Of a stretch of 51,636 bases of DNA, positions 1-51,636 are shown piece by piece. The stretch's first letter is position 1; every line of letters starts with the position of its first letter. The translations under genes and the position numbers were made by a program. This stretch comes from Paludibacteraceae bacterium (GTDB taxonomy: Bacteria > Bacteroidota > Bacteroidia > Bacteroidales > Paludibacteraceae). The stretch lies in the NCBI GenBank assembly GCA_017447875.1, contig JAFSMP010000005.1, positions 1 through 51,636 of the forward strand. The letters are read 5' to 3'. Under the pieces are notes generated by a model, which was given only the letters and a program-made list of their open reading frames with translations, was not told where the DNA came from and did not search any database.

Positions 1-44
1 AGTGTTGGTTGTTGGCTCAGCATAACTATTTCTCAATTATGCTA

Positions 45-76
45 CAAAGGTACAAAAAAAATAGCACATATGCAAG
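45..76 (-). promoter_or_regulatory. Bacteroidota promoter reading leftward out of the window
   Basis: On the minus strand a TACCTTTG -7 box (52 to 45) lies exactly 20 nt from a TTG-type -33 element (75 to 73) followed by CATATGTG. It would drive a gene to the left of the window. It matches the layout of the other promoters described here. Confidence 0.7.
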
Positions 77-171
77 TTTTTTTACACATATGTGCCATTT
101 TCTTAATTTAAACTTATTCAGGAGGGTTTTTCAGTGCCCTCTGTCAAGGGTTGCTTTTTTTTGCAAAAAAA

Positions 172-203
172 TTTGCATATATCAAAAAAAAGCAGTAATT
201 TTG
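172..203 (+). promoter_or_regulatory. Promoter of tRNA-Leu / T9SS protein unit
   Basis: TTTG at 172-175, 20-nt spacer starting CATATATC, then TAATTTTG at 196-203. Transcription would begin near 209, about 38 nt before the tRNA. No second promoter is visible between the tRNA and the following gene. Confidence 0.75.
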
Positions 204-226
204 CAGCCGATTTGAAAAAACTACCT

Positions 227-244
227 CGTTTGGAGTGCCAAACG
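227..244 (+). other. Perfect 7-bp hairpin just upstream of the tRNA
   Basis: CGTTTGG, loop AGTG, CCAAACG, ending two bases before the tRNA 5' end. It lies in the predicted transcript leader and could affect 5' processing of the tRNA. It has no T-tract, so it is not a standard terminator. Confidence 0.45.
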
Positions 245-246
245 AT

Positions 247-335
247 GCCGCGATGGTGGAATAGGTAGACACGAAGGACTTAAAATCCTTTGGCCAGTGA
301 TGGCTGTGCCGGTTCGACCCCGGCTCGCGGTACCA
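247..335 (+). tRNA. tRNA-Leu (anticodon UAA)
   Basis: The acceptor stem GCCGCGA pairs with TCGCGGT (first pair G-U), followed by discriminator A and an encoded CCA end at 333-335 (A at 332). The anticodon stem AAGGA/TCCTT closes the loop CTTAAAA, with anticodon TAA at 281-283. A long variable arm and a GGTTCGACCC T-arm are present, and the 89-nt length including CCA fits a class II tRNA-Leu. Only 26 nt separate its 3' end from the start codon of the next gene. Confidence 0.95.
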
Positions 336-361
336 AGAAAAACATCAAAATCTCTATCTGT

Positions 362-3300
362 ATGAGACGGCGATTCTCCTCTTTTTTACTTATGATCGCC
401 TGCGCAGGCACGCTCGTAGCGCAAACGATTCCGGTATCCGATGCAGCCGGTTTGGCTGCGATGGTCACTCAGTGCACCAGTGACGGATGTGCCGGTAAGA
501 CCTATGTACTGACGGCAGACATCGACCTGAGCACCATCAGTCCGTGGACGCCTATCGGTTCGTCCACCAATCCTTTCCAGGGTCGTTTGAACGGTCAGGG
601 GCACCTCATCAAAGGGCTGCACCTATTCAACGGCAAAGACGGTATCGGTCTGTTTGGTTATGTAGGTGCGAGCGGACGGATCGACAGTGTCGGTATATGC
701 GGCAGTTCGATCATCGCGAAGAACAAACGCCGGATCGGTGCTATCGCCGGTGTATGCAGCGGACATATCAACCAATGCTGGAGCATGGCGTATATGCCTG
801 CCGCAGGAAATGTGGTCGGTGGTCTTGTGGGTGAGTTGACGAAGACCGGTACCATCACCGATGCCTACCACTCCGGACTGATCTACAACGCCAATGACAC
901 GATCGGCGGTATCGTCGGTATGAATGACGGCGGTACCCTCACCCGCGTCTATAACACCGGTTATGCCAAGAACGGCAAGGCCATCGTGGGTATGGACAAA
1001 GGCGGTAAATACCCGGAGTGCTACTACGACCGTAAACTCTATTACCAGGAGTCCGGTATCGAGAATGACCAGTATACACCGGTGGATGTGACAGAACAGA
1101 TGTTCTCGCTCTACGGCACCCGTGAGGCCTGGTGGTTAGATATTGACCGCTATCCTATCCTGAGTGCTTTTGCCGGCACCGATGCCGCTTTGCTCTCTGC
1201 CGCTCCGATGTATGTCGAACCGGAATGGAAAGACCCGGTGAACCACGCCAATGACCTGACCAAAGACTTCACGCTCTATACCAAGAACAGTGTCACCTGG
1301 AAATGTCAGGACAAGCGTTCCGAAGACTGGATCCAGATCAACGGTAGTCTGGTGCATGTGATTCGTCCGTGCACGGAGACGGATGTGCTGGTGGATGTGA
1401 AAAAAGGCACGGAGACACGCGTAGTGTATATGCGTCCGAGACGTGTGGAAGACCTGCAACCGGGTCTGTTCAATCCTTCGGACGGCAAGCCGATGCACGG
1501 CTACTGCTTCGAAGCAAACGAGCCTATCAAAGGGCAGGTGTTCTATACTCCGGCATCTTTGGGATGGACGGAGAGCGATTATCATTATCTGGTGGTTCGC
1601 TATGAGTTGACTCCGACGGACACGATCGTCAAAGATACGCTATTGGATGATGCCAACTCCGTGCAGTACGAAGCATGGTTCAACACCGATACGATCCCTA
1701 CCAATGAACCCGGTCATTATATCATCCGCAGTTATGTGCATGACGACGGATGTGTGCAGGACTGGTTGGAGAACAAAGCCGGACTGGAGTATATCGTGTT
1801 CGAACCCTTCAATCCGGGTGTGATCGTCTCGGGTAAAGACACCGTGATCCTGACGACCAATCCGTATGAGGTGACGATCCAAGACAAGACGCCGGCGTCA
1901 GGAGGAGGTGGTCCGATCACGTACCAATGGCAGGTGAACGGAACGGATATCACCGGAACAGATAAGGTGTCGCTGACCTACTCGCTCACCAAAAGCGGTA
2001 TCTACACTTTCACCCGCACGGCACGGGACAGCGCTAACTGCTGCGAGGATAAGATCTTAGCAGACGGAGCGTTCACGTATTATGTATTCGACCCTCTGGA
2101 TCCGGGTGATATCAGCAAACCCAACGAGGTAGAGTTCTGCACGGTAGAAGAGGCGAAGGCGTATATCGCAAAGACGACGGCTGCCACGGGTGGTGTGACC
2201 GACAAAGGATACAGTTACCAATGGTACAGCGTATCCGGTACGGACACCATCGCTATCAAAGGTGCCACCTCGCAGAACCTGGATATGAAGAACCTTCCGC
2301 TGGTAGCCGGTCAGAGTTATGTATTCGTGCGCAAAGCATGGGACAACACCCGGTTCACCACCTGGACGCTCAGCAGGAAATCCCTGAGCATCTATATCAA
2401 GAAGACTCTCAGTCCGGGTAGCATCCAAGACGGGGCACTGCCTAATGAGTGCGTGGCGCACGATGCAATGGGCAAGACGACCATCACCGTGACCGTCCAA
2501 GAGAAGACAGCCGCGTCGGGCGAAGGGAACCTCGAATACCGATGGGTGCGCAACCCGGGTAATAAGATCGTGGGTAATGAACGGGAGTTGAGTTACACCT
2601 TCCCGCTGTCAGAGATCACGCTCAACACCACCTATACGTATGTTCGGTACGTGCGTAACCCGGGGTGCGACTGGTTGCAGTCAGAGGGTAGTGCGACTCA
2701 GTATTACGGTCGCAAGAGTTACGGCGAAGTGACGATCACCGTCTGCGCTGAACATATGCCGTATTCGATGACATGGGTGGACGGCAAGACGTATACCTTC
2801 ACCAAGAACGGGGAGACCCAACTGCTGACCGACACCCGTGGCGAATGTCCGGCAGATACCTTGTTTAAGGTGGTCACCGCCAAGATGCCGGCCTTTAAGA
2901 TGGACACCATCGCCCGTTTCTGTCAGGAGACCGGTACAATCACCCTCAATTATGAAGCGACGGAAGGAGCGATGAATATCTATCGGGTGATCTACTCTCC
3001 GGCACTGGCCTTGATCATCGGTTCTTCGGGTGCTTCGGGAACGATCACAACGGATAACACGATCGTGCTGACGAACATCCCACCGCTGGGTATCGGCGAT
3101 TATTACATCGACCTGCAGTTGGGTTACGCCGATACGGATGCTTCGGATGCGGGTGTATGCTTCAGCACGGCGCACCGGATGGTGCTCAAACCCAGTCTGG
3201 GCGGATACATACACAGCAAATATGACCGGGTACTGTTCGTGGATAACAACCCCGATAATAACCTGATCCCGGGTGCAGCCGATAAACTGAAGTTCGTGGG

Positions 3301-3697
3301 TTACCAATGGTACCGCAACGGTATTCGCCTGGAAGGCGAGACGCAGCAGTATTACCATGAAGGAGGTCGGGCGCTGAACGGTATCTATTATGTGGAGCTG
3401 ACCAGCGAAGACGGAGGTATGTACCGGTCCTGCGATGTGACCATCCAACCGGACAGCACCGCTTCGGCTCCCAAGCACAGTCTGGTCTATCCGATTCCGG
3501 TAGGGGCTGGACAGCCGCTGACCATCGAAGCGGAAGGAACGGTGCTTATCCGTTCGTTCGCCGGAGAGACGGTGACGCCGATGGTGAAAGTGAACGGCAA
3601 GACACCTGTCACGGCACCGTATATGCCGGGTCTCTACTACGTACAGATCACCGCACCCGACGGAACGGTCGAGATGCATAAACTAATCGTTCAATGA
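362..3697 (+). CDS. Large T9SS-secreted surface protein with GLUG-like and Ig/PKD-like repeats
   Basis: 1111 residues from the ATG at 362. That start opens with a signal peptide (three Arg, a hydrophobic run, cleavage near LVAQ), whereas an in-frame start further upstream would lie inside the tRNA. Residues ~140-200 contain GGLVGELTKTGTITDA-type repeats resembling the GLUG motif of bacterial adhesins. Three related Ig/PKD-like segments follow at roughly 505-560, 600-665 and 710-790, each with a T-A-S/T-G-G start, a YxW core and a YTF/YVF-R-A strand. The last ~70 residues (from SLVYPIPVGAG to MHKLIVQ) resemble a type A T9SS C-terminal sorting domain. I infer export through the outer membrane by T9SS and surface anchoring. 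The ligand is unknown. It shares a transcript with the OmpA-family gene downstream (14 nt gap) and probably with the upstream tRNA. Confidence 0.85.
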   Translation: MRRRFSSFLLMIACAGTLVAQTIPVSDAAGLAAMVTQCTSDGCAGKTYVLTADIDLSTISPWTPIGSSTNPFQGRLNGQGHLIKGLHLFNGKDGIGLFGYVGASGRIDSVGICGSSIIAKNKRRIGAIAGVCSGHINQCWSMAYMPAAGNVVGGLVGELTKTGTITDAYHSGLIYNANDTIGGIVGMNDGGTLTRVYNTGYAKNGKAIVGMDKGGKYPECYYDRKLYYQESGIENDQYTPVDVTEQMFSLYGTREAWWLDIDRYPILSAFAGTDAALLSAAPMYVEPEWKDPVNHANDLTKDFTLYTKNSVTWKCQDKRSEDWIQINGSLVHVIRPCTETDVLVDVKKGTETRVVYMRPRRVEDLQPGLFNPSDGKPMHGYCFEANEPIKGQVFYTPASLGWTESDYHYLVVRYELTPTDTIVKDTLLDDANSVQYEAWFNTDTIPTNEPGHYIIRSYVHDDGCVQDWLENKAGLEYIVFEPFNPGVIVSGKDTVILTTNPYEVTIQDKTPASGGGGPITYQWQVNGTDITGTDKVSLTYSLTKSGIYTFTRTARDSANCCEDKILADGAFTYYVFDPLDPGDISKPNEVEFCTVEEAKAYIAKTTAATGGVTDKGYSYQWYSVSGTDTIAIKGATSQNLDMKNLPLVAGQSYVFVRKAWDNTRFTTWTLSRKSLSIYIKKTLSPGSIQDGALPNECVAHDAMGKTTITVTVQEKTAASGEGNLEYRWVRNPGNKIVGNERELSYTFPLSEITLNTTYTYVRYVRNPGCDWLQSEGSATQYYGRKSYGEVTITVCAEHMPYSMTWVDGKTYTFTKNGETQLLTDTRGECPADTLFKVVTAKMPAFKMDTIARFCQETGTITLNYEATEGAMNIYRVIYSPALALIIGSSGASGTITTDNTIVLTNIPPLGIGDYYIDLQLGYADTDASDAGVCFSTAHRMVLKPSLGGYIHSKYDRVLFVDNNPDNNLIPGAADKLKFVGYQWYRNGIRLEGETQQYYHEGGRALNGIYYVELTSEDGGMYRSCDVTIQPDSTASAPKHSLVYPIPVGAGQPLTIEAEGTVLIRSFAGETVTPMVKVNGKTPVTAPYMPGLYYVQITAPDGTVEMHKLIVQ

Positions 3698-3711
3698 GAG
3701 GAGGGCAGATT

Positions 3712-5367
3712 ATGAAAAAATCATTTGTCATAGCATGCATGCTTATCGCAGCCGCCTCTCTGTCGGCCAAACAATACCCGGATTCCGTGAAGCAACAGTC
3801 CCGCATGGAACCGAATATCGCTTACGGTTGGAACTTCGAGTTCGGAGGCGGACTGGGTGTAGGCAGTTATCTGTATGACCAGTTAGGTTCATCGTACAAG
3901 CCGGCGCACGTGAAGAACAAGATCGCTTTCCCGTCCTGGAACGCGCAGATCGGTATCAGTTACTATTTCGTGCCATGGATGGGTATCGGAACCGGTGCGC
4001 AGTTCGGCGTGTACCCCAACCGCGCCGCCATCGCCCAACCGTGGACGGAGGATAATATCGATAAATACGGAGATAACTACACCCTTACGACTACGCCGGA
4101 CCAGTTAAACGAGGACCAGCAGTTGTACATGGTGGAGATTCCTCTGGCACTTAAGTTCCGTGCCCGGCCGGGTGTGGTGGGTTTCACCGGAACAGCCGGT
4201 ATCAAGTTAGGTATCCCGATGATCAACCGGGAACGCTTGAAAGCGAATGGAACGATGCTGAATGAGGTTTATTATCCGCTGTATGACCTGAGGATGAGTG
4301 AGGTGCCGACGGTCGTGGAGAATCTGTCGATTCCATCGGATAAATCCGAGATTCCTTCCCAGTATCTGAAAACACTCAACTACGCAGCGTATGTGGAGTT
4401 AGGTATGCTCGTTCGCCTGCATCAGCGCGTGGATCTGGCTATCGCCGCGTATGCGAACTACTATTTCAACGACATGCTGGATCGGCACGGCAAACAGGAT
4501 CTCGGATTCTTCGACGGCCGCAGCACCGGTGAGTACCCGCTTCCTTATACCGAAGCGTATAACGGTGTATTGCGTACGAACGAGGTGAAGAGTCTGCATC
4601 CATGGTCAGTGGGTTTGAAAATCGGCATCCAGATCAATGCCAACCGCACCAAGGCGCAACGCGAATACGACAAGGAGCAGAAACGTCTGCAGCAAGAGGC
4701 CAAGGAACGGGAGGCCAGAGAGCGAGAAGAGCAGGCTGCACTGGCGGCAACCAATCAGGTGGCGGTAGCTCCGGAAGAAGAGATCGTGCCGGTAGTTGTC
4801 GTTCCGGTGGTTCTGCCCGAAGAGGAAGAACCGAGTATCCTCGATGAACTCGACGCGTTGGCCGAAATGGAAGAAGCCAAACGGGCACAAGCCATCGAGC
4901 AAATACGGATGATTGCTTATGAGAACGATATCGATCTGTGTGCTACCTTCTGCACGATTCATGACACGATCTATATCGAAGAGGCAGCACCGGCGGCGGT
5001 TCAGACCAATGCCGTGGCAGATATGCTGGAAGAAGAACTGCAGAAAGCGATTATCTATTTTGATTGGGACAAGGCTATTCCTATCCTGGAACCCAAAGAT
5101 ATCCTGGTTCGCATCGCTGACATCCTCAAGCGTCATCCGGAGCAGAAGATCCATGTCAACGGACATACCTGCAAACTCGGTACGGACGAGTATAACCAGC
5201 GTCTGGCTCTTCGCCGTGCGCAAGCGGTAGCCGCTAAACTGAAGAAACTGGGTGTACGGGAAGACCAGATGATCGTACGCAGCCTGGGTGAAGACGTACC
5301 GTTCCGCTACGACTGCAAGTATCCGTACGCCAAAGACCGGCGTGTGGAGATCATTCCGGTAAGATAA
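3712..5367 (+). CDS. OmpA-family outer membrane protein with beta-barrel and peptidoglycan-binding domain
   Basis: 551 residues. The start at 3712 is chosen because AGGAGG at 3699-3705 precedes it and the protein then begins with a clean signal peptide (MKKSFVIACMLIAAASLSA). An upstream ATG overlaps the stop of the previous gene but would spoil the signal. Residues ~25-310 look like an outer-membrane beta-barrel (alternating aromatic strands, GIGTGAQFG). A charged coiled-coil stretch follows at ~312-345, then an acidic Val/Pro/Glu linker. The C-terminal ~105 residues form an OmpA-like domain (IIYFDWDKA, VNGHTCKLGTDEYNQRLALRRA, DRRVEI). The domain binds peptidoglycan in known relatives. Together with the preceding T9SS protein it may form a cell-envelope unit, but that partnership is inference. 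Confidence 0.88.
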   Translation: MKKSFVIACMLIAAASLSAKQYPDSVKQQSRMEPNIAYGWNFEFGGGLGVGSYLYDQLGSSYKPAHVKNKIAFPSWNAQIGISYYFVPWMGIGTGAQFGVYPNRAAIAQPWTEDNIDKYGDNYTLTTTPDQLNEDQQLYMVEIPLALKFRARPGVVGFTGTAGIKLGIPMINRERLKANGTMLNEVYYPLYDLRMSEVPTVVENLSIPSDKSEIPSQYLKTLNYAAYVELGMLVRLHQRVDLAIAAYANYYFNDMLDRHGKQDLGFFDGRSTGEYPLPYTEAYNGVLRTNEVKSLHPWSVGLKIGIQINANRTKAQREYDKEQKRLQQEAKEREAREREEQAALAATNQVAVAPEEEIVPVVVVPVVLPEEEEPSILDELDALAEMEEAKRAQAIEQIRMIAYENDIDLCATFCTIHDTIYIEEAAPAAVQTNAVADMLEEELQKAIIYFDWDKAIPILEPKDILVRIADILKRHPEQKIHVNGHTCKLGTDEYNQRLALRRAQAVAAKLKKLGVREDQMIVRSLGEDVPFRYDCKYPYAKDRRVEIIPVR

Positions 5368-5368
5368 A

Positions 5369-6151
5369 TCAAAGAGAAACGATAGAGACAAGGTGGTGTG
5401 AATAGCCACCTTGCTCTATATTATAGATACCGGTTTCATCGAGTTTTTCCACCTTCACGCGACCCGAACAATGGATCACGCGTTCGGGATCAATGACGAT
5501 GCCGACATGCGATATCTTACCATCTTCGTGGTCGAAGAAGACGAGGTCTCCGGCTTTGGCCTCTTGGAGCGAAGCCACCGGTGTGCCTTGGGTGGCCTGT
5601 TGGGAAGCATTACGCAGCAGGTGCTTACCAAAGAGACTCATGATCACCTGGGTGAAACCCGAGCAGTCCATGCCCATGGCGTTTTTTCCGCCCCATAGAT
5701 AGGGTACGTTCAAGAAGAAACGAACTGCCTTGAGCAGGTTCTCCTGATTCATCTCCAGCGCTTGGGTAATGACCATAGAAGGGTCAATCCGAAAACCTAC
5801 TCCCAGAACCTCGAAACGTCCGTCTTGGTACTTGGTTAAGCACGTGCCGGCGGTTAAGGGGATGGTCTGACCGTTGTTCTCACTGACGGCATACGCCATC
5901 GGCATAGCGACCATCGCAGCAGTCTCTAATGCTTTCTTATGTGTCTCGTATTCCTCCGCTTTCATCGGACAAATCATCTTCGCATCCACCCATCCTTCCT
6001 GACCGTCCGAATCCAAACGGATGTGGGTCCATCGAGGCTGTTCTTCGAGAACCGTACATAGTTCGCCAAACAGCATCTGCGTATTCTGCTCTGCCCCTTC
6101 CCGTGCTTCCGCCCGAACGGGCACTACACTATGTAAGGAGATGGCTACCAT
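5369..6151 (-). CDS. NlpC/P60-family cysteine peptidase with SH3 domain
   Basis: 260 residues. The N-terminal half resembles a bacterial SH3 domain (VRAEAREGAEQNTQ..GELCTVLEE..WTHIRL..EGWVDAKMI). The C-terminal half is NlpC/P60: catalytic Cys in GMDCSGF near residue 160, His in SHVGIV near 215 and a third polar residue in VIHCSG near 226. Relatives such as dipeptidyl-peptidase VI cleave gamma-D-Glu-containing peptidoglycan peptides. The protein starts almost directly at the SH3 fold and has no convincing signal peptide, so it may work on imported muropeptides in the cytoplasm. The start overlaps the nadB stop by 7 nt, so it is coupled to nadB. Its stop lies 1 bp from the stop of the convergent OmpA-family gene. 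Confidence 0.88.
   Translation of the reverse strand: MVAISLHSVVPVRAEAREGAEQNTQMLFGELCTVLEEQPRWTHIRLDSDGQEGWVDAKMICPMKAEEYETHKKALETAAMVAMPMAYAVSENNGQTIPLTAGTCLTKYQDGRFEVLGVGFRIDPSMVITQALEMNQENLLKAVRFFLNVPYLWGGKNAMGMDCSGFTQVIMSLFGKHLLRNASQQATQGTPVASLQEAKAGDLVFFDHEDGKISHVGIVIDPERVIHCSGRVKVEKLDETGIYNIEQGGYSHHLVSIVSL
5384..5417. other. Strong hairpin in the tail of a convergent gene pair
   Basis: CAAGGTGG (5389-5396) pairs perfectly with CCACCTTG (5406-5413) around a 9-nt loop, and AGAG/CTCT extends the stem across one bulged A. It lies inside the last codons of the NlpC/P60 gene and just past the stop of the OmpA gene. No T-tract follows on either strand. Confidence 0.55.
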
Positions 6152-7746
6152 ACTTCTTGCGGGTGGTTATTATCCGTACGAGGATAGTCGATGGTGTAAT
6201 GCAGGCCGCGACTCTCCTTGCGTTCGATCGCTTGACGGGTGATGAGATAGCCGACATTGATCATATTACGCAGTTCGCATATCTCTTTGTCCGCTTTCAC
6301 GCGTTTGAACAGGTCTTCGGTCTCTTCATAAAGCAGATCCAGACGCTCCCACGCTCGACGCAGACGGAGGTCGGAACGCACGATACCGACATAGGTGGAC
6401 ATGATCTGACCGACCTCTTTGACATCCTGCGCAATCAGCACCCGCTCTTCGTTAGACAAAGTACCTTCGTCGTTCCATGCCGGTATTTTCTCGTTGAAAC
6501 CGTAGTTTTCTATCACGCTGAGGCTGTGCTTGGCTGCTGCATCGGCATAGACTACGGCTTCGATGAGGGAGTTGGATGCCAGACGGTTACCGCCGTGCAG
6601 GCCGGTGCAGGAACACTCGCCTACGGCGTAAAGTCGTTTGATAGAGGACTGACCGTCCAGGTCCACCTTGATACCTCCGCACATGTAATGGGCGCAGGGA
6701 GCGACGGGGATATAGTCCTTGGTGATATCAATACCGATACTGAGGCACTTGGCGTAGATATTGGGGAAATGATGCTTGGTCTCTTCGGGATCTTTGTGGG
6801 TGACGTCGAGACAGACATGGTCGATAGCATGGATCTTCATCTCATTATCGATGGCACGTGCGACGATGTCACGCGGAGCGAGACTCAGACGCGGATCGTA
6901 TTTCTGCATAAACTCCTCGCCGTTCGGCAGACGCAAGATACCTCCGTATCCGCGCATGGCTTCGGTGATGAGATAGGCAGGATGGGTCTCAGCGGGATTA
7001 TAGAGACTCGTAGGATGGAACTGCACAAACTCCATATCTTTAACCAGTCCCTTTGCACGATAAACCATGGCTATACCATCTCCGGTAGCGATCTCGGGAT
7101 TGGTGGTGGTAGCATAGACGGCACCCGTTCCACCGGTTGCCATGAGGGTGATACGGCTGAGGTAGGTGTCTATCTTCTGGGTCTTGGGGTTGAGGATATA
7201 CGCTCCGTAGCACTCGATATCGGGTGTACGACGGGTGACGCGTACGCCCAGGTGGTGCTGCGTGATGATCTCCACCGCAAAATGGTTCTCCAGCACCTCT
7301 ATATGGGGGTTATGCCGCACCGCTTCCATCAGTCCGCGTTGAATCTCAGCACCCGTATCATCGGCGTGGTGGAGAATACGGAATTCCGAGTGTCCTCCCT
7401 CGCGATGCAAGTCAAACGCTCCATCTTCTTTGCGATCGAAATTAACACCCCACTCTACCAGTTCTTCGATTCCCTTCGGTGCATTCTTCACCACCTGCTC
7501 CACGGCTGCCGGGTCACTGAGCCAGTCACCCGCCACCATGGTGTCATGGATATGCTTGTCAAAATCATCAACCAGCAGGTTCGTCACCGAGGCGATACCT
7601 CCTTGCGCCTTCGCCGTGTTCGCTTCCTCCAAGGTGGTCTTACAGCACAATGCGATCTTGTACTTACCTGCACGCGCCACTTTCAGCGCAAAACTCATAC
7701 CGGCAACACCTCCGCCGATAATCAAAAAATCATACTTTCTTGTCAT
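6145..7746 (-). CDS. nadB: L-aspartate oxidase
   Basis: 533 residues, normal for NadB. It oxidises L-aspartate to iminoaspartate in the first step of NAD synthesis, using FAD. Visible signatures are the dinucleotide-binding GGGVAGM near residue 11, AKAQGGIASV near 45-54, a GEC..GLHGGNRLASNSL segment near 385-395 and a helical C-terminal domain. The start at 7746 gives MTRKYDFLIIGGG, and an alternative 18 nt upstream would leave almost no leader after the promoter at 7776-7806. nadA and nadC are not in the window. The stop overlaps the following NlpC/P60 gene by 7 nt. Confidence 0.95.
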   Translation of the reverse strand: MTRKYDFLIIGGGVAGMSFALKVARAGKYKIALCCKTTLEEANTAKAQGGIASVTNLLVDDFDKHIHDTMVAGDWLSDPAAVEQVVKNAPKGIEELVEWGVNFDRKEDGAFDLHREGGHSEFRILHHADDTGAEIQRGLMEAVRHNPHIEVLENHFAVEIITQHHLGVRVTRRTPDIECYGAYILNPKTQKIDTYLSRITLMATGGTGAVYATTTNPEIATGDGIAMVYRAKGLVKDMEFVQFHPTSLYNPAETHPAYLITEAMRGYGGILRLPNGEEFMQKYDPRLSLAPRDIVARAIDNEMKIHAIDHVCLDVTHKDPEETKHHFPNIYAKCLSIGIDITKDYIPVAPCAHYMCGGIKVDLDGQSSIKRLYAVGECSCTGLHGGNRLASNSLIEAVVYADAAAKHSLSVIENYGFNEKIPAWNDEGTLSNEERVLIAQDVKEVGQIMSTYVGIVRSDLRLRRAWERLDLLYEETEDLFKRVKADKEICELRNMINVGYLITRQAIERKESRGLHYTIDYPRTDNNHPQEVW

Positions 7747-7775
7747 GTTTTTGGTGTAACACACTTTTGCGGCTG

Positions 7776-7806
7776 CAAAAGTACTATTTTTTTATGACAT
7801 ATGCAA
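7776..7806 (-). promoter_or_regulatory. Promoter of nadB
   Basis: Minus-strand CTTG (-33, 7807-7804) followed by CATATGTC, 20-nt spacer, TACTTTTG at 7783-7776. The nadB start codon lies 29 nt beyond the -7 box. Confidence 0.75.
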
Positions 7807-7824
7807 GAGAAAAATGCATTTTGT

Positions 7825-7838
7825 ACGCCAAAAGGCGT
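7825..7838 (-). terminator. Short hairpin after comF
   Basis: ACGCC-AAAA-GGCGT immediately downstream of the comF stop. The stem is only 5 bp and the following minus-strand sequence is ACAAAATGCATTTTT rather than an uninterrupted T-tract, so this is a weak candidate. Confidence 0.35.
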
Positions 7839-7839
7839 T

Positions 7840-8553
7840 TTATTGCGCTTTGCAGAGTGAAAAAACCGTGAACGTAGCTCCGCGAAATTGACGCATGGCC
7901 TTCAGACAGGCCCGCATGGTCTCACCGGTGGTGATCAGATCATCGACAAGCAGGATATGCTTATGGTACAACTGCTCCGGATACTGTACGGCAAAGGCAT
8001 CAGCCACATTGGTTTTCCGTTGTTCCCCGGTTTGCAGCGCCTGTTTGGGCGTATTCCGCACCCGGGTCACATGGGTCGTGTCCACCGGGATGCCAGTGAC
8101 CTCCGAGATACCTCGGGCGATATACTCCGATTGGTTATATCCGCGTTCCCGCAAGCGTTTGGGATGAAGCGGCATAGGGATGATCAAGTCGATTTCATCG
8201 AAAAAATCGGCGTATTGAAACTCCAAGGCTGCCTGCCGACCGAGTTGGTAACCGAGTTCCGGTCGGTCCGCATATTTCATCCGATGGATGAGTTGTTGAA
8301 TAGGATGATCTTTCTCATAGAACAGAAATGCTGCCGCCTTGTCCACATGCATCACTTTTCCGGCTCGCACCATGTCGGAAGGCAGGCCCAAGACCGCCAT
8401 CTCGGTGACGTTCTGCCGCTGGTACGCCTGCTCGGTGCGCGGCAAACGCTGCAAGCATCGCTTACATAAGCATCCTTCCTCTATATGGGTCGCGCACATC
8501 GCGCAGGTACGAGGAAAGAAGAGGCTTAGAAGAGCTTCTGCAAAAACCGACAT
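7840..8553 (-). CDS. comF: ComF-family amidophosphoribosyltransferase-like protein
   Basis: 237 residues. N-terminal zinc-ribbon cysteines are visible in CAMC and CLCKRC (residues ~18-40). The C-terminal phosphoribosyltransferase domain carries the PRPP loop LLVDDLITTGET near residue 200. In competent bacteria ComF acts in DNA uptake. In Bacteroidota the role is not established. The ATG at 8553 keeps the complete zinc ribbon and overlaps the end of the upstream esterase gene by 28 nt. A GTG at 8577 is an alternative. It is expressed from the esterase promoter, since none is visible between them. Confidence 0.88.
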   Translation of the reverse strand: MSVFAEALLSLFFPRTCAMCATHIEEGCLCKRCLQRLPRTEQAYQRQNVTEMAVLGLPSDMVRAGKVMHVDKAAAFLFYEKDHPIQQLIHRMKYADRPELGYQLGRQAALEFQYADFFDEIDLIIPMPLHPKRLRERGYNQSEYIARGISEVTGIPVDTTHVTRVRNTPKQALQTGEQRKTNVADAFAVQYPEQLYHKHILLVDDLITTGETMRACLKAMRQFRGATFTVFSLCKAQ

Positions 8554-9275
8554 ATATAATCCTGCCAATTCGGCCACTCATGCCCACCGGCACTCTCGTA
8601 ATAGGTATATTCGTAATGGTTGGTGTCCAACCAACGGCGGTAGGTCTGAATGGTATCGTACAGAAAATCGTCTTTGCCGATCGCCATCCAGTAGAGCGCA
8701 TTTTCATTACCTTCCATGCTGTACGGAGGGGTGATCAAAGCCGAAAAAACTCCGATGAAACCGAACTGATTCGGTAATGTCATCGTCACTTGTTGTGTAT
8801 GATACCCGCCCATGGACAAGCCGGCTATCGCACGATGGGACGGATCGGTACTGACCGCATAGCGTTGCTCCGTCTGAGCCATGAACGCCGCAAAGTTCGC
8901 CTCCCACTCTCCGTTCATCGCGTTCTCTTTCTCTTCTTCGTAGGTAGGACGACCCGGACAGTTATCCGGCATGACAATCACCATCTCACGCACCAATCCG
9001 CGTTGTAACAGACTATCCATGATCGCAAGCAGCCGACCTTGCTCTTTCCAGTCATTCTCGTTTCCCCACATGCCGTGCTGAAGGTACAACACCGGAAAAA
9101 GGGTCTCTTGGTTTTGCATGCGATCGGCATAAGCATCAGGCAGATACACGCAGCAGGGAACACCCAGAATGGTGTCCTTCTCGATGGTGCCCACTTTCGG
9201 TTGACCGTCCGAACAAGGGGTTTTGCAACTCATGATCAGACTGACCATCATCAGAAGAAAGAAAATCTTTTTCAT
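8526..9275 (-). CDS. Lipoprotein esterase of the esterase D / feruloyl esterase family (alpha/beta hydrolase)
   Basis: 249 residues. The start at 9275 gives a lipoprotein signal (MKKIFFLLMMVSLIMSC) with lipidated Cys19. The hydrolase core has an oxyanion-type LYLQHG segment, a nucleophile elbow GLSMGG near residue 153 and a probable catalytic His in GGHEWPNW near 231. The family includes xylan- and feruloyl-ester hydrolases as well as S-formylglutathione hydrolase, and the lipoprotein location suggests a substrate outside the cytoplasm. The precise substrate cannot be read from sequence. The transcript leader is about 20 nt. Confidence 0.85.
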   Translation of the reverse strand: MKKIFFLLMMVSLIMSCKTPCSDGQPKVGTIEKDTILGVPCCVYLPDAYADRMQNQETLFPVLYLQHGMWGNENDWKEQGRLLAIMDSLLQRGLVREMVIVMPDNCPGRPTYEEEKENAMNGEWEANFAAFMAQTEQRYAVSTDPSHRAIAGLSMGGYHTQQVTMTLPNQFGFIGVFSALITPPYSMEGNENALYWMAIGKDDFLYDTIQTYRRWLDTNHYEYTYYESAGGHEWPNWQDYICRFLQKLF

Positions 9276-9299
9276 AATCAACACATTCAAATAACTGCA

Positions 9300-9331
9300 C
9301 AAAATTACTGCTTTTTTTTCACATATCCAAA
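9300..9331 (-). promoter_or_regulatory. Promoter of esterase-comF
   Basis: Minus-strand TTTG (9331-9328) followed by GATATGTG, 20-nt spacer, TAATTTTG (9307-9300). It is divergent from the promoter at 9348, with -33 elements 16 nt apart. Confidence 0.75.
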
Positions 9332-9347
9332 TAAAATTACCAAAAAC

Positions 9348-9378
9348 TTGCATATATCAAAAATTATTAGTAATTTTG
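9348..9378 (+). promoter_or_regulatory. Promoter of yhcH-glgB-trx-gpmI
   Basis: TTG at 9348-9350 followed by CATATATC, 20-nt spacer, TAATTTTG at 9371-9378, then GCAG. It reads into the four-gene unit at 9422-14075. Confidence 0.75.
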
Positions 9379-9421
9379 CAGCGCATTTAGTTAATACGCA
9401 CTAACCAAAATATTAAATCGT

Positions 9422-9877
9422 ATGATACTGGATAAATTAGAGAACGCTGATTGGTATTACGACAGCGTACCCGGATTGAAAGAATTCATGAAATTCTACA
9501 ACGACAATGACCTGGAGGAATTGCCTGCATGCAAGATTTACCTGGACGGAAAGGACCTGTTTGTAAACATCCTCGATTTCAAGGGCAAGGAAGAAGCCAA
9601 ATGCCGTATGGAGGCGCACAAGGACTACCTGGATATCCAGATTCCGCTGGGCGATGACGAAGAGATGGGATGGAAAGCACAGGTGGACTGCCAAGACGTG
9701 ACGCAAGAGTACGACGAAGGCAAAGATGTGGAGTTCTACGGGGACAAAGCGACCGCTAAGTTCACCGTTCCTGCCGGTCATTTTGCCGTCTTCTTCCCCT
9801 CGGATGCGCACCAACCGGGTATTGCTCCGGGTAAGGAATACCGGAAGGTAATCGTTAAGGCACGCGTTAACCAATAA
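9422..9877 (+). CDS. YhcH/YjgK/YiaL (DUF386) family protein
   Basis: 151 residues, the usual length. The family has a cupin-like beta-sandwich fold and includes E. coli TabA and YhcH. Members are tied to sugar or sialic acid metabolism and to biofilm control, and the enzymatic role is not settled. Typical motifs are EAHKDYLDIQIPL near residue 67 and the metal-ligand candidate DAHQPGIAPG near 130. It is first in a unit with glgB, a thioredoxin-like lipoprotein and gpmI. A GTTAA word array fills the spacer to glgB. Confidence 0.88.
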   Translation: MILDKLENADWYYDSVPGLKEFMKFYNDNDLEELPACKIYLDGKDLFVNILDFKGKEEAKCRMEAHKDYLDIQIPLGDDEEMGWKAQVDCQDVTQEYDEGKDVEFYGDKATAKFTVPAGHFAVFFPSDAHQPGIAPGKEYRKVIVKARVNQ

Positions 9878-9881
9878 GAAA

Positions 9882-9899
9882 CCGTTAAATCGTTAAATT
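9882..9899 (+). repeat. Octamer word array, yhcH-glgB spacer
   Basis: CCGTTAAATCGTTAAATT: two copies of (C/T)CGTTAAA-type words directly after the yhcH stop, with further CGTTAA words in the last codons of yhcH. It matches the array before obgE. Confidence 0.5.
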
Positions 9900-9907
9900 A
9901 TTATACC

Positions 9908-11977
9908 ATGGCGACAAAGAAAGTAGTAGCTCCGAAACATCTGAAGATCGTAGAGCGGGATCCGTATCTGCAACCGTACGAGGGTGCATTGCAGGCACGT
10001 GCAGACTATGCGAAGAATAAAGAAGCAGAGATCACAGGCGGTCAACCGCTCAGTGCATGGGCTTCGGGATACCTGTATTTCGGATTACACCATACCAAAG
10101 ACGGATGGGTGATGCGTGAATGGGCACCGAACGCGACGGCTATCTATATCAAAGGTGATATGAACGGATGGCAGAAAGATGAAGCATATCGTCTGCAACC
10201 GGTTGGTAACGGCGTATGGGAAGCCAAATTGCCGGAAGAGGCACTCCATCATGAGCAGTTATACAAACTGCTGGTAGAGTGGAACGGCGGTTACGGAGAA
10301 CGTATCCCGAGTTACGTGCGCCGCGTGGTGCAGGATGAGCAGACGAAGATCTTCTCTGCGCAGGTCTGGAACGAACCTGAATACCAATGGAAGAACAAAG
10401 GTAAGAAATTCAAAGAGAAAGGCGGTCTCTACATCTACGAATGCCATATCGGTATGTCTTCGGAACAGGAGAAAGTCAATTCTTACGAGGAGTTCCGTCG
10501 CGACGTGCTACCGCGTATCGATGCACTGGGCTATAACTGCATCCAGATCATGGCCATTCAGGAACACCCGTACTACGGCAGTTTCGGATACCATGTGAGC
10601 AATTTCTTTGCTGCCAGCAGTCGTTTCGGTACGCCGAATGAGTTGAAGGCACTGATTGACGATGCCCACGGAAGAGGAATCCATGTGATCATGGATCTGG
10701 TGCACAGCCATGCGGTAAAGAACGAGTTGGAGGGTCTGGGTAATTTCGACGGAACGGGTTACCAGTACTTCCATGACGGAGGTCGTCGTGAGCACCCGGC
10801 ATGGGACAGCTTGTGCTTCAACTATGGCAAGAACGAAGTGCTGCATTTCCTGCTGAGCAACTGTAAGTTCTGGTTGGATGAGTACGACTTCGACGGATTC
10901 CGTTTTGACGGTGTGACGAGTATGATCTACCGCAGTCACGGTTTGGGAGAGGACTTCAACGGTTATCCGAGTTATTTCAACGGCAACGAAGACGGCGATG
11001 CACTGATGTACCTGACCTTGGCCAATAAGGTGATTCATGAGGTGAAACCCGAAGCGATCACGATAGCCGAAGAGATGTCGGGAATGCCGGGTCTGGCTGC
11101 GGCTATTGAGGATGGCGGTGTCGGTTTCGACTATCGTCTGGCAATGGGTATTCCGGATTTCTGGATCAAGTATATCAAGGAAGTGAAGGACGAAGACTGG
11201 AAAGCCGGTCATATCCTGTACGAGATGACCAACCGTCGTGAGGACGAGAAGACGATCTCGTACGCCGAGAGTCATGATCAGGCACTGGTAGGCGATAAGA
11301 CGATCATCTTCCGTCTGGTAGATTCCGACATGTACTGGCATTTCGAGCACGGACACTCCACCTATATGGCCGACCGCGGTATCGCGCTGCATAAGATGAT
11401 CCGACTGGTAACGGCATCCACCATCAATGGCGGATACTTGACCTTCATGGGTAACGAGTTCGGTCATCCGGAGTGGATCGATTTCCCGCGTGAGGGTAAC
11501 GGATGGAGTTATAAGTACGCCCGCCGTCAATGGAGTCTCGTGGACAACCCCAACTATTTCTTCGCAGACCTCAACCGATTCGATGAGAAGATGATTCATC
11601 TGCTCAAGCAACATATCCTGACGCAGAATCCGACGGCAGAGGAGAAGAAATACAATGTAGGCAAGCACCTGCCATGGGTGATGAAATGGTGGGACAACGA
11701 AGGTGACCAGGTAGTGGCTTACTCCCGTAACGACCTCCTGTTCATCTTCAACTGGAACGGTCAGAAGTCCTTCACCGACTATGGCATGCTCGTTCCGGAA
11801 GGCAAGTACAAAGTGGTGCTGAATACCGACGCGAAAGAGTTCGCCGGCTTCGGTCTGGCGGATGACAGCGTAGAGCACCTCACGCAATACGATCCGCTGT
11901 ACGAGAAAGACGGCAAGGGATGGTTGAAGATGTACCTGCCGGCACGCAGTGCAGTGGTATTACAAAAAATAGACTAA
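9908..11977 (+). CDS. glgB: 1,4-alpha-glucan branching enzyme (GH13)
   Basis: 689 residues. It creates alpha-1,6 branches in glycogen by moving oligoglucan segments. A CBM48-like N-terminal domain (MREWAPNATAIYIKGDMNGW, ~65-90) precedes the GH13 barrel. The barrel shows the nucleophile Asp in DGFRFDGVTSM (~334), the acid/base Glu in IAEEMSG (~388) and the transition-state Asp in ESHDQAL (~455). The C-terminus is an all-beta domain. The form is the shorter, eukaryote-like branching enzyme common in Bacteroidota. The stop is followed after 1 nt by the start of the thioredoxin-like gene, so translation is probably coupled. No other glg genes are in the window. Confidence 0.95.
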   Translation: MATKKVVAPKHLKIVERDPYLQPYEGALQARADYAKNKEAEITGGQPLSAWASGYLYFGLHHTKDGWVMREWAPNATAIYIKGDMNGWQKDEAYRLQPVGNGVWEAKLPEEALHHEQLYKLLVEWNGGYGERIPSYVRRVVQDEQTKIFSAQVWNEPEYQWKNKGKKFKEKGGLYIYECHIGMSSEQEKVNSYEEFRRDVLPRIDALGYNCIQIMAIQEHPYYGSFGYHVSNFFAASSRFGTPNELKALIDDAHGRGIHVIMDLVHSHAVKNELEGLGNFDGTGYQYFHDGGRREHPAWDSLCFNYGKNEVLHFLLSNCKFWLDEYDFDGFRFDGVTSMIYRSHGLGEDFNGYPSYFNGNEDGDALMYLTLANKVIHEVKPEAITIAEEMSGMPGLAAAIEDGGVGFDYRLAMGIPDFWIKYIKEVKDEDWKAGHILYEMTNRREDEKTISYAESHDQALVGDKTIIFRLVDSDMYWHFEHGHSTYMADRGIALHKMIRLVTASTINGGYLTFMGNEFGHPEWIDFPREGNGWSYKYARRQWSLVDNPNYFFADLNRFDEKMIHLLKQHILTQNPTAEEKKYNVGKHLPWVMKWWDNEGDQVVAYSRNDLLFIFNWNGQKSFTDYGMLVPEGKYKVVLNTDAKEFAGFGLADDSVEHLTQYDPLYEKDGKGWLKMYLPARSAVVLQKID

Positions 11978-11978
11978 T

Positions 11979-12527
11979 ATGAGAAAGTATCTTTGGATCA
12001 TAGCCGCGGCCCTATTGATGGTAGCATGCGGTAAGCCAACGGCAGAACAGACGACAGAAGAGCAGGAATCCCAGGAGGCGCAAGAGCAAGTAGCGGAACA
12101 AGCACCGGAAGCGGAGGCAGACTCGACGGTCTATATCGACATCACCGGTGTGACGCCTACCGGTAGTGAGTTGTCCTTAAGCAGTCTGGTAGGTCAGACG
12201 GACTACGTGCTGATTGATTTCTGGGCATCGTGGTGCGGTCCTTGCCGCCGCTTTGTGCCGGTGCTCAAAGAGATCTATGCGTCGCAACCGGAAGGGCATC
12301 TGCAGATTCTCAGTTGTTCGGTGGATCAAGATGTGATGGCATGGCAGGTAGCGCTGAACGAAGAACAGATGCCTTGGCCGCAGATGCGGGAAGATGCCGA
12401 TCATAAGTGTTCGGACAAGTATAAGGTCCAGTTCATTCCTCATACCGTCTTGATTAATAAAGAAGGTAAGATCGTGGCGGTGAATCCGGAAGAACCGGAG
12501 CTGGAGGAGATACTGCTGGGAGAGTAA
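11979..12527 (+). CDS. Thioredoxin-like lipoprotein (TlpA/ResA type)
   Basis: 182 residues. Lipoprotein signal with lipobox LMVAC and Cys17, an acidic Gln/Glu/Ala linker (~20-48), then a thioredoxin fold with active site WCGPC at residues 85-89 and the cis-Pro in FIPHTVLI. Such proteins reduce disulfides or mature haem proteins in the periplasm. The specific partner is unknown. It sits 1 nt after glgB and 15 nt before gpmI, in a metabolic operon with which it has no obvious functional link. Confidence 0.9.
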   Translation: MRKYLWIIAAALLMVACGKPTAEQTTEEQESQEAQEQVAEQAPEAEADSTVYIDITGVTPTGSELSLSSLVGQTDYVLIDFWASWCGPCRRFVPVLKEIYASQPEGHLQILSCSVDQDVMAWQVALNEEQMPWPQMREDADHKCSDKYKVQFIPHTVLINKEGKIVAVNPEEPELEEILLGE

Positions 12528-12542
12528 ATCAACAAAGTAGAT

Positions 12543-14075
12543 ATGAGTAAAGCATTATTAATGATTTTGGATGGCTGGGGCATCGGTAACAAGAGTAAAG
12601 CCGATGTGATCAGTGTGACGCCGACACCGCACTGGGATGCGCTGTTGGCTAAATATCCCCACTCGCAGTTACAGGCGAGCGGAGAGAATGTGGGTCTGCC
12701 GGACGGACAGATGGGTAACTCGGAGGTGGGTCACCTCAATATCGGTGCCGGTCGTGTGGTCTATCAGGATCTGGTGAAGATCAACCGTTCTATCCGGGAT
12801 AACTCGATCCTACAGAACCCGGAGATTATTGCAGCCTATAAGGCAGCTCAAGAGGCAGGTAAGAAACTGCATATCATGGGTCTGTGTTCGAACGGCGGTG
12901 TACACAGTTCGCTGGATCACCTGTTTAAGTTGGTCGAGATCGCCAAGGAATACGGTGTAGCCGACAAGACGTTTGTGCATTGTTTCATGGACGGTCGTGA
13001 TACGGATCCGAGGAGTGGTAAAGGTTTCATTGAGGACCTGCAAGGTGTATGCGACAAGAACGGTGCGCATATCGCTTCCATCATCGGTCGTTTCTATGCC
13101 ATGGATCGTGACAAACGGTGGGAGCGTATCAAAGTGGCATATGATCAACTGGTGAATGGTGAAGGCCGTCAAGAGACCGACATGGTAGCGGCTGTACAAG
13201 GATGCTACGACCGTCATACGGAGGAGCATAAGGACACGGACGAGTTCATGGAGCCGCTCGTGAATGCCACCTGCGACGGACGTATTGCCGAAGGCGATGT
13301 GGTGATCTTCTTCAACTACCGCAATGACCGTGCGAAAGAGATCACGATCGTGCTCACGCAACAAGACATGCCGGAGCAAGGCATGAAGACCATACCGGGT
13401 CTGAAATACTTCTGCATGACGCCTTATGACAGTTCGTTCCAGGGTCTGCATGTGCTCTATCCGAAAGAGAACGTGGAGAACACCCTTGGTGAGGTAGTAA
13501 GCAAACTCGGCATGAAACAGTTACGTATCGCAGAGACGGAGAAGTTCGCCCATGTGACCTTCTTCTTCAACGGCGGTCGTGAAGCCGAGTATCCGGGTGA
13601 GGAGCGTATCCTGATCCCGAGTCCGAAAGTGCCGACCTACGACATGAAACCCGAGATGAGTGCTCCGGAAGTGACGGAAGCACTGGTGGCTGCTATCCAG
13701 ACGCAGAAGTTCGATTATATCACGCTGAACTTCGCGAACGGCGACATGGTCGGTCATACGGGTGTGTATGAGGCGATCGAGAAAGCGGTGAAGACGATTG
13801 ACGAATGTAGTCATAAAGTGATTGAAGCCGCCCTGGAGAACGGATATGAGATCATCGTCATTGCCGATCACGGTAACTGCGACAACGCCATCAATGCGGA
13901 TGGCACTCCGAACACGGCGCACTCGCTCAATCCGGTTCCGTTCATCTATATCAGTAAGGAGCACGTGCACGCGCACGTGGAGGACGGTATCTTGGCGGAT
14001 GTAGCTCCGTCGATATGCCATATCTTAGGCATCGAGCAACCCAAAGAGATGACGGGTAAGAACCTGATCCACTAA
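12543..14075 (+). CDS. gpmI: 2,3-bisphosphoglycerate-independent phosphoglycerate mutase
   Basis: 510 residues, standard for iPGM. It interconverts 3- and 2-phosphoglycerate in glycolysis using two metal ions. Signatures are DGWG at residue 10 (metal Asp), the phosphoserine site GNSEVGH with Ser60, the substrate-loop segment [11 protein letters not shown] and the metal-binding ADHGNCDN near 440. It is the last gene of its unit and is followed by a strong terminator. Confidence 0.96.
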
Positions 14076-14077
14076 AA

Positions 14078-14112
14078 AAGAAAGCGACTCGCAAGAGCCG
14101 CTTCTTTTTTTC
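14078..14112. terminator. Bidirectional Rho-independent terminator
   Basis: AAGCG-A-CTC, loop GCAA, GAG-C-CGCTT with one internal mismatch. T-rich tracts follow on both strands. It ends gpmI on the plus strand and the small lipoprotein gene on the minus strand. Confidence 0.85.
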
Positions 14113-14144
14113 AGGTCTAATACCTTGATTGAGCAACAAGTTGA

Positions 14145-14339
14145 TTACTCTGCAGCCTCAGCAGCAGCCTCCTCAGCGGGAGCCTCTACCTCAGCTTCAG
14201 CCTCAACAGCGGTGCTGTCTGCCTCTACTACCTCAACTGCTTCAGCAGCCTCAGCCTCTTGGCAGCACTTTTTCTCGCACTTGTTGCCGCAGCTCATTGC
14301 AGCGAATGCAACAGCTACGATAAGAAGCATTTTCTTCAT
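14145..14339 (-). CDS. Very small Cys-rich, Ala/Glu-rich lipoprotein
   Basis: 64 residues from the ATG at 14339. Lipobox AAMSC gives a mature N-terminus CGNKCEKKCC, with five cysteines in ten residues, followed by about 40 residues made almost only of Ala, Glu and Val with an occasional Asp, Ser or Thr. The last residues (VEAPAEEAAAEAAE) closely resemble the end of the S16 protein encoded at 44409. I do not recognise a function. The cysteines could bind metal or form disulfides and the acidic tail is probably disordered. It has its own promoter and a ~140 nt leader, which is long for this window, and it shares the gpmI terminator. Confidence 0.75.
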   Translation of the reverse strand: MKKMLLIVAVAFAAMSCGNKCEKKCCQEAEAAEAVEVVEADSTAVEAEAEVEAPAEEAAAEAAE

Positions 14340-14477
14340 AATTTTAAAATTGATTTTTAAAATCATGGAACTTTGGCGTCGTCGGGTTGCGTAAACGAGT
14401 TTACACACGACTTGCACAAACTTTCATAACTTTTTAAGCTTAAAAAATCCGTTAATTCTTCGTCTTTTTACGAAAAA
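14340..14477 (-). promoter_or_regulatory. Structured leader of the small lipoprotein mRNA
   Basis: About 140 untranslated nt between the predicted transcript start and the ATG. It contains the perfect palindrome TTTTTAAGCTTAAAAA (14431-14446) and GTAAAC-GA-GTTTAC (14391-14404). An in-frame upstream extension of the coding region gives no plausible signal peptide, so I treat this as leader. Confidence 0.5.
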
Positions 14478-14482
14478 CGCTG

Positions 14483-14514
14483 CAAAATTACTGCTTTTTT
14501 TGCATATGTGCAAA
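14483..14514 (-). promoter_or_regulatory. Promoter of the small lipoprotein
   Basis: Minus-strand TTTG (14514-14511) followed by CACATATG, 20-nt spacer, TAATTTTG (14490-14483). Its -33 element is one half of a palindrome whose other half is the -33 of the divergent promoter. Confidence 0.8.
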
Positions 14515-14530
14515 TTTTTTTGTAATTTTG
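14499..14530 (+). promoter_or_regulatory. Promoter of PASTA-rluD-porX unit
   Basis: TTTG (14499-14502) followed by CATATGTG, 20-nt spacer, TAATTTTG (14523-14530). The element TTTGCATATGTGCAAA at 14499-14514 serves both directions. Confidence 0.8.
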
Positions 14531-14550
14531 CGCACTAAATTTTGCATTTT

Positions 14551-15393
14551 ATGGCTAAAAAGGGTATTTTTGACAAATCTGACCTCAAATTTGTGGGTAT
14601 AAACATCGGAATTGCCGTAGTGATAGGTATTGTGATCATCGTCAGTCTGGTGATTTGGTTGCGTGGATACACGCAACACGGTGTCGAAGTGGTGGTGGAA
14701 GACGTGCGTGGGATGGTAACTGCAGAAGCGGAACCGATCTTAGCTTCGAACGGTCTGCATATGGTGGTAGTCGATTCTACCTATTCGGACAAGGTGCCCT
14801 TCGGTACTATTGTCGATCAATCCCCCAAACCGGACAGTCATGCCAAGCATGGTCGTGCGGTATATGTAGTGATCAATGCATCGGGTAAACGGCAAGTGAC
14901 GATGCCTAACCTGCAGGATATGAGTTACCGTCAGGCGGAGACAACCTTACGCGGCATGGGACTGATCGTGGATTCGATTTATGAGTACGAGCCTTCGGCT
15001 TTCCGCGACTTGGTGCTGGATGTGAAGATGGAGGATACGATCAGTATCCAACCGGGGGATAAGATCGCAGTCGGTACGACGGTGCGTCTGGTAGTGGGTT
15101 TCGGTAAAGGAACGGAGATGGTCGAAGTACCGACACTGGTAGGTCTGACCTTACGGGATGCCCGTAGTCTTTTGCTCAGTCGCCGATTGACCGTAGGTGC
15201 AGTGACGTACGACGAAGAAGAGACCCAGGCAATCGATGAGGCCGAGAAAAAAGAATATTATATCTACCGCCAGACGCCCGATGCCGGTGAACGGATCTTG
15301 GAAGGAGAGACGGTGTCGTTACGCCTCTCGACGGATATCGAGAAAGTGGTAAGCGGTGGAGGAAGCGATAACGAGGATGGAAACTGGTTCTGA
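14551..15393 (+). CDS. PASTA-domain membrane protein
   Basis: 280 residues from the ATG at 14551. An upstream in-frame TTG is less likely. A single membrane helix (15-37) is followed by three PASTA-like repeats outside the membrane, with the typical VP-L-G--L-DA/EA--LL signature in MPNLQDMSYRQAETTLRGMG and VPTLVGLTLRDARSLLL. PASTA domains bind peptidoglycan or beta-lactams in other bacteria. No kinase domain is attached. It sits directly upstream of rluD, whose start overlaps its end by 17 nt. Confidence 0.9.
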   Translation: MAKKGIFDKSDLKFVGINIGIAVVIGIVIIVSLVIWLRGYTQHGVEVVVEDVRGMVTAEAEPILASNGLHMVVVDSTYSDKVPFGTIVDQSPKPDSHAKHGRAVYVVINASGKRQVTMPNLQDMSYRQAETTLRGMGLIVDSIYEYEPSAFRDLVLDVKMEDTISIQPGDKIAVGTTVRLVVGFGKGTEMVEVPTLVGLTLRDARSLLLSRRLTVGAVTYDEEETQAIDEAEKKEYYIYRQTPDAGERILEGETVSLRLSTDIEKVVSGGGSDNEDGNWF

Positions 15394-16411
15394 TCTGCTA
15401 TTCGAACGCTGGCGGTGTGAGGTCGATAAGGGACAAGGCAAGGAGCGCGTAGATAAGTACCTTGCGGAGCACATGACCAACACCAGCCGCAACCGTATCC
15501 AAACGGCTGCGGATGCCGGTAACGTGTGGGTGAACGGAGCCGCGGTGGCATCCAACTACCGCGTCAAACCGGGTGATATCATTCAGGTGTTACTGGATCA
15601 TGAGCCGCATGACTTCACCATCACGCCGGAGAATATCCCGCTCCATATCGTGTATGAAGATGAGGACCTGCTGGTGGTGAATAAACCGGCCGGTCTGGTC
15701 GTTCATCCGGGTCACGGCAACTACGAGCATACGCTGCTGCATGCCTTAGCATGGCATTTTGAGCATTCAGTATTCAGTCATCAGCATTCAGACATCAACA
15801 ATCCGGATATAGGACTCGTTCATCGCATCGACAAAGACACGTCCGGATTATTGCTGATTGCCAAGACGCCGGAGGCGAAGGCGAACCTGGCCAAGCAGTT
15901 CTTCGACCATACGACTGAACGCACCTATAATGCCTTGGTTTGGGGTACGTTCAAAGAAGACAGCGGTACCATCGAAGGGGCACTGGCTCGTGATAACCGC
16001 GACCGAACGATCTACCGCGTATGGGATATAGAAGAATGTCCGCAGGCCAAAGAAGCCGTCACGCATTGGCGGGTGCTGGAGCGTTTCCCGTATGTGACGC
16101 TGGTGGAATGTAAGTTGGAGACCGGCCGTACGCACCAGATACGCGTGCATATGAAGCATATAGGCCATCCGCTTTTCTGCGACGACAAATACGGCGGATG
16201 CGAGATACTCAAGGGTCTTCGTACGCAGAAATACCGCCAGTATATCGAGAACTGTTTCGCGCTTTGTCCGCGGCAGGTGTTGCACGCGCGCACTTTGGGA
16301 TTTACCCATCCGCGTACGGGTGAACGGATGTTCTTCGACAGCGAGTGGCCGGAAGATATGACGAACTTGATAAATAAATGGAGAAACTATGAACCGAATA
16401 CTTTGGGTTGA
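15377..16411 (+). CDS. rluD: RluD-type 23S rRNA pseudouridine synthase
   Basis: 344 residues from the ATG at 15377, inside the end of the PASTA gene. An S4 RNA-binding domain (~20-65) precedes the pseudouridine synthase domain. The catalytic Asp152 lies in GLVHRIDKDTSGLL, and the C-terminal GRTHQIRVHMKHIGHP motif is present. In E. coli RluD modifies helix 69 of 23S rRNA. The segment encoded by 15762-15796 (HSVFSHQHSDI) is made of five heptamer words and looks slightly longer than in relatives I remember, just before the catalytic motif. Confidence 0.92.
   Translation: METGSDLLFERWRCEVDKGQGKERVDKYLAEHMTNTSRNRIQTAADAGNVWVNGAAVASNYRVKPGDIIQVLLDHEPHDFTITPENIPLHIVYEDEDLLVVNKPAGLVVHPGHGNYEHTLLHALAWHFEHSVFSHQHSDINNPDIGLVHRIDKDTSGLLLIAKTPEAKANLAKQFFDHTTERTYNALVWGTFKEDSGTIEGALARDNRDRTIYRVWDIEECPQAKEAVTHWRVLERFPYVTLVECKLETGRTHQIRVHMKHIGHPLFCDDKYGGCEILKGLRTQKYRQYIENCFALCPRQVLHARTLGFTHPRTGERMFFDSEWPEDMTNLINKWRNYEPNTLG
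15762..15796 (+). repeat. Five-heptamer word array inside rluD
   Basis: AGCATTC, AGTATTC, AGTCATC, AGCATTC, AGACATC in direct succession. Words 1 and 4 are identical. The same word family recurs in porX 720 bases downstream. Confidence 0.75.
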
Positions 16412-17927
16412 CGACGAGATTGATCTGTTGCAACCGTATATCATTTATCTCAAGAGCAAGGGTTACGAAGTGGTTACCGCTTCGAACGGTGAGGATGCGC
16501 TGGAAGTTTTCAGCCAACAGCATTCAGCCTTCAGTATTGTGTTCCTGGATGAGAACATGCCGGGCATGACCGGACTGGAGACGCTGCAAGAGATCAAGCG
16601 GATGCATCCGGAAGTGCCGGTGGTGATGATCACCAAGTCCGAAGAGGAACACATCATGGAGCAGGCGATCGGCGAGAAGATAGCGGATTATCTGATCAAA
16701 CCGGTCAATCCGAGTCAGATTCTGCTGTGTCTCAAGAAACATATCCATCAGCAGGCGATCGTCACTGAACAGGTGCAGCAGAACTACCGCCAGGAATGGA
16801 GCGACATCTCCTACATGATCGATACAGCCACAACGATCGAGGAATGGCAGGCTATCGAACGCACGCTCAGCAAATGGGATCTCGAACTGGAGAACAGTCC
16901 TATGCGTTCGCTCATTGACGACCAACGCACGCAGGCGAATGCGGCATTCAGCAAATGGATCGCGAAGAACTACGAGAACTGGTTTAACGGTGAGCGCCCT
17001 GTCATGTCTCCGGACGTGATGAAGCATTCGGTCTTCCCGTTGCTGGACAAAGGCGAGAAGGTGCTGCTATGCGTGATCGATAATTTCCGTTACGACCAAT
17101 GGAAGACCATCCAACCGCTCATCAGTGAGTTTTATACCATGCACACGGAAGAGCAGTATACGTCTATCCTGCCCACCGCTACCCAGTATGCCCGTAATGC
17201 CATCTTCTCGGGGCTGATGCCGCTGCAGATACAGCAGATGTTTCCGGATTTGTGGGTGGAAGAAGGGGATGAAGAGAGCAAGAACCAATACGAGAAAGAA
17301 CTCGTTCAGACCTTATTCGACCGGTATCGCCGGAAGGAGAGTTTCAATTATTGGAAGGTGAACGAGAGTGATTTCTGCGAAAAAGTCATCCGTGATCTGA
17401 AAGGCGCACAAGCCCCGTTGAATATCGTGGTGCTCAACTTCATCGACATGCTTTCGCATTCGCGTACGGAGAGTAAGATGATGCGCGAGTTGGCGAATGA
17501 CGAGGCGGCGTATCGAAGCCTGACGCTCAGTTGGTTCAAGCACTCGCCGACGTACGAACTGCTGCGTCGGGCTGCCGAATGGGGTTATACACTGGTGCTG
17601 ACCACCGACCATGGTACCACGCGTGTGAAGAATGCCGTGCAGATCATCGCGGACAAGAACACAAATACCAATATCCGGTATAAGGTCGGTAAGGCGCTCA
17701 ACTGCAATGTCAAATCGGTCTTCACTATCGATCAGCCCAAACGTGTCGGACTGCCGTGTCCCAACGTGAGCAGCAGTTATGCGTTCTGCACCGGTAGCGA
17801 TTTCTTCGCCTATCCGAATCAGTTCAACTATTATGCGCAGTATTACCGCAATACGTTCCAGCACGGCGGTATATCGCTTGAGGAGATGATCATTCCTTTG
17901 GTGACTTTGGTGCCCAAAGGACGTTAA
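16389..17927 (+). CDS. porX: T9SS regulator: response regulator with PglZ-type phosphatase-like domain
   Basis: 512 residues. The N-terminal receiver has the acidic pair D8-D9, phosphoacceptor D54 (VFLDENMPGM), Thr in MITKS and the conserved Lys in YLIKPVNP near 104. A helical linker leads to a PglZ / alkaline-phosphatase-like domain (IDNFRYDQW, NFIDMLSHSRTES, LTTDHGTTRVKNAV). This architecture is that of PorX, which with the kinase PorY controls T9SS in Porphyromonas. It overlaps the rluD stop by 23 nt. It fits the two T9SS cargo proteins in the window. Codons just before D54 are built from a heptamer word array, although receiver spacing is normal. Confidence 0.93.
   Translation: MNRILWVDDEIDLLQPYIIYLKSKGYEVVTASNGEDALEVFSQQHSAFSIVFLDENMPGMTGLETLQEIKRMHPEVPVVMITKSEEEHIMEQAIGEKIADYLIKPVNPSQILLCLKKHIHQQAIVTEQVQQNYRQEWSDISYMIDTATTIEEWQAIERTLSKWDLELENSPMRSLIDDQRTQANAAFSKWIAKNYENWFNGERPVMSPDVMKHSVFPLLDKGEKVLLCVIDNFRYDQWKTIQPLISEFYTMHTEEQYTSILPTATQYARNAIFSGLMPLQIQQMFPDLWVEEGDEESKNQYEKELVQTLFDRYRRKESFNYWKVNESDFCEKVIRDLKGAQAPLNIVVLNFIDMLSHSRTESKMMRELANDEAAYRSLTLSWFKHSPTYELLRRAAEWGYTLVLTTDHGTTRVKNAVQIIADKNTNTNIRYKVGKALNCNVKSVFTIDQPKRVGLPCPNVSSSYAFCTGSDFFAYPNQFNYYAQYYRNTFQHGGISLEEMIIPLVTLVPKGR
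16512..16539 (+). repeat. Four-heptamer word array inside porX
   Basis: AGCCAAC, AGCATTC, AGCCTTC, AGTATTG in succession, ending 8 bases before the phosphoacceptor codon. It shares the word AGCATTC with the array in rluD. Confidence 0.65.
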
Positions 17928-17928
17928 C

Positions 17929-18696
17929 ATGTTAGATTTTATACTCATAGCGATTACCGTTCTGACGTGGAATACGGCACGGATGGATTATAAGCACAAA
18001 GCCGACAAGAACGAGGTGCTGCAATTCCTCATGGCACAAGATGCGGACATCATCTGCTTGCAAGAGGTGGATGTGTACAAGGATGCCCGGTTCCTGACCT
18101 TGCCGGAAGTAAAACAGGTGCTGGGTAGTAAATACACCTATTCGTATCTGGATTTCTCGGTCTATAACCAACGCCACCAGTACGGCACGATGGTATGGTC
18201 CAAATATCCGCTTATTCATAAGCAGAGCATCCGGTATGAGACGCAGGGTAACCTTTCTAACCGCTGTGACGTCGTGGTGGGACGCGACACCTTCCGGTTG
18301 TTCAATAACCATCTGGAGTCCTATAAACTGCAATCGGAGGACCTGCAAGATGTCAATAAGATCGAGCAGAAATGGAAACGGGCTATTCCCTTACGGAATC
18401 AGCAGGCGCAGATCGTACGCGCCGAGATAGAGGCCAGTCCGTATCCCGTCATCGTCGTGGGAGACTTCAACTCACCCGTGCTCAGTTATACGTATTGGTG
18501 CTTGAGTAACGGTCTGCATGACGCATGGAGCAGCACGCACGCATGGAGCGATAACGGTTCTACCTATTCGTACAAGGGCTTTGGACTGCGTATCGATTAT
18601 ATCCTTTGTTCCGACCCGCTGAAACCTGTACAATGCCTAGTCGAAAAAGCCTCCGGATCCGATCATAAACCCGTCGTTGCTACGCTGGAATGGTGA
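17929..18696 (+). CDS. Endonuclease/exonuclease/phosphatase-family protein
   Basis: 255 residues. The EEP fold is shown by LTWNTARMD near the N-terminus, CLQEVDV (metal Glu), NNHLES, VGDFNSP and the C-terminal GSDHKPVVATL. The family covers DNases, sphingomyelinases and phosphoesterases, so the substrate cannot be named. The N-terminus MLDFILIAITVLTW is hydrophobic but short and runs straight into the domain, so export is doubtful. It starts 1 nt after the porX stop. Its stop TGA abuts the stop of the convergent rhomboid gene with no spacer. Confidence 0.88.
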   Translation: MLDFILIAITVLTWNTARMDYKHKADKNEVLQFLMAQDADIICLQEVDVYKDARFLTLPEVKQVLGSKYTYSYLDFSVYNQRHQYGTMVWSKYPLIHKQSIRYETQGNLSNRCDVVVGRDTFRLFNNHLESYKLQSEDLQDVNKIEQKWKRAIPLRNQQAQIVRAEIEASPYPVIVVGDFNSPVLSYTYWCLSNGLHDAWSSTHAWSDNGSTYSYKGFGLRIDYILCSDPLKPVQCLVEKASGSDHKPVVATLEW

Positions 18697-19461
18697 TCAC
18701 ACTCTTCGCTGGTAATGATAGTTATCGAACTTATTATCGTCTTTAGAACTATCTAAACGCCGATGAAAACCCAGTTTGCTTTTAATCTCTTTCCAGCACT
18801 CACCGGGTTCACGCCAGTTGGTTTTCTTCCAATACAGCACCAGCAACCACCCGAACAACATTCCTCCCAAATGAGCAAAATGCGCCACGTTATCGGCCGT
18901 AAAACCGGCTACGGTACCGACACCGGCAAACAACTCAATCAGCGCATATATAATAACGAATACGCGCGCACGTATAGGAATGGGGATGAAGATGATGAAC
19001 ATCGGTACATCCGGATAGAGCCAACCGAAGGCAAACAGGATACCGAACACCGCACCGGATGCTCCGATCGTATTCATGTAATACGCAATCTGCGCCAAAG
19101 CTGCGGCTGAGTACGAAGCACTCATGTTACTGAGCATCATCGCCCAGACCACCTCTTGGATGAAGGCGGCACCCAATCCGCAAACCAGATAGTATATCAG
19201 GAAACGACGTTCTCCCCACTGCTGCTCAATCACCGGGGCAAACATCCACACCGCAAACATATTGAAAAAGATATGGCTGAAGTTGGCATGCAGGAACATA
19301 TAGGTGAACGGTTGCCACCAATGAAAAGACTGCGCGGAGTAATAATGGAGTCCGCCGATAGTATTCAAATCTATTCCATATCGCTGCAACAATGCGGCGA
19401 GCAGGAATACTACAAAATTAGCGATTAGCAGGTATCGCGTAACGGTAGGTAAATTTCTCAT
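18697..19461 (-). CDS. Rhomboid-family intramembrane serine protease
   Basis: 254 residues, with about six membrane helices. The catalytic Ser is in GASGAVFG (~135) and the catalytic His in AHLGGMLFG (~195). The HANFSHIFFNMFAVW segment in the second helix is also typical. Rhomboids cleave membrane proteins within the bilayer. Bacterial substrates are mostly unknown. The ATG lies only 8 nt after the -7 box of its promoter, so the mRNA is nearly leaderless. Confidence 0.92.
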   Translation of the reverse strand: MRNLPTVTRYLLIANFVVFLLAALLQRYGIDLNTIGGLHYYSAQSFHWWQPFTYMFLHANFSHIFFNMFAVWMFAPVIEQQWGERRFLIYYLVCGLGAAFIQEVVWAMMLSNMSASYSAAALAQIAYYMNTIGASGAVFGILFAFGWLYPDVPMFIIFIPIPIRARVFVIIYALIELFAGVGTVAGFTADNVAHFAHLGGMLFGWLLVLYWKKTNWREPGECWKEIKSKLGFHRRLDSSKDDNKFDNYHYQRRV

Positions 19462-19469
19462 AACGCCTG

Positions 19470-19500
19470 CAAAATTACTGCTTTTTTACGATATATCCGC
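19470..19500 (-). promoter_or_regulatory. Promoter of rhomboid gene
   Basis: Minus-strand TAATTTTG (19477-19470) with GCAG before it. The -33 region (GCGGATATATC) has the CATAT-like extension but lacks a clear TTTG, so it is weaker than the others. Confidence 0.55.
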
Positions 19501-19570
19501 ATAAAAAGGGAGAAAAAATGCAAAAAAAGTGCTTTTTTTTGTTAAAAAGTGAATTTTTTTTCAAAAATTA

Positions 19571-19601
19571 TTTGTAATATAAAGAATTTTTAGTATCTTT
19601 G
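19571..19601 (+). promoter_or_regulatory. Promoter of the HU gene
   Basis: TTTG (19571-19574), 19-nt spacer, TATCTTTG (19594-19601). It lacks the CATAT extension seen in most promoters here. The leader is about 60 nt and contains the weak hairpin TAATAAT-TCAC-ATTATTA. Confidence 0.7.
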
Positions 19602-19664
19602 CAGGCGCATTCCGAAATGGAAACTAATAATTCACATTATTAATAACTAAAAACATTCGATTTT

Positions 19665-19928
19665 ATGAACAAATCAGAACTCGTAAAGGCAGCCGCAGCT
19701 AAGGCTGAAGTATCTGCAGCTCTCGCAGCAAAAGTTATCGATGCAGCTCTTGATGCAGCCGTTGAGGCAGTTAAGAAGGGCGAAGGCGTACAGCTCGTTG
19801 GTTACGCTAACATCGCTATCGTTAAGAAAGCAGCTCGCAAGGCTAAAAACCCGCGTACCGGTGCTATCGTTGAGGTTCCGGCAAAGAACGCTGTTAAGAT
19901 CAAAGCTGGTGCTAAATTTGCTCTCTAA
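19665..19928 (+). CDS. HU-family DNA-binding protein
   Basis: 87 residues, one HU unit. It opens MNKSELVKAAAAKAEVS and carries the arm region KKAARKAKNPRTGAIVEVPA, where the NPRTG/P motif intercalates DNA in the family. It is a dimeric nucleoid protein. Codon usage is strongly biased, as in highly expressed genes. It has its own promoter and terminator. Confidence 0.95.
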   Translation: MNKSELVKAAAAKAEVSAALAAKVIDAALDAAVEAVKKGEGVQLVGYANIAIVKKAARKAKNPRTGAIVEVPAKNAVKIKAGAKFAL

Positions 19929-19947
19929 TCAGGCAATGCAGCTTCAT

Positions 19948-19982
19948 AAACGGGTTGCCCGATATCAGGGCAACTCGTTTTT
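19948..19982 (+). terminator. Rho-independent terminator of the HU gene
   Basis: AAACGGGTTGCCC, loop GATATCA, GGGCAACTCGTTT (one G-T pair), followed by a T-tract. Confidence 0.85.
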
Positions 19983-20007
19983 GTCTGCTTAAAGAATTAT
20001 TTTGTAC

Positions 20008-20595
20008 ATGTTGAATATTATCTTATGCGGTGCACCGGGTAGCGGCAAAGGTACGCAATCGGCTTTCATCGCACAGAAATACGGCGTACAGCATCTCTCG
20101 ACAGGAGATGTACTTCGTGCAGAGATCGCCAAAGGAACAGAGTTGGGTAAGCAGATTGATGCGCTCATTTCTCAAGGTAATCTCGTACCGGACGAGATGA
20201 TGTACGGCGTGATCGAGAACTATATCGCCGGTCTGCCTGCAGATTGCAAAGGTACTATCTTCGACGGCTATCCCCGTACGGTCGCTCAAGCGCAGTCGCT
20301 GACAAAGATGTTAGCCAAATACGGCATGGATGCCATCATGATTGACCTGATGGTCGATGAGCAGTTGCTCATCCAGCGTCTTATCGAGCGAGGCAAAGTA
20401 AGCGGTCGTGCCGATGACAACCTCAATACGATCCGTCATCGCATCGCCGTCTATCACCAGCAGACCGAACCGATCGCCCATTATTACCTGCATCACGGTA
20501 ACTATTATGCCGTGAACGGTAACCACACCATGGCGGATGTGTTCCTGCAGATCATGCGTATCTTGGACGGATACATTAAGTCGTTAAACCGTTAA
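20008..20595 (+). CDS. adk: Adenylate kinase
   Basis: 195 residues from the ATG at 20008. An in-frame TTG lies 6 nt upstream. It converts ATP + AMP to 2 ADP. The P-loop GAPGSGKGT is at 8-16, with HLSTGDVLRAEIAKGTELG, FDGYPRT and a short lid (RGKVSGRADDN) without the zinc-finger extension. The last residues (SLNR) and the stop codon are encoded by an octamer word array that runs on to obgE. No clear promoter is seen in the 80 nt upstream, so it may depend on readthrough from the HU gene or on a weak site. Confidence 0.95.
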   Translation: MLNIILCGAPGSGKGTQSAFIAQKYGVQHLSTGDVLRAEIAKGTELGKQIDALISQGNLVPDEMMYGVIENYIAGLPADCKGTIFDGYPRTVAQAQSLTKMLAKYGMDAIMIDLMVDEQLLIQRLIERGKVSGRADDNLNTIRHRIAVYHQQTEPIAHYYLHHGNYYAVNGNHTMADVFLQIMRILDGYIKSLNR

Positions 20596-20612
20596 TTCGT
20601 TAAACCGTTAAA
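20581..20612 (+). repeat. Four-octamer word array across the adk stop
   Basis: TCGTTAAA, CCGTTAAT, TCGTTAAA, CCGTTAAA. The adk stop TAA lies in the second word and the obgE ATG follows 5 nt after the fourth. Confidence 0.8.
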
Positions 20613-20617
20613 CTGTA

Positions 20618-21796
20618 ATGGCCGCTAATTTCATCGACTACGTCAAGATCTACTGCCGCTCGGGAAAGGGCGGAGCGGGTTGTATGCACCTTCATCGCGC
20701 CAAGTATCTGCCCAAAGGCGGACCGGACGGTGGTGACGGTGGTAAAGGCGGGTCGGTCATCTTACGCGGCAACCGCAACCTCTGGACGCTGCTGCATCTG
20801 AAATATCAGAAGCATATCATGGCTACGGACGGAGGCAAAGGCGGACAGAGCCGGTCGTTCGGTAAGGACGGAGAAGACAAGATCATCGAGGTACCGTGCG
20901 GGACGGTGGTCTATGACGGTGAGACCGGGCAGTTCATCTGCGAGGTCAAGAACCACAACGAGCAGGTAGTGCTGCTCAAAGGCGGTCGTGGCGGTTTAGG
21001 CAACTGGCATTTCCGTACCGCTACCAATCAAGCGCCGCGTTATGCCCAACCCGGTGAACCGGCACAGGAACGGACGGTGATCATGCAACTGAAAGTGCTG
21101 GCGGATGTAGGTCTGGTCGGATTCCCCAATGCCGGCAAGAGTACGTTGTTGAGCGTAGTCTCTGCCGCCAAACCCGAGATAGCCGACTATCCCTTCACCA
21201 CGCTTACACCTCAACTCGGCATCGTCTCCTATCGCGACGGACGGTCATTCTGTATGGCCGACATCCCCGGTATCATCGAGGGTGCCAGTGAAGGAAAAGG
21301 GCTCGGATTACGTTTCCTGCGCCATATAGAGCGAAATGCTGTACTGCTCTTTATGGTACCTGCTACCAGTTCGGATATCATCGCCGAATACGAGATTCTT
21401 CTCAACGAACTGGAGCACTATAATCCCGAATTGCTCACCAAGGCACGTATCTTAGCCGTATCCAAGACCGATATGCCGCGTCTTGATATGGACGGTAATG
21501 CCTTGCAGGAGATCGATTATCAGCAACTGAGCGAACGTTTGGGTATTGCCGTTCTGCCGATTTCATCGGTAAAAAACGAAGGTATAGACGAACTCAAAGA
21601 TGCCCTTTGGACCGAACTCAACAAAGAGCAGAACCAAGTGATCGATATCTCGCATGCACCGATAGACGTGACCGTCATCGAGCGCGAAGAACCCGAGGCA
21701 CGGGAAGAGGATGAAGAAGAGGGCACTATCTATCTCAATGAGGTAGAGGAAGAATGGGATCTCGATAAATACAAAGGTATAGGTTGGGATGAATAA
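20618..21796 (+). CDS. obgE: GTPase Obg
   Basis: 392 residues. The glycine-rich Obg domain (CRSGKGGAGCMHLHRAKY, GGPDGGDGGKGG) covers ~1-158. It is followed by the G domain with GFPNAGKST near 168, DIPGIIEGAS and the SKTD motif, and then an acidic C-terminal tail (EEPEAREEDEEEG). Obg takes part in 50S ribosome maturation and stress control. It is separated from adk only by the word array and overlaps the ClC gene by 8 nt. Confidence 0.95.
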   Translation: MAANFIDYVKIYCRSGKGGAGCMHLHRAKYLPKGGPDGGDGGKGGSVILRGNRNLWTLLHLKYQKHIMATDGGKGGQSRSFGKDGEDKIIEVPCGTVVYDGETGQFICEVKNHNEQVVLLKGGRGGLGNWHFRTATNQAPRYAQPGEPAQERTVIMQLKVLADVGLVGFPNAGKSTLLSVVSAAKPEIADYPFTTLTPQLGIVSYRDGRSFCMADIPGIIEGASEGKGLGLRFLRHIERNAVLLFMVPATSSDIIAEYEILLNELEHYNPELLTKARILAVSKTDMPRLDMDGNALQEIDYQQLSERLGIAVLPISSVKNEGIDELKDALWTELNKEQNQVIDISHAPIDVTVIEREEPEAREEDEEEGTIYLNEVEEEWDLDKYKGIGWDE

Positions 21797-23597
21797 GTGG
21801 TACGACAGGATGATCGAGTGGCGGGAACGCCACGTCAGCGAGAAACACTTGGTGCTTCTGCTATCATTCTTCGTAGGTGCGTTCTCTGCCTTAGCCGCAG
21901 CACTTCTGAAAACCTTCATACATTTTATTCAACAGCAGGTCGAGGGTCACTTGATTGCCGATGAACGTACGTGGTGGTATCTCATCACACCGGTCATCGG
22001 TATCACGCTGGCTGCGCTGTTCGTCAAATATATCGTGCGGGACGATATCTCGCATGGTATCACAAAGATCCTCTACGCCATCTCGCAACGTAAGTCGATC
22101 ATCAAGGCGCATAACATGTGGTCGTCTATCGTGGGTTCGGGTCTGACCATCGGTTTCGGTGGATCGGTCGGAGCGGAGGCTCCTATCGTACTCACCGGAG
22201 CAGCCATCGGTTCGAACCTCGCCAAAGCCTTCCGGCTCAATCAGAAGACGATGATGCTGATGATCGGATGTGGTGCAGCCGGTGCCATAGGCGGAATCTT
22301 CAAAGCCCCTATCGCCGGTCTGGTCTTCACGCTGGAAGTGCTGATGATGGACCTGACGATGACCTCCGTCGCACCGCTGCTTATCTCTTCGGTTACTGCT
22401 ACTGCTATCTCGTATATCCTCACGGGCATAGATCCGATGTTCCCGCTGGATGTGACGGAACCGTTCCTGGTGCAACGTATCCCCTGGTATCTCATCTTAG
22501 GTATCATCTGCGGTCTGGTCAGTCTCTATTTCACACGAGGGATGAACGGCCTGGAGCGCTGGATGAAGACGCATGTGCGCAGTGTAGGAGCAAAGATCGT
22601 GGTAGGCGGCTTGACGCTGAGTATTCTCATCTTCCTCTTCCCCCCCCTCTACGGAGAAGGATACGACACCATTCGCCAACTCATCAACGGAGACAGCCTC
22701 AGCGCCATCCTCAATAGCCCGCTGGAGAAATATCTCATTCCTACCCAGTTCTACGCAGGATTATCCACACTCAATACGCAACTGATTATCCTCGTCTATT
22801 TCGTAGCGATCATCTTATTGAAGATCGTAGCATCGGTAGCCACCAACGGCGGTGGCGGTGTCGGAGGTATCTTCGCTCCTTCGTTGTTCATGGGAGCGAT
22901 AGTCGGTTTTGTGACCGCACGGCTGATGAACATATCCGGACTGATGGTGCCGGAGACGAGTTTTGCGTTGGTTGGTATGGCAGGTCTGATGTCCGGTGTG
23001 ATGCATGCCCCGTTGACGGGTATCTTCCTTATCGCCGAACTGACCGGCGGTTACCACCTCTTTATGCCGCTGATGATCGTCAGCGTCATCTCGTATGTCA
23101 CCATCATGTTCTTCGAGCCCCACTCGTTGTATGCGATGCGTCTGGCGCAGAAAGGCGAGTTATTGACCCATAATAAAGACCGGAATGTGCTCACGCTATT
23201 GAAGATGGACAGCGTGCTGGAGACGGATTTTGTGACGATCATGCCGCAGATGACCTTGGGCGAGTTGGTGAAAGTGATCTCGGAGAGCCGGCGTAATATC
23301 TTCCCGGTCATTGACCAGAATGGCCGTATGCGCGGTATATTGCTGTTGGATGAGGTACGTAATATCATGTTCCAACCGCGGCTCTACAAGCGGTTCACGG
23401 TGGAGCAACTGATGACCTCTCCGCCTGCGGTCTTGCGTTTCGACTTGCAGATGGATAAGGTGATGGAGATCTTCGAAGATACCGGAGCCTGGAACTTACC
23501 GGTGGTAGATGCGGAGCGGCGTTACCTGGGTTTTGTATCCAAATCCAAGATCTTCAATTCCTACCGCAACGTCCTCGTGCATTTCTCCGAAGAGTAG
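21789..23597 (+). CDS. ClC-family chloride channel/antiporter with CBS domains
   Basis: 602 residues. The membrane part (about 10-12 helices) carries the selectivity motifs GSVGAEAP (~121) and GGIFAPSLFMG (~358). Two C-terminal CBS domains occupy ~465-598 and would sense adenine nucleotides. I could not decide between channel and H+/Cl- exchanger. It overlaps obgE by 8 nt. Its TAG stop directly abuts the stop of the convergent DUF4294 gene. Confidence 0.92.
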   Translation: MNKWYDRMIEWRERHVSEKHLVLLLSFFVGAFSALAAALLKTFIHFIQQQVEGHLIADERTWWYLITPVIGITLAALFVKYIVRDDISHGITKILYAISQRKSIIKAHNMWSSIVGSGLTIGFGGSVGAEAPIVLTGAAIGSNLAKAFRLNQKTMMLMIGCGAAGAIGGIFKAPIAGLVFTLEVLMMDLTMTSVAPLLISSVTATAISYILTGIDPMFPLDVTEPFLVQRIPWYLILGIICGLVSLYFTRGMNGLERWMKTHVRSVGAKIVVGGLTLSILIFLFPPLYGEGYDTIRQLINGDSLSAILNSPLEKYLIPTQFYAGLSTLNTQLIILVYFVAIILLKIVASVATNGGGGVGGIFAPSLFMGAIVGFVTARLMNISGLMVPETSFALVGMAGLMSGVMHAPLTGIFLIAELTGGYHLFMPLMIVSVISYVTIMFFEPHSLYAMRLAQKGELLTHNKDRNVLTLLKMDSVLETDFVTIMPQMTLGELVKVISESRRNIFPVIDQNGRMRGILLLDEVRNIMFQPRLYKRFTVEQLMTSPPAVLRFDLQMDKVMEIFEDTGAWNLPVVDAERRYLGFVSKSKIFNSYRNVLVHFSEE

Positions 23598-24179
23598 TCA
23601 TAACTGCCCGGCTTCCACCAGGTTGATGACACGTTCGATGATCCGGTCCTTGTCGGAAGCATCATATTCTTCTTTCAGATCGTTTTGGAATAGTTTGGCG
23701 ATGAACTGCCAGAAATTGGCGGCTGCCTTACCTTTGTATTGCTTGATGAGATCGTAACTGCTGCGGTCGGTCTCACGATCCATCAGTTTCATGAGCATGC
23801 GCCCTTGACCGGCGGTCATACCGCGGAAGTCTTGCTCGTATTTCTTGAACAGATACCGCTCATATGCACGCCACCATTTCCGGCGGGCTTTGTCATCGGG
23901 CAGTTTGGCCAGCTCGGCATCGGCAACCGCCATATCCGCCGTGATCTTCTTGGCGTAAGGAAGACATTTCTTCACATCCCGCACCGTTCGCCAATAGAAC
24001 TTCTCCTGTCTGCGATTCTTGAATACCATCGGCGGATAGACCCATACCTCATGTAACCATGCCATATACAGGGTATCTCCGTTGTTCACTTGCACGAGAC
24101 AGGAGTCCAAATAACTATTGGCAGCGAACATCGATATGCTCACTGCCAATAACATCCCTATAAGCCGTACGCGTCTCAT
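23598..24179 (-). CDS. DUF4294-domain exported protein
   Basis: 193 residues with an N-terminal signal peptide (MRRVRLIGMLLAVSISMFAA). The remainder resembles DUF4294, a Bacteroidota family of unknown function: YMAWLHEVWVYPP, then a basic FYWRTVRDVKKCLPYAKKI core and long amphipathic helices. It is last in the run uxaB-uxaA-cca-parE-orf and overlaps the preceding gene by 4 nt (ATGA). No function can be assigned. Confidence 0.8.
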   Translation of the reverse strand: MRRVRLIGMLLAVSISMFAANSYLDSCLVQVNNGDTLYMAWLHEVWVYPPMVFKNRRQEKFYWRTVRDVKKCLPYAKKITADMAVADAELAKLPDDKARRKWWRAYERYLFKKYEQDFRGMTAGQGRMLMKLMDRETDRSSYDLIKQYKGKAAANFWQFIAKLFQNDLKEEYDASDKDRIIERVINLVEAGQL

Positions 24180-24586
24180 TGCTTGCGTTGTTCCCGAACG
24201 ATCAGTAATGCTTCTTCGCGGATATCCGGAGGTAAAGCGATATTACGCAACTGCATCGAACGACACCAACCGGCTACATCCTTTTCCTGTAAAGTAGAAA
24301 ACACCTCACGGATGGCTAGACGTTGTGCCGGAGAGTACTCCTCCGGTGCTGTACCTGCCAACTCATCCAATTGCTCGTCATCGTAGTACTCGATCTTCGC
24401 ATTCGTCTGCAGTAAGGTCTCCCGTTCACAAACGAGGTGCTCTCCGCAGCAACCCTCCGGACGCTGCGTGTTGGGGTTGGTCACGGACTGTCTGGTATTG
24501 GTCGTTTTTGACCGTCTGCGTTCACGGATCTCAGTGAGCACAAGCACCACAATGACCAGTACTATGAAGAGAATAAGAGGCAGCAT
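24176..24586 (-). CDS. Single-pass membrane protein, conserved in Bacteroidota, unknown function
   Basis: 136 residues. One N-terminal membrane helix (~3-18), a basic stretch, then a soluble part with CCGEHLVCE (~46-54), YYDDEQLDELAG and a helical C-terminus (QEKDVAGWCRSMQLRNIALP). I remember similar proteins from other Bacteroidales, some labelled phospholipase, but see no evidence for that activity. The Cys/His cluster could bind metal. The start overlaps the parE stop (TAATG) and its end overlaps the DUF4294 gene, so all three are coupled. Confidence 0.7.
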   Translation of the reverse strand: MLPLILFIVLVIVVLVLTEIRERRRSKTTNTRQSVTNPNTQRPEGCCGEHLVCERETLLQTNAKIEYYDDEQLDELAGTAPEEYSPAQRLAIREVFSTLQEKDVAGWCRSMQLRNIALPPDIREEALLIVREQRKQ

Positions 24587-26499
24587 TACTCGAATTCATC
24601 GACTCTTTCTTCTTCCACAACGAGATTGTCAATGATGAACTGTTGGCGCTCGGTCGTGTTCTTACCCATATAATAGGCAAGCAGTTCGTTGACGGCATCT
24701 TCTTTGCGGAGCGTCACCTGGTCGAGACGGATACCGGAACCTATAAAACCCTTGAATTCATCGGGAGAAATCTCACCCAGACCTTTGAATCGCGTGATCT
24801 CCGGAGCCTTAATCTTCGTGATTGCTTTCTGCCGTTCTTCTTCGGAATAGCAATAGATGGTGTTGTTCTTGTCCTTGACACGGAAGAGCGGTGTCTGAAG
24901 GATATAGACATGCCCTTTCTTGACGAGATCCGGGAAGAACTGAAGGAAGAACGTAAGCATCAGCAGACGGATATGCATTCCGTCCACATCGGCATCGGTA
25001 GCGATGATGACCTTGTTGTACCGCAGTTCATCGAGACCGTCTTCGATATTCAGCGCCGATTGGAGACAGTTGAACTCCTCGTTCTCATAGACGACGGATT
25101 TGCTCAGGCCGTAACTGTTCAGCGGTTTACCGCGGAGCGAGAACACCGCCTGCGTACGTACATCACGACTCTTGGTGATCGAACCCGAAGCAGACAGACC
25201 CTCTGTGATGAAGATGCAACTCTCCAGACGCAGATCATCGTCTGCATCCTTGGATGACTTCACCGGCTTGGCATCATTGAGGTGGATCTGGCAGTCGCGT
25301 AACTTGGGATTGTTAACCAGATTCTTCTTCGCCCGTTCACGAGCGGCTTTGGTAACACCGGCTATGGCTTTGCGCTCTTTCTCCGAGTCCTGGATCTTCT
25401 GCAGCATGATCTCCACGGTCTGCGGGTTCTTATGCAGGTAGTTATCCAAATGCTGCTTAACGAAATCATTGACGAACTTATTGATTCCCACCCCACCGGT
25501 AGGACTCATATCTTTGGAGCCGAGTTTCACTTTGGTCTGGGACTCAAAGACGGGTTCTTCTACGTTGATCGCTATCGCTCCGACCACACCGTTACGGATA
25601 TCGGCCAGTTCCTGATTCTTGTTAAAGAACTCCTTGATAGTACGTCCTATCGCTTCGCGATAAGCGGCTTGGTGCGTACCGCCTTGGATGGTATGTTGAC
25701 CGTTGACGAAGGAGTAATACTCATCGCCGTTCTGGTCGGTATGGGTCAGGGCTATCTCGATATCTTCGCCCACAATATGAATGATCGGATAGAGCGGGTT
25801 GACGGTCATGTTCTCCGTCAACAGGTCCAGCAGACCGTTCTTGGAGACAAATTTCTTACCGTTATAGATGAGTGTGAGTCCGGTATTGAGGTACGCATAG
25901 TTACGCAGCAGCTCTTCGATATAATCATCGCGGAAATGATAGTTCTCAAACAGTCCTTTGCAGTCATCGGGTACGAACTCGATGATCGTACCGCGCTTCT
26001 CGGTGCCGTTATAATCGAGGATACCGGTGTCATGGGTCAACTTACCTTGCGCAAACTCCGCCCGCCGCGTCTTACCTTCACGGAACGACTCTACGGCAAA
26101 GAAAGAGGACAGCGCATTGACGGCTTTGGTACCGACACCGTTCAGACCGACGGATTTCTTGAAAGCCTTGCTGTCGTATTTACCTCCGGTATTGAGCACA
26201 CTCACCACTTCGACCAGTTTGCCCAAGGGTATACCGCGACCGTAGTCACGCACGCGTACACGTCCGTCTTGTACATCCACTTCAATGACTTTGCCTTCCC
26301 CCATCCGGTACTCATCGATCGAGTTGTCGATACTCTCCTTGATAAGCACGTATATACCGTCATCGGAGTGGCTACCGTCACCTAACTTACCGATATACAT
26401 ACCCGGACGACGCCGGATATGCTCCATGTCATCGAGATGGATAATGTTCTCGTCGCCGTAATCCACAGCATTCACATTTATTTCTGTTTCTTCTGCCAT
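24586..26499 (-). CDS. parE: DNA topoisomerase IV subunit B (GyrB/ParE type)
   Basis: 637 residues. The GHKL ATPase domain shows the Mg/ATP residues in [26 protein letters not shown] and [15 protein letters not shown]. The TOPRIM domain has [14 protein letters not shown] near 436 and [12 protein letters not shown] near 500. Length and the [12 protein letters not shown] form favour ParE over GyrB. With ParC it decatenates chromosomes. parC is not in the window, so assignment rests on sequence alone. The start overlaps the end of cca by 22 nt. Confidence 0.88.
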
Positions 26500-27881
26500 A
26501 ATTTTATAACAAACGCTTTTGCAGCCTCATGGTCATTGGGTATGACTCCGTCCAGGATGGCATCTTTGATGGCTGCTTTGAGTTCTCCCACGAGCGAACA
26601 GGGTTCGAGGTGGAACATTTCCATGATCTCCATGCCATCTACCGGCGGTTGGAAATTACGGATACGGTCTCGTTCTTCGAGTTCTACCATCTTCTGCCGA
26701 ACCAGCTGATAGTTCTGATGGAATCGGGCTTTTTTCTCCTCATTACGACTGGTGATATCTGCATCGCAAAGGATCATCAGATCGTCTATATCATCGCCGG
26801 CCTCAAAGAGCAGACGCCGTACCGCGCTATCCGTTACCGTATCTTCTATCAGGTTGATCGGCCGCATATGCAGGTCCACCATCTTCTTCACGTACTCCAT
26901 CTTCTCGTTCAGCGGCAGTTTCATCTTCGCGAAGATCTTCGGTACCATCTTGGCTCCGATATAATTATGATTCCGGAAGGTCCAACCTGCCTGCGGATCC
27001 CATGCCTTGCTCTTCGGTTTTCCTATATCATGTAACAATGCCGCCCAACGCAACCACAGTTTGTCGGATGACTGAGCCACATTATCCAGCACCTTGAGGG
27101 TATGGAGGAAGACATCTTTATGTCCGCGACCTTCTTTCACATCAATTCCCTTGAGAGCCGCCAACTCCGGAAAGATAAGCGGTAACAGTCCGGTTTGATC
27201 GAGTAAAAGCCATCCTTCTGACGGTCTTCGGCTGAGCATGATCTTATGCAATTCCTCCGCGATACGCTCCTTGGTGATAATCCCGATACGTTCCTTGTTA
27301 CGCTCGATGGCGTCAAAGGTCTCGCCGTCTAAGTTAAATCCCAACTGGGAGGCAAAACGGATAGCTCGCATCATCCGTAGCGGATCGTCACTAAAGGTGA
27401 TATCCGGATCCAGGGGTGTACGGATGATACAACGCTCTAAATCGCCGATTCCATCGAACGGATCGAGCAATTCTCCGTACCGATCCTTATTCAGACAAAT
27501 CGCCATGGCGTTGATGGTGAAATCCCGCCTGTTCTGGTCTTCCTGTAAGGTCCCTCCTTCGACGATCGGGTTGCGGCTGTCCCGTGTATAACTCTCCCGT
27601 CGTGCTCCCACAAACTCCAGTTCCAAATCTCCGCGTTTGACTTGCGCGGTACCGTAGGTCTTGAATACAGAAAGGTGGGTTCCTCTACCCAGCACCTTCG
27701 CCACTTCTTCGGCTAAAACGATTCCGGAACCTACCACTACCACATCTATATCATCGGACGGTCGATGCAGGAATAAGTCCCGCACCCAACCTCCGATGAC
27801 ATAACATTGCAAACCCAATCGATCGGCGGTCTCACCCACCATTTTCAGGACCGGGTTCTCTATTTTATCATTCAGTACCAA
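26478..27881 (-). CDS. CCA tRNA nucleotidyltransferase / poly(A) polymerase family with HD domain
   Basis: 467 residues if started at the TTG at 27881. The nucleotidyltransferase head has GGWVRDLFL and the metal-binding DIDVVVVG pair. Neck helices carry the RRD/ERxxxE-type residues, and an HD domain follows with LLHDIGKPK near 283. It adds or repairs CCA ends of tRNA, although the tRNA-Leu here already encodes CCA. No ATG exists upstream in frame. The first in-frame ATG (27842) would remove about 13 residues preceding the GGWVRD head that relatives keep. It starts 10 nt after the uxaA stop. Confidence 0.87.
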
Positions 27882-27891
27882 AGGTGTACGC

Positions 27892-29373
27892 TTACAACGT
27901 TACGCCGTTCTTAAAAATAGATATCTCGTGATAGCCGTTCTTCTCGTTGTTCGTCTTGGCACCGTTCGCCACCTCGATAACGTATTCGGCAAAACGTTTA
28001 GCTACCTCCTCCATCGGTTCGCCGTCTGCGATGACACCGGCATTGAAATCAATCCAGTTCGGCTTGTTGTTATACAAGGCCGTATTGGTGGATATCTTCA
28101 TCGTCGGCACGTAGGTTCCAAAGGGCGTACCTCGACCGGTGGTAAAGAGCACCATGTGACAACCGCAGGAAGCCAACGCCGTCGATGCCACGAGGTCATT
28201 ACCCGGAGCAGAAAGCAGGTTCAGTCCCTTCACTTGCAGACGCTCGCCGTAAGGCATCACACCGCGTACAAGCGACTTACCGCATTTCTGGGTGCAACCG
28301 AGTGCTTTGTCCTCGAGGGTCGATATACCACCTGCTTTGTTACCCGGACTCGGGTTCTCGCCGACGGGTTCACCGTGACTCAAGAAATAGTCCTTGAAGT
28401 CATTGATGAGGCTCACCGTTTGGTCAAAAAGGTCTTTGTTCGCACAACGGTCCATGAGGATAGTCTCCGCACCGAACATCTCTGGCACTTCGGTCAGCAC
28501 AGTCGTACCGCCTTGTGCTACGAGCCAGTCGCTGAGCACACCGAGCAACGGATTGGCGGTAATACCGCTGAAACCGTCCGATCCACCGCATTTCAGACCT
28601 ACGCGCAGCTCACTCAGAGGCACTGCCACCCGTTGGTCTTGTTGCGTCTTGGCGTACAGTTCGCGAAGAATAGGCATGCAGTACTCCACCTCATCGCCCT
28701 GGATCTTCTGCGTTGTGACGAACTTAATACGATCCTCGTCTATCTCACCGCAGAAGTCTTTGAAGACCTCCGGTTGGTTATTCTCACATCCGAGACTAAC
28801 TACCAGGATAGCACCTGCATTGGGGTGGTGGATCATGTCACGGAGTATCTTCTTCGTGTTCTCATGGTCGTCACCCAATTGCGAACAACCGTAGTTATGC
28901 TTGAAGGCGAAGATGTTATCCGCACCCGTCTCTTGACGCAGACGCTCTGCACATTTCTCGATGATACCGTTGACGCAACCTACGGTTGGGATGATCCATA
29001 CTTCATTACGGATACCTACCTGGCCGTCTTTGCGGCGATAGCCCATAAACGTGCGTTTCTCATCGGGGATATTGAGCACGACCTCCTTCGGATGATACTC
29101 GTAGGAGAGCAGACCGGCAAGGTTGGTCTTGATATTGTTCTCGTTCATCCACGATCCGGCTTTCTTGGCTTCGCGTGCATGACCGATCGGAAAACCGTAC
29201 TTGATAACGTTCTCGCCTTGAGCAAGATCTTTGATGGCTATCTTATGTCCGGCAGGCACATCTTCCAATACGGTGATCTGCTTGCCGTCCACCTCAATAA
29301 CCGCGCCTGCCGACTGCGGTTGGATAGCTACCACCACATTGTCGGCAGGGTTGATTTTCAGGATATTCGTCAT
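27892..29373 (-). CDS. uxaA: Altronate dehydratase
   Basis: 493 residues from the ATG at 29373, 1 nt after the uxaB stop. It dehydrates D-altronate to 2-keto-3-deoxygluconate in galacturonate breakdown. An N-terminal SAF domain (~1-90) precedes the dehydratase core with GYRRKDGQVGIRNEVWII, HNYGCSQLGDDHE and LGCENNQPE. Together with uxaB it forms a galacturonate module, although kdgK, kdgA and uxaC are not nearby. Confidence 0.93.
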   Translation of the reverse strand: MTNILKINPADNVVVAIQPQSAGAVIEVDGKQITVLEDVPAGHKIAIKDLAQGENVIKYGFPIGHAREAKKAGSWMNENNIKTNLAGLLSYEYHPKEVVLNIPDEKRTFMGYRRKDGQVGIRNEVWIIPTVGCVNGIIEKCAERLRQETGADNIFAFKHNYGCSQLGDDHENTKKILRDMIHHPNAGAILVVSLGCENNQPEVFKDFCGEIDEDRIKFVTTQKIQGDEVEYCMPILRELYAKTQQDQRVAVPLSELRVGLKCGGSDGFSGITANPLLGVLSDWLVAQGGTTVLTEVPEMFGAETILMDRCANKDLFDQTVSLINDFKDYFLSHGEPVGENPSPGNKAGGISTLEDKALGCTQKCGKSLVRGVMPYGERLQVKGLNLLSAPGNDLVASTALASCGCHMVLFTTGRGTPFGTYVPTMKISTNTALYNNKPNWIDFNAGVIADGEPMEEVAKRFAEYVIEVANGAKTNNEKNGYHEISIFKNGVTL

Positions 29374-29374
29374 A

Positions 29375-30910
29375 TTAGAATAAGCTCTTAATTTTTGAAA
29401 CAAGGCCTTCCATTTTGTCGGCAGCGAGCACCAACTGAACAGTCTCGAGCATACCGATCTTCTCAATGCAGTTGAGATAGAGCTCTACCATGTCGGTCAG
29501 ACCCGGAATCTCATTGAGGTTCTGCTTGCTCTCTTTCCAGATGATGTCGGTTGCACCGAGTACACCTTCTGCCACTTTGCGGATATCACCGGTAGCCCAA
29601 AGTTGTTTGAGCAGATCCATGATCTCCTGTGCATCGTTCGGCTCAATCGGTGCACCGTCTGCACGGGTACCGCCCTTGTAGTATTCGATAATTGCAGCGA
29701 GACCGAGCACAAGACCCTTCGGCAGTTGGCCCTTACGCTCCAAGTAGATCTTCAGACCCGGCAGATCGCGCGTCTCAAATTTCGGGAAGGAGTTGAGCAT
29801 GATTGAAGTAACCGCGTGATCTACGTACGGGTTGTTGAAACGCTCCAGTACGGATTCACCGTACGCCTTCAGTTCATCCTTCGGCAAATTGAGGGTCTCC
29901 AGCAACTCGTCGAACATAACGAGATTGATGTATTTACCGAGAACATCGTGGTTACAAGCATCACGAACGATGTTCACACCGCTGAGGTAACTAACCGGAC
30001 TGAGGACCGTATGCGGGCCGTTCAGCAAGGTCACCTTACGCTCGTGGTACGGTTTCTCCGATTCTGCAATGAGGACGTTCAGACCTGCTTTGTTTGCCGG
30101 GAACTCAGCCTCGAGTTCTTCGATAGACATGTTCTCCGGTTTCTCGATCACCCAGAGGTGGAAAATCTCAGCCTGAACCACGAGATTGTCATTGTATCCT
30201 ACTTTCTCCTGAATAGCGGCGATATCCTTGCGCGGGAAGCCCGGAACGATACGGTCTACGAGGGTAGCGCAGACGTAGTTGTATTTCTCGAACCACTCCT
30301 TGAAGCCCTTGTAATCTGCACCGAAATCGTCTTTCCACAACTCGATATACTTGCGGATGCAGTCTTTGAGGTGGTGTCCGTTCAGGAAGATAAGCTCACA
30401 CGGCATGAAGATCAGACCCTTGGTCGGATCGCCGTTGAAAGTCTTATAACGACGGAAGAGCAGCTGAACCAACTTACCCGGATAGGAACTAGCCGGTGCG
30501 TCGGTGAACTTACATGCGGGATCAAATGTGATACCTGCCTCGGTGGTGTTCGAGATGACGAAACGGATCTCCGGCTGCTCTGCCAGTGCCATGAATGCCC
30601 AGTTCTGGGTGTACGGATTGAGGGCACGACTGATGACGTCGATACGCTCGAGGGAGTTCACTGCCTCACCTTTGAGACGACCCTGCAGATTCACGTGATA
30701 CAAGCAGTCCTGACCGTTAAGCCACTCTACCATACCTTTGTCGATCGGTTGAACGACTGCTACCGAACCGTTAAAGTTGGTCTTTGCGTTCATGTTCCAT
30801 ACGATCCAGTCCACAAAAGCGCGGAGGAAGTTACCTTCACCAAACTGAATGATTTTCTCGGGTGCTACGCTCTTCGGCGCGGTCCACTTGTTCAATGCTT
30901 TTTTTGCCAT
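29375..30910 (-). CDS. uxaB: Tagaturonate reductase (altronate oxidoreductase)
   Basis: 511 residues. It reduces D-tagaturonate to D-altronate with NADH. It belongs to the mannitol dehydrogenase family: the N-terminal IIQFGEGNFLRAF is the cofactor-binding start, and the C-terminal domain has the NGPHTVLSPVSYLSG segment with catalytic Lys/Asn-type residues. It is the first gene of a six-gene run. Its leader (~70 nt) contains the palindrome CTTAAGTTAAG, a possible operator, though nothing supports a specific regulator. Confidence 0.93.
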   Translation of the reverse strand: MAKKALNKWTAPKSVAPEKIIQFGEGNFLRAFVDWIVWNMNAKTNFNGSVAVVQPIDKGMVEWLNGQDCLYHVNLQGRLKGEAVNSLERIDVISRALNPYTQNWAFMALAEQPEIRFVISNTTEAGITFDPACKFTDAPASSYPGKLVQLLFRRYKTFNGDPTKGLIFMPCELIFLNGHHLKDCIRKYIELWKDDFGADYKGFKEWFEKYNYVCATLVDRIVPGFPRKDIAAIQEKVGYNDNLVVQAEIFHLWVIEKPENMSIEELEAEFPANKAGLNVLIAESEKPYHERKVTLLNGPHTVLSPVSYLSGVNIVRDACNHDVLGKYINLVMFDELLETLNLPKDELKAYGESVLERFNNPYVDHAVTSIMLNSFPKFETRDLPGLKIYLERKGQLPKGLVLGLAAIIEYYKGGTRADGAPIEPNDAQEIMDLLKQLWATGDIRKVAEGVLGATDIIWKESKQNLNEIPGLTDMVELYLNCIEKIGMLETVQLVLAADKMEGLVSKIKSLF

Positions 30911-30984
30911 AGTTTTAAGTATTAAATGATTATTGATTTATTCATCGGGGTAGCGACTCACACGAGCCTTAACTTAAGCGGCCA

Positions 30985-31015
30985 CAAAGTTACACAAAAA
31001 AAATGACATATGCAA
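30985..31015 (-). promoter_or_regulatory. Promoter of uxaB run
   Basis: Minus-strand CTTG with CATATGTC after it (TTG at 31015-31013), 20-nt spacer, TAACTTTG (30992-30985). It is the only promoter I can see for the six genes down to 23598. Confidence 0.75.
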
Positions 31016-31116
31016 GCATATGCCATTCTTTCCACTCTTTTTAACCATTTCCGTCAATTTTTCCACCTTTTCGAGAACCTCTCGTCTGATTTATTTTATT
31101 TTTTATTATCTTTTTT

Positions 31117-31147
31117 TTGCATATATCAGAAAAAAGCAGTACCTTTG
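31117..31147 (+). promoter_or_regulatory. Promoter of tsaC unit
   Basis: TTG (31117-31119) followed by CATATATC, 20-nt spacer, TACCTTTG (31140-31147), then CAG. Confidence 0.78.
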
Positions 31148-31156
31148 CAGCCTAAA

Positions 31157-31777
31157 ATGATTATGATGCGTTACGAGAAAGAGGATTTGCAAGAGGCACT
31201 GCGGGTGTTGAGGAACGGAGGGATCATCGTCTATCCGACGGATACCGTATGGGGAATCGGCTGCGATGCGACGAATGCGGAGGCGGTGAAACGCATCTAT
31301 GCATTGAAGCAACGCGAAGACAGCAAGTCGATGTTGGTGCTGTTGGACAGCCCTGCCAAACTGAACTATTACGTATCGGATATTCCGGATGCAGCATGGG
31401 CGTTATTGGAAGCTTCTGATGTTTCGGAAAACTCCGATTATCCCGATGAATCCGGGAATAAACCGCTCACCATCATCTATCCCAACGCGCGGAACTTGGC
31501 TCCAAACCTGATAGCAGAAGACGGCAGTATCGGTATCCGTATCACCCATGAATCGTTCAGCAAAGCATTGTGCGAACAGTTACGGCATCCTATTGTATCC
31601 ACAAGTGCCAATATCAGCGGACATCCTGCGGCACGGTTCTACGCAGAGATAGAACAAGCGATCTTGGACAGAGCAGACTATGTATGCCTCTTCCGAAGGG
31701 ACGATGACTGCCCTGCCGAACCCAGTAGTATCATCAAGATTCATGCGGATGGCACGTTTAAAATAATACGCCCATGA
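31157..31777 (+). CDS. tsaC: L-threonylcarbamoyladenylate synthase (TsaC/Sua5/YrdC family)
   Basis: 206 residues from 31157. ATGs at 31163 and 31166 are equally plausible and would lengthen a leader that is otherwise only a few nt. It makes threonylcarbamoyl-AMP for the t6A37 tRNA modification. The YrdC fold shows YPTDTVWGIGCDA, KQREDSKSMLVLL, GSIGIRI and IVSTSANISGHPA. The segment SDVSENSDYPDESGN (about residue 86 onward) looks inserted relative to relatives I remember, and its codons are the 9-nt word array at 31423-31456. It overlaps the next gene by 4 nt. Confidence 0.92.
   Translation: MIMMRYEKEDLQEALRVLRNGGIIVYPTDTVWGIGCDATNAEAVKRIYALKQREDSKSMLVLLDSPAKLNYYVSDIPDAAWALLEASDVSENSDYPDESGNKPLTIIYPNARNLAPNLIAEDGSIGIRITHESFSKALCEQLRHPIVSTSANISGHPAARFYAEIEQAILDRADYVCLFRRDDDCPAEPSSIIKIHADGTFKIIRP
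31423..31456 (+). repeat. Nonamer word array inside tsaC, related to the one in ttcA
   Basis: Words AAACTCCGA, TTATCCCGA, TGAATCCGG, preceded by TTCGG. By eye 27 of 34 positions match 34850-34883. Confidence 0.7.
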
Positions 31778-33045
31778 CCTTACGAAAAAAACAGCAATTA
31801 TGGTACATCGGAGCGGACCTTATCAGCAGTGAGTTGGTATGGTTAAGTTTTCTGGCCTTCCGATGGATGGTGTATGAAGGACACGTGAAACTACTGGAAG
31901 ACGTGCTCGTTCCTGCATTCAGTTTCTGGCGGCCGTTAGTGATCTATCCCATCGTCTGTCTGATGGTGTATTACTTATCCGGTTATTATCTCCGACCTCT
32001 GCAAAAACCCCTCTGGCGGGAGTTCTTACGCACCTTCATCAGTGCCGGCATCATCGCGTTGGTGTTCTTCTTCTTCATCATCATCGATGATCCTACGGAA
32101 AACTATCAACGGTATCTGGTGTCGTTAGGTACACTTTTCGGTCTTCAGTTCGTACTCAGTTACATCCCGCGTCTGATCATCACCCTACTCTCCCGTCGTC
32201 GCGGCATCATGCGGACGACGGTGGTGCATTCGATGCAAGAAGCGGAAGGGTTGAAGGCAGGCGAACAAGACGAAGTGATTATTGACCTGCCGAAAGAGTA
32301 TACGGATCGGCAGTTATACGAACTGATCGCACAATTGTACCCGCTTATGTGCGAGATCAGTATGATCCCGCGTGTGTACGACATGCTCACAGGTGCGGCA
32401 CGAATCGGTTTTATCGACCGCCCTTCGCTTGTTCGTATCACCGAGTACCACATGACCGATGCGGAATTATGTATCAAACGTGCTTTCGACATCGGTATGG
32501 CCGCTATCGGATTGCTGCTTCTCTCCCCGCTGTTCGGTTTGATCGCTTTGCAAGTGAAACTATCCTCCCAAGGACCGGTTTTCTATAGTCAGGAACGTGT
32601 CGGTTTATACGGTATACCGTTCCGTATCTATAAGTTCCGCACGATGATCGATCATGCGGAGTCAGACGGTGTGCCGCATCTGACCAAAGACGATGATCCG
32701 CGTATCACGAGACTCGGTCACTGGTTGCGCAAATACCGCCTGGACGAACTGCCGCAGTTATGGAATATCTTACGCGGCGATATGTCGATTGTCGGACCGC
32801 GTCCCGAACGCCCTTATTTCATTAATCAGATTATGAAAGAGGCACCGTACTACTGCCTGCTGTACAAAGTACGACCGGGTTTGACCAGTTGGGGACCCAT
32901 CCGCGTTGGTTACACCGATACGATGGAGAAGATGATCGAACGCCTCAATGCCGATATTGTCTATGTGGAGAACATGTCTATCCTGCTGGATATGAAAATC
33001 ATGTTTTACACCATCGGTGTTATCCTGCGAGGCAAAGGGAAATAA
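31774..33045 (+). CDS. Polyprenyl-phosphate sugar-phosphate transferase (bacterial sugar transferase, WcaJ/WbaP type)
   Basis: 423 residues. The N-terminal third has about four membrane helices, followed by a degenerate central region. The C-terminal ~190 residues are the bacterial sugar transferase domain: membrane-entering helix KRAFDIGMAAIGLLLLSPLF, then VFYSQERVG, FRIYKFRTM, RKYRLDELPQLWNILRGDMS and VGPRPERP. Such enzymes load the first sugar on undecaprenyl phosphate for O-antigen, A-LPS or exopolysaccharide. T9SS cargo is anchored to A-LPS in known systems, so a link to the surface proteins here is possible but unproven. It is coupled to tsaC by ATGA. Confidence 0.9.
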   Translation: MTLRKKQQLWYIGADLISSELVWLSFLAFRWMVYEGHVKLLEDVLVPAFSFWRPLVIYPIVCLMVYYLSGYYLRPLQKPLWREFLRTFISAGIIALVFFFFIIIDDPTENYQRYLVSLGTLFGLQFVLSYIPRLIITLLSRRRGIMRTTVVHSMQEAEGLKAGEQDEVIIDLPKEYTDRQLYELIAQLYPLMCEISMIPRVYDMLTGAARIGFIDRPSLVRITEYHMTDAELCIKRAFDIGMAAIGLLLLSPLFGLIALQVKLSSQGPVFYSQERVGLYGIPFRIYKFRTMIDHAESDGVPHLTKDDDPRITRLGHWLRKYRLDELPQLWNILRGDMSIVGPRPERPYFINQIMKEAPYYCLLYKVRPGLTSWGPIRVGYTDTMEKMIERLNADIVYVENMSILLDMKIMFYTIGVILRGKGK

Positions 33046-33072
33046 AGGTTATAGGTGAGAGGTTATGGATTA
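33045..33072 (+). repeat. Four-heptamer word array at the sugar transferase-xseB junction
   Basis: AAGGTTA, TAGGTGA, GAGGTTA, TGGATTA. It begins on the last base of the sugar transferase stop, and the xseB ATG (33065) spans words three and four. Confidence 0.65.
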
Positions 33073-33229
33073 CGATGAGAAAATAAAACGGGCAGAGGCT
33101 ATTATCGCACAACTGGAGCAAGCCGAAGCAATCGGTATGGACGAATATAAACGTCTGGCCTCCGAAGCTACGGCACTGCTGCAACAATGCAAAGCGGATC
33201 TACAGGCAAGCCAGTACGGAAACGAGTAA
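33065..33229 (+). CDS. xseB: Exodeoxyribonuclease VII small subunit, very short
   Basis: 54 residues. The sequence MDYDEKIKRAEAIIAQLEQA...EYKRLASEATALLQQCKADL is all-helical and follows the XseB pattern (Y-E-I---E-I---LE, then L---A--L---C---L). XseB subunits decorate XseA to degrade single-stranded DNA. The partner gene xseA is not in the window. Its 3' end overlaps the 3' end of the convergent menA by 30 nt. Its start codon is embedded in the heptamer array. Family assignment is by pattern only, and the protein is shorter than most members. Confidence 0.7.
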   Translation: MDYDEKIKRAEAIIAQLEQAEAIGMDEYKRLASEATALLQQCKADLQASQYGNE

Positions 33230-34042
33230 GGTGGAGAACATCAGCACCGGCATCTGGATGTCCAAATGCTCGTCATGCGACCATACGAACCACAGATGCC
33301 AAGCCCATACGGGCAATACAAGAAGCGTCCACCAATGACCGTATAACACGAAGATACTCAGACAAACCGCTAACAGGCAGGAATGGTAGACACGTCCGCC
33401 TTTCTCACCCAACAGACTCGCTAAGGTTCGCTTGCCGTGCTTGATATCATTCTTCATGTCACGGATGTTATTAAGGTTCAGCACCCCTACGCACGGCAGA
33501 CCGATGGCAACACCGCTCCAGAAGACATCCCACGTCAGCGTTTGTACTTGCAGGTAATACGCACCGCAGGTGCTCAGTAAGCCAAAGAAGAGGAATACTC
33601 CCAAATCTCCCAGCCCTATATACCCGTAACTATGCTTCCCTAAGGTGTATTTGATAGCACCGATAATCGCTAATGCTCCCAGTCCTAAGAACACCCAACT
33701 CTGATCGCAGTTCAGCGTACCGAACGCTGTCCAAATAAGTGCGATACCGCTGAACATAGACAGACCGATAAAGAGAATGATCATTCGCTGCATCTGCTTC
33801 ACCGTGATCGTTCCGCTTTGCAGTCCGTACGCTGCACGACCATGCTGGTCCGAATCCGTGCCTTTGAGCGCATCGCCCAGTTCGTTGCATAAGTTACTGA
33901 GGATTTGCAGACACAACGTCGTACATATCGCCAAACCGAAAACCGGCCAATGGCACCAACCGGCCAAACTGGTACCTAAGATAATACCCGATACCGATAG
34001 CGGCAAAGTGCGCAAACGCAAAGATTGTATATAAGGGGACAT
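33200..34042 (-). CDS. menA: 1,4-dihydroxy-2-naphthoate polyprenyltransferase
   Basis: 280 residues, UbiA superfamily with about eight to nine membrane helices. It attaches the isoprenoid chain in menaquinone synthesis. The first Asp-rich motif NELGDALKGTDSDQHGR is near 52-68, a second is in NLNNIRDMKNDIKHGKRT, and the N-terminus SLRLRTLPLSVSGIILG is typical of MenA. Other men genes are absent here. It is third in a unit with ttcA and a DMT protein, and its start codon directly follows a heptamer array. Confidence 0.93.
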   Translation of the reverse strand: MSPYIQSLRLRTLPLSVSGIILGTSLAGWCHWPVFGLAICTTLCLQILSNLCNELGDALKGTDSDQHGRAAYGLQSGTITVKQMQRMIILFIGLSMFSGIALIWTAFGTLNCDQSWVFLGLGALAIIGAIKYTLGKHSYGYIGLGDLGVFLFFGLLSTCGAYYLQVQTLTWDVFWSGVAIGLPCVGVLNLNNIRDMKNDIKHGKRTLASLLGEKGGRVYHSCLLAVCLSIFVLYGHWWTLLVLPVWAWHLWFVWSHDEHLDIQMPVLMFSTLLVSVLACL

Positions 34043-34070
34043 GGGTTACGGGTTATGGGTTACGGGTTAT
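34043..34070 (-). repeat. Four-heptamer word array between DMT gene and menA
   Basis: In gene sense the spacer is TAACCCG, TAACCCA, TAACCCG, TAACCC(A), with the DMT stop TAA as the first word start and menA ATG right after the last. On the plus strand it reads GGGTTAC/GGGTTAT twice, a word family also seen at 33045-33072. Confidence 0.85.
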
Positions 34071-34438
34071 TTGAAGCCAAAAACGAAATAGACGGCACCG
34101 ATGAGCAGGATGCATGCCACGACATGGTTCCAGCGTATCTGCATGTGAAAAGCCAGGGCGGAGAAGACAATGAAGACCACGAGGGTGATCACCTCTTGGA
34201 TCACCTTCAGTTGCATCAACGTGAACGGTCCGCCGTTGCCTTCAAAACCGATACGGTTAGCCGGCACTTGCAGGCAGTACTCAAAAAAAGCGATTCCCCA
34301 CGACAACAGGATGACGAAGATAAGGGGCGTAGCATTGGTGAAAAAGCCGGTCTGCTGCATCTTCAGATGCCCGTACCACGCCAGCGTCATAAAGACATTC
34401 GACGCTAAAAGCAATAAGATAGTGTATAATGCGTTCAT
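34067..34438 (-). CDS. DMT-family membrane protein (DUF486)
   Basis: 123 residues with four predicted membrane helices, matching the small DUF486 family related to drug/metabolite transporters. Typical segments are SNVFMTLAWYGHLK and SWGIAFFEYCLQVPANRIG. The transported compound is unknown. Four-helix members probably work as dimers. The start overlaps the stop of the ttcA-like gene (ATGA). Confidence 0.88.
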   Translation of the reverse strand: MNALYTILLLLASNVFMTLAWYGHLKMQQTGFFTNATPLIFVILLSWGIAFFEYCLQVPANRIGFEGNGGPFTLMQLKVIQEVITLVVFIVFSALAFHMQIRWNHVVACILLIGAVYFVFGFK

Positions 34439-35166
34439 TTGTTAGGTAAATATTCCGGTTTGATGTTGGTCATGGCTCCGAAGATCGAGTCCATGGCTTC
34501 GGGATTGAGGGCTTGGATTTGGGTGAGCAGATCCTTGGCTTTCTCGCGTGCACTAACGTGCTCAAAGGGACATAGTTTGGTCTGTTTCTCATACCCGCGC
34601 ATCTCAGCATAACGGATCAGATCTTTTTCCTCTATCAGGCACAAGGGACGGATGATCTGCAGCGGCATCTTCTCCATCTGTAGCATCGGCGGCATAGTAG
34701 CGAACGTCCCTTGATAGATCAGGTTCATCAGCAGGGTCTGCACCACGTCGTCCTTATGATGCCCGAAAGCGATCTTGTTGCATCCGAGTTCCTGCGCCAC
34801 ATTGAAGAGGGTCTTGCGGCGGTACCAGGAGCAGAGAAAGCACGGGTTATTCTGAATACTCCGATTATTCGGATTAATCGGAGCCTCTCCAATCTCCGTG
34901 TCACGGACGATAAGCGGCACTCCGGCTTCAGCGCAGAAGGATTCCAGATAACGGAGGTCCGTATGGTAGTCGCGTTCTTTCACGCGCACGTGCAGCGCGG
35001 TCACGCGAAAAGAAGGAACGTGTATACGCGCACGACGACCCAACAGTTCGGTTAACGCCAGGCTGTCCTTGCCTCCACTCAGACCAATCAAGATATGGTC
35101 GCCGTCGGCAATCAGTCCGTAGTCCGCGCACGCCTTATGAAAACGCTTCGTCAAACGGGCACGCAT
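34435..35166 (-). CDS. TtcA/TilS-type PP-loop tRNA-modifying ATPase
   Basis: 243 residues from the ATG at 35166. A GTG at 35199 lies almost on the predicted transcript start. The PP-loop SGGKDS is at 30-35. A CxxC pair (CFLC) and the following basic WYRR, then GHHKDDVVQTLLMN, match the TtcA group that makes 2-thiocytidine in tRNA with an iron-sulfur cluster. A third conserved Cys may be in LCPFEH. The exact tRNA target in Bacteroidota is less certain. The codons just before CFLC (PINPNNRSIQ) are a 9-nt word array related to that in tsaC. They also form a hairpin. Confidence 0.87.
   Translation of the reverse strand: MRARLTKRFHKACADYGLIADGDHILIGLSGGKDSLALTELLGRRARIHVPSFRVTALHVRVKERDYHTDLRYLESFCAEAGVPLIVRDTEIGEAPINPNNRSIQNNPCFLCSWYRRKTLFNVAQELGCNKIAFGHHKDDVVQTLLMNLIYQGTFATMPPMLQMEKMPLQIIRPLCLIEEKDLIRYAEMRGYEKQTKLCPFEHVSAREKAKDLLTQIQALNPEAMDSIFGAMTNIKPEYLPNK
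34850..34883 (-). repeat. Nonamer word array / hairpin inside ttcA-like gene
   Basis: Plus-strand words ATACTCCGA, TTATTCGGA, TTAATCGGA. CTCCGATTA and TAATCGGAG (34859-34883) form a perfect 9-bp inverted repeat with a 7-nt loop. The array is related to 31423-31456. Confidence 0.7.
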
Positions 35167-35203
35167 CTTCTCCAATTCTATCTGTTCCTTCGTTTTCACG
35201 GTA

Positions 35204-35235
35204 CAAAAGTACTGCTTTTTTTTCAATTATACAAA
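35204..35235 (-). promoter_or_regulatory. Promoter of ttcA-DMT-menA
   Basis: Minus-strand TTTG (35235-35232), 20-nt spacer, TACTTTTG (35211-35204). The extension is TATAATTG rather than CATAT. It diverges from the ychF promoter, with the two -33 boxes 5 nt apart. Confidence 0.72.
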
Positions 35236-35240
35236 TTTTT

Positions 35241-35272
35241 TTTGCATATATCGAAAAAAAGTTGTACCTTTG
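35241..35272 (+). promoter_or_regulatory. Promoter of ychF-caxA
   Basis: TTTG (35241-35244) followed by CATATATC, 20-nt spacer, TACCTTTG (35265-35272). The ~100-nt leader holds two small hairpins (GTGCA-ATAA-TGCAC and CTTAG-TCG-CTAAG) and a word array. Confidence 0.78.
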
Positions 35273-35350
35273 CAGTCGCAAAGGTTTTTAATCGAGTGCA
35301 ATAATGCACGAGAAAAAACATTTGGCTTAGTCGCTAAGGTTAAATGAACA

Positions 35351-35378
35351 AATGGTAAATGATTAAATCGTAAATAAA
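35351..35378 (+). repeat. Degenerate heptamer words upstream of ychF
   Basis: AATGGTA, AATGATT, AAATCGT, AAATAAA, ending 3 nt before the ychF ATG. It is AT-rich and therefore the least certain of the arrays. Confidence 0.4.
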
Positions 35379-35381
35379 TTC

Positions 35382-36488
35382 ATGTCTTTACAATGTGGAA
35401 TAGTGGGCTTGCCGAATGTGGGCAAATCGACCCTTTTTAATTGTCTCAGTAACGCCAAGGCACAGAGTGCCAATTTCCCCTTCTGCACCATCGAACCGAA
35501 CGTAGGGGTGATCACGGTGCCTGATGAACGACTCATCAAACTCGGTGAACTCTGTCATCCGGAGCGCGGTATCATCCCGACGACCGTGGAGATCGTGGAT
35601 ATAGCCGGTCTCGTGAAGGGTGCCAGTCAGGGCGAAGGACTCGGTAATAAGTTCTTGGCCAACATCCGCGAGACGGATGCCATCATCCATGTGCTGCGCT
35701 GCTTCGATGATGAGAACGTGGTGCATGTGGACGGCAGTGTCAATCCCGTGCGAGACAAAGAGATCATCGATGCGGAGTTGCAGTTGAAAGACCTGGAGAC
35801 CGTAGAGAGCCGTATCGCCAAGTGCGAGAAAGCCGCCAAAGCCGGTGGTGACAAGAATGCCAAACTGCAACTGGAGGTGCTGGTGAAATACCGCGAGGCG
35901 CTATCGCAAGGTAAGAATGCCCGTACAGTAGAGTTGGATAACAAAGACCAGGAACTTGCCGCCAAGGACCTGTTCCTGCTGACCAACAAACCTGTGATGT
36001 ATGTCTGCAATGTCGATGAATCCGCAGCTGTTTACGGTAATGCATACGTGGAGCAGGTGAAGGAAGCCGTCAAAGATGAGGATGCACAAGTGCTGGTGCT
36101 CGCTGCTAAGATTGAGAGTGAGATAGCCGAACTAGAGACCTACGAGGAGCGGCAGATGTTCCTGGAGGAGATCGGTCTCAAAGAGTCCGGTGTGAACCGT
36201 CTGATCAAAGCCGCATATGCGTTATTGAATCTCCGTACGTTCTTGACGGCCGGTAGCGACGAGGTACGTGCCTGGACGTTCAAGGCCGGATATAAAGCCC
36301 CGCAGTGCGCCGGTGTCATCCATACGGACTTCGAACGCGGCTTCATCCGTGCCGAGGTCATCAAATACGACGATTTCATCGCACTGGGCGGTGAGGCGCA
36401 ATGCCGTGCAGCCGGTAAACTGGCCACGGAAGGTAAGGACTATCTCGTGCAAGACGGCGATATTATGCATTTCCTATTCAATGTGTAA
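35382..36488 (+). CDS. ychF: Redox-regulated ATPase YchF (Obg family)
   Basis: 368 residues. The P-loop GLPNVGKST starts at residue 9, with the G2/G3 region PTTVEIVDIAGLVKGAS. The coiled-coil insertion lies around 130-200, and the C-terminal TGS domain ends in DYLVQDGDIMHFLFNV. It binds ATP rather than GTP in known members and is linked to the ribosome and the oxidative stress response. Its stop codon lies in the first word of a heptamer array leading to caxA. Confidence 0.95.
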   Translation: MSLQCGIVGLPNVGKSTLFNCLSNAKAQSANFPFCTIEPNVGVITVPDERLIKLGELCHPERGIIPTTVEIVDIAGLVKGASQGEGLGNKFLANIRETDAIIHVLRCFDDENVVHVDGSVNPVRDKEIIDAELQLKDLETVESRIAKCEKAAKAGGDKNAKLQLEVLVKYREALSQGKNARTVELDNKDQELAAKDLFLLTNKPVMYVCNVDESAAVYGNAYVEQVKEAVKDEDAQVLVLAAKIESEIAELETYEERQMFLEEIGLKESGVNRLIKAAYALLNLRTFLTAGSDEVRAWTFKAGYKAPQCAGVIHTDFERGFIRAEVIKYDDFIALGGEAQCRAAGKLATEGKDYLVQDGDIMHFLFNV

Positions 36489-36510
36489 GGTGTAAAATGT
36501 AAGGTGTATG
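36483..36510 (+). repeat. Four-heptamer word array spanning the ychF stop and caxA start
   Basis: GTGTAAG, GTGTAAA, ATGTAAG, GTGTATG. The ychF stop (TAA, 36486-36488) is in word one and the antiporter ATG (36508-36510) ends word four. The array is the entire spacer. Confidence 0.85.
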
Positions 36511-37503
36511 ATTGAAAGTTTGCTTTCATACGGATGGTGGGTAGCGGCGGTATTTATTATCGTCGGATTCATCGCCTTGGTTAAGGGCGCGGACTGGCTG
36601 GTGGACGGAGCTTCCGCAATAGCCAAACGGTTCGGTATCAGCGACTTGGTCATCGGCCTGACCGTCGTAGCGTTCGGCACGAGTATGCCGGAGTTTGTAG
36701 TGAATATGGTGTCGGTGGCGGAAGGTTCGACGGATTTGGCGCTCACCAATATCTTGGGTTCAAACATCATCAACACCTTCGTTATCTTGGGTCTCACGGC
36801 CCTTGTCTATCCGATTGCATCGCAGAAACGCAGCCGTGACTTCGATATCCCGATGTCTATCATCGCCGGTGTGCTGGTCTTCGTTTTTGTGGCGGTGCAA
36901 CTGCCTTTTGGCGAGGACGGACGCGGCGTCGGACGTATCGGCGGAGCGATCCTGCTGCTGATGTTCTGCTATTTCCTCTACAATACCTTCCGTCACGCCA
37001 AGGAGCATCCGGATGATAACGAGTTGGCGAATGAAGGCGTAAAAGAAATGACAGTTCATAGGGCCATTGCTTTGATGCTCGGAGGTTTGGTAGGACTGGT
37101 GGTAGGTGGCGAACTGATTGTAAAGAGTGCCGTGGACATAGCGACCCGTATGGGCGTGAGCGAAGCGGTCATCGGTCTGACTATCGTGGCGCTCGGTACG
37201 TCCTTGCCGGAACTGGCTACGTCGGTTATTGCGGCAGCCAAGCATAACAGTGATATCGCGATCGGTAATGTCTTCGGCTCGAATATCTTCAATGTCTTTT
37301 TCGTGCTCGCCACCAGTGCGACAGTTCGTCCGCTGCCGGCTTATGAGGGCATCGAACTCGATGCCTGCATGGCCGCCCTCGGCAGTATCATCGTGTGGCT
37401 GGCCATCAAAACCAACCATGAGCGCAAAGTCCAACGCTGGGCGGGAGCCTTACTTCTACTTGTGTACGGCGGATATCTGACGTATCGGTTGATGAACGTG
37501 TAA
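36508..37503 (+). CDS. Calcium/sodium antiporter (CaCA family, YrbG type)
   Basis: 331 residues with about ten membrane helices in two inverted halves. Each half has the alpha repeat: LTVVAFGTSMPEFVVNMVS..LTNILGSNIINTF and LTIVALGTSLPELATSVIA..IGNVFGSNIFNVF. The acidic residues in these repeats bind Ca or Na in relatives. Whether it moves Ca2+ or K+ against Na+ or H+ is not readable from sequence. It ends at a bidirectional terminator. Confidence 0.93.
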   Translation: MIESLLSYGWWVAAVFIIVGFIALVKGADWLVDGASAIAKRFGISDLVIGLTVVAFGTSMPEFVVNMVSVAEGSTDLALTNILGSNIINTFVILGLTALVYPIASQKRSRDFDIPMSIIAGVLVFVFVAVQLPFGEDGRGVGRIGGAILLLMFCYFLYNTFRHAKEHPDDNELANEGVKEMTVHRAIALMLGGLVGLVVGGELIVKSAVDIATRMGVSEAVIGLTIVALGTSLPELATSVIAAAKHNSDIAIGNVFGSNIFNVFFVLATSATVRPLPAYEGIELDACMAALGSIIVWLAIKTNHERKVQRWAGALLLLVYGGYLTYRLMNV

Positions 37504-37506
37504 AAT

Positions 37507-37540
37507 AAAAGCGCACTTGCGAAAATGCAGGTGCGCTTTT
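37507..37540. terminator. Bidirectional Rho-independent terminator
   Basis: AAAAGCGCAC-T-TGC, loop GAAAAT, GCA-G-GTGCGCTTTT with one mismatch. It has a U-rich tail in both directions and sits between convergent genes. Confidence 0.88.
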
Positions 37541-37544
37541 GTGT

Positions 37545-38081
37545 TTAGCCCTCGGGAAGTGTCTCCTGAAGCATGTTCTTTGCGAACTCTTCGAGCGCGG
37601 TGCTCGACATACCGATGCGTTGGGCTATCAACTGTCTGCGCCGGTACAGCGTCCGTTTCTCCATGCGCAGCAGCGAGCATACTTCCACATTGTCCATTCC
37701 GATGCCCAAGAGGCAAATGACAAGTAGATCCAGCTCCGTCAGGTCGGGGTATTTCTTTTTGACGGCACTGATCGGCTTCTGGTAGATGCCGAATAGTTCT
37801 GCACTCAGTTCTTCGATGCCCTGCTGATGGTAGATGTACTTCGCCACGAGATCCTCGCCTCTTGTCAGCCGGTCGCGTGCTTCTTCGGTGAGCGCGATCT
37901 TCTCTTTCACTTTATCCAGCAGTTTCTCCCTCCACTCTTCCGTCTCTGCTTCCGCCAACTTGCGTTGTAACTCCTGGGTATCCATCTTGCGCTTGATCGC
38001 ATCTGCATTTACCGCAAAATAGAAAGCAAGAAGAATAATCAGGCAAGTTAAAAACACTATATAATAAAACATGAAATCCAT
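37545..38081 (-). CDS. Membrane-anchored HTH (LuxR-like) regulator
   Basis: 178 residues. One N-terminal membrane helix (~5-25), a charged coiled coil (~30-75, QELQRKLAEAETEEWREKL), a middle helical region and a C-terminal helix-turn-helix (~115-165) reading LTELDLLVICLLGIGMDNVEVCSLLRM-then-KRTLYRRRQ. In Bacteroidota similar C-terminal domains follow TPR or sensor parts in envelope-linked regulators. Here the sensor is reduced to a membrane anchor. It follows the PH-like membrane protein by 12 nt and is probably co-transcribed. The signal sensed is unknown. Confidence 0.75.
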   Translation of the reverse strand: MDFMFYYIVFLTCLIILLAFYFAVNADAIKRKMDTQELQRKLAEAETEEWREKLLDKVKEKIALTEEARDRLTRGEDLVAKYIYHQQGIEELSAELFGIYQKPISAVKKKYPDLTELDLLVICLLGIGMDNVEVCSLLRMEKRTLYRRRQLIAQRIGMSSTALEEFAKNMLQETLPEG

Positions 38082-38093
38082 AACCGTATCATT

Positions 38094-38627
38094 TTAAAGG
38101 TTGCTATTTTTGTTTTGTTCGATGCGTTTGCGTAGCTCCGCATATAGTTCATCTACATGAGCATAACTACATAGCATATAATTTTTCCCGTCAATAGTAA
38201 TTTCCAGAAAACGATATGGGATAGTTACCGGAGGGTTTTTCCAACCTCGATAATAAGGCGAATATCGTACATCCGTAATTTGCGAGATGGGTATCGTTAA
38301 GTTAATATCGGTTGATAAATAGTTCTCATGAACAATCAAGTTATTACCGACGATACTATATTCCCCGGTTCGAAGGCGCTTAAAATACCTTAGTGCCTCA
38401 AAAAAGAAGACCAAAACATTTACTCCTATAAAACCCCATATTTCTTGAGACAAATTACTGAATAACGGTATCTCACCACCTATATATACTACTACATCAA
38501 TGATAATATCGGCAAGGATTAGCCACGAATTAGTTATTAAGGTATATAGCACCAATTGCCACACATATTTCCATCTAAACTCATTGTTGAAAGTGAGCGT
38601 CTGATTCAAGTTCATTTCTTTTTTCAT
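38094..38627 (-). CDS. Two-helix membrane protein with PH-like domain
   Basis: 177 residues. Two long membrane helices (~22-50 and ~60-85) are followed by a beta-rich cytoplasmic domain resembling bacterial PH domains (YSIVGNNLIVHENYLSTDINLTIPISQITDVRY ... FLEITIDGKNYMLCS) and a basic C-terminal helix. I cannot name a specific family with confidence. The gene is visibly richer in A and T than its neighbours, which may mean recent acquisition. It is paired with the membrane-anchored HTH protein. Confidence 0.65.
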   Translation of the reverse strand: MKKEMNLNQTLTFNNEFRWKYVWQLVLYTLITNSWLILADIIIDVVVYIGGEIPLFSNLSQEIWGFIGVNVLVFFFEALRYFKRLRTGEYSIVGNNLIVHENYLSTDINLTIPISQITDVRYSPYYRGWKNPPVTIPYRFLEITIDGKNYMLCSYAHVDELYAELRKRIEQNKNSNL

Positions 38628-38705
38628 TTACGTAATAATTTTAATAGTTAAACATGTTCGGATTTTACCTCACCTTGGCGCCTGATTGGTTTGTGAAATC
38701 CGATG

Positions 38706-38738
38706 CAAAATTACTACAAAAATGTGTAATCTTCCAAA
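38706..38738 (-). promoter_or_regulatory. Promoter of the PH-like/HTH pair
   Basis: Minus-strand TTTG (38738-38735), 21-nt spacer, TAATTTTG (38713-38706), then about 78 nt of leader. There is no CATAT extension, unlike most promoters in the window. The rest of 38628-38848 is AT-rich with no gene. Confidence 0.6.
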
Positions 38739-38825
38739 TAAAAAAGTACTAAAAATGATAGTTTATCGATTTTATAAATATCTCGTTTTCAATATTTTAC
38801 AAAATTTGCATTACTAAAGCCTTTG

Positions 38826-38856
38826 TAAAAAGTACTAAAGGACGTGCTTTAGTACT
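38826..38856 (-). terminator. Rho-independent terminator of the glycan cluster
   Basis: Perfect 10-bp inverted repeat AGTACTAAAG / CTTTAGTACT with a 6-nt loop, followed on the minus strand by TTTTT. The glycosyltransferase stop codon lies inside the stem. Confidence 0.85.
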
Positions 38857-39667
38857 GCATTTTGTTCATTTGACGCCGTTCTTTATCGAAGAACCAACCC
38901 CATTTGTGGAAATATCGGCACATGTTTCGGATATGAATCCGGAGCATGTGTTTGTTTTTATAAGAGGAACGCGCGTGCGCATGCGTGATGGTCCATGCCG
39001 GATAGTAGAGGGTCAGATAGTTCCGATGAATCCGGCGCGTGAGATCGATATCTTCCGGATACATGAAGAACCGCTCGTCAAACAGACCGGCTTCCACCAC
39101 CGCTTTCGTGCGCAGCATCATGAAACAGCCGCTCAGATACGGTGCATTGACCGGACGGGTGAGATCCAGATCCCGTAACTCATACCGCTCATTGCGTTTT
39201 TTTATCCAGGAAGGCGGTAAGAAGCGACGACCGAACACATCCAGCGGAGATGGCAGACGTTTGGCCAGATACTGCTGCGTACCGTCCGGATTGACCACTT
39301 TCGGCATCAGCTGTCCTACTTGCGGGTTGCAGAGCATCCAGTCGTGCATGGCGTCGATATCTTCTGCCTTGACACGGATATCGCTGTTCATCACCAGATG
39401 AAACTCGGTCTTATGATACGCACTTTCGCGGATAGCGATGTTATGCGCTTTACCATAACCGAGATTCTCCGGCATCGTCATATAACGGAGTTTCTGTGAC
39501 GCAGATGGAGCTTGCTTCATATCGACATGCTCCTTGAGCCATCCCTGTTCGCTGTTATCCAAGAGGTATATCTTCCGCAGGTTCTTCACCTTCAGCAGTT
39601 CGGTCACAAGCGGCAGCACCTCTTGTTCCCATTTCGGATGATATAGCACAATGGAGATGTTCAGCAT
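38849..39667 (-). CDS. Family 2 glycosyltransferase (rhamnosyltransferase-like)
   Basis: 272 residues from the ATG at 39667, which overlaps the preceding stop by one base (TAATG). The GT-A fold has ISIVLYHPKWEQ at the N-terminus, LLDNSE, the metal-binding-type MNSDIRV and the acceptor-side segment SGCFMMLRTKAV..GLFDERFFMYPEDIDLTRR typical of WbbL-like rhamnosyltransferases. No membrane helix is visible, so it acts at the cytoplasmic face. Donor and acceptor sugars are unknown. It is the last gene of the glycan cluster. Confidence 0.88.
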   Translation of the reverse strand: MLNISIVLYHPKWEQEVLPLVTELLKVKNLRKIYLLDNSEQGWLKEHVDMKQAPSASQKLRYMTMPENLGYGKAHNIAIRESAYHKTEFHLVMNSDIRVKAEDIDAMHDWMLCNPQVGQLMPKVVNPDGTQQYLAKRLPSPLDVFGRRFLPPSWIKKRNERYELRDLDLTRPVNAPYLSGCFMMLRTKAVVEAGLFDERFFMYPEDIDLTRRIHRNYLTLYYPAWTITHAHARSSYKNKHMLRIHIRNMCRYFHKWGWFFDKERRQMNKMQY

Positions 39668-40428
39668 TATTTGCGGTATTTCTGATAGCCGTTCCATGCC
39701 CAGCAACCGAGGTAATAGAGGCTGCGGAAGAGGCCGAGTTTTTCTACTTTATAGTTTACCAGGAACTGCGGAATGATCATCTTGCGTTTGTTACCGGTCA
39801 CCTGATTGGACGAGATGCGGTAATTAGCCAGCACCTTCTGATTACCGTAAGCATAATCCGTCTGTTTCATGAGTGACAGCCAGAGTGCATAGTCATCGCG
39901 GAGGTTCCGTAACTCCTCCCGAAAACGGATGTCATGCAGGCGGCTGGCATCGATCATCGTAGCCAAGCAGGGCAGGTTACAACTCTTGAGGATATCGTAA
40001 TAGTCCATGCGTGCCGGCACGATCTGCGGTTGCAACACCTCCTTATTGTTTTCATCTACACGTCGCACAGAAGCCGTAACGATAGCTGCTTTCTTCTCCG
40101 TCATGAATCGTATCTGTTCTTCCAGAAAAGTCGGATCCCAGTAGTCGTCGGAGTCGAGGAAACAGTAATACCGTCCTTTCGCTTCCCTCAGACCATGATT
40201 GCGTGCCGAAGCACAACCGCCGTTGGGTTGCTCGTAGAGACGGATACGCTTGTCTTGCGCGGCATACCGCCGAACGATCTCCGGGCCTTGGTCTGTACTG
40301 CCATCATTCACCACGATCATCTCCCAATGCGGATAGGTCTGCGCCAATACGCTCTCCATAGTCTCAGCCACAAAACGCTCAGCGTTATACAGCGGAGTGA
40401 TGATCGATACTACATTATTGTTTTCCAT
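39667..40428 (-). CDS. Family 2 glycosyltransferase
   Basis: 253 residues. Classic GT2: VSIITPLYNAERFVAETMESVLAQ, VVNDGSTDQGPEIV, the NGGCASARNHGL nucleotide-binding segment and the DSDDYWDP metal site (DxD type). The C-terminal portion is helical. It overlaps the preceding gene by 14 nt. It adds one sugar to the growing repeat unit, and the specificity cannot be told. Confidence 0.9.
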   Translation of the reverse strand: MENNNVVSIITPLYNAERFVAETMESVLAQTYPHWEMIVVNDGSTDQGPEIVRRYAAQDKRIRLYEQPNGGCASARNHGLREAKGRYYCFLDSDDYWDPTFLEEQIRFMTEKKAAIVTASVRRVDENNKEVLQPQIVPARMDYYDILKSCNLPCLATMIDASRLHDIRFREELRNLRDDYALWLSLMKQTDYAYGNQKVLANYRISSNQVTGNKRKMIIPQFLVNYKVEKLGLFRSLYYLGCWAWNGYQKYRK

Positions 40429-41137
40429 GGGTTAGTTTGAATTTACATACATAATAGAGCACCACGATACGGCTCCATATCTTCAACCATAAGGGTCGTG
40501 GACTGCGGTGCAATAGTCCGCTCGTGCTCGTCTTCGCGTCTCCGTGCCGACGGTACAGCAGGTAGGGTGTATCAATGAACCGCACCTTTCCCGTAATCTC
40601 GGCTACCAGACCGAGCCAAATGTCATGGCCTATCTCGCGGGTAGGCGGCATGGGTAGCGCCTGATCCAACAATGACCGGCGGAATGCCATACAGGATCCA
40701 TAATAGGTGTTATTCATCGCGTTCTTCATGACCCCCGGTCCGGAGTGATAGACGGAGAAGAAATCGGGTTCGACCACCTGCAAGTCCTCATCCGTCATCT
40801 GACTGTTGGTGCATACCAGATCCACGTCCTTCAGCTCCTCTATGCACCGCGCATACTTACCCGGTAGCCATACATCGTCCTGGTCGGACAGGAAGAGGAT
40901 CTCGCCTTTCGCTTCTTGCATCGCTTCGATGAAGTTATGCTTGAAATAATGCGCCTGACTATGCCGGATACGAATACGTTTATCTCCGATGGAATCGACG
41001 ATTTGGAGGGTCTTATCCGTCGAACCGTCATCGGACACAATGAGTTCATCCTCCGGGGCCAACTGCGCTAGTATCGATTGCAACTGCTGTTCGATAAACC
41101 GCTCTCCGTTATATGTCGCTACGCATACGCTGTTCAT
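40415..41137 (-). CDS. Family 2 glycosyltransferase
   Basis: 240 residues from the ATG at 41137. A longer in-frame start at 41233 is rejected because it would run through the previous gene, whereas 41137 overlaps that gene's stop as ATGA. The GT-A start NSVCVATYNGERFIEQQLQS, SDDGSTDKT and DQDDVW (metal site) are clear. It resembles its upstream neighbour at 41134-41967 over the first 100 residues, suggesting an old duplication. Confidence 0.9.
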   Translation of the reverse strand: MNSVCVATYNGERFIEQQLQSILAQLAPEDELIVSDDGSTDKTLQIVDSIGDKRIRIRHSQAHYFKHNFIEAMQEAKGEILFLSDQDDVWLPGKYARCIEELKDVDLVCTNSQMTDEDLQVVEPDFFSVYHSGPGVMKNAMNNTYYGSCMAFRRSLLDQALPMPPTREIGHDIWLGLVAEITGKVRFIDTPYLLYRRHGDAKTSTSGLLHRSPRPLWLKIWSRIVVLYYVCKFKLTHGKQ

Positions 41138-41967
41138 GCTCGGTTGCCACGCAGAGTGCGGTGGATAAAATAGATCGTTTTCCAAAGAAGGAAATGAAGT
41201 TTGTTCCGGTACACATATCCGCGTGAACGACAATAGCTGATGCCGGCTTCATAAACACGGCGTGAGACACTGCGACCGAACGTGGAGTAATGCACCGCTC
41301 CCAACACATTGCCTTCGTGTTGGCGGTAAGCGATCGGTGCCCGATGGACAGGTACCAGTTGTCCTCCGCGACAAACGGTCATCAGGGCTACCCAGGCATC
41401 GTGCATATAGGCATCCTTACTCATCGGTAGCGCACATGCACGCGCCGCTTCGTTAAAGAGCATCGCACAACCCGTCACACTGTTGCATATCGCCAGATAA
41501 TGCGGATGGGCATCTATCAGATCGGCCTGTATATTGCTGTATTTCCAGAAAGAAGGAGCCATATTCTGCAACTGCTCGTCCACCACCCGCAGGTCCGTAT
41601 GCACCACTATCGGCTTGCCCGGATACGCTTTCTCCTGTGCCCGGATCACCTGCATACAGATCGCCAGTTTGTCTGCATCCCACACATCGTCTTGGTCAGC
41701 AAACGCATAATAGTCCGCTCCACCGCATTGCTCCAGCAGTCGCTCGAACGAACGGCAGGCACCGACATTCTCCGTATCCCGTACTATCGTTATCCGTGGG
41801 TCTTTGGCAGCGTATGCGTCAAGTATCGCCTTTGTACCATCTTTCGATCCGTCGTCACGGATGAACAGGCACCAATCGGTGTAGGTCTGCGCCAGAATCG
41901 AATCCAACTGTTCAGCCAGATACCGCTCACCGTTATATGTAGACATCAGGATATGAAGCATGGTCAT
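41134..41967 (-). CDS. Family 2 glycosyltransferase
   Basis: 277 residues. MLHILMSTYNGERYLAEQLDS, IRDDGSKDGT and ADQDDVWDADK mark the GT-A domain. The C-terminal region (MHDAWVALMTVCRGG, YRQHEGNVLG) is that of the RfbF-like rhamnosyltransferase group. The start overlaps the EpsG-like stop as ATGA. A second Met two codons later is an alternative. Confidence 0.9.
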   Translation of the reverse strand: MTMLHILMSTYNGERYLAEQLDSILAQTYTDWCLFIRDDGSKDGTKAILDAYAAKDPRITIVRDTENVGACRSFERLLEQCGGADYYAFADQDDVWDADKLAICMQVIRAQEKAYPGKPIVVHTDLRVVDEQLQNMAPSFWKYSNIQADLIDAHPHYLAICNSVTGCAMLFNEAARACALPMSKDAYMHDAWVALMTVCRGGQLVPVHRAPIAYRQHEGNVLGAVHYSTFGRSVSRRVYEAGISYCRSRGYVYRNKLHFLLWKTIYFIHRTLRGNRA

Positions 41968-43184
41968 TTCAGTTGGTTACCTGTATTATTCATAAAATCC
42001 TCTTCCCACCATAATCTGGCCTTTTTCATCTGGGTGTTCTGTACATCACAAGCACGGTGGTCGATCAGATCAAAGACGGTACACGCTGTATATATCTTAT
42101 GTTTCAATAGTTGGGCATTCTTGTTAAACGCATATACCGAATGCCCCATGTAGAGGAAAAGCAGTACACTGCATAGTTGTTTGAGTAGCGTTCCGTACGG
42201 CACGTGTATCGGTTCGTCCTCGGCCTTTTGAACCGTACTGAATATATATACGATCACTAACGGCAAGAAGAAAGAACGGATACGCCCCAGCAGGTAATAA
42301 TATTGGTACAGCAACACCACAATGACCAAACCGACGAGTGCAGCAGCGGTAATAGCACCGGCTCTGGAGTGCCGGTATTGGCTGAAATGTGCAATCACTA
42401 CCAGTGCTGCCGCATAAACCAGGAAAATCACTTGCACTTGGCGTCCCAGTTGCAGATGGTGAATCAACGAATCGGCATAAGTCTCAGGTATGGGCAAATG
42501 GGAAATAAACGACGAAGATATATGGGCTATCGGCAATAAAAATACCAGTATTAATATCACCAGCATCAGTTGGTACATATACGGTTGAACCCATTTGCTA
42601 CGAACCATATAATAGAAGAGAACCACACTGACGACAAAGGCACCTGATTTATGGAAAGCAATGGTGAGTGCCGCCAATACGGTAACCAACAAATATTTTC
42701 TCTCTTGCAGACAAAGCACCATCCATAGGAAGCATGTGATAGCCAGGCACTGGCGATAGGTTGCGAAAATACAGTTATAATCCAATACCACCAATATAGC
42801 CAATGCGAAAGAACGCTTCCGCTCTATGCGTGTAAAGAGAACGGCAATGACAGTAAAATATAAGATGGAAATGATGGCAGTATGCCAATAAAAAGAGACA
42901 CCCCAATTCTTCAAAACACTGCAGAACAAGGCATAACCTATCTCGAAATGTTGCGGGATGTCCGTCGGATGGTGCAGCACATAGGAGGGATTTTGGATAT
43001 CCTGATAGAAGTTGCCATAATGCCATATATCCGCCCCATAATAGTACTTGATGGTAAAAAGAAAAGTGATCACGAACCATGCGATCCAGAATATATCCCG
43101 TTGCAAACGCGGATAGCGTTCGGTTAGAAAATCCGTCAGACCGAAGAGGATTGCAATCGTTAATATGAGCGTTATCAGGTTCAT
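41964..43184 (-). CDS. EpsG-family membrane protein (candidate polysaccharide polymerase)
   Basis: 406 residues with about ten to twelve membrane helices. The N-terminal region with YYYGADIWHYGNFYQDI and HFEIGYALFCSVLKNWGVSFYW matches the EpsG family, implicated in exopolysaccharide polymerisation or export. A Wzy-like polymerase role in this cluster is inference. It lies 3 nt downstream of glf. Base composition is somewhat AT-richer than the flanking glycosyltransferases, as is common for Wzy-type genes. Confidence 0.82.
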   Translation of the reverse strand: MNLITLILTIAILFGLTDFLTERYPRLQRDIFWIAWFVITFLFTIKYYYGADIWHYGNFYQDIQNPSYVLHHPTDIPQHFEIGYALFCSVLKNWGVSFYWHTAIISILYFTVIAVLFTRIERKRSFALAILVVLDYNCIFATYRQCLAITCFLWMVLCLQERKYLLVTVLAALTIAFHKSGAFVVSVVLFYYMVRSKWVQPYMYQLMLVILILVFLLPIAHISSSFISHLPIPETYADSLIHHLQLGRQVQVIFLVYAAALVVIAHFSQYRHSRAGAITAAALVGLVIVVLLYQYYYLLGRIRSFFLPLVIVYIFSTVQKAEDEPIHVPYGTLLKQLCSVLLFLYMGHSVYAFNKNAQLLKHKIYTACTVFDLIDHRACDVQNTQMKKARLWWEEDFMNNTGNQLK

Positions 43185-43187
43185 GCC

Positions 43188-44315
43188 TTACAGTCTCTCT
43201 TTCGCTAACGCCATCGCCCGCTCGATAGTCGGCGCCATGTCATAGTATTTGTATTCCGCCAGACGACCGCCGAAAAGTACGTTGGATTCGGCATCTGCGA
43301 GCGTTTTGTATTGATTGTACAAGGCCGTATTCCGTGCATCGTTCACCGGGTAATAGGGTTCCATACCGGGTTGCCACTCCGTGCTGTACTCACGACTGAC
43401 GACAGTCTTGGGATTGTCATAGACCGCCTGGCCGAACGATTCAAAATGCTTATGCTCGATGATGCGGGTGAACGGTGTCTCGCGGTCGGTATAGTTAATG
43501 ACCGCATTGCCTTGCCGGTTCGGCGTGTCCAAAACCTCCGTCTCAAAACGCACCGTACGGTACTGCAGTTGACCGAAACGGTAGTCGTAGAACCGATCAA
43601 TCGGTCCGGTATAGACGATGGTATCTGCCAAGGCCGTCAGTTCGTTCCGTTCGGCAAAGAAATCACAGTTCAGACGGACGTCTATCCCCTCCAGCAGTTT
43701 CTCGATCAGCATATTGTAACCGCCGATAGGAATACCTTGATACGGGTCATTGAAATAGTTATTGTCATACACGAACCGCAACGGCAGGCGACGGATGATG
43801 AATGCCGGTAACTCCGTGCAAGGACGTCCCCATTGCTTCTCCGTATATCCCTTGATGAGTTTCTCGTAGATATCCCGCCCCACTAACAGCAAAGCCTGCT
43901 CTTCGAGATTCGCCGGTTCCCGGTCTCCAATCTTCAATTTCCAATCTTCAATCTGCTCGTTAATACGAGCAGCTGCTTCCTCCGGCGTACGAACACCCCA
44001 CATCTGATAGAAGGTATTCATGTTAAACGGCAGGTTGTACAGTTCGCCTTTGTAATTGGCGATCGGACTGTTGGTATAGCGGTTAAACGGCACCAGCCCG
44101 TTCACAAAATCCCACACGTCCTTATTGGCGGTATGGAAGATATGGGCACCGTAGGTATGCACATGGATACCTTCTATCTGCTCGCAATAGACATTCCCGC
44201 CCACATGCGGACGTTTGTCGATAACAAGGCATTGCTTACCGGCCTGCTTGGCATGGTAAGCGAAGGTGGCTCCAAAGAGCCCTGAACCTACTATCAGATA
44301 ATCGTAATGAACCAT
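43188..44315 (-). CDS. glf: UDP-galactopyranose mutase
   Basis: 375 residues from the ATG at 44315. A longer frame upstream runs through the promoter. The FAD-binding start YDYLIVGSGLFGATFA, HVGGNVYCE, HTYGAHIFHT and GYTEKQWGRPC are diagnostic. It interconverts UDP-galactopyranose and UDP-galactofuranose, so the cluster probably makes a galactofuranose-containing glycan. The segment QIEDWKLKIGD before EPANLEEQA is encoded by a heptamer word array and looks a few residues longer than in relatives I remember. It is the first gene of the cluster with its own promoter. Confidence 0.95.
   Translation of the reverse strand: MVHYDYLIVGSGLFGATFAYHAKQAGKQCLVIDKRPHVGGNVYCEQIEGIHVHTYGAHIFHTANKDVWDFVNGLVPFNRYTNSPIANYKGELYNLPFNMNTFYQMWGVRTPEEAAARINEQIEDWKLKIGDREPANLEEQALLLVGRDIYEKLIKGYTEKQWGRPCTELPAFIIRRLPLRFVYDNNYFNDPYQGIPIGGYNMLIEKLLEGIDVRLNCDFFAERNELTALADTIVYTGPIDRFYDYRFGQLQYRTVRFETEVLDTPNRQGNAVINYTDRETPFTRIIEHKHFESFGQAVYDNPKTVVSREYSTEWQPGMEPYYPVNDARNTALYNQYKTLADAESNVLFGGRLAEYKYYDMAPTIERAMALAKERL
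43927..43954 (-). repeat. Four-heptamer word array inside glf
   Basis: In coding sense AGATTGA, AGATTGG, AAATTGA, AGATTGG. As 14-mers the two halves differ at one position. Confidence 0.75.
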
Positions 44316-44333
44316 ATGCACATAAAAAGTGTG

Positions 44334-44365
44334 CAAAGATACAACAAATTTTGCATATATGCAAA
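44334..44365 (-). promoter_or_regulatory. Promoter of glf cluster
   Basis: Minus-strand TTTG (44365-44362) followed by CATATATG, 20-nt spacer, TATCTTTG (44341-44334). The glf ATG is 18 nt beyond the box. The -33 overlaps the A-tract of the rpsP terminator. Confidence 0.78.
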
Positions 44366-44388
44366 AAAAAACGCCCAAAAGGACGTTT
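44363..44388 (-). terminator. Terminator of rpsP
   Basis: AACG-C-CC, loop AAAA, GG-A-CGTT (one mismatch), followed on the minus strand by a run of nine T. Packed between the rpsP stop and the glf promoter. Confidence 0.7.
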
Positions 44389-44408
44389 TTTCTCAAAATG
44401 TGCGGCTT

Positions 44409-44975
44409 TTAAGCCTCTGCTTCCTCTGCGGGAGCCTCTTCGCCCTTAGCCTCTGCTTCTGCAGCAGCAGCTTCTTTAGCAGCCTCTTGAGCTGCAGCAG
44501 CGAGTTCAGCAGCAGCGGCAGCACGCTTCTCAGCGATAGCAGCAGCTTTAGCCTTGTTGGTCTCTACCTCTTGTGCGAGCAGTGCCTTGGCAGCAGCAGC
44601 TTTCTTGTCAGCCTCAGCCTGCGAGATCTTGCCTGCCTTAGCGTCCTTCTGAGCCTTCCAAGCGTCGAAACGCTTCTGAGCCTCTTCCTGCGTGAATGCG
44701 CCCTTCGCTACACCACCGTTCAGGTGCTTCATGAGCATCACTCCTTCGTTAGAAAGGATCGTACGTACGGTGTCGGTCGGTTGAGCACCTACGCCTACCC
44801 AGTACAGCGCACGCTCAAAATTGAGGATCACTGCTGCAGGATTGGTGTTGGGATTGAACGAACCGAGACGCTCGATGATTTTGCCGTCACGCGGCGAGCG
44901 GCTGTCTGCTACTACGATGTGGTAGAATGCATAGTCTTTGTGACCATGACGAGCCAAACGAATTTTTGTTGCCAT
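44409..44975 (-). CDS. rpsP: 30S ribosomal protein S16 with long Ala/Glu C-terminal extension
   Basis: 188 residues. The first ~85 are a normal S16 ([43 protein letters not shown]). The remaining ~100 residues are a low-complexity helix-forming tail rich in Ala, Glu and Lys, ending [11 protein letters not shown]. Long S16 tails are known in Bacteroidota, but the function is unknown. The tail end nearly repeats that of the small lipoprotein at 14145, also at DNA level (TCCTC-GCGGGAGCCTCT in both). The leader is ~115 nt and appears structured. Confidence 0.95.
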
Positions 44976-45089
44976 TTAGTTTGTTGTTTTGTGGGCGTTG
45001 GATTACACGAATCCGTGCCCGGGTTAATAATAATGACGTGCTTTTTACTCGAAAATTACATAGTAATAATCGTGCAACGCTAAGAAAAA
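44976..45089 (-). promoter_or_regulatory. Structured 5' leader of rpsP, possible autoregulatory element
   Basis: In transcript sense GCGTTG (45080-45075) can pair with CAACGC (45000-44995), enclosing most of the leader. An inner hairpin GGATT-CGTGT-AATCC lies at 45014-45000. Ribosomal protein leaders are often autoregulated, but no known S16 element was recognised with certainty. Confidence 0.4.
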
Positions 45090-45094
45090 GTGTG

Positions 45095-45126
45095 CAAAGG
45101 TACTACAATTTTTTGACATGCGCAAA
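45095..45126 (-). promoter_or_regulatory. Promoter of rpsP
   Basis: Minus-strand TTTG (45126-45123) followed by CGCATGTC, 20-nt spacer, TACCTTTG (45102-45095). Its -33 region and spacer lie in the last codons of the upstream small gene. Confidence 0.78.
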
Positions 45127-45507
45127 TTTTCGGGCACTTTTTTTGCTTTTTCTGTAAAAAATGTACACTACAGCCAGCAATAACAGCACCCAAGGTTCAC
45201 CGATGGGAGTATTTATAACACCCATCTCATCTCCTTCTTCATCGTCCATATCCATGCGAACACGTCTCGGCTCGCCGATAGGAGAACTGCTGCCCGGTGT
45301 ATAGACCGCGATATTCATCGTCGGAGCATACGCCGAAGTGGAACGGAACTGGTAAGCCGGTTGGATATCCGCACTGAGGGTCGGTGTCGTGCGCCATGCA
45401 GAAGGCGGTGCGGCTTGCGTATAGGCATACGCAGCCGTCTCACATCCTATCAAGAGCCATATGGCTATGAGCCATCTACATATCTTGTTTCTTCCTCTCA
45501 TAATCAC
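45103..45507 (-). CDS. Small exported protein with C-terminal membrane helix, partner of the giant T9SS protein
   Basis: 134 residues. It has a signal peptide with cleavage near AAYAYT, a Pro/Ser/Thr-rich middle with a SSPIGEPRRVRMDMDDEEGDEM segment and a repeated PIGEP motif (~76 and ~101), a single hydrophobic helix (WVLLLLAVVYIFY) and a basic tail. This order (signal, spacer, helix, Lys/Arg) resembles a sorting or retention signal. I have the impression such proteins often follow large T9SS substrates in Bacteroidales. No function is known. The start overlaps the giant gene's stop by 4 nt. Confidence 0.7.
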   Translation of the reverse strand: MIMRGRNKICRWLIAIWLLIGCETAAYAYTQAAPPSAWRTTPTLSADIQPAYQFRSTSAYAPTMNIAVYTPGSSSPIGEPRRVRMDMDDEEGDEMGVINTPIGEPWVLLLLAVVYIFYRKSKKSARKFAHVKKL

Positions 45508-48500
45508 CTCACTTTCTGTCCAAACATGGTATATATATGGCCGTTACGCAGGATCAGCACATGACCGTCCTGAATAAACTTCAATGCCTTGTCATCACCC
45601 TCCGTATTACTGAATTCCATACCGGTAACGATCGGCGTATCCGGATCTTGCGGACGGTATCCCGGACGACGGATGTAATAGCGTTTCAGGTGGTTCTGCA
45701 CCGGCGTCTCTATCGTCAGGCATATACCGTCAACAATCTTGCGTTCGCTATCGGTCCATGCATCGTACAGCACCAGTTGGTCATCAATGTTGTTGACTCC
45801 GGTGAACCATAACTGCGTCTCGGGTTCGAAGCTCAGATCACTCATATAGAACGAGATCGGTACATTGACGATCGAGTCGCGCAAATCGATACTCATACCG
45901 CTACCGGCTGATACCGCATAGAGGTTAAACGGTGTGGTCGGCGTCAGGTTGGCGGTGTAGTTATCGATATTGATGGTAGTCAAGATAGCATCCTCACCAT
46001 CCACGATCTCGTTATGATATCCTTGACCAAGCAACAGACGCGATGTGCATCGTGCCGAAGTGGCATTCTTCGCTGTGACGGTCATGATACCTTTTCTGCG
46101 TGCCGATGGAGCGGCATGACGCGGAGCCGGTGAAGGTTCCGGACGAACGATCTGACTCGTGTCCGTCACGATACGGTTGGTATTGAGTCGCAGTTTCAAG
46201 TTGTTAGCCGCAGCCGATGCGGTCAATACCATCACATGCATAGGCGGCAAGTAACGCTGCGGATTCGAGAGCTTATTATCTCCCTTTGCATCGGCAGCTA
46301 TCTTGGTTACCTCGGTATACAGACTGGCTTTCCCGCGCTCGTCCATATAACCGATTTTTTCGATGAGACCGGCAGTTCCTGTACCTGTGTTATCCGCAAT
46401 GAATCCCCATATGTCGATATAACCCATCGTCGGATTACCGAAGACGAACGACTCTGATGCCACCACGTTTTTGAGCGTGATACTATCATGATCTTCCGCC
46501 GGATGGAAAGCCAATTCACCGGCTAAACCGCCGGCATTAGTATTACGCAAGGTGCGCAGATTCGCCTCATACTTGTCGTATAGCTTCTCTCCGTACGTAC
46601 CGTAATAATAATAGATATCATCGTTCTTAGGCAGACGTACAATTGCCGGTTCATCGGTTCTCGTGCGGGCATAGACGGCAAATCCTTGTCCAACCGGCAA
46701 CGGCATATTCATCGCGTTGGTCACTCTCGACCAATTGGCGGTCACCGTACGGGTCGAGTCGTCACCGGTGAGGTTGACATGACTGTTCTCCCTGTTATAT
46801 ACGGAGAACCAGAAGGAAGCATTTCCGGTCTTGTAACTACGTCCGGATGCATCGAACTCACCGACCTCCCATAGCGGAGCATCGACTGCAAGGTCCGCAT
46901 CTGCCATATAGATATCACCGCTGAGCATACCTTTCACCGGAGCCGTACGGAACGCCCATTTCTTATTGGGGAACTGCATATCGACGATGGCATTGTCGTA
47001 GTCGAGGTATTGCTGTTGACCGATCGCAGCATTCGGCAGGAAGCGGATGTAGTCGCATTTATTATATTCGAATCCCACCTGCTTAACAGAGTCATAGGTA
47101 GCAGGAGCGGTCAGGTCAGGCAGTTCCGGATAAGGTCTGCCGTCGGTCATAGCCGGGATGATGACTGCTGTCGTGGATAGCGGTGCGAAGCGGGCCGTGG
47201 CGTGAATCGGGTTATTGTTCTGGTCGATACCCATCCAGTTGTCATGCTTGTTCCATTGCGCACTGATCGAGTCTTGCGGATCCCAACGCAGATAGCTCGG
47301 TACGATTGAGATCGTAAACGGCACCGTTCCTACCTTACATCCTCCATCTAAGGTATCCTTACCGAGATGGGTCTGCAGCTCCATATTAAATGTATAGGAA
47401 TAGCCCTGCTTCATCGTATAGGTGTTGGTGCTTGCCGGCTGCAGGGTGATATCGTTGCCCTTTATGTAGTACGATGCTCTCGGATAATCCAGATCAGGAA
47501 CCAAGGCCAGTTTATGGAATCCCTCTTGGAAATCAGGATCATCGGTTGTACGCAGTTCGACGGTAGAGATACCTATGTTCGGCATGATAGAATCGACCTT
47601 GAGCGTGATTTGCTGATTGGCTATATTCATATCGGCCAGTACTACTACCGGCAGTTTCATCTCGCTCGAGTCGCGGTTCAGTCCGCCTACGATGAGAGGT
47701 ACCGCGGAGCTGGACTGCGGTTTGAGCTTGATCAGAATCGGCATCGGACAAACATCCACACTCGAGTGAAGCTTCGTGTCGGTACCCGTGCCCAATATCG
47801 GGAAGATGACATACTGCACCGAATCGCCTGCATAGACGTTGGCAGTTAGCGTCGGCTTGTAGAGCGTCAGGAATCCTTTGTTGACCAGATCGGCCAATAT
47901 GTCATACGGATGAGCCGTCGTATCCAGTGGCACTCCCTCGGCATTTTTGATACGCTGCATCTCGTTGCGGCTGACGGCGGCCAGGGTCGGTGCGAACTGG
48001 TTGGCATTCTCGGTGCCCGGAGGATCGCAACGCAGGATGTCTTTTACTACCTTCAAGATGTCGCTGTATTTGTAGCCGTAGCGCCTCTTAGGCGAACCGG
48101 TCATATCGGCTGTGTCACCGTACAGCAACCAGTCGTTGACGCAGGTTCCGTTAAGGTTGATAGGCGCGACGCTATCCAGGTAGAGCAAACCTTTGACGCG
48201 CAAACCGATATCATAGGTTGAGTTGGCGCACAGGTCGAGCGACTCGGTTGTGGGTTGCTCCTCACCGTTGAGCTCCAGCACCATCTGGTTGCTTACTTTC
48301 AGGTGGCTGGTCATACCGCACAGACTGCTGAGCATGTCCTTATAGGAGCCCGACATATGTACGGTAAAGGTATCAATAGCATTCACATAAGCGCTATGTA
48401 CCACGTACTTGACAGGACGTATGTCACCCTCGAGAATCTCGTAGATATAGCCTTCTTTGAAGATCTTGTATTCCGCATTCTCCTTGTGCTTTTGGGATGA

Positions 48501-51500
48501 GACCTCGAAGGTGTCGATCAACTGGTTCATGTTGACGAAGATCGAGTCCGGATTCGTCGGTTCGTAGGTCTTGCCCGGGATAAAGAGTTTACCACAGATG
48601 GTATCATGATGGATTTCTTGATCCAGATATTCGTCTATCATATGTACATACGTGACAACTCGATCCTTGTTGACGCTCTTGAGGGTATAATAGACGGTAG
48701 TGTCATTATAACCCTCGCCGACGATACCCTGGTAGTCCACACGCAAGATGACATGCGACGGGAGTTCCTCGTCTGCTTTTTCCTTACAAGCCGTATTGGC
48801 CTGATAAGCGATCAACGGCGGCTTGGTAGCGAAGATACACATGTCATCGATGATGAAGTCGTTTCCGTCCCAGTCGGATGATACGTTGTAAATGCGTACG
48901 CGGAATTGCTTGTAGTCGATATTCTCGTCAAAGACGATCGGGAAGTAGATCTGGCTCCACTGGCTCGAGGGTTTGATACCTCCCGTAGTATACGAGGTGA
49001 TATTATCCCAATGGACTCCATCGACCGATCCTTGCACACTAAAGGTGAAGTTCGGGTCCGCCTTGCCGGTCTGGCTACTGGGGTTGCAAACATAGCCGGA
49101 GAAGAACATCTTCTGTCCGGAGCACAGATGCGTCTCCAAGGAGAGGGCGGCTACCTGACCGGACGACGACATACCGTCGCAGTAGATCATGTATCCGTTG
49201 GAAGCTCCTCCGTGTTGCTCCATCGGACGCCAATAGGACGTGACACCGTCCCCCCAATGACTTGCTGTCGGAATGCGGTTGATCAGTCCGTACTCACCAT
49301 GGTTCGGGAAGTCGGAATGGACGTGCAGTCGGTTGTGGGGCAGGTCGGGAGTCTCGGGGTAGGTGTAGCCGTACGAGGCATCCGCCCACGGTAGCGGGTG
49401 GGGATAGATCGTATATTCGGGTCCCGGCTTGTTGTAGTCGAAATTCAGACGTTCCAGCACTTCGTAGTGCTGCTCTATATCGTCGTTGGTGATCAAGGCT
49501 TTGGCGACACCTGACTTTGTTGTTTCAGCCAACGGACCGTACTTGCCGGGCTTGTGGTATATCAGCTTGTAGCGGCATATATTGAACATATAGTCACCAT
49601 CCACGGTGGAGTCATTGCCTGCTTTATCCGCCAGTGTCTTCTTACTCTGCGCGCGCAAACAATAATAGACGGTATCAAACTCCTGTCCGTTGGTGATGTT
49701 TTGCTTCGCCGGCACTTTCAGGAAGTCGTCGCTCACGGTTGTCGAGTGGTTGCATACGGTGTATTTTTGGGTCTTGGGGTCGTAGGTGTACCATTTGCAG
49801 ACTGCATCCCAACCGCCGCACCAGATCATCGTATCCTTACGGGTAGCGTTCCAACGGGCGTCCGACCAGTTGTCGTCGCGCATATAGTAACCTAATAGCG
49901 ACTCCGATTGTTTCGTCGATTCCAGGTGCTCGTAGATGTAACGTTGCTCGGTGGAGAGCAGCAGCTCGTTGCCGGTAGGAGCCATCATGACGTGATCCTC
50001 CATGTATTTCTCGTTCGCCAAGGGGAAGACCTTAGTGGTATGTGCTCCTGCTCCGCCAGGAATTAGCGTTTTGTAGTGATCCAGCGTATCGGCCATCTCC
50101 GTCCAGGGGTGCAGTTCGAAGATCTCACGCAGCGAAAGCGTCGGCTCCGGAATAGCGGACATGGTGTCCATCATCGCGGTATCCACCTGGTTCTTGTACC
50201 TTAAGGACATCGGCAGGTTGTCGTAGTAGTTGCTGAGCTCAGCCGCATAGGTCACAGTCGGTTTGCTTGCATCTGCCACGCCGAACGTCGTGATCGGCGG
50301 TGCTACACGCACGGTCTTGACGGGAGGATTTTTCTTGTTGTCGTTATAATCTGCCGCCTTGTAATGGAAGACGGTATAGCGACCCATGGTAACGAGTTTC
50401 TTGCCTTGGCTATGATCTGCCTCATCTACCCATACCGAATCACCGATGATACGGAACGGGAAGTTGTAGGTGCCGCTTCTTCCGGAACCGGTGTTTCGCG
50501 GCTGCACACGCCAAACCGTATTCGGTATATCCGAGTCGCCTATCTCACCTTCGCCCTCACGGAACCAGCGCCACCAGCCGAAGAAGTGGCTGTCGCGAAT
50601 CGGCAACTCCACATCCTGCTCGGGGTAGTAATAGAGGATACGTTTGTTCTCGTGTACCTGCTGCATACCGTCGGCTCGTAGCGGATCGCCTGAAGCACCG
50701 GGAGAGTGAACCAGGTGCTGGTTATTGGCATACTGGAAATAACTGGGTTGGGATACGGTCAACTGTTCGGTGACAACATACATCTTACTATCTATCATAA
50801 CGATATAGAAGATGCGTAAATACGCCATACGCGGCGTACGGATACCGCTCTGCGTACATTCTACCGTAATGGTGGTGGCCGTCTTACCGGAGATACGACA
50901 CCAACTCGGCGTATTACCGTAATCGTCCAAGAGTAGTACCTCGGCCATGGCCGTACTGCTCAAATCCATACTGCCGGATACCGTTACGTCCGTCTCATCC
51001 TCATCCAGCACCTCCATCGTCATATTCGCTACGTCCAGTACGTGGCGACCGGTGCGGTTCGCTGTACCGAGGTTGAAGGTATAGGATACCGGATCGGTGA
51101 TCGTATTGGGGAAGGTATGGTTGTACGCATCGTCGGCAACAACACATACGAGCGAGTCGTAGTCCTCTTCGTGGTAGGTCTTACGTACCAGCGGTATCTT
51201 CAGTTCCGCATCGCTGACGGACCGGAACTTGCTCCAGTCGCCCTTGAAACGATATGCCGGAGCTCCTCCCTGTAGCGTAAGAGTCACATGCAGCGTATCG
51301 ACGATATTGACGTACTTGCCGCCTATTGTTACATCCCTTGGACTGGCCGCGGAGCCCGAGGTGGAAACGGTGCTTCCCGTTTGACTGATGCCGCTCTCGG
51401 GATTCGGATCGCCGTCAAAGTCGCGCGCGTCGGGGATGAGGCTGAATGTCTGATTGGTTTTCCATTCCAGGCTGCTACTCTGCAGGTTAGACATATCGGT

Positions 51501-51636
51501 CTCCTCTTCGCGGCAGCAATTAACCATACTGTTACCCACCAACATCGAGTATTCCTTATACGCCTTGTAGGGTGCCTGGATAGTTACCGACATGTCGGTG
51601 TTGTAACCGAAGATGACGGTATCGCGACTTGGGTAA
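45504..51636 (-). CDS. Giant surface protein with T9SS-type C-terminus (N-terminus outside window)
   Basis: At least 2043 residues. The frame stays open through the window edge at 51636, so the true start lies beyond and the first internal Met (51593) is not the start. No signal peptide is therefore visible. The sequence is beta-rich throughout. A carbohydrate-binding or MAM-like jelly roll is visible around 48840-49060 (SSQWSQIYFPIVFDENIDYKQFRVRIYN, then DFIIDDMCIFA). The region from ~45900 to 47300 resembles other Bacteroidales adhesin-type proteins. The C-terminus GHVLILRNGHIYTMFGQKVR is a short T9SS-type ending common in the order. I infer T9SS export and surface display. The ligand is unknown. 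Confidence 0.82.
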   Translation of the reverse strand, partial: YPSRDTVIFGYNTDMSVTIQAPYKAYKEYSMLVGNSMVNCCREEETDMSNLQSSSLEWKTNQTFSLIPDARDFDGDPNPESGISQTGSTVSTSGSAASPRDVTIGGKYVNIVDTLHVTLTLQGGAPAYRFKGDWSKFRSVSDAELKIPLVRKTYHEEDYDSLVCVVADDAYNHTFPNTITDPVSYTFNLGTANRTGRHVLDVANMTMEVLDEDETDVTVSGSMDLSSTAMAEVLLLDDYGNTPSWCRISGKTATTITVECTQSGIRTPRMAYLRIFYIVMIDSKMYVVTEQLTVSQPSYFQYANNQHLVHSPGASGDPLRADGMQQVHENKRILYYYPEQDVELPIRDSHFFGWWRWFREGEGEIGDSDIPNTVWRVQPRNTGSGRSGTYNFPFRIIGDSVWVDEADHSQGKKLVTMGRYTVFHYKAADYNDNKKNPPVKTVRVAPPITTFGVADASKPTVTYAAELSNYYDNLPMSLRYKNQVDTAMMDTMSAIPEPTLSLREIFELHPWTEMADTLDHYKTLIPGGAGAHTTKVFPLANEKYMEDHVMMAPTGNELLLSTEQRYIYEHLESTKQSESLLGYYMRDDNWSDARWNATRKDTMIWCGGWDAVCKWYTYDPKTQKYTVCNHSTTVSDDFLKVPAKQNITNGQEFDTVYYCLRAQSKKTLADKAGNDSTVDGDYMFNICRYKLIYHKPGKYGPLAETTKSGVAKALITNDDIEQHYEVLERLNFDYNKPGPEYTIYPHPLPWADASYGYTYPETPDLPHNRLHVHSDFPNHGEYGLINRIPTASHWGDGVTSYWRPMEQHGGASNGYMIYCDGMSSSGQVAALSLETHLCSGQKMFFSGYVCNPSSQTGKADPNFTFSVQGSVDGVHWDNITSYTTGGIKPSSQWSQIYFPIVFDENIDYKQFRVRIYNVSSDWDGNDFIIDDMCIFATKPPLIAYQANTACKEKADEELPSHVILRVDYQGIVGEGYNDTTVYYTLKSVNKDRVVTYVHMIDEYLDQEIHHDTICGKLFIPGKTYEPTNPDSIFVNMNQLIDTFEVSSQKHKENAEYKIFKEGYIYEILEGDIRPVKYVVHSAYVNAIDTFTVHMSGSYKDMLSSLCGMTSHLKVSNQMVLELNGEEQPTTESLDLCANSTYDIGLRVKGLLYLDSVAPINLNGTCVNDWLLYGDTADMTGSPKRRYGYKYSDILKVVKDILRCDPPGTENANQFAPTLAAVSRNEMQRIKNAEGVPLDTTAHPYDILADLVNKGFLTLYKPTLTANVYAGDSVQYVIFPILGTGTDTKLHSSVDVCPMPILIKLKPQSSSAVPLIVGGLNRDSSEMKLPVVVLADMNIANQQITLKVDSIMPNIGISTVELRTTDDPDFQEGFHKLALVPDLDYPRASYYIKGNDITLQPASTNTYTMKQGYSYTFNMELQTHLGKDTLDGGCKVGTVPFTISIVPSYLRWDPQDSISAQWNKHDNWMGIDQNNNPIHATARFAPLSTTAVIIPAMTDGRPYPELPDLTAPATYDSVKQVGFEYNKCDYIRFLPNAAIGQQQYLDYDNAIVDMQFPNKKWAFRTAPVKGMLSGDIYMADADLAVDAPLWEVGEFDASGRSYKTGNASFWFSVYNRENSHVNLTGDDSTRTVTANWSRVTNAMNMPLPVGQGFAVYARTRTDEPAIVRLPKNDDIYYYYGTYGEKLYDKYEANLRTLRNTNAGGLAGELAFHPAEDHDSITLKNVVASESFVFGNPTMGYIDIWGFIADNTGTGTAGLIEKIGYMDERGKASLYTEVTKIAADAKGDNKLSNPQRYLPPMHVMVLTASAAANNLKLRLNTNRIVTDTSQIVRPEPSPAPRHAAPSARRKGIMTVTAKNATSARCTSRLLLGQGYHNEIVDGEDAILTTINIDNYTANLTPTTPFNLYAVSAGSGMSIDLRDSIVNVPISFYMSDLSFEPETQLWFTGVNNIDDQLVLYDAWTDSERKIVDGICLTIETPVQNHLKRYYIRRPGYRPQDPDTPIVTGMEFSNTEGDDKALKFIQDGHVLILRNGHIYTMFGQKVR

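Follow-up and report, generated by a model that had tools for sequence, protein, structure and literature searches.

Short degenerate tandem arrays, built alike but from differing words, occur throughout the genome of a Paludibacteraceae bacterium, at gene junctions and within genes. The words form a common vocabulary with species dialects. The window analyzed here, a stretch of 51,636 nt, is tentatively read, at slightly short of even confidence, as a sample of a genome-wide population of such arrays, in which ready-made arrays are copied and whole units are gained and lost. Short repeats of this size were known before; here, words at one site were seen to be swapped between near-identical relatives, most clearly at the RluD loop.

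Arrays in the window

The arrays were followed in this gut bacterium and in closely related rumen Bacteroidales, in which different species hold different words at the same spot. All eleven strings named in the initial annotation were found where it had placed them. Each site was scored by lag match (lags 7 – 11) against 20 codon- and dinucleotide-preserving shuffles of the window, and the figure given per site is the number of such segments expected per shuffled window. Seven of the eleven places singly beat the shuffles (9882, 15762, 20581, 34043, 34850, 36483 and 43927) and four did not (16512, 31423, 33045 and 35351).

An 8-nt array, CGTTAAAT, was located at 9879–9898 (+ strand; 0.60 expected), directly 3' of the stop of a YhcH-like gene (9422–9877) and ahead of an ORF at 9908. 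The 8-nt CGTTAAAY array at 20576–20616 (+ strand; 0.00 expected) included the adk stop (20593–20595) and filled the spacer up to the Obg gene (20618). On the minus strand, a 7-nt array at 34036–34069 (TAA-CCCRTAACCCRTAACCC-ATG; 0.05 expected) lay between an ORF (34067–34438) and a UbiA-family gene (33200–34042); its words belong to a GGGTTAY family present elsewhere in the same genome. The 7-nt GTGTAAG array at 36483–36508 (+ strand; 0.35 expected) included the stop of a ychF-like gene and reached the ATG of the next gene (36508–37503). That an array is the whole spacer and holds stop or start codons was upheld by reading at 34043 (TAA-CCCGTAACCCATAACCCGTAACCC-ATG, minus strand) and 36483. The stop was present at the same position in array-free relatives (L057, L062 and L066 for 34043; L006–L008, L010–L012 and L014–L016 for 36483), and therefore predates the array at both sites.

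Three arrays were translated and beat chance: a 7-nt ATTCAGY array (15762–15803, + strand; 0.60 expected) in the loop that precedes VHRIDKDTSG in an RluD-like pseudouridine synthase (15356–16411); a 9-nt TCCGAATAA-like array (34848–34882, - strand; 0.10 expected) in the linker leading up to CFLC in a PP-loop gene (34435–35226) that we take to be TtcA-like; and a 7-nt array (43913–43954, - strand; 0.05 expected) in UDP-galactopyranose mutase (Glf, 43188–44396). Translation had been claimed in five genes, and the other two did not beat chance: weak 7-nt ATTCAGY-like words at 16512–16539 (+ strand; 8.65 expected) within a response-regulator/PglZ gene (16389–17927), and 9-nt-like words at 31423–31462 (+ strand; 120 expected) within a Sua5/YrdC gene. 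Neither weak RGGTTAY words at 33045–33076 (+ strand; 14.7 expected), 3' of a sugar transferase gene (31774–33045), nor weak TAAATGA-type words at 35336–35375 (+ strand; 113 expected at the best lag 7 – 11 score), upstream of the ychF-like gene, were alone above chance. The words at 16512 (ATTCAGY) and 33045 (RGGTTAY) resemble ones that form arrays elsewhere in the genome. A junction in genome G278, where the downstream sequence also starts ATGGATTACGA (as at 33045), holds a long ACAAAGK array.

Genome-wide excess, placement and shared words

The shuffle comparison proposed in the initial annotation gave a large genome-wide excess, with 119 arrays (units 7 – 11 nt) in 448.6 kb of genome versus 1 in one matched shuffle. 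Arrays were degenerate, about 20 – 60 nt long and mostly of 7-nt units. At a lower threshold (score 11), observed/shuffled counts were 71/0.6 at lag 7, 24/0.4 at lag 8, 13/2.0 at lag 9, 13/0.4 at lag 10 and 14/0.4 at lag 11, and no excess was found at the short lags (lag 4, 1/0.6; lag 5, 0/0.6; lag 6, 1/2.8). Arrays were common when the genus was sampled, with 77 in 400 kb versus 1 in the shuffle, and rare in a sample of the phylum, where 396 kb held 12 versus 4. A chance pattern was ruled out by the matched shuffles, four of the eleven places excepted.

Inside ORFs lay 58 of the 119 arrays and the remaining 61 were non-coding, with array density ~9-fold greater outside ORFs (132 versus 14.4 per 100 kb). 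Non-coding arrays overlapped an ORF stop in 35 of 61 cases versus 10.25 expected, and a start in 19 versus 11.5 expected, both under a null that ignores the stop-triplet richness of the arrays. Array words matched on both strands. A search for rules of word composition in stop content, G/C skew and self-complementarity yielded little beyond dinucleotide bias, and palindromy of the heptamer words was no higher than under permutation (self-complementarity 0.42 versus 0.39 permuted).

Among 63 heptamer arrays of the genome itself, 46 identical word pairs were counted versus 2.3 for random intergenic heptamers (maximum 10, 500 draws). The CCATACA pattern was matched 88 times in G043, 77 times in G051 and not at all in 34 of 61 genus genomes, and the reversed control gave 0 throughout. 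Identical word pairs were in modest surplus within genomes (2.4%) versus between them (1.6%; p = 0.02); allowing one mismatch, p was 0.21. Neighbours <3 kb apart (135 pairs) included 26 within one mismatch versus 18.2 expected (p = 0.034) and 8 identical versus 4.6 (p = 0.065), counts that are suggestive, and only suggestive, of arrays spreading to chromosomal neighbours.

Unit order matched well in 94 within-genome array pairs versus 61.6 in 60 unit shuffles (sd 4.7, maximum 70), and the surplus was slight at the strictest threshold (25 versus 18.2, maximum 25). In a 35-nt GTACAAAG family, unit order and sharp borders were fixed at unrelated loci; the 35-nt model had no match below E 0.1 in the sample of the window's own genome. 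For CCATACA (G043) and GGGTTAY (the window's genome), no fixed unit order or length was found in 20 loci read each, which rules out that all families are fixed elements. Unit identity dropped from 0.786 to 0.606 across separations 1 to 5. Simulations with a common template never produced so large a fall (0.085 at most), whereas those with copying from neighbours gave falls of 0.18 – 0.38, the observed value lying at the low end. The fall speaks against one template shared by all units, with the qualification that lag-7 detection favours neighbours and that the simulations were simple.

Word replacement at orthologous sites

RluD loop sequences (n = 81) bore one of 19 words in 47 cases and no word in 27, and 7 were labelled 'other'; labels were assigned by eye, near-kin words included. 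Words were scattered on the gene tree, with at least 42 changes when 'other' was counted as a state, on a quick tree in which 23 of the 78 inner branches were weak. Loops were 15 – 22 aa long with words versus 10 aa without, an in-frame lengthening that makes the earlier likening to small elements in reading frames an apt one. Pairs at 1 – 4% flank difference bore unrelated blocks. The flanks of L188 and L208 differed at 22 of 930 bases, the 324 bases preceding the loop and the 17 following it being identical, and those of L190 and L191 at 16 of 930; blocks were unrelated in both pairs. L159 and L217 (11 of 930 flank differences) had an array versus none, L217 being the array-free allele. In this pair and in L189/L201 the bases adjoining the loop differed too. 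A kept RluD block can remain identical at 7.7% flank difference. The G272 block matched the 35-nt model at E 4e-5, and its adjacent units were only 59% alike at 2.4% flank difference; this block probably came ready-made, because 2.4% flank divergence is too small for 59% unit identity to result from later point mutation.

Twenty relatives yielded 9 readable TtcA linkers and 8 readable UbiA-gene junctions. Orthologous sites in relatives bore other words or none, and the RluD, TtcA and junction comparisons ruled out conserved protein sequence, an outcome that the initial annotation had named as counting against its proposal. Loop length was equal in 17 of 22 parsed Glf loci, the window's included. 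Reading both strands, 22 of 26 Glf and 110 of 110 RluD loci were parsed; some named and unnamed loci are the same genome, so that loci are not all independent.

Genome pairs selected for differing RluD loops gave 161 array instances, of which 72 were dropped as having no usable flanks. With flanks at least 93% identical, 18 of 42 array pair-sites were replaced, RluD included; with the six RluD cases removed, 12 of 36 were replaced versus 9 of 330 control segments, with 6 among 188 in ORFs and 3 among 142 outside. The control drew on 12 directed pairs, in which 460 of the 804 segments tried were placeable. The 18 replaced pair-sites represent 11 distinct sites, several common to one quartet, under approximate de-duplication. 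Several replacement partners were not arrays by the detector, and the 'Replaced_nonarray' class takes in arrays of 15-nt period, which escape the detector. One replaced site (G273:29256, 11-nt unit) had related words on both sides. With flanks at least 96% identical, 3 of 4 replacements were RluD, the locus by which the pairs were picked; since only 1 of 16 non-RluD pair-sites was replaced at this level, and 8 had indels, fast replacement rests mainly on RluD.

Indels in ORFs were multiples of 3 in 8 of 8 cases, and of the six among these that fell in heptamer arrays five were multiples of 21; outside ORFs 2 of 10 were multiples of 3. The earlier description of the arrays as unlike microsatellites is half right: their words do vary and differ by site, but whole units are gained and lost as well. 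Some non-coding indels (1, 2, 6 and 10 nt) do not correspond to whole units. A copying event together with its donor was not seen in these comparisons.

Proposed mechanism and alternatives

We infer two processes, one in which whole units come and go and one in which ready-made arrays are copied. Within a site, whole units would be gained or lost by slipped-strand pairing or by exchange inside the array, and inside genes only frame-keeping steps, typically 21 nt, would survive. Between sites, short ectopic gene conversion or template switching would copy ready-made arrays, which would overwrite the occupant of a further permissive site or start off a new site, permissive sites being gene junctions and tolerant loops within genes. 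Selection would retain copies where harm is slight, and the words themselves would need no function. It is possible, with considerable doubt, that a whole genus maintains a copy-and-paste economy of sub-60-nt tandem words. In this reading, ready-made degenerate arrays would pass as copies from one permissive site to another with no element-coded function, and would overwrite protein loops and gene spacers so quickly that sister species share the site but not its word.

Loops of heptanucleotide size escape mismatch repair, and the arrays might be plain heptanucleotide simple sequence repeats (SSRs), in which a local 7-mer slips at its own site and then decays by point mutation. Lag 7 predominates with no excess at lags 4 – 6, indels are of whole units, unit identity declines with separation, junction words include the resident stop codon, and at non-RluD pairs with flanks at least 96% identical indels outnumber replacements 8 to 1. 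MutS_V, the only part of the mismatch-repair pathway sought, is present in the genome, and loss of the pathway is therefore not needed. Slippage alone is nevertheless rather unlikely, as words recur beyond random local heptamers (46 versus 2.3 pairs), unit order is common to separate loci and fixed in the 35-nt family, flanks ~2% apart enclose RluD blocks that are degenerate and bear no relation to each other, and a kept block is identical at 7.7% flank difference. Miniature mobile elements comparable to REPINs or to the small dispersed repeats of cyanobacteria, dependent for movement on an enzyme acting in trans and with the tandem structure part of the element, would fit the fixed order and sharp borders of the 35-nt family at unrelated loci and the in-frame lengthening of the RluD loop. 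They are improbable in view of the CCATACA and GGGTTAY loci and of Glf, where equal loop length in most loci indicates that the array mostly overwrites and does not insert; array-free alleles exist (L217), and no clean target duplication was noticed among the alleles read in an unsystematic look.

The scatter of RluD words over the gene tree could also reflect loop and spacer alleles swapped between cohabiting relatives by homologous recombination, with new words arising rarely and elsewhere. Many named relatives come from ruminants, and the bases adjoining the loop differ as well in L189/L201 and L159/L217. In L188/L208, however, an imported tract would have to stop at the block edge, given the identical bases on both sides, and exchange leaves 19 word labels at one site and a vocabulary common to unrelated loci unexplained; we consider it quite improbable. 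Hardly credible is that selection maintains the words as binding or regulatory sites, a role suggested for Beggiatoaceae TAACTGA arrays: the higher density outside ORFs and the stop and start overlaps (with their stop-triplet-blind null) agree with it, but one site holds different words in different species, matches occur on both strands and about half of the arrays lie within ORFs. Slippage alone predicts unit steps, and the copying favoured here predicts block replacement with a donor. Heptanucleotide repeats have long been counted in bacteria, and their mechanism is testable in a genus with word swaps and an array surviving 7.7% divergence. The arrays suggest a route for in-frame rewriting of protein loops and gene spacers without a known transposon.

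Comparison with known repeat systems

Rickettsia palindromic elements are longer, palindromic and sit in frame inside protein genes; the arrays are alike in their in-frame placement, but their heptamer words are no more self-complementary than permuted ones. Cyanobacterial short tandemly repeated repetitive (STRR) sequences are degenerate heptamers at many loci, as are the arrays, which belong to another phylum; STRR sequences are not known to replace one word by another in orthologous coding loops. Cyanobacterial small dispersed repeats are, in excerpts of PMC3116915 and PMC2884548, very small, dispersed and possibly mobile (Elhai, 2008, as cited there). The 35-nt family is similar to them, whereas the CCATACA and GGGTTAY families differ in having no fixed order or length. 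The excerpted description in PMC4596501 places a minisatellite of Porphyromonas gingivalis within a MITE; it is likewise a tandem repeat in Bacteroidales and is set apart, by that description, as MITE-borne.

The initial annotation knew of no such pattern in Bacteroidales. Precedents exist in excerpts of PMC4679880 and PMC4692102, which describe heptanucleotide arrays across bacteria as an over-represented class of bacterial long simple repeats (Mrazek, 2007, as cited there), with GGGAATC in Xanthomonas, GGGGAYT in Nostoc and TAACTGA in Beggiatoaceae and five Bacteroidetes. Long simple sequence repeats have units of 5 – 11 nt and greater length than expected, 7 nt being the most abundant unit. 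In those excerpts slippage is proposed, and not demonstrated, as the mechanism of the heptanucleotide repeats. In two xanthomonads most of the arrays sit between the same genes and vary widely in length and sequence (PMC4692102, in excerpt), and a regulatory or binding role was proposed for the Beggiatoaceae arrays upstream of start codons (PMC4679880, in excerpt). The present arrays are like these repeats in that the 7-nt unit is commonest, sites are many per genome and units are degenerate; they show an excess at 7 – 11 nt and whole-unit copy change, with no excess at 5 or 6 nt. Each of the two papers deals with a single word or word type, whereas here many words and units of 7 – 11 nt coexist, 58 of 119 arrays lie in ORFs, and at one site the word is changed en bloc at 1 – 4% flank difference.

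Detection of arrays and excess over chance

Arrays were detected by a lag-match score (match +1, mismatch -1.25) in 448.6 kb of the own genome (G000), made up of the window and 20 stretches, and compared with shuffled controls in which codons were kept inside ORFs and dinucleotides elsewhere. Lag 7 gave 71 segments vs 0.6 in shuffled sequence, lag 8 gave 24 vs 0.4, and lags 9, 10 and 11 gave 13 vs 2.0, 13 vs 0.4 and 14 vs 0.4; at lags 4, 5 and 6, 1, 0 and 1 segments were observed vs 0.6, 0.6 and 2.8. With lags 7-11 merged at score 12, the own genome held 119 arrays and one shuffle 1. The same settings returned 77 arrays vs 1 in the shuffle from the genus (20 relatives, 400 kb) and 12 vs 4 from the phylum (20 genomes, 396 kb). 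All eleven strings named as arrays in the initial annotation were found at their coordinates; tested singly, those at window positions 9882, 15762, 20581, 34043, 34850, 36483 and 43927 held up, and those at 16512, 31423, 33045 and 35351 did not.

Other repeats were also seen. A 9-nt family, approximately TCnGAnTAn, occurs at window 34848-34882 and at L022:5930, L024:477, L024:2980, L030:6121, L032:5808, L032:5903 and L036:19485 in other stretches of the own genome, four of these seven L loci being within ORFs. A long 11-nt array of about nine AACTTGTTCGG-like units lies at L030:10014-10111 (G000:C49). The TRF repeat at window 44455-44516 is ordinary coding low complexity, part of the alanine-rich tail encoded by ORF 44409-44975, and the AT-rich 20-nt repeat at window 19523-19567, AAAAAAGTGAATTTTTTTGC, could be promoter-like.

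Position relative to genes

By mechanical ORF calls, 58 of the 119 arrays lay within ORFs of at least 100 aa, 36 across an ORF end and 25 between ORFs (14.4 arrays per 100 kb inside ORFs vs 132 outside). The proposal that an array can form a whole intergenic spacer was borne out at 34043 and 36483, where the arrays extend from the upstream gene's stop as far as the downstream gene's ATG. Among 11 relatives at the 36483 junction, L009 carried a different array (AAATTGT) and L013 words resembling one; none was visible in the remaining nine, and the stop position was unchanged across the relatives read. Relatives likewise had other words or none in the TtcA linker and at the junction upstream of the UbiA-family gene. 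Of the 22 Glf loci parsed, 17 (the window's among them) shared one stretch length, and the array there therefore mostly overwrites; the other five measured 29, 32, 34, 39 and 74, the last (L111) being a mis-parse that took the common length on separate reading. The ychF region had two near-equal matches in one assembly (G045:C139 and G045:C28), perhaps a strain mixture.

Words at the RluD loop

The loop that precedes VHRIDKDTSG in the RluD-like pseudouridine synthase was 10 aa long in 37 of 110 loci, which include some genomes twice; the remaining 73 loci had loops of 11-23 aa. Among 81 sequences, 27 had no array, 47 had one of 19 words and 7 were unclear. On a tree of these sequences built with the loop excluded, word labels, assigned by eye, required at least 42 changes and array presence 14. 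Unit length varied too, with 8 nt in L212 and 10 nt in L194. L188 and L208 differed at 22 of 930 flank bases, with 324 bases before and 17 after the loop identical, and their loop blocks were unrelated. Blocks were also unrelated in L190/L191, L189/L201 and L167/L185 (16, 24 and 37 of 930 flank bases different), and one member of L159/L217 (11 of 930) had no array; in L189/L201 and L159/L217, differences extended to bases adjoining the loop. In L160/L162 the 54-nt loop was identical despite 72 flank differences.

Replacement and unit steps in close pairs

Syntenic stretches from close genome pairs, picked for differing RluD loops, contained 161 array instances, of which the 89 with a flank on each side entered the comparison. 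Without double counting, 61 pair-sites comprised 26 replaced, 18 indels, 11 substitutions and 6 identical. At flanks of at least 93% (42 pair-sites) these classes numbered 18, 12, 8 and 4, the 18 replacements representing 11 distinct sites, and at 96% or above (19 pair-sites) 4, 8, 4 and 3. RluD supplied 6 of 18 and 3 of 4 replacements, respectively; without it, 12 of 36 and 1 of 16 pair-sites were replaced. Fast replacement is thus best documented at one locus. Of the repeat-free control segments with flanks of at least 93%, 188 lay in ORFs (6 replaced, 1 indel) and 142 elsewhere (3 replaced, 18 indels). Array indels measured 27, 21, 42, 21, 45, 21, 21 and 21 nt within ORFs and 14, 6, 11, 2, 10, 8, 14, 21, 14 and 1 nt outside. 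In one replacement (GGTGAAA vs GATTCGAA, flanks 86.7-88.1%) the unit changed along with the word. A 16-nt family with hairpin-like units, CTGACAGACCGTTnCA (L022:14917, L023:12441, L036:3551), occupies the array position of a relative in the G273/G276 pair.

Shared words and unit order

The 63 own heptamer arrays formed 46 same-word pairs in any rotation or strand. Letter-permuted words gave 5.9 such pairs, and heptamers drawn at random from intergenic sequence 2.3, with a maximum of 10 in 500 draws. Word families were searched genome-wide with up to 2 mismatches and the reversed pattern as control. GGGTTAY had 37 matches in the own genome (control 0) and 1 to 134 in 29 of 61 genus genomes, own included (control 1 to 13 in 8 of 61); in the order it was found in 17 of 149 genomes, own included, with the control abundant in a few. 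CCATACA was found in 27 of 61 genus genomes (88 matches in G043, 77 in G051; control 0) and ATTCAGY in 33 of 61. Across five genomes, identical word pairs made up 2.4% within genomes and 1.6% between (p 0.02); one-mismatch pairs showed no clear difference (p 0.21).

Eighteen of 20 windows around ACAAAGK matches (G271, G272, G273, G277 and G281) shared about 35 nt, consensus GAATGTACAAAGGGACAATGTACAAAGTACAAAGG, with unit order fixed and flanks mostly unrelated; 21 of the 35 positions fall within the search pattern and 14 outside. A model from these 18 gave 41 further matches at E up to 10, orthologous or repeated loci included, so that loci are fewer than matches. Twenty-two were below E 0.001, among them the RluD loops of L206, L182 and L208/L259, and 11 of the 22 extended to the last model position. 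Within genomes, shared unit order gave 94 pairs at score 20 vs 61.6 unit-shuffled (sd 4.7, maximum 70, 60 shuffles) and 25 vs 18.2 at score 24 (maximum 25). Unit order and length varied among 20 CCATACA loci in G043 and 19 of 20 GGGTTAY loci in the own genome, the twentieth giving no array.

Slippage explains the unit steps, and also why identity between units declines as they lie further apart. It does not readily account for the words and unit order common to different loci, or for degenerate blocks whose flanks are too alike to leave room for so much mutation, and copying is therefore favoured. Ready-made arrays would be copied from one permissive site to another, with unit steps acting in addition. 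We favour this combination, in which we infer the copying step without a donor seen.

Carriers and known repeats

An RluD-alignment scan of named genomes returned 193 relatives. The best 80 of these, examined by title, were nearly all metagenome-assembled genomes whose titles read Paludibacteraceae or (uncultured) Bacteroidales bacterium, and a ruminant was named in many of them. In the order sample, genomes of other families also had large heptamer families: ATTGGGY, the reversed control of GGGTTAY, had 188 matches in G215, and GGGTTAY 127 in G267.

Among the open-literature matches listed, no title named the heptamer-array pattern in Bacteroidales or Paludibacteraceae. Repeats have been surveyed across prokaryotes (PMC4060949). 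Heptanucleotides are reported to be the most abundant repeat class in most surveyed genomes (PMC4679880 and PMC4692102); the same two papers describe TAACTGA arrays from five Bacteroidetes, as well as G-rich heptamers from Xanthomonas and from Nostoc.
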